Below are positions 1-64,000 of a stretch of 64,000 bases of DNA, in pieces. A program made the translations under genes and the position numbers. Source of the DNA: Tubulanus polymorphus. Taxonomy: Eukaryota; Nemertea; Palaeonemertea; Tubulaniformes; Tubulanidae. The stretch covers positions 13,518,155 through 13,582,154 of the forward strand of contig NC_134033.1 in NCBI RefSeq assembly GCF_964204645.1, in the 5' to 3' direction. The notes below the pieces were generated by a model. That model worked only from the letters and a program-made list of their open reading frames with translations. It made no database searches and was not told where the DNA came from. Position 1 is the stretch's first letter, and every line of letters starts with the position of its first letter.

Positions 1-3000
1 GTGATGTCGTCACGGTGCTCGCCGAGGTCGATGTGTCTACCGTAGTGGATGTGTCGGTCGAGGACGAAGTAGACGATTCCGTTGGTGATGTCGTCTCGGT
101 GCTCGCCGATGTTGATGTGTCCACCGTAGTTGAGCTGACGGTCGAGGACGAAGTAGACAAATCCGTTGTTGATGTCGTCTCGGTGCTCGCCGATGTCGAT
201 GTGTCTACCGTAGTGGAGCTGACAGTCGAGGATGAAGTCGACGAATCCGTTGGTGTTGTCGACTCGGTGCTCACCGAGGTCGATGTGTCTACCGTAGTTG
301 ATGTGTCAGTCGAGGATGAAGTAGACGAATCCGTTGGTGATGTCGTCTCGGTGCTCGCCGATGTCGATGTGTCTATCGTAGTGGAGCTGACAGTCGAGGA
401 TGAAGTAGACGAATCCGTTGGTGACGTCGTCTCGGTGCTCGACGAGGATGTGTCTACCGTAGTTGATGTGTCAGTCGAGGATGACGTAGACGAATCCGTT
501 GGTGATGTCGTCTCGGTGCTCGCCGATGTCGATGTGTCTATCGTAGTGGAGCTGACAGTCGAGGATGAAGTAGACGAATCCGTTGGTGATGTCGTCTCGG
601 TGCTCGCCAATGTCGATGTGTCTACCGTAGTGGAGCTGACAGTCGAGGATGTAGTCGACGAATCCGTTTGTGTTGTCGTCTTGGTGCTCACCGAGGTCGA
701 TGTGTCTACCGTAGGTGATGTGTCAGTCGAGGATGAAGTAGACGAATCCGTTGCCGATGTCGTCTCGGTGCTCGCCGAGGTCGATGTGTCTACCGTAGTG
801 GATGTGTCAGTTGAGGACGAAGTAGACGAATCTATTGGTGACGTCGTCTCGGTGCTCGACGAGGATGTGTCTACCGTAGTGGATGTGTCAGTTGAGGACG
901 AAGTAGTCGAATCCGTTGGTGATGTCGACTCGGTGCTCGACGAGGTCGATGTGTCTACCGTAGTGGATGTGTCAGTTGAGGACGAAGTAGTCGAATCCGT
1001 TGGTGATGTCGACTCGTTGCTCGACGAGGTAGATGTGTCTACCGTTGTTGAGCTGACAGTCGAGGATGAAATCGAGGAATCCGTTGGTGATGTCGTCTCG
1101 GTGCTCGCCGAGGTCGATGTGTCTACCGTAGAGCTGACAGACGAGGATGAAATAGACGAATCTGTTGCTGATGTCGACTCGGTGCTAGCCGATGTCGATG
1201 TGTCTATCGTGGTTGATGTGTCAGTTGAGGACGAAGTAGACGAATCCGTTAGTGATGTCGACTCGGTGCTCGACGAGGTCGATGTGTCTACTGTAGTGGA
1301 TGTGTCAGTTGAGGACGAAGTAGTCGAAACCGTTGGTGATGTCGTCTCGGTGCTCGACGAGGTAGATTTATCTACCGTAGTTGAGCTGACAGTCGAAGGA
1401 GAAGTAGATGAAATGGTTGGTGATGTCGTTTCGGTGCTAGCCGATGTCGATGTGTCTATCGTGGTTGATGTGTCAGTTGAGGACGAAGTAGACGAATCCG
1501 TTAGTGATGTCGACTCGGTGCTCGACGAGGTCGATGTGTCTACTGTAGTGGATGTGTCAGTTGAGGACGAAGTAGTCGAATCCGTTGGTGATGTCGACTC
1601 GGTGCTCGACGAGGTAGATGTGTCTACCGTTGTTGAGCTGACAGTCGAGGACGAAATAGACGAACCCGTTGGTGATGTCGTCTCGGTGCTCGCCGATGTT
1701 GATGTGTCCCTCGTAGTGGACGTGTCAGTCGAGGACGAAATAGACGAAACTGTTGTTGAGGTCGTATCTGTGCTCACCGGGGTCGATGTGTCTACCGTAG
1801 TAGAGCTGGCAGTCGTTGATGAAATAGACGAATCCGTTGCCGATGTCGTCTCGGTGCTCGCCGAGGTCGATGTGTCTACCGTAGTGGATGTGTCAGTCGT
1901 CGAGGACGAAGTCGACGAAACCGTTGGTGATGTCGTCTCGGTGCTCGACGAGGTAGATGTATCTACCGTAGTTGAGCTGACAGTCGAAGGAGAAGTAGAA
2001 GAATCCGTTGGTGATGTCGTCACGGTGCTCGCCGATGTTGATGTGTCCACCGTAGTGGAACTGACAGTCGAGGACGAAGTAGACGAATCCGTGGTCAAGG
2101 TCGTATCGGTGCTCGCCGATGTCGATGTCGTCATCGAAGAGGGGCTGGTAGTCGAGGACGATGTAGACGAATCTATTAGTGATGTCGTCACGGTGCTCGC
2201 CGAGGTCGATGTGTCTACCGTAGTGGATGTGTCGGTCGAGGACGAAGTAGACGATTCCGTTGGTGATGTCGTCTCTGTGCTCGCCGACGTCGATGTGTCT
2301 ACCGTAGAGCTGACAGTCGAGGATGAAATAGACGAATCCGTTGGTGATGTCGACTCGGCGCTCGACGAGGTAGATGTGTCTACCGTGGTTGATGTGTCAG
2401 TTGAGGACGAAGTAGACGAATCCGTTAGTGATGTCGACTCGGCGCTCGACGAGGTAGATGTGTCTACCGTAGTTGAGCTGATAGTCGAGGATGAAGTAGA
2501 CGAATCCATTGGTGATGTCGTCTCGGTGATCGCCGAGGTCGATGTGTCTACCGTTGTGGATGTGTCAGTTGAGGTCGCAGTAGACGAATCCGTTGTTAAG
2601 GTCCTATCGGTGCTCGCCAATGTCGATGTGGTCACCGACGTGGGACTGGTAGTCGAGGATGATGTTGACGAATACGTTGGTGATGTCGACGAGGTGCTCG
2701 ACAAGGTCGATGTGTCTACCGTTGTTGAGCTGACAGTCGTGGATGAAATAGACGAATCCGTTGCCGATGTCGTCTCGATGCTCGCCGAGGTCAAAGTGTC
2801 TATCGTAGTGGATGTGTCAGTTGAGGACGAAGTAGACGAATCCATTGGTGACGTCGTCTCGGTGCTCGACGAGGGTGTGTCTACCGTAGTGGATTTTTCA
2901 GTTGAGGACGAAGTAGTCGAATCCGTTGGTGATGTCGTCACGGTGCTCGACGAGGTAGATGTGTCTACCCAATTTGAGCTGACAGTCGAGGACGTAGTAG

Positions 3001-6000
3001 ACAAATCCGTTGTTAAGGTGGTATCGGTACTCGCCGAGGTCGATGTGTCTACCGTAGTGGAGCTGACAGTCGAGGATGAAGTCGACGAATCCGTTGGTGT
3101 TGTCGTCTCGGTGCTCACCGAGGTCGATGTGTCTATCGAAGTGGATGTGTCAGTCGAGGATGAAGTAGACGAATCCGTTGGTGATGTCGTATCGGTGCTC
3201 GCCGAGGTCGATGTGTCAACCGTAGTGGAGGTGTCAGTCGAAGATGAAGTTGACGAATCCGTTGGTGATGTCGTCTCGGTGCTGACCGATGTCGATGTGT
3301 CCACCGTAGTGGAGCTGACAGTCGAGGATGAAGTCGACGAATCCGTTGGTGATGTCGTATCGGTGCTCACCGAGGTCGATGTGTCTACCGTAGTTGATGT
3401 GTCAGTCGAGGATGAAGTAGACGAATCCGTTGGTGATGTCGTATCGGTACTCGCCGAGGTCGATGTGTCTACCGTAGTGGAGCTGACAGTCGAGGATGAA
3501 GTCGATGAATCCTTCGGTGTTGTCGTCTCGGTGCTCACCGAGGTCGATGTGTCTACCGTAGTTGATGTGTCAGTCGAGGATGAAGTAGAAGAATCCGTTG
3601 GTGATGTCGTATCGGTACTCGCCGAGGACGATGTGTCTACCGCAGTGGAGCTGACAGTCGGGGACGAAGTAAACGAATCCGTTGGTGATGTCGTATCGGT
3701 GCTCGCCGAAGTCGATGTGTCTACCGTAGTGGAGGTGTCAGTCGAAGATGAAGTCGACGAATCCGTTGTTGATGTCGTATCGGAACTCGCCGAGGACGAT
3801 GTGTCTACCGCAGTGGAGCTGACAGTCGGGGACGAAGTAGACGAATCCGTTGCTGATGTCGTCTCGATGCTCGACGATGTAGATGTGTCTACCGTAGTAG
3901 AGGTGTCAGTCGTGGACGAAGTAGACGAATCCGTCGGTGATGTCGTATCGGTGCTCGCCGAGGTCGATGTGTCTACCGTAGTGGAGGTGTCAGTCGAAGA
4001 TGAAGTCGACGAATCCGTTGGTGATGTCGTCTCGGTGCTCGTCGATGTTGATTTGTCCACCGTAGTGGAGGTTTCAGTCGAGGACGAAGTAGACGAATCC
4101 GTTGGTGATGTCGTCTCGGTGCTCGACGAGGTCGATGTGTCTACCGTAGTTGAGCTGACAGTCGAGGACGAAGTAGACAAATCCGTTGATGAGGTCGTAA
4201 CGGTACTCACCGAGGTCGATGTGTCTACCGTAGTGAAGGTGTCAGTCGAGGACGAAGTAGACGAATCCGTTGGTGATGTCGTCTCGGTGCTCGCCGATGT
4301 TGATGTGTCCACCGTAGTGGAGGTGTCAGTCGAGGACGAAGTAGACGAATCCGTTGGTGATATCGTCTCGGTGCTCGACGAGGTCGATGTGTCTACCGTA
4401 GTTGAGCTGACAGTCGAGGACGAAGTAGACAAATCCGTTGTTGAGGTCGTATCGGTGCTCGCCGAGGTCGATGTGTCAACCGTAGTGGAGGTGTCAGTCG
4501 AAGATGAAGTTGACGAATCCGTTGGTGATGTCGTCTCGGTGCTGACCGATGTCGATGTGTCCACCGTAGTGGAGCTGACAGTCGAGGATGAAGTCGACGA
4601 ATCCGTTGGTGATGTCGTATCGGTGCTCACCGAGGTCGATGTGTCTACCGTAGTTGATGTGTCAGTCGAGGATGAAGTAGACGAATCCGTTGGTGATGTC
4701 GTATCGGTACTCGCCGAGGTCGATGTGTCTACCGTAGTGGAGCTGACAGTCGAGGATGAAGTCGATGAATCCTTCGGTGTTGTCGTCTCGGTGCTCACCG
4801 AGGTCGATGTGTCTACCGTAGTTGATGTGTCAGTCGAGGATGAAGTAGAAGAATCCGTTGGTGATGTCGTATCGGTACTCGCCGAGGACGATGTGTCTAC
4901 CGTAGTGGAGCTGACAGTCGGGGACGAAGTAAACGAATCCGTTGGTGATGTCGTATCGGTGCTCGCCGAAGTCGATGTGTCTACCGTAGTGGAGGTGTCA
5001 GTCGAAGATGAAGTCGACGAATCCGTTGTTGATGTCGTATCGGTACTCGCCGAGGACGATGTGTCTACCGCAGTGGAGCTGACAGTCGGGGACGAAGTAG
5101 ACGAATCCGTTGCTGATGTCGTCTCGATGCTCGACGATGTAGATGTGTCTACCGTAGTAGAGGTGTCAGTCGTGGACGAAGTAGACGAATCCGTTGGTGA
5201 TGTCGTATCGGTGCTCGCCGAGGTCGATGTGTCTACCGTAGTGGAGGTGTCAGTCGAAGATGAAGTCGACGAATCCGTTGGTGATGTCGTCTCGGTGCTC
5301 GTCGATGTTGATTTGTCCACCGTAGTGGAGGTTTCAGTCGAGGACGAAGTAGACGAATCCGTTGGTGATGTCGTCTCGGTGCTCGACGAGGTCGATGTGT
5401 CTACCGTAGTTGAGCTGACAGTCGAGGACGAAGTAGACAAATCCGTTGATGAGGTCGTAACGGTACTCACCGAGGTCGATGTGTCTACCGTAGTGAAGGT
5501 GTCAGTCGAGGACGAAGTAGACGAATCCGTTGGTGATGTCGTCTCGGTGCTCGCCGATGTTGATGTGTCCACCGTAGTGGAGGTGTCAGTCGAGGACGAA
5601 GTAGACGAATCCGTTGGTGATATCGTCTCGGTGCTCGACGAGGTCGATGTGTCTACCGTAGTTGAGCTGACAGTCGAGGACGAAGTAGACAAATCCGTTG
5701 TTGAGGTCGTATCGGTACTCACCGAGGTCGATGTGTCTACCGTAGTGGAGCTGACAGTCGAGGATGAAGTAGACGAATCCGTTGGTGATGTCGTATCGGT
5801 GCTCGCCGAGGTCGATGTGTCTACCGTAGTGGAGGTGTCAGTCGAGGATGAAGTAGACGAATCCGTTGTTGATGTCGTATCGGTACTCGCCGAGGACGAT
5901 GTGTCTACCGCAGTGGAGCTGACAGTCGGGGACGAAGTAGACGAATCCGTTGCTGATGTCGTCTCGATGCTCGACGATGTAGATGTGTCTACCGTAGTAG

Positions 6001-9000
6001 AGGTGTCAGTCGTGGACGAAGTAGACGAATCCGTTGGTGATGTCGTATCGGTGCTCGCCGAGGTCGATGTGTCTACCGTAGTGGAGGTGTCAGTCGAAGA
6101 TGAAGTCGACGAATCCGTTGGTGATGTCGTCTCGGTGCTCACCGATGTCGATGTGTCTACCGTAGTGGAGGTGTCAGTCGAGGACGAAGTAGACGAATCC
6201 GTTGGTGATGTCGTCACGGTGCTCGACGAGGTAGATGTGTCTACCGAAGTTGAGCTGACAGTCGAGGACGTAGTAGACAAATCCGTTCTTAAGGTCGTAT
6301 CGGTACTCACCGAGGTCGATGTGTCTACCGTAGTGGAGCTGACAGTCGAGATTGAAGTAGATGAATCCGTTGGTGATGTTGTATCGGTACTCGCCGAGGT
6401 CGATGTGTCTACCGTAGTGGAGCTGACAGTCGAGGATGAAGTAGACGAATCCGTTGTTGATGTCGTATCGGTACTCGCCGAGGACGATGTGTCTACCGTA
6501 GTTGATGTGTCAGTCGAGGATGAAGTAGACGAATCCGTTGCTGATGTCGTATCGGTACTCGCCGAGGTCGATGTGTCTACCGCAGTGGAGGTGTCAGTCG
6601 AAGACGAAATCGACGAATCCGTTGGTGATGTCGTCTCGGTGCTCACCGATGTCGATGTGTCTACCGTAGTGGAGCTGACAGTCGAGGATGACGTCGACGA
6701 ATCCGTTGGTGTTGTCGTCTCGGCGCTCACCGAGGTCGATGTGTCTATCGAAGTGGATGTGTCAGTCGAGGATGAAGTAGACGAATCCGTTGGTGATGTC
6801 GTATCGGTGCTCGCCGAGGTCGATGTGTCAACCGTAGTGGAGGTGTCAGTCGAAGATGAAGTCGACGAATCCGTTGGTGATGTCGTCTCGAAGCTCACCG
6901 ATGTCGATGTGTCTACCGTAGTGGAGGTGTCAGTCGAGGACGAAGTAGACGAATCCGTTGGTGATGTCGTCACGGTGCTCGACGAGGTAGATATGTCTAC
7001 CGAAGTTGAGCTGACAGTCGAGGACGTAGTAGACAAATCCGTTGTTAAGGTGGTATCGGTACTCGCCGAGGTCGATGTGTCTACCGTAGTGGAGCTGACA
7101 GTCGAGGATGAAGTCGACGAATCCGTTGGTGTTGTCGTCTCGGTGCTCACCGAGGTCGATGTGTCTATCGAAGTGGATGTGTAAGTCGAGGATGAAGTAG
7201 ACGAATCCGTTGGTGATGTCGTATCGGTGCTCGCCGAGGTCGATGTGTCAACCGTAGTGGAGGTGTCAGTCGAAGATGAAGTCGACGAATCCGTTGGTGA
7301 TGTCGTCTCGGTGCTGACCGATGTCGATGTGTCCACCGTAGTGGAGCTGACAGTCGAGGATGAAGTAGACGAATCCGTTGGTGATGTCGTATCGGTGCTC
7401 ACCGAGGTCGATGTGTCTACCGTAGTTGATGTGTCAGTCGAGGATGAAGTAGACGAATCCGTTGGTGATGTCGTATCGGTACTCGCCGAGGTCGATGTGT
7501 CTACCGTAGTGGAGCTGACAGTCGAGGATGAAGTCGATGAATCCTTCGGTGTTGTCGTCTCGGTGCTCACCGAGGTCGATGTGTCTACCGTAGTTGATGT
7601 GTCAGTCGAGGATGAAGTAGACGAATCCGTTGGTGATGTCGTCTCGGTGCTAGCCGATGTCGATGTGTCTACCGTAGTGGAGCTGACAGTGGAGGATGAA
7701 GTAGACGAATCCGTTGGTGATGTCGTCTCGATGCTCACCGATGTCGATGTGTCTACCGTAGTTGATGTGTCAGTCGAGGATGAAGTAGACGAATCCGTTG
7801 GTGATGTCGTCTCGGTGCTCACCGAGGTCGATGTGTCTATCGTAGTGGAGGGTTCAGTCGAGGACGAGGTAGACGAATCCGTTGTTAAGGTCGTATCGGT
7901 GCTCGCCGAGGTCGATGTGTCTACCGTAGTGGAGGTTTCAGTCGAGGACGAAGTAGACAAATCCGTTGATGAGGTCGTATCGGTACTCACCGAGGTCGAT
8001 GTGTCTACCGTAGTTGAGCTGACAGTCGAAGGAGAAGTAGATGAAATGGTTGGTGATGTCGTTTTGGTGCTAGCCGATGTCGATGTGTCTATCGTGGTTG
8101 ATGTGTCAGTTGAGGACGAAGTAGACGAATCCGTTAGTGATGTCGACTCGGTGCTCGACGAGGTCGATGTGTCTACTGTAGTGGATGTGTCAGTTGAGGA
8201 CGAAGTAGTCGAATCCGTTGGTGATGTCGACTCGGTGCTCGACGAGGTAGATGTGTCTACCGTTGTTGAGCTGACAGTCGAGGACGAAATAGACGAACCC
8301 GTTGGTGATGTCGTCTCGGTGCTCGCCGATGTTGATGTGTCCCTCGTAGTGGACGTGTCAGTCGAGGACGAAATAGACGAAACTGTTGTTGAGGTCGTAT
8401 CTGTGCTCACCGGGGTCGATGTGTCTACCGTAGTAGAGCTGGCAGTCGTGGATGAAATAGACGAATCCGTTGCCGATGTCGTCTCGGTGCTCGCCGAGGT
8501 CGATGTGTCTACCGTAGTGGATGTGTCAGTCGTCGAGGACGAAGTCGACGAAACCGTTGGTGATGTCGTCTCGGTGCTCGACGAGGTAGATGTATCTACC
8601 GTAGTTGAGCTGACAGTCGAAGGAGAAGTAGAAGAATCCGTTGGTGATGTCGTATCGGTGCTCGACGATATCGATGTGTCTACCGTAGTGGATGTGTCAG
8701 TTGCGGACGAAGTAGACGAATCCATTGGTGATGTCGTCACGGTGCTCGCCGATGTTGATATGTCCACCGTAGTGGAACTGGCAGTAGAGGACGAAGTTGA
8801 CGAATCAGTTGTTAAGGTCGTATCGCTACTCGCCAAGGTCGATATGTCCACCGTAGTGGATGTGTCAGTCGAGGACGAAATAGACGAATCCGTTGTTAAG
8901 GTCGTCTCTGTGCTCGCCGACGTCGATGTGTCTACCGTAGAGCTGACAGTCGAGGATGAAATAGACGAATCCGTTGGTGATGTTGTCTCGGTGCTCACCG

Positions 9001-12000
9001 TGGTAGATGTTTCTATCGTAGTTGAGCTGACAGTCGAAGGAGAAGTAGACGAATCCGTTGGTGATATCGTCACGGTGCTCGCCAATGTTGATGTGTCCAC
9101 CGTAGTGGATGTGTCAGTAGAGAACGAAGTAGACGAATCCGTTGGTGATGTCGTCACGGTGCTCGCCAATGTTGATGTGTTCACCGTAGTGGATGTGTCA
9201 GTCGAGGATGAAGTAGACGAATCTTTTGTGTTGGTCGTATCGGTGCTCGCCGATGTCGACGTGGTCACCGAAGTGGGGCTGGTAGTCGAGGAAGACGACG
9301 ACGAATCCGTTGGTGAGATATCCTCGGTACTCGCCGCAGTGGATGAATCAACTGTAGTGGAACTGAGAGTCGAGGATGACGTAGAAGAATCCGTTGGTGA
9401 GGTCACCTCGGTAGTCGCCGATGTGGAAGTATCAACTGTACTAGAGCTCAGAGTCGAGGACGACGACGACGAATCCGTTGGTGATGTCGTCACGGTGCTC
9501 GCCGATGTTGATGTGTCCACCGTAGTGGAACTGACAGTCGAGGACGAAGTAGACGAATCCGTGGTCAAGGTCGTATCGGTGCTCGCCGATGTCGATGTCG
9601 TCATCGAAGAGGGGCTGGTAGTCGAGGACGATGTAGACGAATCTATTAGTGATGTCGTCACGGTGCTCGCCGAGGTCGATGTGTCTACCGTAGTGGATGT
9701 GTCGGTCGAGGACGAAGTAGACGATTCCGTTGGTGATGTCGTCTCGGTGCTCGCCGATGTTGATGTGTCCACCGTAGTTGAGCTGACAGTCGAGGACGAA
9801 GTAGACAAATCCGTTGTTGATGTCGTCTCGGTGCTCGCCGATGTCGATGTGTCTACCGTAGTGGAGCTGACAGTCGAGGATGAAGTCGACGAATCCGTTG
9901 GTGTTGTCGACTCGGTGCTCACCGAGGTCGATGTGTCTACCGTAGTTGATGTGTCAGTCGAGGATGAAGTAGACGAATCCGTTGGTGATGTCGTCTCGGT
10001 GCTCGCCGATGTCGATGTGTCTATCGTAGTGGAGCTGACAGTCGAGGATGAAGTAGACGAATCCGTTGGTGATGTCGTCTCGGTGCTCGCCAATGTCGAT
10101 GTGTCTACCGTAGTGGAGCTGACAGTCGAGGATGTAGTCGACGAATCCGTTTGTGTTGTCGTCTTGGTGCTCACCGAGGTCGATGTGTCTACCGTAGGTG
10201 ATGTGTCAGTCGAGGATGAAGTAGAAGAATCCGTTGCCGATGTCGTCTCGGTGCTCGCCGAGGTCGATGTGTCTACCGTAGTGGATGTGTCAGTTGAGGA
10301 CGAAGTAGACGAATCTATTGGTGACGTCGTCTCGGTGCTCGACGAGGATGTGTCTACCGTAGTGGATGTGTCAGTCGAGGACGAAGTAGTCGAATCCGTT
10401 GGTGATGTCGACTCGGTGCTCGACGAGGTCGATGTGTCTACTGTAGTGGATGTGTCAGTTGAGGACGAAGTAGTCGAATCCGTTGGTGATGTCGACTCGT
10501 TGCTCGACGAGGTAGATGTGTCTACCGTTGTTGAGCTGACAGTCGAGGATGAAATCGAGGAATCCGTTGGTGATGTCGTCTCGGTGCTCGCCGAGGTCGA
10601 TGTGTCTACCGTAGAGCTGACAGACGAGGATGAAATAGACGAATCTGTTGCTGATGTCGACTCGGTGCTAGCCGATGTCGATGTGTCTATCGTGGTTGAT
10701 GTGTCAGTTGAGGACGAAGTAGACGAATCCGTTAGTGATGTCGACTCGGTGCTCGACGAGGTCGATGTGTCTACTGTAGTGGATGTGTCAGTTGAGGACG
10801 AAGTAGTCGAAACCGTTGGTGATGTCGTCTCGGTGCTCGACGAGGTAGATTTATCTACCGTAGTTGAGCTGAGAGTCGAAGGAGAAGTAGATGAAATGGT
10901 TGGTGATGTCGTTTCGGTGCTAGCCGATGTCGATGTGTCTATCGTGGTTGATATGTCAGTTGAGGACGAAGTAGACGAATCCGTTAGTGATGTCGACTCG
11001 GTGCTCGACGAGGTCGATGTGTCTACTGTAGTGGATGTGTCAGTTGAGGACGAAGTAGTCGAATCCGTTGGTGATGTCGACTCGGTGCTCGACGAGGTAG
11101 ATGTGTCTACCGTTGTTGAGCTGACAGTCGAGGACAAAATAGACGAACCCGTTGGTGATGTCGTCTCGGTGCTCGCCGATGTTGATGTGTCCCTCGTAGT
11201 GGACGTGTCAGTCGAGGACGAAATAGACGAAACTGTTGTTGAGGTCGTATCTGTGCTCACCGGGGTCGATGTGTCTACCGTAGTAGAGCTGGCAGTCGTG
11301 GATGAAATAGACGAATCCGTTGCCGATGTCGTCTCGGTGCTCGCCGAGGTCGATGTGTCTACCGTAGTGGATGTGTCAGTCGTCGAGGACGAAGTCGACG
11401 AAACCGTTGGTGATGTCGTCTCGGTGCTCGACGAGGTAGATGTATCTACCGTAGTTGAGCTGACAGTCGAAGGAGAAGTAGAAGAATCCGTTGGTGATGT
11501 CGTCACGGTGCTCGCCGATGTTGATGTGTCCACCGTAGTGGAACTGACAGTCGAGGACGAAGTAGACGAATCCGTGGTCAAGGTCGTATCGGTGCTCGCC
11601 GATGTCGATGTCGTCATCGAAGAGGGGCTGGTAGTCGAGGACGATGTAGACGAATCTATTAGTGATGTCGTCACGGTGCTCGCCGAGGTCGATGTGTCTA
11701 CCGTAGTGGATGTGTCGGTCGAGGACGAAGTAGACGATTCCGTTGGTGATGTCGTCTCTGTGCTCGCCGACGTCGATGTGTCTACCGTAGAGCTGACAGT
11801 CGAGGATGAAATAGACGAATCCGTTGGCGATGTCGCCTCGGTGCTCACCGTGGTAGATGTTTCTATCATAGTTGAGCTGACAGTCGAAGGAGAAGTAGAC
11901 GAATCCGTTGGTGATGTCGTCACGGTGCTCGCCGAGGTCGATGTGTCAACCGTGGTGGAGGTGTCAGTCGAGGACGAAGTAGACGAATCCGTTGTTAAGG

Positions 12001-15000
12001 TCGTATCGGTGCTCGCCAATGTCGATGTGGTCACCGACGTGGGACTGGTAGTCGAGGATGATGTTGACGAATACGTTGGTGATTTCGACTCGGTGCTCGA
12101 CGAGGTCGATGTGTCTACCGTTGTTGAGCTGACAGTCGTGGATGAAATAGACGAATCCGTTGCTGATGTCGTCTCGCTGCTCGCCGATGTCAAAGTGTCT
12201 ATCGTAGTGGATGTGTCAGTTGAGGACGAAGTAGACGAATCTATTGGTGACGTCGTCTCGGTGCTCGACGAGGATGTGTCTACCGTAGTGGATGTGTCAG
12301 TTGAGGACGAAGTAGTCGAATCCGTTGGTGATGTCGACTCGGTGCTCGACGAGGTCGATGTGTCTACTGTAGTGGATGTGTCAGTTGAGGACGAAGTAGT
12401 CGAATCCGTTGGTGATGTCGACTCGTTGCTCGACGAGGTAGATGTGTCTACCGTTGTTGAGCTGACAGTCGAGGATGAAATCGAGGAATCCGTTGGTGAT
12501 GTCGTCTCGGTGCTCGCCGAGGTCGATGTGTCTACCGTAGAGCTGACAGACGAGGATGAAATAGACGAATCTGTTGCTGATGTCGACTCGGTGCTAGCCG
12601 ATGTCGATGTGTCTATCGTGGTTGATGTGTCAGTTGAGGACGAAGTAGACGAATCCGTTAGTGATGTCGACTCGGCGCTCGACGAGGTAGATGTGTCTAC
12701 CGTAGTTGAGCTGATAGTCGACGATGAAGTAGACGAATCCATTGGTGATGTCGTCTCGGTGATCGCCGAGGTCGATGTGTCTACCGTTGTGGATGTGTCA
12801 GTTGAGGTCGAAGTAGACGAATCCGTTGTTAAGGTCCTATCGGTGCTCGCCAATGTCGATGTGGTCACCGACGTGGGACTGGTAGTCGAGGATGATGTTG
12901 ACGAATACGTTGGTGATGTCGACGAGGTGCTCGACAAGGTCGATGTGTCTACCGTTGTTGAGCTGACAGTCGTGGATGAAATAGACGAATCCGTTGCCGA
13001 TGTCGTCTCGGTGCTCGCCGAGGTCAAAGTGTCTATCGTAGTGGATATGTCAGTTGAGGACGAAGTAGACGAATCCATTGGTGACGTCGTCTCGGTGCTC
13101 GACGAGGGTGTGTCTACCGTAGTGGATTTTTCAGTTGAGGACGAAGTAGTCGAATCCGTTGGTGATGTCGTCACGGTGCTCGACGAGGTAGATATGTCTA
13201 CCGAAGTTGAGCTGACAGTCGAGGACGTAGTAGACAAATCCGTTGTTAAGGTGGTATCGGTACTCGCCGAGGTCGATGTGTCTACCGTAGTGGAGGTGTC
13301 AGTCGAAGATGAAGTTGACGAATCCGTTGGTGATGTCGTCTCGGTGCTGACCGATGTCGATGTGTCCACCGTAGTGGAGCTGACAGTCGAGGATGAAGTC
13401 GACGAATCCGTTGGTGATGTCGTCTCGGTGCTCACCGAGGTCGATGTGTCTACCGTAGTTGATGTGTCAGTCGTGGACGAAGTAGACGAATCCGTTGGTG
13501 ATGTCGTATCGGTGCTCGTCGATGTTGATTTGTCCACCGTAGTGGAGGTTTCAGTCGAGGACGAAGTAGACGAATCCGTTGGTGATGTCGTCTCGGTGCT
13601 CGACGAGGTCGATGTGTCTACCGTAGTTGAGCTGACAGTCGAAGACGAAGTAGACAAATCCGTTGATGAGGTCGTATCGGTACTCACCGAGGTCGATGTG
13701 TCTACCGTAGTGAAGGTGTCAGTCGAGGACGAAGTAGACGAATCCGTTGGTGATGTCGTCTCGGTGCTCGCCGATGTTGATGTGTCCACCGTAGTGGAGG
13801 TGTCAGTCGAGGACGAAGTAGACGAATCCGTTGGTGATATCGTCTCGGTGCTCGACGAGGTCGATGTGTCTACCGTAGTTGAGCTGACAGTCGAGGACGA
13901 AGTAGACAAATCCGTTGTTGAGGTCGTATCGGTACTCACCGAGGTCGATGTGTCTACCGTAGTGGAGCTGACAGTCGAGGATGAAGTAGACGAATCCGTT
14001 GGTGATGTCGTATCGCTGCTCGCCGAGGTCGATGTGTCTACCGTAGTGGAGGTGTCAGTCGAGGATGAAGTAGACGAATCCGTTGTTGATGTCGTATCGG
14101 TACTCGCCGAAGACGATGTGTCTACCGCAGTGGAGCTGACAGTCGGGGACGAAGTAGACGAATCCGTTGCTGATGTCGTCTCGATGCTCGACGATGTAGA
14201 TGTGTCTACCGTAGTAGAGGTGTCAGTCGTGGACGAAGTAGACGAATCCGTTGGTGATGTCGTATCGGTGCTCGCCGAGGTCGATGTGTCTACCGTAGTG
14301 GAGGTGTCAGTCGAAGATGAAGTCGACGAATCCGTTGGTGATGTCGTCTCGGTGCTCACCGATGTCGATGTGTCTACCGTAGTGGAGGTGTCAGTCGAGG
14401 ACGAAGTAGACGAATCCGTTGGTGATGTCGTCACGGTGCTCGACGAGGTAGATGTGTCTACCGAAGTTGAGCTGACAGTCGAGGACGTAGTAGACAAATC
14501 CGTTGTTAAGGTCGTATCGGTACTCACCGAGGTCGATGTGTCTACCGTAGTGGAGCTGACAGTCGAGATTGAAGTAGACGAATCCGTTAGTGATGTTGTA
14601 TCGGTACTCGCCGAGGTCGATGTGTCTACCGTAGTGGAGCTGACAGTCGAGGATGAAGTAGACGAATCCGTTGTTGATGTCGTATCGGTACTCGCCGAGG
14701 ACGATGTGTCTACCGTAGTTGATGTGTCAGTCGAGGATGAAGTAGACGAATCCGTTGGTGATGTCGTCTCGGTGCTCACCGATGTCGATGTGTCTACCGT
14801 AGTGGAGGTGTCAGTCGAGGACGAAGTAGATGAATCCGTTGGTGATGTCGTCACGGTGCTCGACGAGGTAGATGTGTCTACCGAAGTTGAGCTGAAAGTC
14901 GAGGACGTAGTAGACAAATCCGTTGTTAAGGTGGTAACGGTACTCGCCGAGGTCGATGTGTCTACCGTAGTGGAGCTGACAGTCGAGGATGAAGTCGACG

Positions 15001-18000
15001 AATCCGTTGGTGTTGTCGTCTCGGTGCTCACCGAGGTCGATGTGTCTATCGTAGTGGATGTGTCAGTCGAGGATGAAGTAGACGAATCCGTTGGTGATGT
15101 CGTATCGGTACTCGCCGAGGACGCTGTGTCTACCGTAGTGGAGCTGACAGTCGAGGATGCAGTAGACGAATCCGTTGGTGATGTCGTATCGGTGCTCACC
15201 GAGGTCGATGTGTCTACCGTAGTTGATGTGTCAGTCGAGGATGAAGTAGACGAATCCGTTGGTGATGTCGTATCGGTACTCGCCGAGGACGATGTGTCTA
15301 CCGCAGTGGAGCTGACAGTCGGGGACGAAGTAGACGAATCCGTTGCTGATGTCGTCTCGATGCTCGACGATGTAGATGTGTCTACCGTAGTAGTGGTGTC
15401 AGTCGTGGACGAAGTAGACGAATCCGTTGGTGATGTCGTCTCGGTGCTCACCGATGTCGATGTGTCTACCGTAGTGGAGGTGTCAGACGAGGACGAAGTA
15501 GACGTATCCGTTGGTGATGTCGTCACGGTGCTCGACGAGGTAGATGTGTCTACCGAAGTTGAGCTGACAGTCGAGGACGAAGTAGACAAATCCGTTGTTA
15601 ATGTCGTATCGGTACTCGCCGAGGTCGATGTGTCTACCGTAGTGGAGCTGACAGTCGAGGATGAAGTCGACGAATCCGTTGGTTTTGTCGTCTCGGTGCT
15701 CACCGAGGTCGATGTGTCTATCGTAGTGGATGTGTCAGTCGAGGATGAAGTAGACGAATCCGTTGGTGATGTCGTATCCGTACTCGCCGAGGACGATGTG
15801 TCTACCGCAGTGGAGCTGACAGTCGGGGACGAAGTAGACGAATCCGTTGCTGATGTCGTCTCGATGCTCGACGATGTAGATGTGTCTACCGTATTAGAGG
15901 TGTCAGTCGTGGACGAAGTAGACGAATCCGTTGGTGATGTCGTATCGGTGCTCGCCGAGGACGATATGTCAACCGTAGTGGAGGTGTCAGTCGAAGATGA
16001 AGTCGACGAATCCGTTGGTGATGTCGTCTCGGTGCTCACCGATGTCGATGTGTCTACCGTAGTGGAGGTGTCAGTCGAGGACGAAGTAGACGAGTCCGTT
16101 GGTGATGTCGTCACGGTGCTCGAAGAGGTAGATATGTCTACCGAAGTTGAGCTGACAGTCGAGGACGTAGTAGACAAATCCGTTGTTAAGGTGGTATCGG
16201 TACTCGCCGAGGTCGATGTGTCTACCGTAGTGGAGCTGACAGTCGAGGATGAAGTCGACGAATCCGTTGGTGTTGTCGTCTCGGTGCTCAACGAGGTCGA
16301 TGTGTCTATCGAAGTGGATGTGTAAGTCGAGGATGAAGTAGACGAATCCGTTGGTGATGTCGTATCGGTGCTCGCCGAGGTCGATGTGTCAACCGTAGTG
16401 GAGGTGTCAGTCGAAGATGAAGTCGACGAATCCGTTGGTGATGTCGTCTCGGTGCTGACCGATGTCGATGTGTCCACCGTAGTGGAGCTGACAGTCGAGG
16501 ATGAAGTAGACGAATCCGTTGGTGATGTCGTATCGGTGCTCACCGAGGTCGATGTGTCTACCGTAGTTGATGTGTCAGTCGAGGATGAAGTAGACGAATC
16601 CGTTGGTGATGTCGTATCGGTACTCGCCGAGGTCGATGTGTCTACCGTAGTGGAGCTGACAGTCGAGGATGAAGTAGACGAATCCGTTGGTGATGTCGTC
16701 TCGGTGCTAGCCGATGTCGATGTGTCTACCTTAGTGGAGCTGACAGTGGAGGATGAAATAGACGAATCCGTTGGTGATGTCGTATCGGTGCTCGCCGAGG
16801 TCGATGTGTCTACCGTAGTGGAGCTGACAGTCGAGGATGAAGTAGACGAATCCGTTGGTGATGTCGTCACGGTGCTCGCCGATGTCGATGTGTCTACCGT
16901 AGTTGATGTGTCAGTTGAGGATGAAGTAGACGAATCCGTTGGTGATGTCGTCTCGATGCTCGCCGAGGTCGAAGTGTCTACCGTAGTTGATGTGTCAGTT
17001 GAGGATGAAGTAGACGAATCCGTTGGTGATGTCATATCGGTGCTCACCGAGGTCGATGTGTCTATCGTAGTGGAGGTGTCAGTCGAGGACGAGGTAGACG
17101 AATCCGTTGTTAAGGTCGTATCGGTGCTCGCCGAGGTCGATGTGTCTACCGTAGTGGAGGTGTCAGTCGAGGACGAAGTAGACGAATCGGTTGGTGATGT
17201 CGTCTCGGTGCTCGTCGATGTTGATTTGTCCACCGTAGTGGAGGTTTCAGTCGAGGACGAAGTAGACGAATCCGTTGGTGATGTCGTCTCGGTGCTCGAC
17301 GAGGTCGATGTGTCTACCGTAGTTGAGCTGACAGTCGAGGACAAAGTAGACAAATCCGTTGATGAGGTCGTATCGGTACTCACCGATGTCGATGTGTCTA
17401 CCGTAGTGGAGGTGTCAGTCGAGGACGAAGTAGACGAATCGGTTGGTGATGTCGTCTCGGTGCTCGTCGATGTTGATTTGTCCACCGTAGTGGAGGTTTC
17501 AGTCGAGGACGAAGTAGACGAATCCGTTGGTGATGTCGTCTCGGTGCTCGACGAGGTCGATGTGTCTACCGTAGTTGAGCTGACAGTCGAGGACAAAGTA
17601 GACAAATCCGTTGATGAGGTCGTATCGGTACTCACCGAGGTCGATGTGTCTACCGTAGTGAAGGTGTCAGTCGAGGACGAAGTAGACGAATCCGTTGGTG
17701 ATGTCGTCTCGGTGCTCGCCGATGTTGATGTGTCCACCGTAGTGGAGGTGTCAGTCGAGGACGAAGTAGACGAATCCGTTGGTGATATCGTCTCGGTGCT
17801 CGACGAGGTCGATGTGTCTACCGTAGTTGAGCTGACAGTCGAGGACGAAGTAGACAAATCCGTTGTTGAGGTCGTATCGGTACTCACCGAGGTCGATGTG
17901 TCTACCGTAGTGGAGCTGACAGTCGAGGATGAAGTAGACGAATCCGTTGGTGATGTCGTATCGGTACTCGCCGAGGTCGATGTGTCTACCGTAGTGGAGC

Positions 18001-21000
18001 TGACAGTCGAGGATGAAGTAGACGAATCCGTTGTTGATGTCGTATCGGTACTCGCCGAGGACGATGTGTCTACCGCAGTGGAGCTGACAGTCGGGGACGA
18101 AGTAGACGAATCCGTTGCTGATGTCGTCTCGATGCTCGACGATGTAGATGTGTCTACCGTAGTAGAGGTGTCAGTCGTGGACGAAGTAAACGAATCCGTT
18201 GGTGATGTCGTATTGGTGCTCGCCGAGGTCGATGTGTCTACCGTAGTGGAGGTGTCAGTCGAAGATGAAGTCGACGAATCCGTTGGTGATGTCGTCTCGG
18301 AGCTCACCGATGTCGATGTGTCTACCGTAGTTGATGTGACAGTCGAGGACGAAGTAGACGAATCCGTTGGTGTTGTCGTCTCGGTGCTCACCGAGGTCGA
18401 TATGTCTACCGTAGTGGATGTGTCAGTCGAGGATGAAGTAGACGAATCCGTTGGGGATGTCGTATCGGTACTCGCCGAGGTCGATGTGTCTACCGTAGTG
18501 GAGCTGACAGTCGAGGATGTAGTCGACGAATCCGTTGGTGATGTCGTATCGGTACTCGCCGAGGTCGATGTGTCTACCGTAGTGGAGCTGACAGTCGAGG
18601 ATGAAGTCGACGAATCCGTTGGTGTTGTCGTCTCGGTGCTCACCGATGTCGATGTGTCTACCGTAGTTGATGTGACAGTCGAGGACGAAGTAGACGAATC
18701 CGTTGGTGATGTCGTCTCGGTGCTCACCGAGGTCGATGTGTCTACCGTAGTGGAGGTATCAATCGAGGACGAAGTAGACGAATCCGTTGGTGTTGTCGTC
18801 TCGGTGCTCACCGTGGTCGATGTGTCTATCGTAGTTGATGTGTCAGTCGAGGATGAAGAAGACGAATCCGTTGGTGATGTCGTATCGGTGCTCGCCGATG
18901 TTGATGTGTCCACCGTAGTGGAGGTGTCAGTCGAGGACGAAGTAGACGAATCCGTTGGTGACGTCGTCTCTGTGCTCGCCGATGTTGATGTGTCCACCGT
19001 GGTGGAGGTGTCAGTCGAGGACGAAGTAAACGAATCCGTTGGTGATGTCGTATCGGTACTCGCCGAGGTCGATGTGTCTACCGTAGTTGAACTGACAGTC
19101 GAGGATGTAGTCGACGAATCCGTTGGTGATGTCGTATCGGTACTTCCCGAGGTCAATGTGTCTACCGTAGTGGAGCTGACAGTCGAGGATGAAGTCGACG
19201 AATCCGTTGGTGTTGTCGTCTCGGTGCTCACCGATGTCGATGTGTCTACCGTAGTTGATGTGACAGTCGCGGACGAAGTAGACGAATCCGTTGGTGATGT
19301 CGTCTCGGTGCTCGCCGATGTTGATGTGTCCACCGTGGTGGAGGTGTCAGTCGAGGACGAAGTAAACGAATCCGTTGGTGATGTCGTCTCGGTGCTCGCC
19401 GATGTTGATGTGTCCACCGTAGTTGAGCTGACAGTCGAGGACGAAGTAGACAAATCCGTTGGTGATGTCGTCTCGGTGCTCGCCGATGTCGATGTGTCTA
19501 CCGTAGTGGAGCTGACAGTCGAGGATGAAGTCGACGAATCCGTTGGTGTTGTCGACTCGGTGCTCACCGAGGTCGATGTGTCTACCGTAGTTGATGTGTC
19601 AGTCGAGGATGAAGTAGACGAATCCGTTGGTGATGTCGTCTCGGTGCTCGCCGATGTCGATGTGTCTATCGTAGTGGAGCTGACAGTCGAGGATGAAGTA
19701 GACGAATCCGTTGGTGATGTCGTCTCGCTGCTCGCCAATGTCGATGTGTCTACCGTAGTGGAGCTGACAGTCGAGGATGTAGTCGACGAATCTGTTTGTG
19801 TTGTCGTCTTGGTGCTCACCGAGGTCCATGTGTCTACCGTAGGTGATGTGTCAGTCGAGGATGAAGTAGACGAATCCGTTGCCGATGTCGTCTCGGTGCT
19901 CGCCGAGGTCGATGTGTCTACCGTAGTGGATGTGTCAGTCGTCGAGGACGAAGTCGACGAAACCGTTGGTGATGTCGTCTCGGTGCTCGACGAGGTAGAT
20001 GTATCTACCGTAGTTGAGCTGACAGTCGAAGGAGAAGTAGAAGAATCCGTTGGTGATGTCGTATCGGTGCTCGACGATATCGATGTGTCTACCGTAGTGG
20101 ATGTGTCAGTTGAGGACGGAGTAGACGAATCCATTGGTGATGTCGTCACGGTGCTCGCCGATGTTGATGTGTCCACCGTAGTGAAACTGGCAGTCGAGGA
20201 CGAAGTTGACGAATCAGTTGTTAAGGTCGTATCGGTACTCGCCAAGTTCGATATGTCCACCGTAGTGGATGTGTCAGTCGAGGATGAAGTAGACGAATCC
20301 GTTGGTGATGTCGTCTCGGTGCTCGCCGATGTTGATGTGTCCACCGTAGTGGAGGTGTCAGTCGAGGACGAAGTAGACGAATCCGTTGGTGATATCGTCT
20401 CGGTGCTCGACGAGGTCGATGTGTCTACCGTAGTTGAGCTGACAGTCGAGGACGAAGTTGACAAATCCGTTGTTGAGGTCGTATCGGTACTCACCGAGGT
20501 CGATGTGTCTACCGTAGTGGAGCTGACAGTCGAGGATGAAGTAGACGAATCCGTTGGTGATGTCGTATCGGTACTCGCCGAGGTCGATGTGTCTACCGTA
20601 GTGGAGCTGACAGTCGAGGATGAAGTAGACGAATCCGTTGTTGATGTCGTATCGGTACTCGCCGAGGACGATGTGTCTACCGCAGTGGAGCTGACAGTCG
20701 GGGACGAAGTAGACGAATCCGTTGCTGATGTCGTCTCGATGCTCGACGATGTAGATGTGTCTACCGTAGTAGAGGTGTCAGTCGTGGACGAAGTAAACGA
20801 ATCCGTTGGTGATGTCGTATCGGTGCTCGCCGAGGTCGATGTGTCTACCGTAGTGGAGGTGTCAGTCGAAGATGAAGTCGACGAATCCGTTGGTGATGTC
20901 GTCTCGGTGCTCACCGATGTCGATGTGTCTACCGTAGTTGATGTGACAGTCGAGGACGAAGTAGACGAATCCGTTGGTGTTGTCGTCTCGGTGCTCACCG

Positions 21001-24000
21001 AGGTCGATGTGTCTACCGTAGTGGATGTGTCAGTCGAGGATGAAGTAGACGAATCCGTTGGGGATGTCGTATCGGTACTCGCCGAGGTCGATGTGTCTAC
21101 CGTAGTGGAGCTGACAGTCGAGGATGTAGTCGACGAATCCGTTGGTGATGTCGTATCGGTACTCGCCGAGGTCGATGTGTCTACCGTAGTGGAGCTGACA
21201 GTCGAGGATGAAGTCGACGAATCCGTTGGTGTTGTCGTCTCGGTGCTCACCGATGTCGATGTGTCTACCGTAGTTGATGTGACAGTCGAGGACGAAGTAG
21301 ACGAATCCGTTGGTGATGTCGTCTCGGTGCTCACCGAGGTCGATGTGTCTACCGTAGTGGAGGTATCAATCGAGGACGAAGTAGACGAATCCGTTGGTGT
21401 TGTCGTCTCGGTGCTCGCCGATGTTGATGTGTCCACCGTAGTGGAGGTGTCAGTCGAGGATGAAGTAGACGAATCCGTTGGTGATGTCGTCTCTGTGCTC
21501 GCCGATGTTGATGTGTCCACCGTGGTGGAGGTGTCAGTCGAGGACGAAGTAAACGAATCCGTTGGTGATGTCGTATCGTTACTCGCCGAGGTCGATGTGT
21601 CTACCGTAGTTGAACTGACAGTCGAGGATGTAGTCGACGAATCCGTTGGTGATGTCGTATCGGTACTTCCCGAGGTCGATGTGTCTACCGTAGTGGAGCT
21701 GACAGTCGAGGATGAAGTCGACGAATCCGTTGGTGTTGTCGTCTCGGTGCTCACCGATGTCGATGTGTCTACCGTAGTTGATGTGACAGTCGCGGACGAA
21801 GTAGACGAATCCGTTGGTGATGTCGTCTCGGTGCTCGCCGATGTTGATGTGTCCACCGTGGTGGAGGTGTCAGTCGAGGACGAAGTAAACGAATCCGTTG
21901 GTGATGTCGTCTCGGTGCTCGCCGATGTTGATGTGTCCACCGTAGTTGAGCTGACAGTCGAGGACGAAGTAGACAAATCCGTTGGTGATGTCGTCTCGGT
22001 GCTCGCCGATGTCGATGTGTCTACCGTAGTGGAGCTGACAGTCGAGGATGAAGTCGACGAATCCGTTGGTGTTGTCGACTCGGTGCTCACCGAGGTCGAT
22101 GTGTCTACCGTAGTTGATGTGTCAGTCGAGGATGAAGTAGACGAATCCGTTGGTGATGTCGTCTCGGTGCTCGCCGATGTCGATGTGTCTATCGTAGTGG
22201 AGCTGACAGTCGAGGATGTAGTCGACGAATCCGTTTGTGTTGTCGTCTTGGTGCTCACCGAGGTCCATGTGTCTACCGTAGGTGATGTGTCAGTCGAGGA
22301 TGAAGTAGACGAATCCGTTGCCGATGTCGTCTCGGTGCTCGCCGAGGTCGATGTGTCTACCGTAGTGGATGTGTCAGTCGTCGAGGACGAAGTCGACGAA
22401 ACCGTTGGTGATGTCGTCTCGGTGCTCGACGAGGTAGATGTATCTACCGTAGTTGAGCTGACAGTCGAAGGAGAAGTAGATGAAATGGTTGGTGATGTCG
22501 TTTCGGTGCTCGCCGTGGTAGATGTGTCTATCGTAGTTGAGCTGACATTCGAAGGAGAAGTAGACGAATCCGTTGGTGATGTCGTATCGGTGCTCGACGA
22601 TATCGATGTGTCTACCGTAGTGGATGTGTCAGTTGAGGACGAAGTAGACGAATCCATTGGTGATGTCGTCACGGTGCTCGCCGATGTTGATGTGTCCACC
22701 GTAGTGAAACTGGCAGTCGAGGACGAAGTTGACGAATCAGTTGTTAAGGTCGTATCGGTACTCGCCAAGTTCGATATGTCCACCGTAGTGGATGTGTCAG
22801 TCGAGGATGAAGTAGACGAATCTTTTGTGTAGGTCGTATCGGTGCTCGCCGATGTCGACGTTGTCACCGAAGTGGGGCTGGTAGTCGAGGAAGACGACGA
22901 CGAATCCGTTGGTGAGATTGCCTCGGTACTCGCCGCAGTGGATGAATCAACTGTAGTGGAACTGAGAGTCGAGGATGACGTAGACGAATCCGTTGGTGAG
23001 GTCACCTCGGTAGTCGCCGATGTGGAAGTATCAACTGTAGTGGAACTGAGAGTCGAGGATGACGTAGATGAATCCGTTGGTGAGGTCACCTTGGTAGTCA
23101 CCGATGTGGAAGTATCAACTGTACTAGAGCTCAGAGTCGAGGACGACGAAGACGAATCCGTTGGTGATGTCGTCACGGTGCTCGCCGATGTTGATGTGTC
23201 CACCGTAGTGGAACTGACAGTCGAGGACGAAGTAGACGAATCCGTGGTCAAGGTCGTATCGGTGCTCGCCGATGTCGATGTCGTCATCGAAGAGGGGCTG
23301 GTAGTCGAGGACGATGTAGACGAATCTATTGGTGATGTCGTCACGGTGCTCGCCGAGGTCGATGTGTCTACCGTAGTGGATGTGTCAGTCGAGGACGAAG
23401 TAGACGATTCCGTTGGTGATGTCGTATCTGTGCTCACCGAGGTCGATGTGTCTACCGTAGTAGAGCTGACATTCGTGGATGAAATAGACGAATCCGTTGC
23501 CGATGTCGTCTCGGTGCTCGCCGAGGTCGATGTGTCTACCGTAGTGGATGTGTCAGTCGTCGAGGACGAAGTCGACGAAACCGTTGGTGATGTCGTCTCG
23601 GTGCTCGACGAGGTAGATGTATCTACCGTAGTTGAGCTGACAGTCGAAGGAGAAGTAGAAGAATCCGTTGGTGATGTCGTCACGGTGCTCACCGTGGTCG
23701 ATGTGTCTATCGTAGTTGATGTGTCAGTCGAGGATGAAGTAGACGAGCTGACAGTCGAAGGAGAAGTAGATGAAATGGTTGGTGATGTCGTTTCGGTGCT
23801 CGCCGTGGTAGATGTGTCTATCGTGGTTGATGTGTCAGTTGAGGACGAAGTAGACGAATCCGTTAGTGATGTCGACTCGTTGCTCGACGAGGTAGATGTG
23901 TCTACCGTTGTTGAGCTGACAGTCGAGGATGGAATAGGGGAATCCGTTGGTGATGTCGTCTCGGTGCTCGCCGAGGTCGATGTGTCTACCGTAGAGCTGA

Positions 24001-26806
24001 CAGACGAGAATGAAATAGACGAATCTGTTGCTGATGTCGACTCGGTGCTAGCCGATGTCGATGTGTCTATCGTGGTTGATGTGTTAGTTGAGGACGAAGT
24101 AGACGAATCCGTTAGTGATGTCGACTCGGTGCTCGACGAGGTCGATGTGTCTACCGTAGTTGATTTGTCAGTTGAGGATGAAGTAGACGAATCCGTTGGT
24201 GATGTCGTCTCGGTGCTCGCCGATGTCGATGTGTCTACCGTAGAGGCGCTGACAGTCGAGGATGAAGTAGACGAATCCGTTGGTGATGTCGACTCGGTGC
24301 TCGACGAGGTAGATGTGTCTACCGTTGTTGAGCTGACAGTCGAGGACGAAATAGACGAATCCGTTGGTGATATCGTCTCGGTGCTCGCCGATGTTGATGT
24401 GTCACTCGTAGTGGACGTTTCAGTCGAGGACGAAATAGACGAAACAGTTGTTGAGGTCGTATCTGTGCTCACCGGGGTCGATGTGTCTACCGTAGTAGAG
24501 CTGACAGTCGTGGATGAAATAGACGAATCCGTTGCCGATGTCGTCTCGGTGCTCGCCGAGGTCGATGTGTCTACCGTAGTGGATGTGTCAGTCGTCGAGG
24601 ACGAAGTCGACGAAACCGTTGGTGATGTCGTCTCGGTGCTCGACGAGGTAGATGTATCTACCGTAGTTGAGCTGACAGTCGAAGGAGAAGTAGATGAAAT
24701 GGTTGGTGATGTCGTTTCGGTGCTCGTCGTGGTAGATGTATCTACCGTAGTTGAGCTGACATTCGAAGGAGAAGTAGAAGAATCCGTTGGTGATGTCGTA
24801 TCGGTGCTCGACGATATCGATGTGTCTACCGTAGTGGATGTGTCAGTTGAGGACGAAGTAGACGAATCCATTGGTGATGTCGTCACGGTGCTCGCCGATG
24901 TTGATGTGTCCACCGTAGTGGTACTGGCAGTCGAGGACGAAGTTGACGAATCAGTTGTTAAGGTCGTATCGGTGCTCGCCGATGTCGATGTCGTCATCGA
25001 AGAGGGGCTGGTAGTCGAGGACGATGTAGACGAATCTATTGGTGATGTCGTCACGGTGCTCGCCGAGGTCGATGTGTCTACCGTAGTGGATGTGTCAGTC
25101 GAGGACGAAGTAGACGATTCCGTTGGTGATGTCGTCTCTGTGCTCGCCGACGTCGATGTGTCTACCGTAGAGCTGACAGTCGAGGATGAAATAGACGAAT
25201 CCGTTGGTGATGTCGCCTCGGTGCTCACCGTGGTAGATGTTTTTATCGTAGTTGAGCTGACAGTCGAAGGAGAAATAGACGAAACCGTTGGTGATGTCGT
25301 CAGGGTGCTCGCCAATGTTGATGTGTCCATCGTAGCTGATGTGTCAGTCGACGATGAAGTAGACGAATCTTTTGTGTAGGTCGTATCGGTGCTCGCCGAT
25401 ATCGATGTGGTCACCGAAGTGGGGCTGGTAGTCGAGGAAGACGACGACGAATCCGTTGGTGATGTCGTCTCGGTGCTTTCCGAGGTCGATGTGTCTACCG
25501 TTGTGGATGTGTCAGTTGAGGTCGAAGTAGACGAATCCGCTGTTAAGGTCGTATCGGTGCTCGCCAATGTCGATGTGGTCACCGACGTGGGACTGGTAGT
25601 CGAGGATGATGTTGACGAATACGTTGGTGATGTCGACGAGGTGCTCGACGAGGTCGATGTGTCTACCGTTGTTGAGCTGACAGTCGTGGATGAAATAGAC
25701 GAATCCGTTGCCGATGTCGTCTCGGTGCTCGCCGAGGTCAAAGTGTCTATCGTAGTGGATGTGTCAGTTGAGGACGAAGTAGTCGAATCCGTTGGTGATG
25801 TCGTCACGGTGCTCGCCGATGTTGATGTGTCCACCGTAGTGGAACTGGCAGTCGAGGACGAAGTTGACGAATCAGTTGTTAAGGTCGTATCGGTACTCGC
25901 CAAGGTCGATATGTCCACCGTAGTGGAGGTGTCAGTCGAGGACGAAGTAGACGAATCCGTTGTTGAGGTCGTCTCTGTGCTCGCCGACGTCGATGTGTCT
26001 ACCGTAGAGCTGACAGTCGAGGACGAAATAGACGAATCCGTTGGTGATGTTGTCTCGGTGCTCACCGTGGTAGATGTTTCTATCGTAGTTGAGCTGACAG
26101 TCGATGGAGAAGTAGACGAATCCGTTGGTGATGTCGTCACGGTGCTCGCCAATGTTGATGTGTCCATCGTAGCTGATGTGTCAGTCGAGGATGAAGTAGA
26201 CGAATCTTTTGTGTAGGTCGTATCGGTGCTCGCCGATGTCGACGTGGTCACCGAAGTGGGGCTGGTAGTCGAGGAAGACGACGACGAATCCGTTGGTGAG
26301 ATTGCCTCGCTACTCGCCGCAGTGGATGAATCAACTGTAGTGGAACTGAGAGTCGAGGATGACGTAGACAAATCCGTTGGTGAGGTCACCTCGGTAGTCG
26401 CCGATGTGGAAGTATCAACTGTAGTGGAACTGAGAGTCGAGGATGACGTAGACGAATCCGTTGGTGATGTCACCTCGGTACTAGCCGAAGTGGAAGTATC
26501 AACTGAAGTGGAGCTGAGAATCGAGGATGATGTAGACGAATCCGTTGATGTAATCTCCTTTGTACTCGCCGAGGTTGATATGTCTGTAGAGCTGACAGTT
26601 GAGGGTGACGAATCCGTTTTTGAAGTCGTCTCGGAGTTCACCGAAGTTGATGATTTTACCGTTGAGGAGCTGACAGATGTGGATATATCAGTCGTGGATT
26701 CGTTTAACATTTGCACTCTGGATGCGTTCAGGCAGCATGCTATCCATATCACTAGCAATGTCACACTTAAGTTCTTATTGGTTTTTACGTAGTTATTCAT
26801 ACCCAT
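1..26806 (-). CDS. Giant secreted mucin-like Ser/Thr repeat protein (5' part; 3' end outside window)
   Basis: The - strand frame whose codons occupy + positions 2-4, 5-7 and so on has no stop from 26860 down to the left edge, giving 8,935 codons from the ATG at 26806-26804. That ATG has A at -3 and G at +4; the preceding in-frame stop is at 26863-26861. A second in-frame ATG lies two codons later. The N-terminus carries a signal peptide with hydrophobic core LSVTLLVIWIACCLNA, then a sequon (NES), then Ser/Thr-rich sequence. The body is 28-residue repeats with 21 Ser/Thr each, one Pro (core TETTSPTDSSTSSST) and a closing VDTSTS; units alternate between VSSTT and DTSTT centres. Such density is typical of mucin O-glycosylation domains. 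No cysteine-rich or membrane domain is seen; these may lie beyond the left edge. The first repeats after the signal peptide are the most diverged. No intron is visible. Confidence 0.85.
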   Translation of the reverse strand, partial: MGMNNYVKTNKNLSVTLLVIWIACCLNASRVQMLNESTTDISTSVSSSTVKSSTSVNSETTSKTDSSPSTVSSTDISTSASTKEITSTDSSTSSSILSSTSVDTSTSASTEVTSPTDSSTSSSTLSSTTVDTSTSATTEVTSPTDLSTSSSTLSSTTVDSSTAASSEAISPTDSSSSSSTTSPTSVTTSTSASTDTTYTKDSSTSSSTDTSATMDTSTLASTVTTSPTDSSTSPSTVSSTTIETSTTVSTETTSPTDSSISSSTVSSTVDTSTSASTETTSTTDSSTSSSTDTSTTVDISTLASTDTTLTTDSSTSSSTASSTTVDTSTSASTVTTSPTDSTTSSSTDTSTTIDTLTSASTETTSATDSSISSTTVSSTTVDTSTSSSTSSTSPTYSSTSSSTTSPTSVTTSTLASTDTTLTADSSTSTSTDTSTTVDTSTSESTETTSPTDSSSSSSTTSPTSVTTSISASTDTTYTKDSSTSSSTDTSATMDTSTLASTLTTSPTVSSISPSTVSSTTIKTSTTVSTEATSPTDSSISSSTVSSTVDTSTSASTETTSPTESSTSSSTDTSTTVDTSTSASTVTTSPIDSSTSSSTTSPSSMTTSTSASTDTTLTTDSSTSSSTASTTTVDTSTSASTVTTSPMDSSTSSSTDTSTTVDTSISSSTDTTSPTDSSTSPSNVSSTTVDTSTTTSTETTSPTISSTSPSTVSSTTVDTSTSSSTETTSPTVSSTSSSTTDTSTTVDTSTSASTETTSATDSSISSTTVSSTTVDTSTPVSTDTTSTTVSSISSSTETSTTSDTSTSASTETISPTDSSISSSTVSSTTVDTSTSSSTESTSPTDSSTSSSTVSASTVDTSTSASTETTSPTDSSTSSSTDKSTTVDTSTSSSTESTSLTDSSTSSSTNTSTTIDTSTSASTESTSATDSSISFSSVSSTVDTSTSASTETTSPTDSPIPSSTVSSTTVDTSTSSSNESTSLTDSSTSSSTDTSTTIDTSTTASTETTSPTISSTSPSTVSSSTSSSTDTSTTIDTSTTVSTVTTSPTDSSTSPSTVSSTTVDTSTSSSTETTSPTVSSTSSSTTDTSTTVDTSTSASTETTSATDSSISSTNVSSTTVDTSTSVSTDTTSPTESSTSSSTDTSTTVDTSTSASTVTTSPIDSSTSSSTTSPSSMTTSTSASTDTTLTTDSSTSSSTVSSTTVDTSTSASTVTTSPTDSSSSSSTLSSSTVDTSTSVTTKVTSPTDSSTSSSTLSSTTVDTSTSATTEVTSPTDSSTSSSTLSSTTVDSSTAASTEAISPTDSSSSSSTTSPTSVTTSTSASTDTTYTKDSSTSSSTDTSTTVDISNLASTDTTLTTDSSTSSSTASFTTVDTSTSASTVTTSPMDSSTSSSTDTSTTVDTSISSSTDTTSPTDSSTSPSNVSSTTIDTSTTASTETTSPTISSTSPSTVSSTTVDTSTSSSTETTSPTVSSTSSSTTDTSTTVDTSTSASTETTSATDSSTSSSTDTSPTVDTWTSVSTKTTTQTDSSTTSSTVSSTTIDTSTSASTETTSPTDSSTSSSTDTSTTVDTSTSVSTESTTPTDSSTSSSTVSSTTVDTSTSASTETTSPTDLSTSSSTVSSTTVDTSTSASTETTSPTDSFTSSSTDTSTTVDTSTSASTETTSPTDSSTSSATVTSTTVDTSTSVSTETTTPTDSSTSSSTVSSTTVDTSTSGSTDTTSPTDSSTTSSTVSSTTVDTSTSASNDTTSPTDSFTSSSTDTSTTVDTSTSASTETTSPTDSSTSSSTDTSTTVDTSTSASTETTTPTDSSTSSSIDTSTTVDTSTSVSTETTSPTDSSTSSSTVTSTTVDTSTSVSTETTTPTDSSTSSSTVSSTTVDTSTSASTDTTSPTDSSTTSSTVSSTTVDTSTSASTDTTSPTDSSTSSSTDTSTTVDTSTSVSTETTTPTDSSTSSSTVTSTTVDTSTSVSTETTSPTDSSTSSSTDTSTTVDTSTSASTDTTSPTDSFTSSTTDTSTTVDTSTSSSIETTSATDSSTSSPTVSSTAVDTSSSASTDTTSTTDSSTSSSTVSSTTVDTSTSASTDTTSPTDSSTSSSTVSSTTVDTSTSVSTDTTSTTDLSTSSSTVSSTTVDTSTSSSTETISPTDSSTSSSTDTSTTVDTSTSASTETTSPTDSSTSSSTDTSTTVDISNLASTDTTLTTDSSTSSSTASFTTVDTSTSASTVTTSPMDSSTPSSTDTSTTVDTSISSSTDTTSPTDSSTSPSTVSSTTVDTSTSSSTETTSPTVSSTSSSTTDTSTTVDTSTSASTETTSATDSSTSSSTDTSPTVDTWTSVSTKTTTQTDSSTTSSTVSSTTVDTSTLASSETTSPTDSSTSSSTVSSTTIDTSTSASTETTSPTDSSTSSSTDTSTTVDTSTSVSTESTTPTDSSTSSSTVSSTTVDTSTSASTETTSPTDLSTSSSTVSSTTVDTSTSASTETTSPTDSFTSSSTDTSTTVDTSTSASTETTSPTDSSTSSATVTSTTVDTSTSVSTETTTPTDSSTSSSTVSSTTVDTLTSGSTDTTSPTDSSTTSSTVSSTTVDTSTSASTDTTSPTDSFTSSSTDTSTTVDTSTSASTETTSPTDSSTSSSTDTSTTVDTSTSASTDTTSPTDSSSSSSTDTSTTIDTSTTVSTETTTPTDSSTSSSIDTSTTVDTSTSVSTETTSPTDSSTSSSTVTSTTVDTSTSVSTETTTPTDSSTSSSTVSSTTVDTSTSASTDTTSPTDSSTTSSTVSSTTVDTSTSASTDTTSPTDSSTSSSTDTSTTVDISTSVSTETTTPTDSSTSSSTVTSTTVDTSTSVSSETTSPTDSSTSSSTDTSTTVDTSTSASTNTTSPTDSFTSSTTDTSTTVDTSTSSSIETTSATDSSTSSPTVSSTAVDTSSSASTDTTSTTDSSTSSSTVSSTTVDTSTSASTDTTSPTDSSTSSSTVSSTTVDTSTSVSTDTTSTTDLSTSSSTVSSTTVDTSTSSSTETISPTDSSTSSSTDTSTTVDTSTSASTETTSPTDSSTSSSTDTFTTVDTSTSVSTDTTSSTDLSTLSSTVSSTTVDTSTSSSTETTSPTDSSTSSSTETSTTVDKSTSTSTETTSPTDSSTSSSTDTSTTVDTSTSVSTDTTSSTDLSTLSSTVSSTTVDTSTSSSTETTSPTDSSTSSSTETSTTVDKSTSTSTETTSPTDSSTSSSTDTSTTVDTSTSASTDTTLTTDSSTSSSTDTSTTIDTSTSVSTDMTSPTDSSTSSSTDTSTTVDTSTSASIETTSPTDSSTSSSTDTSTTVDTSTSASTVTTSPTDSSTSSSTVSSTTVDTSTSASTDTTSPTDSSISSSTVSSTKVDTSTSASTETTSPTDSSTSSSTVSSTTVDTSTSASTDTTSPTDSSTSSSTDTSTTVDTSTSVSTDTTSPTDSSTSSSTVSSTTVDTSTSVSTETTSPTDSSTSSSTDTSTTVDTSTSASTDTTSPTDSSTSSSTYTSTSIDTSTSLSTETTTPTDSSTSSSTVSSTTVDTSTSASTDTTLTTDLSTTSSTVSSTSVDISTSSSTVTTSPTDSSTSSSTDTSTTVDTSTSVSTETTSPTDSSTSSSTDTSTTVDISSSASTDTTSPTDSSTSSTTDTSNTVDTSTSSSIETTSATDSSTSSPTVSSTAVDTSSSASTDTTSPTDSSTSSSTDTSTTIDTSTSVSTETTKPTDSSTSSSTVSSTTVDTSTSASTDTTLTTDLSTSSSTVSSTSVDTSTSSSTVTTSPTDTSTSSSSDTSTTVDTSTSVSTETTSPTDSSTSSTTDTTTTVDTSTSSSIETTSATDSSTSSPTVSSTAVDTSSSASTDTTSPTDSSTSSSTDTSTTVDTSTSVSTDTTSPTDSSTASSTVSSTTVDTASSASTDTTSPTDSSTSSSTDTSTTIDTSTSVSTETTTPTDSSTSSSTVSSTTVDTSTSASTVTTLTTDLSTTSSTFSSTSVDTSTSSSTVTTSPTDSSTSSSTDTSTTVDTSTSVSTETTSPTDSSTSSSTDTSTTVDTSSSASTDTTSTTDSSTSSSTVSSTTVDTSTSASTDTTSLTDSSTSISTVSSTTVDTSTSVSTDTTLTTDLSTTSSTVSSTSVDTSTSSSTVTTSPTDSSTSSSTDTSTTVDTSTSVSTETTSPTDSSTSSSTDTSTTVDTSTSASTDTTSPTDSSTSSTTDTSTTVDTSTSSSIETTSATDSSTSSPTVSSTAVDTSSSASTDTTSTTDSSTSSSTDTSTTVDTSTSASSDTTSPTDSSTSSSTVSSTTVDTSTSVSTDTTSTTDLSTSSSTVSSTTVDTSTSSSTETISPTDSSTSSSTDTSTTVDTSTSASTETTSPTDSSTSSSTDTFTTVDTSTSVSTDTTSSTDLSTSSSTVSSTTVDTSTSSSTETTSPTDSSTSSSTETSTTVDKSTSTSTDTTSPTDSSTSSTTDTSTTVDTSTSVSTETTSPTDSSTSSSTVSSTTVDTSTSVSTETTSPTDSSTSSSTDTSTTVDTSTSASTDTTLTTDLSTTSSTVSSTSVDISTSSSTVTTSPTDSTTSSSTEKSTTVDTPSSSTETTSPMDSSTSSSTDISTTIDTLTSASTETTSATDSSISSTTVSSTTVDTSTLSSTSSTSPTYSSTSSSTTSPTSVTTSTLASTDRTLTTDSSTSTSTDTSTTVDTSTSAITETTSPMDSSTSSSTISSTTVDTSTSSSAESTSLTDSSTSSSTDTSTTIDTSTSASTESTSATDSSISSSSVSSTVDTSTSASTETTSPTDSSISSSTVSSTTVDTSTSSSNESTSPTDSTTSSSTDTSTTVDTSTSSSTESTSPTDSTTSSSTDTSTTVDTSSSSTETTSPIDSSTSSSTDTSTTIDTLTSASSETTSATDSSISSTTVSSTTVDTSTSSSTESKSPTYSSTSSSTTSPTSVTTSTLASTDTTLTTDSSTSSSTDTSTTVDTSTSASTVTTSPTDSSTSPSTVSSTMIETSTTVSTEATSPTDSSISSSTVSSTVDTSTSASTETTSPTESSTSSSTDTSTTVDTSTSASTVTTSLIDSSTSSSTTSPSSMTTSTSASTDTTLTTDSSTSSSTVSSTTVDTSTSASTVTTSPTDSSTSPSTVSSTTVDTSTSSSTETTSPTVSSTSSSTTDTSTTVDTSTSASTETTSATDSSISSTTASSTTVDTSTPVSTDTTSTTVSSISSSTDTSTTRDTSTSASTETTSPTGSSILSSTVSSTTVDTSTSSSTESTSPTDSTTSSSTDTSTTVDTSTSSSTESTSLTDSSTSSSTDISTTIDTSTSASTETTSPTISSTSPSTLSSTTVDKSTSSSTETTSPTVSTTSSSTDTSTTVDTSTSSSTESTSLTDSSTSSSTDTSTTIDTSTSASTESTSATDSSISSSSVSSTVDTSTSASTETTSPTDSSISSSTVSSTTVDTSTSSSNESTSPTDSTTSSSTDTSTTVDTSTSSSTESTSPTDSTTSSSTDTSTTVDTSSSSTETTSPIDSSTSSSTDTSTTVDTSTSASTETTSATDSSTSSSTDTSPTVDTSTSVSTKTTTQTDSSTTSSTVSSTTVDTSTLASTETTSPTDSSTSSSTVSSTTIDTSTSASTETTSPTDSSTSSSTDTSTTVDTSTSVSTESTTPTDSSTSSSTVSSTTVDTSTSASTETTSTTDLSTSSSTVSSTTVDTSTSASTETTSPTESSTSSSTDTSTTVDTSTSASTVTTSLIDSSTSSSTTSPSSMTTSTSASTDTTLTTDSSTSSSTVSSTTVDTSTSASTVTTSPTDSSSSSSTLSSSTVDTSTSATTEVTSPTDSSTSSSTLSSTTVDSSTAASTEDISPTDSSSSSSTTSPTSVTTSTSASTDTTNTKDSSTSSSTDTSTTVNTSTLASTVTTSPTDSSTSFSTDTSTTVDTSTLASTVTISPTDSSTSPSTVSSTTIETSTTVSTETTSPTDSSISSSTVSSTVDTSTSASTETTLTTDSSISSSTDTSTTVDISTLASSDTTLTTDSSTSSSTASSTTVDISTSASTVTTSPMDSSTSSATDTSTTVDTSISSSTDTTSPTDSSTSPSTVSSTTVDTSTSSSTETTSPTVSSTSSSTTDTSTTVDTSTSASTETTSATDSSISSTTASSTTVDTSTPVSTDTTSTTVSSISSSTDTSTTRDTSTSASTETTSPTGSSISSSTVSSTTVDTSTSSSTESTSPTDSTTSSSTDTSTTVDTSTSSSTESTSLTDSSTSSSTDTSTTIDTSTSASTKTTSPTISSTSPSTVSSTTVDTSTSVSTDTTSSTDLSTSSSTETSTTVDTSTSASTDTTLTTDSSTSSSTEPSTTIDTSTSVSTETTSPTDSSTSSSTDTSTTVDTSTSVSIETTSPTDSSTSSSTVSSTTVDTSTSASTETTSPTDSSTSSSTDTSTTVDTSTSVSTETTTPKDSSTSSSTVSSTTVDTSTSASTDTTSPTDSSTSSSTDTSTTVDTSTSVSTDTTSPTDSSTSSSTVSSTTVDTSTSVSTETTSPTDSSTSSSTDTSTTVDTSTSASTDTTSPTDSSTSSSTYTSTSIDTSTSVSTETTTPTDSSTSSSTVSSTTVDTSTSASTDTTLTTDLSTTSSTVSSTSVDISTSSSTVTTSPTDSSTSSSTDTSTTVDTSTSVSFETTSPTDSSTSSSTDTSTTVDTSTSASTDTTSPTDSSTSSSTDTSTSIDTSTSVSAETTTPTDSSTSSSTVSSTTVDTSTSVSTETTSPTDSSISSSTDTSTAVDTSTSASTDTTSATDSSTSSSTDTSTTVDTSSSASTDTTSTTDSSTSSSTVSSTTVDTSTSASTDTTSPTDSSTSISTVSSTTVDTSTSVSTDTTLRTDLSTTSSTVSSTSVDTSTSSSTVTTSPTDSSTSSSTDTSTTVDTSTSVSTETTSPTDSSTSSSTDTSTTVDTSTSASTDTTSPTDSSTSSTTDTSTTVDTSTSSSIETTSATDSSTSSPTVSSTAVDTSSSASTDTTSTTDSSTSSSTDTSTTVDTSTSASTDTTSPTDSSTSSSTVSSTTVDTSTSVSTDTTSTTDLSTSSSTVSSTTVDTSTSSSTETISPTDSSTSSSTDTSTTVDTSTSASTETTSPTDSSTSSSTDTFTTVDTSTSVSTVTTSSTDLSTSSSTVSSTTVDTSTSSSTETTSPTDSSTSSSTETSTTVDKSTSTSTETTSPTDSSTSSSTDTSTTVDTSTSASTDTTSPTDSSTSSTTDTSTTVDTSTSSSIETTSATDSSTSSPTVSSTAVDTSSSASTDTTSTTDSSTSSSTDTSTTVDTSTSASTDTTSPTDSFTSSPTVSSTTVDTSSSASTDTTSPTDSSTSSSTDTSTTVDTSTSVSTETTTPKDSSTSSSTVSSTTVDTSTSASTDTTSPTDSSTSSSTDTSTTVDTSTSVSTDTTSPTDSSTSSSTVSSTTVDTSTSVSTETTSPTDSSTSSSTDTSTTVDTSTSASTDTTSTTDLSTSSSTVSSTTVDTSTSSSTETISPTDSSTSSSTDTSTTVDTSTSASTETTSPTDSSTSSSTDTFTTVDTSTSVSTVTTSSTDLSTSSSTVSSTTVDTSTSSSTETTSPTDSSTSSSTETSTTVDKSTSTSTETTSPTDSSTSSSTDTSTTVDTSTSASTDTTSPTDSSTSSTTDTSTTVDTSTSSSIETTSATDSSTSSPTVSSTAVDTSSSASSDTTSTTDSSTSSSTDTSTTVDTSTSASTDTTSPTDSFTSSPTVSSTAVDTSSSASTDTTSPTDSSTSSSTDTSTTVDTSTSVSTETTTPKDSSTSSSTVSSTTVDTSTSASTDTTSPTDSSTSSSTDTSTTVDTSTSVSTDTTSPTDSSTSSSTVSSTTVDTSTSVSTETTSPTDSSTSSSTDTSTTVDTSTSASTDTTSPTDSSTSSSTDTSTSIDTSTSVSTETTTPTDSSTSSSTVSSTTVDTSTSASTDTTLTTDLSTTSSTVSSNWVDTSTSSSTVTTSPTDSTTSSSTEKSTTVDTPSSSTETTSPMDSSTSSSTDTSTTIDTLTSASIETTSATDSSISSTTVSSTTVDTSTLSSTSSTSPTYSSTSSSTTSPTSVTTSTLASTDRTLTTDSSTATSTDTSTTVDTSTSAITETTSPMDSSTSSSTISSTTVDTSTSSSAESTSLTDSSTSSSTDTSTTVDTSTSSSAESTSPTDSSISSSTVSSTVDTSTSASTETTSPTESSTSSSTDTSTTVDTSTSASTVTTSLIDSSTSSSTTSPSSMTTSTSASTDTTLTTDSSTSSSTVSSTTVDTSTSASTVTTSPTDSSTSPSTVSSTTVDTSTSSSTETTSPTVSSTSSSTTDTSTTVDTSTSASTETTSATDSSISSTTASSTTVDTSTPVSTDTTSTTVSSISSSTDTSTTRDTSTSASTETTSPTGSSISSSTVSSTTVDTSTSSSTESTSPTDSTTSSSTDTSTTVDTSTSSSTESTSLTDSSTSSSTDTSTTIDTSTSASTETTSPTISSTSPSTVSSTTVDKSTSSSTETTSPTVSTTSSSTDTSTTVDTSTSSSTESTSLTDSSTSSSTDTSTTIDTSTSASTESTSATDSSISSSSVSSTVDTSTSASTETTSPTDSSISSSTVSSTTVDTSTSSSNESTSPTDSTTSSSTDTSTTVDTSTSSSTESTSPTDSTTSSSTDTSTTVDTSSSSTETTSPIDSSTSSSTDTSTTVDTSTSASTETTSATDSSTSSSTDTSPTVDTSTSVSTKTTTQTDSSTTSSTVSSTTVDTSTLASTETTSPTDSSTSSSTVSSTTIDTSTSASTETTSPTDSSTSSSTDTSTTVDTSSSSTETTSPTDSSTSSSTVSSTTIDTSTSASTETTSPTDSSTSSSTDTSTTVDTSTSVSTESTTPTDSSTSSSTVSSTTVDTSTSASTETTSTTDLSTSSSTVSSTTVDTSTSASTETTSPTESSTSSSTDTSTTVDTSTSASTVTTS
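3184..5703. repeat. Recent 1,260-bp (15-unit) higher-order tandem duplication
   Basis: The block at about 3184-4443 is repeated at 4444-5703 with an exact offset of 1,260 bp. Line-by-line comparison shows only a handful of substitutions, for example at the CGCAGTGG/CGTAGTGG, CGGAACTC/CGGTACTC and CCGTCGG/CCGTTGG positions. A further partial copy, about 5881-6125, matches 5041-5285 at an offset of 840 bp (10 units). This is the signature of recent unequal exchange within the mucin array. Confidence 0.9.
17690..22820. repeat. Tandem duplication of a ~2.5-2.6 kb segment inside the array
   Basis: About 17690-20300 and 20300-22820 carry the same ordered series of unit variants. The offset is 2,607 bp early in the block and 2,523 bp later, because one 84-bp unit (near 18810-18890) is present only in the left copy. 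The left copy has two more units near its right end. Block borders are approximate because neighbouring units are so similar. Confidence 0.75.
26738..26806 (-). other. Signal peptide of the mucin-like protein
   Basis: Reading leftward from 26806, a short polar/basic stretch (NNYVKTNKN) is followed by the hydrophobic core SVTLLVIWIACCL and a plausible cleavage region around LNA/SR. The unique, non-repetitive sequence here ends the repeat array exactly where a secreted protein should begin. The same bases read on the + strand give a meaningless tail to the antisense frame. Confidence 0.8.
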
Positions 26807-27768
26807 TGTGTTCACAAATTTGATAAGGTGTGCCTTAATTCTTTTTTTATTCCTTTTTACTCAATACATCTCTGAGAATGATGCAAACGTCTCCATTCTT
26901 CCGATCTTTGTAAAATTGTAACTTGTAATTTTCCACAAAAATCGTTCTTCAAATAAACCTGGCGATTATGGTTCGATTATTTTTCTTATATTTTCAAAAA
27001 TATGAAATAATTGTTTGACCAGTAGTTTCACATTGTTATACTCAGTAAATCATTTTCTTACCTGACCATTGGATTGTTTGTATTTTCGATTGTCTCTAAA
27101 CTACAATCTGTGGAAACTGTTGAGTTATCCTTCACGTAAAATGAATATTCTGACCTTTAATTGAATTTTGGTTAATGATTATTCCTCGGTGTGATGTCCC
27201 AGGACGAAGTTTTAGTATATAATTCGACGCGCCTTTAATAAGCTACGAACTATGTATGGGAGATTTACGCGGGTTTCGTTGACATAGTTGTTTAAAAAAA
27301 ATATGGGTGTAACCCATAATTACTGAACCGTGTAGTAGTAAAAAACTGATTTACTTTTATTCTTCATATTATAACGAACATTAGCGGCAATGTTAAATAT
27401 GTGTTACGTGCCTTTGAACAAATACTATCCGGTTTTTTGGGCGTATACCGGTATTTTGTCAATGAACCTCACATTGTAACGTTTAACATTGTAAGAGTTA
27501 TTCATATATTTAGGTATATATGTAGGTACGTATGTTAGCGTCGTACATCCACAAAATTCTGATTTCCAATGTCGATTTCCGACATCCATCCACATTAAAC
27601 GTTTTAATTGCTTGCACACAAATACTTAAACAGTAAAAGGCACACGACGGAGGGAAATAGTTACACAGTTTCCGTGTTTCCACGCATCGAGTGCGTCTGG
27701 CTTCGATGAATGATGATGCTCACAGAATCAAAAAAACAGGAATCAATGGTTTGAAAAACAATACTATT
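26807..27768. promoter_or_regulatory. Intergenic region / candidate mucin promoter
   Basis: This spacer lies between the mucin start and the end of the lectin gene. Two - strand TATA-like sequences are present: AAAATATAAGA at 26994-26984, about 180 bp before the mucin ATG, and a TATATA at about 27216. Either could set the start site, or there could be an untranslated first exon. The AATAAA at about 26952 on the + strand is not needed by any gene I call. Nothing else recognisable was seen. Confidence 0.3.
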
Positions 27769-27774
27769 TTTATT
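27769..27774 (-). terminator. Poly(A) signal for the lectin gene
   Basis: AATAAA reads leftward from 27774, about 84 nt after the stop codon. Another AATAAA overlaps the stop codon itself and is a less likely choice. Confidence 0.55.
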
Positions 27775-27857
27775 GTTTCAATTTGCATTTTTGTGTCCTC
27801 TCCATTAACGATACAACAATATACAACACGTATAAATTCTAAGAAAAATCGTATGTT

Positions 27858-30800
27858 TTATTCGTGCGTTTTTGTCATAACCGCGTTTAGGGCTGGAGCT
27901 TGACAAACAAACTGAACGTATCGTGAACCATCATCTCTGTCATCATTAAATCCCCAACCGTTAACATCTTTATTCAACAGTATGTATTTCTCTTTGCCGT
28001 CGTAATTATTCGGCTCTCCAGGACTCCATACCGAGTATTGGTCGGGAATGACTGAAATGAGATTAGTTGATTTATTGGTCGCGTTGTAAAAAAAAACCGG
28101 TTGAACGATCACCTTTTAATTACTACCCAATCGGTAGTATTTCAACGTATTGTCCGTGAATTATCATATTGAATGTCAGTGTAAAATCCGACACGATCGA
28201 AATTCAAAAGTTTCTATCTATAGAACAAAATCTTCCGGGTAACGATATCAAAATCAAGTATATATAGATTATTTACAATGAGTGCGAAATCGATCTTTCG
28301 CACGATGTCAAAATGTCATAGCGTACAAACATATTTGTATAAATGCCCATGACCTGGTTCCCTGAAGGGAGAGACGATGGATGTTTAAGTTGTAATTCAA
28401 TCCTCGTCGGCAAAATAAAATTCAATATGTTTCCCTTTCAGAACAGTTCAAGAAGCAAAAGCTCTCTCTCAGAATACATCTCGTACATCTTGATATACAA
28501 AAGGCTGACAGGCGTGTGCAGATCTACTAATACACTTACCTGTGAATTTTGCATAATCATCCGACCAGACCCATTTACCATCGATCGGAATACCGCCGGT
28601 CCACCATTCACTGCCCACAAATTGCTGTCTGTTTAAGACAGTAGTTATGACTTCCATTTCTCTTTCGTTGTTTATAGAAACTAAATGTCCTCCAAGAACC
28701 ATACAATTTTTCTGTGCGTCCAACCATTCCGTTCGGCTTCTTTTCAGGCAATAACACGAGTCTTTGTAATTTAACGATGCATCGCAGCTCATTGGGCAGA
28801 CTATAAAACATTCAGATTCACAAGAGATCATAGTCAGTAAGATTTATCTTTATAATGAATAATGACGTGTGAGCAAAACAAGTGATGAATCGTAAAAGAA
28901 AAAACACCGTGAAGCTTTCTCATGTGTTGCCCCCAGTCTCTAAAGTCTAACGTACAAGACGACATAGGCAAACACGGAAACAGGAGACAAAACATGGTTT
29001 TGGGGAAACAATGTTTCCGAGATTGTTCGTTTCTGTGTTTCGCTGCGTCGTGTGCGTTGAGCTTAACTAAATGTAGATATCTTTATCAAGTTCTAAAAAT
29101 TCACCTTAGTGACATTTGATTACATTGTGCTCCGATTGGATGATGGAAAATAGTAGAATAACCAAACTCAAACGAGGAGAACAAACAGTATATAGTAAGA
29201 TAAAACCCAAAGTTTTTAAATCAAGAATCTATTCAATTCAATATTGAATAGATTCTAAAGTTTTAAACATATATTGTGGATTTTTGCTTATCAGATTATA
29301 GATGATTTAGCTATGAAATGAACAATCGATCATTTGAAGATTGCATATTCTGCTGCGAAGAATAAGTTAGATCTTATTTTACCTGCTTTTCTGGTACCGT
29401 TGATCATCTGTGCAACTTTTTGGAACTCACAAACTGATGGCAACCGTCGCGTTCTACGGCTGTAATCCCACCACCATTCACGACCGCTTTTCTTCAGGAT
29501 CAAATAATCGGACTTCAGTCCAGACGCCGATTTTTCGCTTCCTTTCCACTTTGAGAATGGTGCTGGTTCTATAAAATCAAAATCGTATTATGGTCAACTA
29601 AGCTCGTACTACACAAATAAATCGAGTTAACCTTTAAAGTACTATTTGTCTTAACTGATTGGTCGGAAATGACAGTCTAAGAATCCATTCCTTTTCCTAG
29701 AGTCCACGGAATGACAAAGTGCAAAATTATAGCAGCTAGTTCAAATAAAAGATGCGTTACTGCGTAATCAGCTATGTGACTCACCCGGTATAGTTGTATC
29801 CCATATGAACGTGTCTCCACCAACACCGCCTTCTCTTTCTCCTCCTGTCCACCATTCCTCGTAACGAGAACTTCTTGACTTGCGTTTATTCAGTTCCCTT
29901 TCAAGAAAATCGTTTTCGGATTTGGAATTTATGGCGACTAAATGTGAAAATTTTCTCCGGCACTCGGATTTTGCTCTCTCGTGTGACCGGCCGTCTGATC
30001 GTGACGAGAAGAAATAACAGCTGTTCTTGTGTCGTATCCAAACGGAACTGCCGCAATTTTCTAAAACAAAAGCAAGTTTACCAAGAAATTGAATGCGTCC
30101 TGTGACTAGTTCCTTGGGGCTGAAATACAAATTGTTGATCGTATAACAATAGATTTGAGCTAGTGAATTGGATTGTGGAACGGCAACCACTCGGGCAATA
30201 TCATTGTCACGAATACGTTTGGCATCATAATATTTTCTAAATCAAAAATTCAGCTTAGGGGAACTGAATAGCCTCATTCTGGAGTTTGAGACCGTTCATA
30301 ACAAATAAATATAAGATAATGTGCCACGCAACGTGCTTGGTAGAAATCTAGGGGATCGAATCACGAATCGATTCCACGTCATCTGCTTACCCGCCTGTTC
30401 AATTTCCTTTTCGCACATGTATCTCAGTTGATAATTTGGCTTGGTATAAATATCATTCCATCCCCAAAAACCGCTACTGTATTTCATACTGATAGCTATC
30501 TCATCGTAGTGATTTGGTTCTCCACTTCTCCAGTTTTCGTATGTCAACGGAGTGTGCGTTACCATTGGCACGCCTTGATTGCTGTTACCGTGAGCGGCCT
30601 CCGCATCCCAGCCCCACTTCAGACCAAATCTTTCACCACCTTTTAAACAAATTATTCTTAGAGTATTAAACAATATGCGATGTGTAATCTGATATATCAA
30701 TACACTTATGAATGATCCGAGGCATTTTTTTTACTTATTTTGAAAATTACAAAATCCTATTTTGTCTCAATCATGAATAACATATAGCTCACCAGTCCAA

Positions 30801-30999
30801 AATTGTGTCCGACCCCAACGACTGACTTTTGTGTCTAAATATCGAGTCAAAAATGAAAAAACAGGTTTCGTCTCAATTGTAGCTAGTTTGGCATCCAATC
30901 TACCACACGCCCTCACCGCGCTACGTCTAGTCACTCGGCTTCTTGAAACGTAGTAACACTGTCTACCAAAGCGAATGAAATTGCTTTTACATGGTCGGG
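27858..30999 (-). other. C-terminal triplet of C-type lectin domains (exons 17-22)
   Basis: CTLD4 is encoded by 30793-30999 and 30391-30639, CTLD5 by 29785-30060 and 29383-29568, and CTLD6 by 28540-28800 and 27858-28051. CTLD4 has GEPNHYDE and WGWND. CTLD6 has GEPNNYDG and WGFND. CTLD5 lacks both motifs and matches CTLD2 in HLVAINS and EWWxGGE and the TIP end of its first exon. The protein ends 14 residues after the last CTLD cysteine-containing FVC segment, with only a short polar tail. All introns in this half are phase 1. Confidence 0.88.
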
Positions 31000-33900
31000 C
31001 TGGAAAAAAGGGAAATAATAACAATTATCTATTGATTCATTCAATCTATGGGTATATTATAAAACTACCTCTCTGGCTAACCATGGACTACAAAACAAAT
31101 ACTAGTTTTAGTTAGAGTCCACGAGCTAACTAACCTAATTTGACGGGTTCACTTTTCACACCAATACCAGCACCAGTCATTGCCGCTATCGTTATATTAT
31201 ATTCCTTATCCGGCTCTATATCGGTGAACGCGTGTTGCAAGGTATCTCGTGATGTTCTCGTTGTTTTATCGACGCCTTCCGAAGACAGGTGTATCTTTAA
31301 AACAAATGACAACTTCGTCAAAAAACTGAACCTTCATTTAAGAGAACCGGTTATACTGAAACTAATTCATGTTTTAGTAAAATTCGAGCTATTTTATATA
31401 TATTTTATACCTGGTAACCGGTAATTATTCCGTTAGCTGAATCAGCAGGGGGTGGTCTCCACGATAGTATCATAGTCGTCCGGGTCATCATCCTCAGTTT
31501 GATATTCTGCGGAGGCTTCGACGGTACTGAATTAAACATATATTTTGAATTGTCCGTGTGCGAATTTCAACTTACAAATTCCATCGTGAAAAAATTGCTC
31601 AAGAAAGTAGGGTTTTTTCTAATCAAGAAGAAAGAGAGATCTTAAGAACATGCGTGATAGCTAACCGTCTTCTAAAGTGGTCGCGACGTGTCCATTGCTG
31701 ATCGTGCCTTTAACTGTTTTGAAATATGGCTGCACCCTGAAGTTATACCTAGTATTCTTTTCTAGCGAGTTTACGACGTATTTGAGTTCCTTGTTTTCAG
31801 CGGGATTTAGCTGAACTTGAATGGATAATTCCTCTTCACCGGCGGACGCTGGAATCTTTTTGTACAGCACGTTAAAACCTTCGATGAATTGTTTAGATTT
31901 AACCACCTGAAAAATGGTTTACGCAGTAGTATAATAATATAATGATCATAATGATATTTCATTATTCATCTCATTTTTAACGATAAACATCATTATGAAT
32001 ACACCATACATAAATAATGTGTTAAAAAGGGGAAAGGACAATGGGCAAGCCTATACTCGAGGCAAGGCCCATTGCCCTAAGATGGCGAAGGTGACATTTA
32101 CGATATCATCTATCAGACCTCGAGTCATCTATCAAACCATCTATCAGGTCTTGAACAATGTAAGCCTTCGGGGTTCGAACCCACTACCTGGCTTCCCAGA
32201 GTAGAACGACCTGACCACTCATCCACATCGCTTGTTCGAAAGCTCTTAACTGTATATGATAACATGAATAATAGAGTAGTAGTAACGAGGAAAATAATGA
32301 TGATGAATAATATACATGAACGATAATGAAACCACGAAGAAATAGCCTGCGGAAATATGGTTCGCGCCATACGTACCGTCCATTCTAACCCTACACTAGT
32401 CGAACTCAAGACGCGAGGAGCCTTTAACGTAACCACGCGACCGCTAAGTTTCTCTTTCAGTTGATCGATGGAGTACGGATCGACGGTGGTTGTTACTTCT
32501 TCTGGAACACCTATTCAAAAGCAACAACGAATCATTACATCAGATGGCAGTTGCGACAATAATATACACCTTCTTTTATTCATCGTTCATTTTATTCATT
32601 TCCTTTCGGCAATTATCTGTACAATTATCAAATATCGACAATTTGCTTCGTTCAACATCCCAGGATATTACCATGACTCCCCTGCTTACCTTTGACGAGT
32701 AAATTTACAAGTTTACGTTGCGTGGACATAGTATTCAGTGAGCACATATAACTTCCTTGGTCGTCCTTCTTGACATTCGAAATTCTGAGATTCCATTCAC
32801 CAGATCCAGACGCGTGCTGAATGCTCATTCTCTGGTCATCTATGATCATGATTTCATTGAGAGATATTATGCGAAGACCCTCCTTTTTCAGCCACATAAT
32901 CTATAATGAATTAGGATCATAGATGCGTACGTATTCTCTTATAGCATTTCAAATAAAATCGCTATGAAGATCCGATCCCTAATGCTTACTGCATGCTGTC
33001 CTTTATTTTTCACTTCGCAGGGTAAATTCACTGTCTCGCCGACAAATCCTACCACATCTTCTGGCTGCGTGTCCAACGTAGGCTCTTTATCTTCCACAAC
33101 TGGTACAATCGGAACAACAGTTTCCCCTGAAATAAGCCACGATCGGTTTAGAGAAGAGCCGATACTTTCACCAACTCACTCGTGTTCGCGTCATTTTGAA
33201 GCGCTAAGGCGTAAATATAAGGGACCTATTTCATTTCATCCCCCCACTATTAATAAATTCGGAACCCTTTTAGAGAAATAAAAAGAAAAAATCCCTAATA
33301 AATTTGGTTTTATTCATACGTTAAAAAAGGCAAGCCCCTTCTTTTTTCTTAGGTAGACATTTAACGCCAGTACCACTGAACCAGTAGCGCCAAAAGGCAA
33401 AATGTCAAATTTATAGTGTAATTCATAGCTATGTCTGTATATGTATGCTTATGTAATTTGTTCATTCTACACATCTATGTATTCACAAATATTGTAAACT
33501 TTTTGTGTGCTGAGTAAACGTCTTTTTGCAGATCAAATAAATAAACTAAACTAAACTAAAATTAATCACGCGAAGTTGTTATTAACCAATTCAATATCTG
33601 ATACGGGATGTCTATATGAAATGTATGAATATGTGAAAATATATTTACCAGTTTCCTCTTCTGTTTCGTCCACACAAGCCGGTATATCGCATTCTTCTCG
33701 TTTGCCGTTGCTACCGGTAAAACACCATGGTTTCTTCAGCGCACTACCGCTCGGTGCGCGGCAATAATTCTGCGCCTCTTTTACTGACGGATCCGGAAAC
33801 AGTTCCGGACGGTTCATCACGTGGTTCTGCGCTGAATCCCATCGCAAGCACGTTTTGCCAGATTTCGTGACGCTAACCTTACCGATGTAGGCAGCCCCGG

Positions 33901-36900
33901 GTGTGACGCACTTCGATGTAACAAACTGTTTATCTTGAATAAGAATATAACGACGTCAAAATACATCAAGTCTCTGATTACATCTAATCGCTTGTGTTTG
34001 TATATATTTTCTTTTCGTAGCCACTTTCAAAACATATCCATTCCCAAGAAACTTTTTTGAAAATGGCTTGAGCCGAAACGTCAAAACCCTCTTTTAGTTA
34101 ACATGTTAATTTTCATGATAGAAAAAGTGAATTAATCGTTAGATGGTGTTATATGTACATATATGTAGTTCGATCTTTGATGCATTAATCAAAATATTCA
34201 ATCTTATTTATCAATCTTAACAAGCATTTCTCGGTCGGTTTAGACAACCAATATTGAGTCTGGCACGACTCAATATTTGTATAGGCTAAACTATAATGTC
34301 ATCATCATTATGTTATTTATGCGAAAATACTTTCGTATCAAATCAGATGAAATAAATTGGAACAGACGCGCTATATTAACTCATCAATTTTAGTGACGTT
34401 ACCTTCGCATAGCGGGATGTAACAATATGCGCGCCCGCCTCCATCTTTCTGATAACACCACGGTCCCCGTTCGCTATTATCCGGGTTTCGACAGAAGTTG
34501 GAGATTTCGCTGATGCTGGTTACGTTATCCGGAAAAAGATGCAGTCTGTTGGGTTTATTGTACGGCGAAAGAGCGGAATCCCAACGTCGACATTTATTCC
34601 CCTGGCGCGTCCTACTCAACTTGCCGAGATACCCATCACCAGCTCTATTTGTCTTACACGCCTTGTTATATTCGATCGGTTCTGAAATTTGTAGCGAGCG
34701 AAATGATTCTGATGTAGATGGAGGCATGATTGATGAAATCGAGGCTTATAGTGAATATCATTTACCGTAAGGTCGAGCTCCTTTCTCGCAAATATAACCG
34801 AGCCTCAAAGTGGATGATGTGGGCACATCGTTCCAGTGCCAATGACCTTCGCTATTTTTGGCAATTGCGAGAAGATTTTCTTTTCCATCCCAATTGTTCG
34901 GCTCACCGTTACCCCACGCCAGAAACTGGTTCGGTGTTCCTGTCATAAAGATGACACTGGATTTGTGATTAATTCTGTTTTTGGCATTCGGGTATCGTCC
35001 CTGTACAATATTAAATCGACGTCAAATTCAGCTTCATTAGAAAATTACCTAAGAACTTCTTGTGATCTCGACTCCAGACCCACTGGGAATCGACCATGAT
35101 TCCACCAGTCCAAATTTCATCGTCGAAATGTAACTCTTTCATTAGTGTCGCAAAATGTTCCAACTCGGCTTCGTTATCGATGGCTATAAGATGACCGCCG
35201 TCGTTGTTGCAGATCTTTGCGGCCTTCTGACGATCAACTTTCTCAAATGCCAAATCGTAACAAGCGTTACTGACAAATATGTAATTTGCAGGACATTCTG
35301 AAAATGAAATGCTTAGATATATTCTTGTTAAGCGCCAGTACCAGAGAACGGCAGAACCTCAATAATATTTCAACTTGATGAGACTATCCGTGTATGATGA
35401 ATAACGATAGAAGTCCCACACTTATTGCGATTTCTCTCGTTATTTCAACTTGTCTAATCTTTCATGCCATCTTACTGAAGAATTTGTTGTGCTGAACAGG
35501 AATTTCGCAGATATAATGCAATTTTGTAGAGCGTCTCGTCGCCTTCATCCACCATTCGCCTTTATCTTTAATCATCGACATGTACCAGCCGTCATTTCCT
35601 CGTGAGCTTCTTCCCCACATTTTCAGATACGGTTTTTGAACTGAAAAACAAAAACAGCATGGTACTTCATGAATTCGAATCCATCCAACGTCATCATCCG
35701 TCTATTCAGATTCATTGCAAGACGAAGTGTATGCCATAGCCAACATTCATTCGAGTAGAAGTTTTTTTTTTACATTCAACTAATATTTTTAAACAAGTAA
35801 TTAAAAAGGGGCTGCAAGTAAGAGAATGAACCATTTCTTTTTACATACGCGGAATTGTTATATCCCATACGAATTTTCCACCCATATTTTCACCACCGAT
35901 CCACCATTCTCTGTTGTTTTTCTCCGATTTTATTGTACTGATTATAAATTCGTTTTCTTTTCGGCTGTTTATCGCCACGAGATGGCTGCCTTTACTCCTG
36001 CAGTCGGCCTTGGCGGCCGGTTGCGACATCTCACCCTCAGCTTGGACTAGATAGCAGCTTTCTCCGTAATGTGACCAACCCTTCTCGCAGGCTGGAATGT
36101 CAAGAATTTACTTTATTTGCATGTAAAATCTTTTGAATATTTTATACGACAGACAACGCATAATTGTGGTATGATTTTTAGATGGGTTTTGAATATTTTA
36201 CTTTCGGCTGCAGATAAACTCAGCGATGGTGAGGTTAACTATAAGGGAATGATCAGTTGGAAATACAGTCGTCGAAATAATCACTGGAATCTAGAAATTA
36301 CAGCGCCAACCATCTGACCGAACCCTGACCGCGGTTGTGTACTTTATTCCTTTAGTTTGCACAACGTTTCGATGTTTTGACAGCTTTTATGCTTTTTTTA
36401 TCGTTATTATGCCTATTCCTAATGGACGTCTATAATTAAGTACGATCAGTATAATTTAGCATTCTTGTTATCCCAATTAATGTTTATTTGGGTTTCGAAA
36501 ATTACTAATAATGGCACGATGATTATTGGCCGGCAATCAGGACTCACTCGTGACTAGTTGAGGTGATTAACTCCCATAATTAAAGACCCTTGTAACATTA
36601 TATTGACATTCCATTTTTTATCTAACCTATCGGAAAAAATGTGTTTCTGTTTTAGATGTCATATGATAAATGTCTGTGTGATGAATTGATGAAATCCTTC
36701 TTTCGAAATCACGCATAATCGGTCGATCTTTTTTCAAGTTCACCATGGCCTCTAAAGCGAAGAGTCCATGGTTTCACTTACCATCAGTTTTAGCCTTTTC
36801 ACAAATGTAGGGGTACTTGAATTCTGTGACGCGATCTCGCCAGCCCCAGGAAAAGGTATCTTTAGCTAGTGTCATGCCCACTGTACCGGAAATACCACCC

Positions 36901-38397
36901 TGGTTGGGTTCATCGTTGAACCAATACTCAAATGTTACTGGTATAAAATCAGAGGTTTCCGTTTTTCGTATGATATCGCTTTCATGCGCCTGAAAAAAAT
37001 ACAGCATAAATGAAGCGCGGTCAACTAATCTCATTCCGTTTATAAATGACGTATATATAATACTGGTCTATTGGATTCTAAAGAATTTTGAGAATAAATC
37101 ATGTTAAAAATATGTTAAATCAAATCATATGATATATTAATTATTTCATCTATCTTTGGTAAGTTTGTTGTATCTATTTTTGAGGATGAAAGTAAGTAGA
37201 GCGATGCTGGGACATTTTGTAGACAAAAATGTGTCTTCTTTTTTTGAAAGTCAACCAATCGTCGATGTGAAAATTATCTATTTACGTCAGATTCGATTTC
37301 CTTGCCGTCTACTTTTAGTGTCTGGTGGTCCCATTTCCACCTGATACCCGTCCGATGTCCTCCCGTCCAAAACCCTATGACTGACACTTTTTGTTGATTG
37401 AAAAGAGACTCCAAGAATTTCCATTCCGCTTCTGTGTCGATGTTAACCAGTCCGGCATCCATACGGCGGCACTCGCTGGTGGCGCTTTGTTTATTGACTC
37501 TATCAGTTTCTACACGGTAGCATTTTGATTGATAATGAGCCCAATCGATACCTGGACATCGTTCTGTAAATTTATATAGAGAAATTTCAAATTAAATCCT
37601 CGAATGGGTGGATCTAGGGACAGACTTTGACAGGAGCACAGGGTCGATTAGTCATATACATCGATTATATACTGAAAAAGGGCAAAGTATCCATGCAGCC
37701 AAAACAAGGGTCTGGAAAATGTTAGAATTCCAGTGCATTTTCATTCATTTCCAGACACTTTACGAGAATAGGAGCTTGCTATTGCGCTGTGGACTGCTGT
37801 CTTACTTATTAGTTGCGGGTGGAAAAAGTGCCGTGAGAAATTCTGTCATTGTATTTTCAAAAGGGCACGGGAAATTTGCGACGGAAGCGCGTGCTCCTTG
37901 TGCCCCCGTCCGGATCCGCCCCTGATATTTCGATTTTACACACAGATTTCATTGCAAAGCGAACAATGTCGGGCTGTGGTCGAGAATAATTTCCATAAAT
38001 TTCATTCGATTTTTCAAAAGTTGCCATAATTTGACTTATTAAATTGATGATTAATTTTCGTCTCATATTTTAGATTAATGAAATTCAAAATGTTACTTAC
38101 GATCTTCCGGTATATCGTCGCGTTTTATTCTTAAGGCTCCTGTAAAGGCAACATGTTATTTATATACAAAAACTTATCTACACGGACATAATTTCTATGC
38201 AAAGAATCGTTGATGCATCTTCATAAAAAATATGTATAGATGTAATAGTTCGAAAGCATAAGTTACGTATGATTGCAGTTCCTTCTTTAAGAGGTTACAC
38301 TTTCGGCTGAGGCTTCGTTTCAAATCTTACCGAAAACAGCCTGGATGATTGCTAAGAAAGCAACTGCTCGAACGACTCGTCCCAGATACGAGTTCAT
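27858..38397 (-). CDS. Secreted multidomain lectin: 3 CTLD - 2 kringle - Ig - 2 FN3 - 3 CTLD
   Basis: I joined 22 exons whose acceptors, donors and phases all agree, giving 4,359 nt (1,452 residues plus stop). Exon 1 (38331-38397) starts MNSYLGR and carries a signal peptide (VVRAVAFLAIIQAVFG). Exon 2 is 38101-38139. Exons 3-22 encode the domains listed in the separate domain entries. The last exon ends with TAA at 27860-27858, with no membrane segment or GPI signal, so the product should be secreted. Most introns between domains are phase 1, the pattern of exon-shuffled extracellular modules. C-type lectin domains bind sugars or proteins through Ca2+; kringles and FN3/Ig domains are protein-interaction modules. 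No named family with this order comes to mind. Alternatively it could be two genes, but the phases and the absence of any internal terminal exon argue for one. Confidence 0.85.
31135..32510 (-). other. Two fibronectin type III domains (exons 13-16)
   Basis: FN3-1 is split between exon 13 (32377-32510; KAPRVLSSTSVGLEWT) and exon 14 (31666-31906; FIEGFNVLYKKI, LEKNTRYNFRVQPY, ATTLED). FN3-2 is split between exon 15 (31411-31526; PPQNIKLRMM, ILSWRPPP, NGIITGYQ) and exon 16 (31135-31294; DIEPDKEYNITIAAMTGAG). The conserved Trp, Leu and Tyr positions of the fold are visible. Both internal introns are phase 0, at the classic mid-domain position. The arrangement Ig then FN3 pair resembles axon-guidance receptors, but no transmembrane segment follows. 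Confidence 0.87.
32035..32230 (-). mobile_element. tRNA-derived SINE fragment in a lectin-gene intron
   Basis: On the - strand there is an A-box-like TGGATGAGTGGTCAGG (about 32208-32223) followed by a perfect B box GGGTTCGAACCCC (about 32170-32182). The spacing fits a Ser-type tRNA head. The remainder, including short CTATCAGA/CTATCAAA repeats, is the SINE body. It sits between exons 13 and 14. Confidence 0.6.
32690..33126 (-). other. Immunoglobulin domain (exons 11 and 12)
   Basis: Exon 11 (32990-33126) contains the first half with VGETVNLPCEVKNKG, and exon 12 (32690-32900) the second half with IMWLKKEG, WNLRISNVKKDDQGSYMC and NTMSTQRKLVNLLVK. The Cys, Trp and D-x-G-x-Y-x-C landmarks are all present. 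The NT-x-S ending of the F-G region resembles neural-type Ig domains of lachesin/IgLON style. The acidic, Pro/Val-rich stretch at the start of exon 11 looks like a linker after the kringles. Confidence 0.87.
33290..33562 (+). mobile_element. Retroposon 3' fragment with AAACT-repeat tail
   Basis: The sequence ends in a short pentanucleotide run (AATAAACTAAACTAAACTAAA, about 33538-33560), the kind of simple tail left by SINE/LINE retroposition. It lies in the intron between lectin exons 10 and 11. No coding remnant is visible. Confidence 0.4.
33649..34681 (-). other. Two kringle domains (exons 9 and 10)
   Basis: Exon 9 (34403-34681) gives a complete kringle: CKTNRAGDGYLG, CRRWDS, LFPDN, NFCRNP, GPWCY, AYCYIPLCE. 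Exon 10 (33649-33933) gives a second, with CVTPGAAYIGKVSVTKSGKTC, RWDS, LFPDP, NYCRAP, KPWCF, ECDIPAC. Each has the six cysteines expected. Each is a single exon bounded by phase-1 introns. For exon 10 the acceptor that keeps the frame is CAAG before 33933, not the nearer CAG at 33926. Kringles bind ligands such as lysine-bearing proteins in the plasminogen/HGF class; no protease domain accompanies them here. Confidence 0.9.
34766..37563 (-). other. N-terminal triplet of C-type lectin domains (exons 3-8)
   Basis: CTLD1 is encoded by 37286-37563 and 36782-36989, CTLD2 by 35849-36091 and 35476-35640, and CTLD3 by 35049-35297 and 34766-34939. Each half-pair shows the fold's landmarks: an early Cys-x-Tyr, a WTGG or WIGG motif, a W-x-W-x-D-like strand, and a final (Y)ICE. 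CTLD1 has DEPN and WGWRD. CTLD3 has GEPNNWDG and HWND, the mannose-type Ca2+-site signature. CTLD2 lacks both EPN and WND, so it probably does not bind sugar in the classical way. The intron inside CTLD1 is phase 0; those inside CTLD2 and CTLD3 are phase 1. Confidence 0.88.
37605..37925. mobile_element. Miniature inverted-repeat element, GGATC family (copy 1)
   Basis: The left end reads GGGTGGATCTAGGGAC and the right end, reverse-complemented, reads TCAGGGGCGGATCCGGAC, so the ends are imperfect inverted repeats. The element has no credible coding frame. It lies in the intron between lectin exons 2 and 3. Related ends occur at 51205-51398 and near 55530-55551. Confidence 0.5.
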
Positions 38398-38454
38398 CGC
38401 CAGCACCTTCCAACTTCGAACCACAAATAAGCACAAATGTGCACATTTGCACTT

Positions 38455-38463
38455 ATTTATATA
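38455..38463 (-). promoter_or_regulatory. TATA box of the lectin gene
   Basis: TATATAAAT reads leftward here, 58 nt upstream of the ATG at 38397. A start site 25-30 nt further on would leave a short 5' leader of roughly 35 nt. This is one of the few convincing core-promoter elements in the window. Confidence 0.55.
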
Positions 38464-39978
38464 GTCTCTATTAAACGTCCATGTGTCCTACATGTGAAGC
38501 TATTAAATATTTATCAAAAAATTGATATACAACGTATATACCAAATTACCATAACCAATTTTCCATATTCCAAATAATCGTCAGTGCCGTTCGTTTAGCT
38601 CTAATGCGAAATGTACGGTTGTACTTATATTTGAATTAGGAGAATATGCGGGTTTTTGGGCGTGAAACCGCATGGAAACTATTTTACGTCGCCGTTCCCG
38701 AAAACAGCTTGTTGTTTGTTTGTCGAGCGAATGATGAAAATGATATAGTAGATGGGGATACACGCCAATTATCGAATTTGTAGTTCATAGTCCGGCCATG
38801 CAGAACGAGATTACACAGCAATTTTGTCATATCCTGTCCTGAAATACTCGGCAGGACGTAATTAACGACGCATTATTTTTTAGACTAAAAACTTGTGGGA
38901 AAGAAAATTTGGCGAATGTCTTGGGAAAATGCGTCCTCGTTTGTCAATCTTTTGTGTAGCAGAACAGCCAACAACTCTCTCGATCAAATCGGTCAAAATA
39001 ACCGCATTAACTAATTCAAGTATTCAAATGAAAACAGGTTTTCTTATGAACATTTATTGAATAGAAATAATGAAAGAAAGTGACTAATTGTCAGTTCTGT
39101 TGCATTTGATTTATTTACCATCATCCATTGATACAATTATTTATTCTTTTCATTGAGCAATATCAATTGTAGGTAGTCGTGTAAAAATACATATGAATTA
39201 CAGTCAGTTATAACGACATTTTTTTTAATACCACAGTCCGTACCACTTTTTCAGAGAACGAATTTGCCCAAATCGAACTAAAATTCAATGAAAATGCGAT
39301 TTGTAATAACGCCATGTTTTCCATTGGTCCTAGCAGTGGTGTTATAACGGATTTTGAATGTATATTCATTACTTGTCAATTGGATTCAGGCGAGATTCAA
39401 TTTTATCACAAAGTCTACGAAATTAACGACGTTATAAAGGCATAAAAAAAACATCTATCAGTATCTGTTATTATGTCAATCTAATATTTCTGTTAACAAA
39501 TAGATAAAATACTTTAACAATTTAAAACAAACATAATCAGCAACATTAGATTCATCTCATCATTGCCATAAATTTTCTCGTAATTGATTCACAACATATT
39601 CATTTTGGGTAATATTCATAATGACAATTGTACAATTCATTAATCTTTATCCTCTTCTAATTACAATCATTGCAATGGCAAGGGATACAGGCTGTACAGC
39701 TACATATAAAAGAACATTATACATGTATTCAGTAACATCAACAATGAGCTTTAAGTATCATAAGAGAATGGATTCATAGATGTACTTTCGACCTAAAGGC
39801 CCTCATATTTATACTGGTTCATGATAAAAAGCAGGTTCCATGATCAGTAATGTTTCTTTTTTCAGATTATCATCGAGAGAGTTCTGTCAAATACGACGAC
39901 GCAGTACATTATTTCCATTGGTTTTATCTACAGAACCTAGTATTTCCCTGAGTTCCTACACTGCACATGGTCGTCAAT
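38464..39978. other. Intergenic spacer with a decayed inverted-repeat element
   Basis: The spacer separates the lectin promoter from the end of the LRR gene. About 39231-39440 resembles the element at 57118-57297: both share an AAAATTCAATGAAAAT core and a GTTATAACGGA right end. No gene is seen, and no clear poly(A) signal for the LRR gene could be fixed. Confidence 0.4.
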
Positions 39979-42494
39979 TCATTTCTTCTTTTTCTAACAT
40001 AAATAAAAACCAGAGAAAAGTTTTCATCAAGTACGTGAGGATGGATATGTTCTCTTTACTACGACAAACTCCCAAAATATGACCACCTAAATTGCAAACC
40101 CTAAATGAGCTAGAGATGAAGGTATGAGCAAATACACATTATCTAACCAGACTTACTTTGCCTTTTCCTTTTTTCCCTTTTTTCTTCTTAACCCCGGAGC
40201 CACTTTTGTTGATGTCGGTGAACAGATCTTCTGTCATACGATGAGTTACTCGAATTCCAATAGATTTCAGTTTAGCTACAACATCAGTAACATCGCATCA
40301 TTCAATAATTCAGTGGCCAGGGGGCTGGGGTAGAATTATGCAAGCCCTGCATTAGACTGGATAGTTACCTTCCTTTCTAGTTTTGATACCTTCTAATATT
40401 TCTCGGCCACCAAGATTCCCAATCAAATTCTTATCAAGATCGATTTCTTGTAAGCAATCGGAGAACGTAATCCACCTGCGAGAAAAAGATTTAATCAACC
40501 ACAAAAACTTAAAAATCTAAAACTTTCACAAAACAGCTGGTCGTATAACTTACTGCCTAAACAGTCTCATCGCGATAACAGGAGCAAAGGCTACTTCACC
40601 ATAACTATCAATTCCATTATCAGCAATATGTAGTTTATGCAACCAGGGCCCAACGAGAGGAGGGATAACTTCCTTCTTTTTTTTCTTGCTTTTTCCTAGA
40701 AATATTTTCCACAAATCAACGTACGAAGTCTAAAACGTCTTTTTATCTAATAAGCGAAAAGATGTACCTTTTTTCTTGCCTTTTTTACCCTTTCCTTTCT
40801 TGCCTTTTTTAGAACTCGACTTGTTACTTACATCCGATTTTTCCGAACCTATCCTTGTTGTACCCAACGTCGGATTCAATCTCGCTTCTTTCTCTGAGTG
40901 AACAAAAAGACTAATTGATTAAACCTTAAGTATCATAAATACACCAAATCTCCTACGAACACGTTAAAGAAATGTTTTAAAAGAAAAATAAATATTTCCA
41001 GAGGTTAGTAGGCCTACCTGCTTCAAGCAGTTTTTGTTCTTCTTCCAGTTTGCGATTTTCATCTTCAATTTTTTGGTAATAATCTTGCTCCGCTCGTTCG
41101 GCCAGTACTTTGATTAATTCGATGGTTCCTTCGCAGCGAAGATTGTTGCCATCGAGATACAGCTCCCTATAACATAACACTGTCTTTTTGACGAGTTTGT
41201 TTTCATTATGAATAGAAATGAAAACACAGTTGATGCTATGAAATACATTATATCTTACTGTAAAGCTGTGGTTGTGACCATTTTGCCTAACATTTTCCCA
41301 CTCGCCTTTCCCAAATCACAGTAATTCAAGCTCAGGGATAACAATGTTTTATTACCGACCAATCCTTCGCATAATCCTTGACAGCCTTCATCACTGAACC
41401 TAGAAGTAATGATAACGGATAATTTACCTACAGAGCTTTGGATTTTTTGATACTGTAGATTCCTCCGTTTCTGATTTATAGGATTCTAAAGCCTAGCACC
41501 TTTTTGATTAAGATTGTACTAATCTTTCAAACATTGTAGGTCTAATGTACTTACTCATTATAATCGAGACAGAGTGTAGTGAGCGTGTGGCAGTAATTAA
41601 ATGTCCTGAAATTATTTTTAAAAAACCCACAAATATCATCTATATCATTAGAGTTCATTGTATAGTAAAAGTACAAATTCAAGAAACGGAGAGTTCATGT
41701 ATCTACCTTGCTAGCCGAGTAGCACCGTAAGGTTGTATGAGGCAGTCAATTAATTCGACAACACGAACTTGATAGAATCCCTTTTCCAACATGAGAGACT
41801 GTAAAAGATAAAAGTAAACATACAGCGTGAAGAGCTACAGTACTAGAATTTTAATTAAGACTATAGGCCAAGTAGTTAAAACAAAATATAGGCCCTACCT
41901 TAATTATCTCCTACTAGATCTTAATCTATGAATTATTTTTCAAACAATTTGAATACTTCAATAAAAGACATTTTCTATAAAATAGTAGTAATTGGTTCAG
42001 AGAATGGATCAACTTACCAAAGTTGCTATATTTGAATGTTCCAGAAACAAATCCCAGACATATATATCCTTTATGTACGTATAACGTTCAGATCTGACCG
42101 CGGCAATCAACGGTTCCAACTTTACTTGAAGATCATCCTTCGTTTCCACGGGAACTGGTTCAATTACCAACTATAGTAAAAACAGGAATACACCACACAT
42201 TAATCCATTAATCTTTTGACTTTCCTTTTTTGTACCGGTACTTTTAAATTAATGATTCAATTAAAAATGAAGGTTTAGGCCTACACTTACTTTGACTAAA
42301 AGTTGGTTCTTTTCGATGCAGGCTTTCATCAGTTTTTTTACTCCCATGCAAAGTAAAGTATTGGTATTACGACAATTCATCTCATATGTTTTCATCAAAC
42401 GCTTTACTAAAATATCTGGGTTTTGCAACATTCCTTTCATCTTCTTCTTCTTTCCTCCTTTCTTTTTCCCTTTCTTTCCTTTCTTAGGCGCCAT
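39979..42494 (-). CDS. Leucine-rich repeat protein with Lys-rich termini
   Basis: Eleven exons join in frame (1,299 nt, 432 residues): 42291-42494, 42018-42170, 41707-41798, 41555-41605, 41259-41399, 41018-41166, 40768-40893, 40554-40695, 40369-40475, 40157-40275 and 39979-39993. The N-terminus is MAPKKGKKGKKKGG. RanGAP-like repeats follow (LTTLCLDYNEFSDEG, LLSLSLNYCDLG, LQELYLDGNNLRCEG), then a charged helix (EDENRKLEEEQKLLEA), a Lys/Gly-rich linker, further repeats (LHKLHIADNGID, LQEIDLDKNLIGNLG) and a KKKK C-terminus in a tiny last exon. LRRs of this type are protein-binding scaffolds. Lys-rich LRR proteins of this look are common in cilia, but I do not recognise a named orthologue. It is divergent from PIGU. 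Confidence 0.8.
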
Positions 42495-43785
42495 ACTGTG
42501 TTAACTACCAACTGTCAACTGAGAGAAGTTCAAGATTTTGTGAATCAATACAATTGTCTTAAGCAGGTATCCCTGATAAAAGATTGAATCACATAATTTC
42601 AATGAGATACATCTGTCAAATATATATCCATAAAATTGGATTGAATTTATGTTGTTTGTATTAGCGACGGCAGAATCGGACGAAGAAACGGGCAAAGGCT
42701 AAAAAATCAACATTACAGCTAGTTAAAACTGAAAGATTGTGTAAACTGAAATTAAATATTAAAAGCATTATATTTACTCATTAATAGTCAAATATTCATT
42801 GAAGGAAGGGCTACCAAACCCTTAAATTACAGACATGTAAATGGGATTCGAACCCATTTCTCAGCTATGGTGGTTGTCGAAATATCGCATGTCGTAATGC
42901 ACTAATTGCCAATTCAATCAATTATATCTTTATTGATGCTGTTTCTACAAATGATGTAAAAATATCTCCACGATCTGAATTCCAAATTCAGTTTTCTAGC
43001 AGTGAAGAAAGGTATGTTACTAATTGTTATTTCTGACACTGAATAAAATGAATCAATGTCATAACTTGCGGCTATGGGTAGAATTATGCGAATTGATGTA
43101 AGAGCTCTTCAATTCAATTCAATCCAGTACTTTATTGTGTCATAATCGGTATGAAATGAAGTGCCTTGAAATAAAACAACATATATGTGGGTAAGATTTC
43201 AGTTTAGGTCACCTGCATGATAGTGAATAAAGATAAAGGAGGGTCATGGCAAGGTTTGTCAATTATTCTTTTTTGCACCAACGCCGGGACGGTTGAGTGA
43301 TACTGAATGAGGAGTGGCAGTGCCAACCACAGGGACTTGATACAAAAGGATTTTGACCCCAGTATCCTAGGTACTATATTTGAAAAGACCAAAGAACAGA
43401 AGAACAAGCCTATGCCTAGTCTAGTACCTAGCCGTCGTTCCGCAAACAACGGAAGGAACCGGTTGTAGGGAACCGGTAACAATGACTGGTATTCAGACTA
43501 GCCCATTCCAAAAGCCCACCAGTCTGAATACCACATGATCTAGTAGAACATTGGCTATCAAATCACAGGGCCTCATATCAGAGTTGTAGGTAGTGTAAAA
43601 ATGGTAATCTGTTAATCCTGTGTCTATAATGTATAACAGACACTGGATTTGACAGATTGTTTTGACATGACCTACAACTCTGATGTGAGCCCCTGTGTAT
43701 CAGATGGCCAGTCTGACTCTGTCTCTTAGTAAAATGAGATTTTCCACTGTCTTGTTTTTATTCACAGAGTAGGCTCCGTGTGAAG
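42495..43785. promoter_or_regulatory. Divergent intergenic region between the LRR gene and PIGU
   Basis: The region must contain start sites for both genes. A good acceptor (TTATTCACAG, ending at about 43766) just before the PIGU ATG suggests an upstream untranslated PIGU exon in this spacer. It also holds the fold-back element at 43564-43697 and a tRNA B-box-like GGGTTCGAATCCC near 42843-42855 on the - strand. Confidence 0.4.
43564..43697. mobile_element. Fold-back MITE, CACAGGGGCTC family (copy 1)
   Basis: The left arm CACAGGGCCTCATATCAGAG continues GTTGTAGGT and is complementary to the right arm CTACAACTCTGATGTGAGCC followed by CCTGTG. Arms extend inward through the TAATCTGTTAATCC / ACAGATTG region to a short centre (TCTATAATGTATAACAGA). 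There is no coding capacity. A second copy is at 49189-49353. Confidence 0.65.
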
Positions 43786-48137
<4,352 letters not shown>

Positions 48138-48249
48138 TAACCGAAACAAATGAATTAAGACTAATTCTAAAATTGTCTCCTTTCAACTCAAATACTTCTA
48201 TGTGTAACATATAACATGTTTTTATAATATTTTTGTGTAAAAACTATGA

Positions 48250-48255
48250 AATAAA
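48250..48255 (+). terminator. Poly(A) signal for PIGU
   Basis: AATAAA lies 113 nt after the PIGU stop codon and is the first canonical signal downstream. Confidence 0.7.
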
Positions 48256-50253
48256 AACTGTGCATATCAAACAAGCAAGTGATTAGTATATTTTCTAGAG
48301 AAACTGAACATTTCATATTGTGTTGATTAATATTTTCACGGGAAATGCTGTCAGAATACACATTTTTTGTATCAAATTTTTAGACCAGGGCGTTTCCAGT
48401 CAGTTTATTCTAAATTAACATTTTACATATGAACCAAGCGCTAGTGCCACCATAAGGATTTGGATATTCTCGGAGCCACCCACTTCTATTAGTGTATAGG
48501 TATTTTGTGTATATTACGCCTCTAGTACTTATCAGCTTATGTGTAGGATAGTCTAGGATATATCGAAGTAAAACTAATTTTTAGAAGGTAAGCACCAGGA
48601 TATTTTATCATCATTTTCAAATGCTGTTAATTTAGGGAGGAATATGTAGTGACATTCAATTCGTCACCTGTAGTTGAGTTGAGACTGAGGTGGCTGGCAA
48701 CAACAGTCATTAGTAAAAAAATGGGTCTCCCCCATTCATTCATTAAACACTAAAACAGAACAGATTGATTAATCAAATTAATTGACAGTCGTTTGATTTA
48801 TGGCTAAACCGTCTAGTCAGTAACTAATTACCTATTTTATTGGCGTTGAGCTTACAACTCTAATTGAACAATTTAAGATTGGAATGGATGGGTGTAACCT
48901 GTGGTTTAGTTTCACGAAGACGATCGGATATTTTCACAAACCACATTGGTATAAGTCCATCCGATTATAAAAAGCTTACCACCAACGATTAGGTAACTAA
49001 CTAGTACCTAGGATACTGGGTCAAATCTTTGATTTTGGACCCCCAGCTATGATGACGAGCCCCTGTGACACCAACATATGACCAATAGCAATATTTAGTC
49101 TGAATTTTATCAGACGACAGACGTTACTGTTAGGCGGGTAAACAGCTAGAGACTAACCAAAATGGCACAACTATGCCAAAATGCATGGACAGGGGCTCAG
49201 AGTAGATTAATGTGAAAACGACGATCTATTGATCCAATATCTATAGTATATACCGGTATAAAATAGGTATTTTATATATACTATGTCTATAGACATTGAA
49301 ATAATAGATTATTGTTTTTACATTAATCTACGACTCTGATACGAGCCCCTGTGCCTAAATGTGCTTAGTAAAAAGATATGCGCGATCATGATTTTAGTTT
49401 TTTAGATTGATCATTTACATTACACTCCTCGAGCGTCAGGGCCTGGGGCCAGTTTTACGAAAACGATTAACTGTTAAATCAATTATAAGGAAAACTGAAT
49501 TAAGATAGCAAATCGTTAAAAGTATTAGGATTAAATCATTTTTATGAAACTGTCTTGATTTTTATAATGGGCACAATTTGACATGTTGAAAAAATTGCGA
49601 AATACTGAACCTCTAGAAAAACAAATTGAGCAATCCTATATAATTGCGCAGTCAGTCACAATGTGTTGCTTATATGTACTGGTGGGACGTGGTATTGATT
49701 TCTGCATCCATGTATTGAGTTTTTTAAATGGTAGTTTGTGTGCCTAGTGCCACAAATCAAACTGGTTTTTCATAAGCGGTCTATAAGCGGTAGCTACATC
49801 ATATTATGCAGGCCTAATAAACAAAAAACATTAGCTGTTGACATTGGTTGCTATGAGGTGAGTGATTGGTCTCCAATGAATGGTTACAGTTTCCATTCAG
49901 TTGTGAACACCTGCAAATATAGCTTCAATAAGGCACATGTAAATCTGTTGAGGAGATATTCATTGCAGATATTCAAATACACTTGAAACGGACATATTGG
50001 TGCAAATAACGTTTTACCTGTTTTTGAAGTTTTGTGATGTTCAAATTTTGAAGTTAGGGACTATCGAATGGTAATATTTATTCAGGTCTGAATTCTGGAA
50101 GGCTTGTGCTCTTTTAGAAGTTTAGGCTTCATGGGTGGGATCTTAACTATTGGTTGTATAACATGTATTATCCCCTGAAATATTTGCATCGCATGCAGGC
50201 CTATTCTTCTGTTATAGGTTTGGAATTGTTCTTTTTAAGACCTTCAAAACAAA
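48256..50253. other. Intergenic spacer with dispersed repeats
   Basis: No gene is seen. About 48905-49020 shares TCCATCCGATTATAAAA and CACCAACGATTAGGTAACTA with about 45640-45720 in PIGU intron 6, so both are copies of one dispersed repeat. A single right end of the CACAGGGGCTC family lies at about 49057-49067, and a full copy at 49189-49353. Confidence 0.5.
49189..49353. mobile_element. Fold-back MITE, CACAGGGGCTC family (copy 2)
   Basis: The left end ACAGGGGCTCAGAGTAGATT and right end TCTGATACGAGCCCCTGTGC are inverted repeats. The centre is an AT-rich palindromic stretch around TATACCGGTATA. The arms resemble those of the copy at 43564-43697. Confidence 0.65.
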
Positions 50254-53200
50254 ATGGCAGCCCCAGTAATGCAGCAACCCGGTAAGTAGCAATATTGTAT
50301 TGTGATCACTAAAAATAGCTTGGATATCTAGTTCAACCACAGACAAGACGGGGTATAGGGCGTGACTGATTGTTTGTCACTGCTAATTATGACTTGGATT
50401 GTCCTAAACAAGTCTTCATGTAGAAAGTTTATCAGTACTATTTATCCATTTGCCAAATTACAGTGTTGTCAAACTACATATTTATAGAATCAAATTGATA
50501 ATGGTATTTTTAGTAACGTACATTGGCAATACACTAGTTGTTAGTACCGGTATTTAATGGCTTGGTAATAGTTTGCAGCTAGGCCCTAATAGAAACTATT
50601 TTTCCATAGTGCAGAAATGGAAAAAATTAAGATTTACTGCAAGATAACAACCCTATCTAACCATGTTGTGGTATTTCGTTCTATTTGCAGTTGCTTGGGT
50701 GTCAGCACCTCAAGGCAAACCTGCAAACTGTCCACCAGGTTTAGAGTATCTCACCCAGGTCGATCAGCTCTTAGTTCATCAACAAATAGAGCTTTTAGAA
50801 GGTAAATATTGAATCCGACTAGAGAGAGCAAGTTTGGTGTACAGACTGCTGGTTGCAGCTAAAATAGCAATTCATACTGTCAACTGAAAAACAAAGAATA
50901 TTTGTAGGGCCTAATCATGTGAACCTGCTGATTAGCAGATTTAGGGGTTGGTTCTGGGGGCTCTGATCCTTGCCACTACATTGAGGTTACCCTTTTTGTC
51001 AAGACAGAAATATTCGTTAAAACCTGCAAATTTGAACTCATCCTCTCATTGCATCTTTTCTGATGGATTTCTTCAAAATATATACTTTGGCACTGATGGT
51101 GGATCTCCGCAAGTGTGCTCTTCAACGTAGCTGCCTTCCATTCGAGGAATAAACTTTCTTTCCTTTTGGAACACCTGGGTTTTCTATTTTTCCAGAGCCC
51201 TGCCCAGGGGCAGATTGAGAAGAATTTAGAAGGACTTGTAACATTTCAAAAGGGCACTTTGATGTCCAAAAAGGCAATACTAAGCACATTCCCCGTGGAA
51301 ATGCACCATTATCTTAGTTGACAAAATGAAAAAGGCTATTTGAAAAAAAATTTGGTGGACATGTACAAGTCTCATAAGTCCCCCTGGATCGGCCCCTGGC
51401 ACCTGGTGAGTCACAATGATTCACTGCGATTTCACAGTTGCATAGCAAATTCTGGTGTAATGAATTCAGCGTGTCATTAGTGGAATATTATGTTATGTAC
51501 AGTGACTTAGTTACAGCGGTCTATCTCCCGCTGTGGTCGTTTATACTGAATAAATGTTAAACAGCTTATTTCTATGATAATTGATTCTGTTCCATACATT
51601 CTGTTATCATCCAAAGGACATTGTTGAATCTAAATCGATCGTAGCATGGTGATCTAATAGCGTAGCGTTGACAGTTTTATTTCGTTACTATGGATCTGAT
51701 GATACTTTAACAGAAATACAATAAGCCAATTATTTCGCTGAAAATCAAATCAAATTGAATTACATACTAGTAATGATCAACTGAAAAACTTACGAAGCCC
51801 CTGAGATTAGCTAAATCACGTTTCTATGCCCGCAGAATGTAAATTATTGAAATAGTATCGTCGTTCGGCAAAGTAAATCAACCCGCTTCTTCGGTTACTT
51901 TCAGCGTTCACTGGATTTGAAACGAACAATAAATATGAGATCAAGAACTCAATGGGACAACGCGTCTACTTCGCAGCGGAAGGTTCCGTACATTCATGAA
52001 TGCCTTTCCCATTAATAACCCAAAAATCGAATCGTAAATGTTAATGATTTTGTGTGCGATGAATTTCAGACACGAGTTGCTGTACTCGTAACTGCTGCGG
52101 TCCGTCTCGTCCGTTCGAAATACAGATCATGGATAATTCCGGCCGTGAAGTGATACATTTACATCGTCCTCTACGTTGCTCGACGTGTTGGTGCCCGTGC
52201 TGTTTACAGGTAGCTGTTTTATCCACTTCGTATGAACATTCGTTCCTCCTTACTTCCGCAAGAGACAATTTGCCACTTATACTATGAGTGCTGCGTGTGG
52301 GAAGCAATTTGCAGAGGTCTGTTAGTCCTCCCCCCAAAAAAATTGAAAATATAGATCATTCTAAGACCAACTTAGTTCTATAGCCAATCTAACAACTTTA
52401 GCCGGTCTTAAGATTTAAGACTACTATTTGACTTAAGCCACAACTGTGCCACTGAGCCCTGAGTATTTTCTAAATAGGCCTACGTATTTCTCGTATTTGT
52501 TGTATTGGGAAAAAATTGTGTTGTGTCATAGATCGACACCTGCGTTATAAACTATGTTTGCTTCGGATCTTGTGGGACCAATAGATTCTCTCCAGAGTAA
52601 TTGGAGTAGGAATGAATTGTGATCACAATGTATTGGAGTATGAAGATTTATAAATAGTTTGTCCTGGGGTACACGATTATCCAAGGCAATCAACTCCAGG
52701 GTAAATGGAGTCTACCGTACCACTACTATTGGCCCTGACCTTTTTCAAACGGTACTAGATCGATTCTGATGTCAGATCGTTTATTATCTTCCATAGAAAG
52801 TTGAGGTGTCCGCTCCAGTCGGAAACAACATTGGTTACATCAAACAAGCATGGAGCATATGCTCACCTAAATTCTATATCCAAGACTCTAAAGAGGAAAC
52901 CGTCTTACAAATACAGGGTCCATGTTTTCATTGTTCAATCTGTGGAGATGTGGAATTTCAAGTAAGTATTTTTTTAAAATGTGTGGACAGTTGTTTACTA
53001 ATACTTGGTTTTTCTGGTTTTGATATGTAATACCTCTTTGATGGTGATTTCATATCATTTCTCCTTGAATCATTGATTGCAAAGTTGTTATAACAAGAAA
53101 AGTTAGATGCACAAGTTTCACGTGTTGCCAAAATGTTCTTTTTTGGCAACATGTGAAAATTGTGCATCTAACTTTTCTTGTAAAAACAACTTGACAATCA

Positions 53201-53581
53201 TTGATTGCGGCAGAAATGCCTTCGCCACCGATGTTACACATGTTTAAAGCGTAGATATTTAATTTGAACAGGTCTTGTCAGCTGACGGTGATGTTCAGGT
53301 CGGTAAAATCTCCAAACAGTGGTCAGGATTCGCGAAGGAACTCTTCACGGATGCCGATAATTTCGGCATTCAGTTTCCAATGGATCTGGACGTCAATATC
53401 AAAGCAGTTATGGTTGGAGCTGTGTTTCTCATTGTAAGCTGACTGATATTTTTGATAAACGATCTATTCCTGCAAAATATGTCTCCTTATACTTTGTTAA
53501 ATTCCTACTGCCTATTTGTAGGATTTCATGTTCTTTGAGAAAGAAGACAACAAAGAAAATACGAAAGTAGGCATGGTTTAA
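50254..53581 (+). CDS. Phospholipid scramblase (PLSCR family)
   Basis: Seven exons join in frame (744 nt, 247 residues): 50254-50281, 50691-50801, 51905-51982, 52070-52209, 52797-52961, 53272-53433 and 53522-53581. Scramblases of this family move phospholipids between leaflets, or act as membrane-associated signalling proteins, in a Ca2+-dependent way. Hallmarks in order are [39 protein letters not shown], a Cys cluster [33 protein letters not shown] (likely palmitoylation), [15 protein letters not shown], the Ca2+-loop region [15 protein letters not shown], and the C-terminal membrane helix [16 protein letters not shown]. The N-terminal proline-rich extension of long mammalian members is nearly absent. 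Which paralogue it matches (PLSCR1-4) cannot be decided. The donor after exon 3 (GTTCCG) is weak but the join matches the family. Confidence 0.93.
51205..51398. mobile_element. Miniature inverted-repeat element, GGATC family (copy 2)
   Basis: The left end CAGGGGCAGATTGAGA and the right end, reverse-complemented as CAGGGGCCGATCCAGGGG, are imperfect inverted repeats. It lies in scramblase intron 2, about 500 bp before exon 3. It has no coding capacity. Confidence 0.55.
53068..53207. mobile_element. Fold-back element in scramblase intron 5
   Basis: The left arm AATCATTGATTGCAAAGTTG continues to AACAAGAAAAGTTAGATGCA and GTTGCCAAAA. It is complementary to the right arm TTTTGGCAACATGTGAAAAT, TGCATCTAACTTTTCTTGT and CAATCATTGATT. 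The arms are about 64-70 bp with a loop of a few bases, so the transcript could form a long hairpin. Confidence 0.75.
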
Positions 53582-53814
53582 GATGTAACGATGTAACCCG
53601 GCCCTTTGATCTTGTAAGTTGTTAACATAAACTCTTCTGTTCATTTGCTATTTCTAATTATCCGATAATCTTCCATGACGATACCGAGATTGCAAAAACG
53701 TAATTTACATTTTCTTATCGCTATCAATTGCGAAGTTGACATATTCTGTTGTAAATCCTGCATAACGTTGTTTGCTTTTGTTTCAGTGTTTAGCGTTTAT
53801 CTCACAACGGTCAC

Positions 53815-53820
53815 AATAAA
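53815..53820 (+). terminator. Poly(A) signal for the scramblase gene
   Basis: AATAAA lies about 234 nt after the stop codon and is the first canonical signal downstream. Confidence 0.55.
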
Positions 53821-56348
53821 TACCCTGCATAGTTGATGCAGTGTCCTCTTCTCTCCGTGCAGTCAACGGAAAGCACATGATGAATGTAGACGACCTTGAT
53901 ACAGCAGAAGGTAGTAAAATTTGGATGTTCTAAAATGATATAACGTGTCGATACAAATTCCGATGATTAATAAGTAATGTTTCAAGTACATTTGTAATAT
54001 TGTATATTCTGCTAAATTGTCATAATTCACAGAGAAAAAGTGTTATTGCATGCATTGTGTTGGCATTCATTTGACTGTTCACTTGCATTATACTGCTGGC
54101 TACTCATATATTATAATATATCTATACATGTAATACATTTAAATCGGCACTGTAACATTAATGTAGCAACGGAATTAAACAGGTTAATTTCAGAAAATTT
54201 GATATTTATTTTGGAAAGTTTATAACTGCCATGTGATACAATGTCTAATACAGTCACTTTCAGCAGATATTGTATTACTGGATCCAGTTCCACAGTTGTG
54301 AGTTAGGAGTTAAGATTAGTTCATTTTCAAAAAGTTAGCTCAGAGTCAAATCTTAACACAGAACTGTGGAACTGGGTCCTGATGGATAGTCAACCAGTCT
54401 TTATACCAGTAGATCTGTTTAGCCCTGCGTTTATTCTGTTTAGATCTGTTTCCACGCGTAATGTTTATGGTATAATGTTATTACCAGGGATTCAATTACT
54501 GTCGCAGTATCAATAGTTTGACATTTGGGCGTATTGTATACGCGGTTCAAGAATGATCAGTATAACCGGGGTAAATTAAGATCACTGGTCAGTCCAAAAT
54601 AAATTATTCTTTGATATTACTCGATTCACATCATAAATGTTGCTGTTGTCTGTACTAGTAAAATATCCAGATGGATATATATTTTTGTAGGTAAACGTTC
54701 AAGGCAATTATTTGATGAATGTTAATGATCACTTGAAATCACAATATCTGTGATGAAACGTAAATGTCACATCTATGATTGTACTTTAAAGTCTATTAGT
54801 ATCAAGTAACCTATATCATTTAAGACTGAAGAAGGGTAACCGCCTGAAATATTTCTATTTTCAATCGACTTTTTAGTTCAATTGCAATTATGGGATTTTA
54901 TCTATTTATGTTTGTAAAATGATTTTTAAATTCCCGTGTGCTTGCCAGAATTCAGAATTAATCCTTCTTCCACCGGGGTCATTGTACTCACTGTAGTGAG
55001 TAGAATACTTAACATCTTCTAATGTATTTATAGATAGTTTTATTGGTCTTTCACTAATGTACGATAGAATACATGTACTATTTATATAAAGGTTTATGTA
55101 ATATGTACTTATTTTTTTATAAAATCTGTCTCAACTTTTAGATGAGTGATGATTAGCCATCGCCACTTGTTGTATTGCTGTTTTAAAGAATATTTTAAAT
55201 TGAGCGATATGAAATATATTCCGACAGTTTAATTAAGCTTGCCGCTTGACATATTATGTCTCGTATATCAGTTACAAACAGTTTGTTTATTGAATGATAT
55301 ATTTCTATTATAATGCATATTAACAATTATTTTCTTATCGTCGTTAAGAATTGTTCGGATGATTCATATCAATGTCAATTTAAGTGCCATATAACTACGG
55401 TGGATTCATGATGTTATAAAAGCGAAATTTCAATTCAGTTTTTGAACACCTGCTTGTTTTGATCTTTTTCTTTGAGAAATTACAAATACAAGGAGAAATG
55501 ATTGTATTTTATCCAGACACCTTTGGGAGTTGCCTCTAGATCCACCCCTGAACTGAAATAATCACATTCTGAATAATAAAAGTATTTCCTTTGAATGAGT
55601 ATTTTTGAAATTGGGAATTTCAGCAAAGACGCTAATTAGTAGTATCAATGTGTACCTTAGTTTTCAGAAGACTTGCAGAAGTTTGGCATTTTTGCTTTAC
55701 CTGATTTGTAAAACTAATTTCGTATCTGGTCTGACCTTGTTTGGGTTGAGGCAAATTGACACTTGATCATTGGCCAAATAAAAAGTCTTGAGTTTAATGA
55801 TATTTTTGCTTTTTGAGAATGTGTAGAGAATCTGTGATGGGAGATAATATCTTGTAAGTGTAATGAATTTAGTTCATATTCATTATCCGGCATTTTATTT
55901 TTATTTTCTAATGATGGCCCATTTGTGGCATTGTTGTTGTTAAGCTTTTTAACATTATGCAAGGAATTTGTTGTCACCCAAGATGTCATGGACATTGAAC
56001 TTTGAATGACGGTCTATTCATGATGTGTTGTCCACCTATCGGTAAAAATTGTTCATCATCCAATGACAGAGCTTTAGAAGGCTGTTCAGCCTATTTTGTA
56101 CATGCTTCGTCTTACTTGGTGTTGCCATTCGCCAGAACCCATGAAAAATGAAAGGTTTTTGACAACAGAGCAAAGCCTACTGCTTCGACTTTTGAGTTTG
56201 CATTTTCTTTTATTCGGCGTCGCACTAGCCTCAACTGTTCACTGCGAACCTGAAAGCCAGTCGTCCGTTCTCCGCAGTGTTTTGATTGCCGCACGGTGCA
56301 GCCACTGCGGATACTCGAGAATCACCGGGAGACGACGATTGTTTCAAA
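53821..56348. other. Intergenic spacer and FBXO36 upstream region
   Basis: No gene is recognised. About 54286-54385 holds a short inverted repeat whose arms are CAGTTCCACAGTTGTGAG and CACAGAACTGTGGAACTG; a related half lies at about 63008-63090. One end of the GGATC element family lies at about 55530-55551. The last 120 bp before the FBXO36 ATG are richer in GC and probably hold its start site. Confidence 0.4.
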
Positions 56349-58881
56349 ATGGCGGCTCCGGGAGATAGAAGGCAGTCAGTGATCGACGCGGTCAAACATT
56401 TGGGTTTAGACAGAAAACAATCGATTATTCCCACTGAGAAAGGGATCATATTTGAATATTCAGACGTAGCGCCGTCTCCCAGTCGCGATTTCTGCCAAAT
56501 CATTGTCTCTAAAGAAGAAGTAGGTGAATAAATAACTGAAAATCAATTCAATTTCAATAATTTATTGCCAGTGTAGAGACCTACAAAGATAATGCACAGT
56601 AGCAGAACACTTCATTTGGACGACTACTGGGGATTTCTTCTAATTAAGTAAAATCCGAATTATGAATAATATTTTACATGGTTCCAGGAAATTTGAACAA
56701 ACATTTTATGCCAACCCAATTGACTTTGTCATTTCAGTGAAAATCCGGATTTAAAAATCCAAAAAATGGCAAATAAAGCTATTTCTACTGTATGTCATCT
56801 ATTTTTGAATATCCTTGTATTTTGCCCTGTTGTTTTGCTTCAACCATTAATTTGCTGCTTATATCTGCTGATTAATTGTCTTTCATTTCTCTTGTGAAAG
56901 GTAGTGTTCCGTTGGTGGAAGATTTCATCTCGAAACGATGCTAGAGTCGCGCCTGGACAAGTACGCGAGACGCATGAAGAATTCTTAGACGATGATCGAA
57001 CTCAAAGTATGTTGTTCAATTACACGCTGATTGCTGCCCGGACCCTGCACCCCTCAAACATGCGATATGATTCCTCATAGGCCTAGTTGAAGGCTGCGCA
57101 TTGATTCCTACATAAATGTACATTCAAAGTCCGTTAAAATGCTGCCATCCATTTCAATGCCACTGTTCGCTTAACGCTAACATTTTTCCAAAAACTAAAA
57201 TTCAATGAAAATACCATTGTTTGTAACGCCAAATCCGTTATATCACCATGTTTGTCATTGGTCCCTGCAGTGACGTTATAACGGACTTTGACTGTAGTTT
57301 CAACTTCATACCAAACACTTAGGACAGTAGCAAAATTAATTTTCAGGTGAAATACATCGTGTTTTTGGTAAAGGAATGGTGGATTACGTGAAAAATCTCT
57401 GCAACGGTAAAATAGATTACATCGCTCGCCTTCCGCACAAAGTGCTCATTCATATGTTGTTACATCTCGACTTGGAGGACATTTCACGACTGGCTCAAAC
57501 CTGTAAACAGTTCAGAAAGGTGATTCAAAATGACCAAAGATATAGCGTCCGCTTTCTTAGTTTTAAAAAAGTTGCACCTTTTTCATCGAATTGTATTTCG
57601 TATTGGTTTACGTAGCTGTGTAATAGCGACGACTTGTGGGAGAGAATATATCGAACAAACAGCGAGACACCGATCACAGCAGAACTGACGTCACTCGCTG
57701 AGGAACAGGGCTGGAAAAAACTATTCTTTACTAATAAATTACAGTTACAGGTAAATCTATTATTGTGTATTGTGTACTAAGCATTAGTTTGAAAAAAAAG
57801 TAGAGGGGCTTACCATAGAAAAACAAAAGATTTATGATCCAGGGGGACTCGTTTGTCAAATTTATTAGCGCTCTTTTTTCGTATCGCCAACAAGAAAACT
57901 GAAATAATGTTGTAAGTGTATTGTTTTTCTTCATCCACAATCTAAAAAATAAGTTTGTGTCCTAGGATTATAAATCATTACTTTCAATGAATTTTCTAGG
58001 AATTATTGATACATTGTTTTCCTCTAAGTGCAATGCCTGGTTCATAAGCCTCGTATAGCCTTTTTTGAAGTGACTTGAGCTCTTCAAAATAAGCTTCTGA
58101 ATCCGCCCTTGGGTTACTATGAATGTATCCGGTCCTTTTCAACTGCTTAAGTTTATGTGGTTCTTAGTTACCTTTATTTCTTGTGATAATATATTAAGTT
58201 TCTATCACTTTTGTACGTAATTAATTCAGCGACAATTGAGAAAACGTGACAAAAAACAGCAACAAAAGATCAAGAGATAATTCAACGCTGTATGTAAAGT
58301 TTTCATGGTCGAGACCAGTTTCACAAAAAAGCCATTCAACTAGAAATATGAATTTCTTGTGAACTGGGACCTCCTCCCTTGGCTTGGAAACCCAACTTTT
58401 CTCTCATTATATTCTTACTTAAATGCGTAGCGTTCTCTCCTTCACAATGCCAGCATAATATCTTCATTGCTACCCCTAACCTAGTAAAATCATTTATTGT
58501 AATTTGAAAATGAGTCTTCGTTGAAATTGATAATTTGAAACTACAGCGTTTCACATTCACTTTCGTTAAACTAGCTAACTTGTATCTCATATATCTCTAT
58601 TGCTTAAATATATCCTTGTTCTGAAGACTCCTATTAATTGACTGCTGCTTCTGATAGTTCTTTAGATATGATTAGTTAACAATGATTTTACATATATCAG
58701 TGCGAGTCTAAACCCCGATTTTTATGAAATTGAAAATTTGTTTTGAAGACGTCATCAATTACTTTGAATGAACTAAAGCTGAAATATACAATTTTTTCAC
58801 AGTATCGAATGATTGAGTTGATTTATAAATGAAGCAATATTTTTCCAGGTTCAACTGAGGCGAAAGAAATCAGATCATTGA
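56349..58881 (+). CDS. FBXO36: F-box only protein 36
   Basis: Five exons join in frame (618 nt, 205 residues; human FBXO36 is about 188): 56349-56519, 56901-57006, 57347-57519, 57616-57750 and 58849-58881. F-box proteins link substrates to SKP1-CUL1 ubiquitin ligases. The F-box lies at about residues 114-160: KIDYIARLPHKVLIHMLLHL, DLEDISRLAQTCKQFRKLC and DDLWERIY. Blocks that single out FBXO36 are VVFRWWKISSRND, ETHEEFLDDDRTQ, the VDYVKNLCNGKID lead-in to the F-box, and the C-terminal GWKKLFFTNKLQLQ followed by basic VQLRRKKS. The N-terminal 30 residues are less conserved. The substrate is unknown. The start ATG follows a GC-richer leader and no in-frame upstream ATG is needed. Confidence 0.93.
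57118..57297. mobile_element. MITE-like element with pogo/Tigger-style ends
   Basis: The left end TTCAAAGTCCGTTAAAATG and right end GTTATAACGGACTTTGAC are inverted repeats. The CCGTTATAACG motif resembles the ends of pogo/Tigger-group elements; that assignment is an inference. It sits in FBXO36 intron 2 and has a decayed relative at about 39231-39440. Confidence 0.5.
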
Positions 58882-60659
58882 TGATACCTGTCCACATCCG
58901 TCCCTGGAATTCAGTGGTTCTCACTAGTATTTAGTTACCGTCCATAAATTCAGACATTGCTCTATGTAGTTTAAATCACTTCTGTTTACTATTAAACATA
59001 TTGAAAAGTGCCTTCAAATTGACTTGACTATTAATTGTATAAAGATGTGGGGCATGAATAGATTTTTAGATGATTATTTTTAAGCGGATAAAACTCAATG
59101 GTTGTGCACTGTCGAATACGCATGTGTTAAAATTGTCAAACAGAATATGTTATTTAGCTCTGATTTGAAACTGCTAAATACGTGTTCAATCAAACTGTTC
59201 CTCCTGAATACTGATACTTAGGTTAATCTTATATACTTCATAAGTGCCACTGCACGTAATGATTTTTCGTGTCAGTTTTGGCGATGTCTGAAATCTCCAA
59301 TGCGTGTGTTAGTAATGTGCTCAGAGTATAACACGTAGATATTTTTAAGCGGAAAACAATAACATACGGGACGAATATTAAACATAGCTTTCAGAAAACT
59401 GTCTCAGACTTAACATCGAAAATTGAATGATTATTAGTGCTAGATCTAAAAGGCTAAAATAATAAGGTCGTGATTTGGAACAAGCCGAGACCAAGGTAGA
59501 ATGCGAAAGAATATTCTCAATACGTGTGGGTATATGTATTGTGAACAATAATATACTAGATGTTGATATTATGCCCGATATAATGCATAGATTTCGTACA
59601 CATGTAAGAAATAATAATACGTCTTGTGTAGGAATTTGACCTGTAGCGCAAAATAAACAACTTGAAAACCGGTACCGCTAATGACTATTCATTGTGCATA
59701 TTTAAATACATTTACTGTCAGTGAGATATAACTAAATGACTTAAAGAAAAATTTTGAAGTTCGCAAACAAGCTAGAAGAGCATGTCATTGCCTCATATTT
59801 ACACTATGGGTAGGTCACTCTTGTATGCTTTGTCAAGTGACATGACTGGCTACACGTCTGGATGCATTAAAAAAATGAATAGATTATATATAATTAGAAT
59901 ATATAAAGTATGAAAATAATTTCGTATTATAATTATTTAAAAAAAATATTTTGTTAAAATGTTGTATCGCCGTGTGTTTAGATAAGATGTTATGGAAATA
60001 ATTCTCATTATTTACAAATATTTATGATTATTAAAAAATTTTATAAAGAGAAACTCCGGAGTCCTGTTTTGTTCGGTTCTTTCGGTTATTTTTGGTTGTT
60101 TGGAAATCATGAACGCACAGATCATTACGTATTCGGAAAATTTGAAAGTGATTTTGAGTGACCGCACTAATGACGTACGGTACGTGAATTGAGTCCGGTG
60201 AGGACGCCCGGTTTATGCCTTCAGCAATAAAGTAAATTCGATTTGATTTGTCTCGGAATTCCTACTTAGGAAATCGAGTTAACACCCACCTGCCGCAGTC
60301 CGTCTCTCACAGCAACTAACAGAATTCGAGCTGAACCGACGAATACAAATATCCTACGATTTTGGGACAATTACCACAGTTCGACATAGTTAAATGTATA
60401 TATGCAAGCCTAATATTAATAAATTTAAAAGCCAAATCGGTCGGAATGCAGGTGTTTAAATCGATACGTTTCGGGCTTTCACTATAACACGCTCGCATCG
60501 GACGCTGAGGTGTCGTGTCGAACAGGAGAACTGTCAAAGCTTCGTTAAATGTCATCCAGTCATGTCATTATCCATCATCACTCGTGGTTTCAACTCGGCG
60601 ACAACTGAGCAATTCTTTCCCCTAGACGATGTCGACAGTAACCCATTTCATTAGCAGAC
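58882..60659. other. FBXO36 3' region and intergenic spacer
   Basis: AT-rich DNA with AATAAA motifs at about 59652 and 60223 that could end the FBXO36 transcript. The segment 60100-60659 is less AT-rich and is the likely promoter/leader of the next gene. No coding sequence is recognised. Confidence 0.4.
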
Positions 60660-60854
60660 ATGTCATCAAATGACCCGAAACTGGTGTCGAAGTGGGGTCG
60701 AGCTAGTGGTGGTGGGGGAGGGGTAATTATTGACGGAGAACATGTGGATAAAATAACGCATTCTCAAGATGACAGTTCGGAATCCGACGGAGAAACAGAA
60801 CCAGCCAAGTCGTTTCATCGACGCATATCAACGAATAAAGACCTGAAGACAGCG
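60660..60854 (+). CDS. Probable first coding exon of an unrecognised gene (partial)
   Basis: The ATG at 60660 opens 65 codons that end exactly at a donor (GCG/GTAAGA at 60855) in phase 0. The peptide is polar and low in complexity: a Gly run (RASGGGGGVIIDGEHV), an acidic Ser-rich stretch (SQDDSSESDGETEPAK) and a basic RRISTNKDLK end that could be a basophilic kinase site. It has no signal peptide. This looks like the disordered cytoplasmic N-terminus of a larger protein whose next exons lie to the right of the window or were missed. I do not recognise the family. Confidence 0.5.
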
Positions 60855-61275
60855 GTAAGAATCTTTGTGGTACCTTCGTCTCTCAAATGCTGTCTTGCTA
60901 CGCATATCGATAATCTATTTCATCTCCAAATACATGCATGGTGGTAGCACATGATTTAGCAGGTTAACTAACTGGTACCCTATTGCGATCAAGCTTGTTC
61001 CTACATTTTGACAAGCTATTCACTTCGCCTACTAAACTTGAAGGAAGTGGTTATTCAGTCCGATCCGGTTACCAACTTATAAAATATATTTGGCGGATCC
61101 ATATTATGTAACAATAAAATCATTATATTGGGTTTAGGGTTAGGGTTTTGATAGGGTTAGTGTCAAGAGGGTGAGAAGAGGGTCCAGGGTTCTGTTTCAC
61201 AACTAGGGATAGGGTTAGGGTAAGGTGACGCTATATGAAGTTAAAACATTCGGGTGGTTTTCAGGTGGTTTTGAT

Positions 61276-61345
61276 AGGTCGGTGGTCTAGTGGGACGATG
61301 CTGCGCTAGTAATTTACTGACTCAGTTTGAGTCTCGCTCTATCCG
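61276..61345 (+). mobile_element. Decayed tRNA-derived SINE head
   Basis: GGTCGGTGGTCTAGTGGG (A-box-like) is followed about 40 bp later by CAGTTTGAGTCTCGCTC (degenerate B box). The spacing suits a tRNA-derived promoter, but the acceptor stem does not pair, so a functional tRNA is unlikely. Confidence 0.45.
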
Positions 61346-63116
61346 CTCTATTTTCTCAAACTCTGTTCTCCACACTTCCTTTGAAGTCGCGCACCTCTCT
61401 GCGCATGGGCGGAGTAAATCAGCCAATTAGAGACGATATTCGGCAAAATATCCTTCAGAAGTCGGTGACCGGATGCGGCAAAATAACCACTTCCAAACTT
61501 AAAAAACTTCATTTTCCCTGTTTGATTTTTTGGAGCGAGGTTTCTTGTTTGACATCATCATAGCAAAAACATTCATCTGTCCTTTTACATACGACATCCT
61601 CAAACATAATTTTGCTTTCTGGAGTAATAACCCTTTTTCTTGTACGCCTAGTGGTTTAACATACATGTAGTATTTTATTATCTCTATTAATACAAGCTAG
61701 ATGCTGCATAGGCGAAATGTCGAGAAACTCAAACTATTAACACGTCAATATAAGTTAAGAGTATCGTATCGTAGTGTAATTAAAGGTGTGTTCACACTAC
61801 ATTAGGCCCTATTTAGTCAGGATTTAGTCTAGATTTGGCCTGGTTAATTTGGACTGGCAAAAGACGGCCTATTCCATATTAGTCCGTTCCATTTAGATCA
61901 GTGCTATTTGGACTGACCTAGAAGACCGAACCAGATCCATTCTGAATTTTTGGAACTGATTAATTCTCTGTGTGTGTGTGTATAGAATCTGATTCCAGAT
62001 CGCTCTATATTGCCTGAAAAATAATGTAGGCTATAGGCTAAAAGAATGTATATGTCTTAAAATCTATCTATTGCATGTTGCTCGAGGATTTACAGCTCGT
62101 TTTATTATTTTGAAAATATCCTAGAATTTAGATTGATGTGTCCAGATATAATGATTAACTGTAATCATCTAAATTTTTGAAATGAAAAATATCCAGAAAC
62201 TCATAAATCTAACATTTAGATATAAATCTAGGGTTGAAAGAGGCCTACTCATGGCGACATCTTGCAGAGCAAGTCAGGTAGCCAATTCAGCAACCTCTGA
62301 TTTGGTCCATTCCAGGTACGGGACCCATTTGTACCGGTGTATCTAGTGGTAGTGTGAACGCGGCTATATACAGGAGCCTAGTTGACCATATTTAGGTACA
62401 TTAAGACTTAAAGGGTACGAGATTGACAAGTTTGAAATGACTGTTAATCATTTTAATGTATTTTAATTATCGTCCTGAATCTGGTGTTAAGCATTGATAA
62501 TGAGATGAGTCCGCGAATACTAACCCGCAGTCTACACTAACTCTGAATAGACCTAATATCGGACGGCCACCGATAACCTATGTTTTAAAACAATATCAGA
62601 ATGTTAGAGTTCAGAGATTCCCAGGCGATTATTGCGATGGATGGTACAAATCTTTGAATATTCCTAGCTGTGATTACTGCCTGTATAGAACGTGCATGTA
62701 TTATGGAATTGATTATGAATGTTTCTTGTCACAGCAGTTGTTGATCAAATTGATTAAAACAGTCAAAGACAGGCCTCTGTTCCCTCCTAATCCGCGTTAC
62801 AGCCTGAAGGTGTGTTGGCTCTCTTAGTATAGGCCTATATGAACCTAGTGTGGATTAGCAGTAGTGTATCTGAGAGGTTCTACTACCTGAGTCACTGAGG
62901 ATGGATTAGAGAAATTCAGTATTTACCACTGAATCCATTTAGTTTAGAAATTCTACCTGTCAACTGGCTATAATACCGTCGAATGAGGTGAAGTAGCTTA
63001 ACTGTACTCAGTTCCACAGTTGTGAGTTAGAGTTAACTCTGAGTTAAAATTAGTTCATTTTCAATGAGTTAACTCATTTTAAGTTCTAAGGTTTTAAATT
63101 GACTGATGGGTTTAAT

Positions 63117-63253
63117 TTGGCTACCCGGGTTAAAGTTGGCTTCCCGGGCTTAAGTTGACCATCCAGGGTAAACTTGGCTGTCCAGACGAAAGTTGGCTGA
63201 CCGGACTAATGTTGGCTGGCTACGCAGGGTTAAGTTGGCTACCCGGAGTCAAG
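63117..63253 (+). repeat. 19-bp degenerate minisatellite (about 7 units)
   Basis: Units of the form TTGGCTACCCGGGTTAAAG follow each other head to tail. Six are 19 bp and one is 23 bp. The TTGGCT start and AAG end are conserved while the centres vary (CCCGGGTT, CCCGGGCT, TCCAGACG, ACCGGACT). Confidence 0.85.
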
Positions 63254-63615
63254 TTCAGGAAATATGTTCGATAATGTGAATATTGTTCGGGGGTTCGACC
63301 TGACATTGAAATGCTTGTTGGATCGGGTTTCATCTGAGACATACTCGCTATGAGACGGAGCCCCCGGAGGTGCCACTGTCCCCGAGGTGTTCAGATAATA
63401 ATCAGCTGAAATACAGTCGATGCAGATCATCGAATTCATCAGATACGATTGTTTCGCCGATATATATATATAACGATATTGTTTGATTCGTCGTCGTATC
63501 TCGCGCGTGTCTCGTTGCTCGGGCGTACAGATTGAGAGAATGTCTCAAAAACTCGCGGAGAAGTTACCATGGCGACTTATCCTCCTCAACATTATATTGT
63601 TATGAATGCTAAGGG

Positions 63616-63653
<38 letters not shown>

Positions 63654-64000
63654 CTGAGGAAAATCAATAGTCTCTGTGTTGTGTTGTGTTATTGTTATTT
63701 GTTGTTTCTTGGATGATAAAAATTCGAAAAATGAAACTTCCCGATAGTTTATATGCTTGGCAGTGTCTGGTTGCCGATCTGTGACGCTGCTGCTGCTGTT
63801 GCTGTTGCTGCTGACTCATGATCTCATATATAGACGACGTTGTGGCTTATTGTCATTTGGGACTCGTTTGATAATGAAATATTTAGCCGAAACACCGTTG
63901 TTTCCTAGATATCTCGCCACGACGTCCCATTACTTCACATCTGCCTACGACGACTGTTTGCTAATATTTCACACACATTGTGAACTAGGAATCTACAAAA

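Follow-up and report, generated by a model that had tools for sequence, protein, structure and literature searches.

The minus strand of the window carries most of one of two adjacent genes predicted to encode enormous Ser/Thr-rich cell-surface proteins. The window is the whole stretch of 64,000 nucleotides analysed here, C9:13518155-13582154, on one of the 77 contigs of an assembly of 267.8 Mb. As judged from sequence, it is highly probable (about 0.93) that this gene, gene A, and gene B, which lies next to it in tandem, both code for giant membrane-tethered mucins of type I.

Reading frames over the arrays

On the minus strand, a stop-free frame of 8,953 codons was found at window positions 2-26860, and from the ATG at 26806, in the context ACACAATGG, 8,935 codons run without a stop up to the window edge. 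When followed past the window, the frame ended at C9:13506336 (12,893 codons from stop to stop), and the exon counted from the ATG has 12,874 codons. An earlier note, made from the letters of the window, had claimed this open frame and a Kozak-context ATG; the observation was confirmed, the frame extending well beyond the window. A second array lies to the left of gene A; its minus strand has a frame without stops over 23,262 codons (C9:13428656-13498441), named gene B, of which 23,258 codons run from its ATG. No sense stop was found in the 36,132 codons of the two first exons. The features of the array within the window are as follows.

1..26806, minus strand: in-window part of gene A exon 1 (ATG, signal peptide, mucin repeats); the exon extends 11,817 bases further left
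26723..26806, minus strand: predicted signal peptide of gene A, residues 1-28, core VTLLVIWIACCL, from hydropathy and the -3,-1 rule only
1..26547, minus strand: gene A array in the window, 84-bp (28-codon) Ser/Thr-rich tandem repeats with higher-order repeats
3-7181, 7185-16322, 16326-22829 and 22833-25376, plus strand: Val/Asp/Glu open frames, read as a spurious antisense by-product

When stops were counted in all frames of exon 1, the three minus frames of gene A had 0, 610 and 290 and its plus frames 1096, 900 and 10, the corresponding numbers in gene B being 0, 1204 and 552 on the minus strand and 1892, 1600 and 9 on the plus strand. The strands were also compared through 593 inferred parent-child pairs of repeat units, taken from 628 distinct units, 35 of which were dropped as having no accepted parent. 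In single-change codons, 0 sense stops were found against 33.8 expected, and 5 antisense stops against 28.6 expected under a random-position model. Codons with several changes were dropped, since the lone use of one of two changes had given 4 sense 'stops' present in no unit; 1,139 of 1,225 changes were kept in the sense frame and 1,138 in the antisense frame.

That the conspicuous Val/Asp/Glu frame of the plus strand represents a real protein is given practically no credence. Its open stretches are long, reaching 11,150 codons in the gene B array, and its stops in the unit pairs fall below the random-position expectation. However, when the order of the sense codons was shuffled 200 times, antisense stops averaged 9.7 in gene A and 10.9 in gene B, basically the 10 and 9 that were seen, and every one of these stops sits opposite a Tyr codon. 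With shared third positions, an antisense stop requires a sense codon for Tyr, His or Gln, and such codons, starting with TA or CA, number only 26 of 12,874 in gene A and 30 of 23,258 in gene B, thus explaining the long plus frame. Since the stop counts equal the shuffled-codon expectation, this frame needs no biology and no selection on the plus strand. In the window it is interrupted within the array by five stops (7182, 16323, 22830, 25377 and 26214), and the sixth stop (26790), which ends it, falls within the sequence complementary to the signal peptide, as the earlier note had described in calling the frame spurious. A search covering open frames saw no plus-strand gene structure over the arrays either.

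Synonymous and non-synonymous measures gave 0.546 for the sense and 0.594 for the antisense strand and so failed to tell the two apart, and third positions that are two-fold or four-fold in the sense frame (four-fold in antisense) had equal transversion rates; such measures do not discriminate here because the third positions coincide. As a rule for annotation, a Ser/Thr/Asp/Val-rich repeat nearly without Tyr, His and Gln carries a long stop-free antisense frame, so that frame length alone can pick the wrong strand. Plus-strand frames resembling the Val/Asp/Glu one were detected at related loci on contigs C4 (1,515 codons) and C9 (1,242 codons), where the composition rule would predict them.

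Gene models and repeat arrays

Downstream of each array, outside the window, lie seven small exons that can be joined in frame through GT-AG introns. Splice sites were picked by eye, guided by the consensus and by keeping the frame open; least certain is the intron that precedes exon 8. The sites gave the following models, all on the minus strand of C9.

13506338-13544960: gene A exon 1 (38,623 bp)
13506135-13506256: gene A exon 2
13505976-13506037: gene A exon 3
13505712-13505902: gene A exon 4
13505433-13505628: gene A exon 5
13505119-13505292: gene A exon 6
13504925-13505039: gene A exon 7
13504527-13504754: gene A exon 8
13428658-13498432: gene B exon 1
13428455-13428576: gene B exon 2
13428305-13428366: gene B exon 3
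13428041-13428231: gene B exon 4
13427762-13427957: gene B exon 5
13427434-13427607: gene B exon 6
13427240-13427354: gene B exon 7
13426842-13427069: gene B exon 8

The predicted products have 13,236 residues and 1.30 MDa before sugars (gene A) and 23,620 residues and 2.31 MDa (gene B, with a single repeat exon of 69,775 bp). A protein above 8,900 residues, as had been proposed, was thus borne out at the level of prediction, and the proposal of a single huge exon held for the repeats, which occupy one exon of 38.6 kb, but not for the gene, of which this is exon 1 of a predicted eight.

The signal peptides at the start of the two frames are similar, and the sequences at their ends are almost the same. 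Exons 2-8 of the two genes show 10 differences in 1,088 sites (0.9%) and the introns 38 in 714 aligned sites (5.3%; Fisher P 2.9e-8 for exons against introns), whereas in the 1 kb upstream 235 of 891 aligned sites differ. As the 3' ends are far closer than the 5' flank, gene conversion may contribute to the likeness of the exons. The residues of exons 2-8 are identical at 356 of 362 positions, and the codon changes comprise 6 non-synonymous and 4 synonymous ones, too few for the conservation of the exons to be clearly ascribed to selection on amino acids.

The consensus unit, DSSTSSSTDTSTTVDTSTSASTETTSPT, has 28 residues, 21 of them Ser or Thr as the earlier note had stated, and the first exon holds about 460 repeat lengths in gene A and about 830 in gene B, together about 1,290 without a frame break. 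Once units with more than 26 mismatches to the consensus were excluded, 1,243 remained, covering 104,412 of the 108,398 exon bases. A frame-blind search recovered 426 units in gene A and 817 in gene B, and every one starts in the minus reading frame. Their spacing departs from 84 in 49 cases (39 of the 425 spacings in A and 10 of the 816 in B), each of them a multiple of 3.

A non-coding satellite with long frames by chance would also show tandem and higher-order repeats, and many of the recognised units are matched by an identical one elsewhere in their own gene (246 of 426 in A, 609 of 817 in B). Against it stand the absence of sense stops, both along the first exons and in the unit pairs, the irregular spacings that all preserve frame and the conserved, spliceable 3' exons, and this explanation is therefore considered very improbable.

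Gene B is the more uniform, with an amino-acid identity at lag 28 of 0.82 compared to 0.70 in gene A, and in both arrays stretches that are 97.5% or more alike are met again at several lags, the largest about 10.2 kb in B and about 9.5 kb in A, most of the recurrence being at these lags. The uniformity of B, the identical twins and the long-lag recurrences fit an expansion of the arrays by unequal exchange, later in B. The same recurrent stretches might have misled the assembly, and both array lengths come from a single one; that these sizes are artefacts, the genes being much shorter or longer, is nevertheless judged rather unlikely in view of a frame that stays unbroken throughout both arrays.

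Predicted proteins, related loci and neighbours

The predicted product of gene A consists of a signal peptide, 28-residue repeats (73% Ser+Thr), a SEA-like domain, an EGF-like Cys module, a transmembrane helix and a tail, a domain order that supports a membrane-tethered mucin. By hydropathy, the N-terminus has a hydrophobic core with putative cleavage at LNA|S, which conforms to the -3,-1 rule for signal-peptide cleavage, so the signal peptide claimed for the unique flank is supported. Hydropathy also gave one 21-residue transmembrane candidate near the C-terminus (3.13, compared to a maximum of 0.61 in the repeats), so that signal peptide, single transmembrane helix and cytoplasmic tail are all present in the prediction. 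The tails of both proteins are Ser-rich and end in EQV, which we take to be a class III PDZ-type end.

Ser and Thr make up 9,351 of the 12,874 residues of exon 1 in gene A and 17,040 of 23,258 in gene B. Acidic residues number 1,469 (A) and 2,886 (B), basic ones 57 and 54, and Cys 2 and 1. A PTS domain is recognised by more than 40% Ser+Thr with about 5% proline, the latter as given in PMC9080433. The Ser+Thr level is exceeded in all 100-residue windows (638/638 in A, 1,157/1,157 in B), but proline reaches about 3% overall and at least 5% in just 40 of the 638 such windows of A and 32 of the 1,157 of B; because they miss this usual mark, both proteins are filed as membrane mucins with a proline exception. 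The mucin composition proposed for the minus strand was supported. The marks of a gel-forming mucin were looked for and not found: Pfam detected neither VWD nor cystine-knot domains in the C-terminal 368 residues of gene A, and exon 1 encodes the few Cys given above. For the Cys module of gene A, every Pfam match to an EGF-type model stayed under the cut-off, the best having E 0.0012, and a PDB search with its SEA-EGF part returned only weak EGF-type matches (best E 1.5).

The SEA-like domain of both proteins contains LSNGSVIYQYIVEY, with a G-S-V motif. Pfam reported no SEA domain in gene A up to E = 10, and a genome search with PF01390 gave 12 matches, 3 of them flagged above cut-off and none in A or B. 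In a paralogue of the same repeat family at C9:2.527 Mb, Pfam SEA scored 27.4 bits against a cut-off of 26.4 when two exons were combined with X between them; no SEA was found by Pfam in its SEA-like half read alone or in a second C9 piece, a C7 SEA-like piece scored 14.4 bits, below the cut-off, and a PDB search with the SEA domain of the C9 paralogue found nothing. A five-sequence SEA model, from an alignment partly misaligned by MAFFT, scored 14.7 bits in A and 14.4 in B, the best of 500 shuffles reaching 6.8. Alignment of an A/B/C7 profile, with two of its three rows used, to a six-sequence SEA profile by hhalign gave a probability of 94 and an E of 1.5e-7 for this single comparison, with G-S-V aligned; against MUC1 alone, the probability was 0.2 and only 16 columns matched, around GSV. 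The domain is probably self-cleaving at Gly-Ser.

In the proposed model, the signal peptide would route the chain into the secretory pathway, and O-glycosylation of the repeats would produce a stiff, acidic rod. The SEA-like domain would cleave itself, its halves staying joined non-covalently, and together with the EGF-like module would connect the rod to the transmembrane helix and the tail. If expressed, both proteins would most likely build a very tall glycocalyx on an epithelium, with a putative barrier role.

A gene A product that is real but secreted or shed, as a mucin or an adhesive slime protein whose anchor is removed by processing or splicing, is regarded as unlikely, though it carries some weight. 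The G-S-V motif would permit shedding, and the membrane segment and tail are on separate small exons; yet these parts are nearly identical in A and B, which argues against such a loss of the anchor.

Further loci with the same or other Ser/Thr repeats were found at C4:0.6 Mb, C9:2.52 Mb and C7:4.22 Mb. The C9 locus (2.519-2.539 Mb) is mucin-like: its Ser/Thr repeat exons carry two kinds of repeat, and three or more SEA-type copies that resemble one another lie between them. In the C7 paralogue, SEA-like, Cys and transmembrane parts, judged by eye, come after a repeat exon that spans at least 1,234 codons. The genome that carries genes A and B has several SEA-mucin-like loci. Other SEA-type exons with G-S-[IV] motifs occur at C8:8.87-8.88 Mb and C2:29.0 Mb, and other Thr/Ser/Pro repeats adjoin one of the C8 exons and the C2 exon.

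The remainder of the window gave the following features.

27861..28115, minus strand: last exon of the next gene upstream from gene A, judged by eye to be C-type-lectin-like and unmatched in Pfam
28472-28843, 29771-30241, 35014-35358 and 35844-36107, minus strand: Lectin_C exons, above the Pfam cut-off
37277-37591, minus strand: Lectin_C exon, barely above the Pfam cut-off
31664-31918, minus strand: FN3, sub-threshold in Pfam
32655-32900, minus strand: Ig-type exon, among the lectin exons
33569-33955 and 34374-34745, minus strand: two kringle domains, among the lectin exons
46543-47097, plus strand: exon of PIG-U, a GPI transamidase subunit (Pfam E 1.3e-32)
57340-57612, plus strand: F-box exon (Pfam F-box-like E 1.2e-9)

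Pfam found no Lectin_C in the minus-strand pieces 27861-28115 and 30770-31024. From the selected pieces searched, window positions 27861-37591 appear to hold at least one modular gene for an extracellular protein, on the same strand as gene A and upstream of it. The lectin-like exon before gene A has a related piece upstream of gene B as well (C9:13499107-13499488), so the duplication unit extended past the 5' end of the mucin.

A (TA)58 run (window 46391-46506) adjoins the PIG-U exon. To the left of gene B, TRF detected a 44-bp tandem repeat of about 34 copies with 96% match (C9:13417661-13419147), and a (TTAGGG)n run, read as CCCTAA, lies within the first 400 bases of C9. On contig C6, ten Hox-type homeoboxes form one cluster on the same strand over 316 kb; the six of the ten whose sequences were examined include what we take to be Lox5-, Lox4-, Lox2- and Post2-like sequences, and these homeodomains point to a lophotrochozoan, perhaps an annelid. 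A search of the assembly for COX1 gave no match. The Capitella Hox genes are described in a 10-of-11 arrangement, with published spans that differ from this cluster (PMC2603591).

Comparison with known mucins

Mucins are described as having PTS regions with VWD or SEA domains, and until chicken Muc13 was reported, all those known had the PTS region in a single large exon (PMC1552070). We tentatively propose that the first coding exon of gene B, at 69.8 kb, is the longest protein-coding exon described in any animal, and its 23,620-residue product the longest mucin, an acidic, proline-poor rod that would serve to reach an extreme height; neither these genes nor any longer animal exon turned up among the matches listed in open-access literature, searched by titles and abstract openings.

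The closest known system is human MUC3A/MUC3B, a tandem pair with PTS exons of 15,873 and 39,267 bp followed by SEA, transmembrane and tail parts (PMC9578598). As in that account, genes A and B are paralogues arranged in tandem whose ends are closely alike, and each has a single, very long repeat exon that differs in length between the two, that of gene B being 1.8 times the MUC3B exon. In contrast to MUC3A/MUC3B as described there, the signal peptide and all repeats lie within the first coding exon, the repeat has 28 residues and is Asp-rich and Pro-poor compared to one of 17 residues, and the tails end in EQV rather than in a class I PDZ-type end (PMC9578598).

MUC16, called the largest mucin at 22,152 residues (PMC11101557), is likewise a type I membrane mucin of a length similar to the 23,620 predicted for gene B, but is described with 16 SEA modules, whereas A and B have one SEA-like domain and an EGF-like module. 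The C9:2.52 Mb paralogue, with its several SEA copies, is more MUC16-like than either. MUC1, although far shorter, has a SEA domain with the same G-S-V motif, and its solved chains are split between that G and S. Among invertebrates, the mucin1-like proteins of sea anemones are membrane mucins that share the layout of A and B, with signal peptide, PTS-rich regions, SEA and transmembrane parts, and the passages describing them do not mention a giant single repeat exon (PMC9080433). As predicted, A and B would work like known membrane mucins, A at the size of MUC3B and B larger; if they are expressed, membrane mucins of MUC3/MUC16 scale, and larger, exist outside vertebrates.
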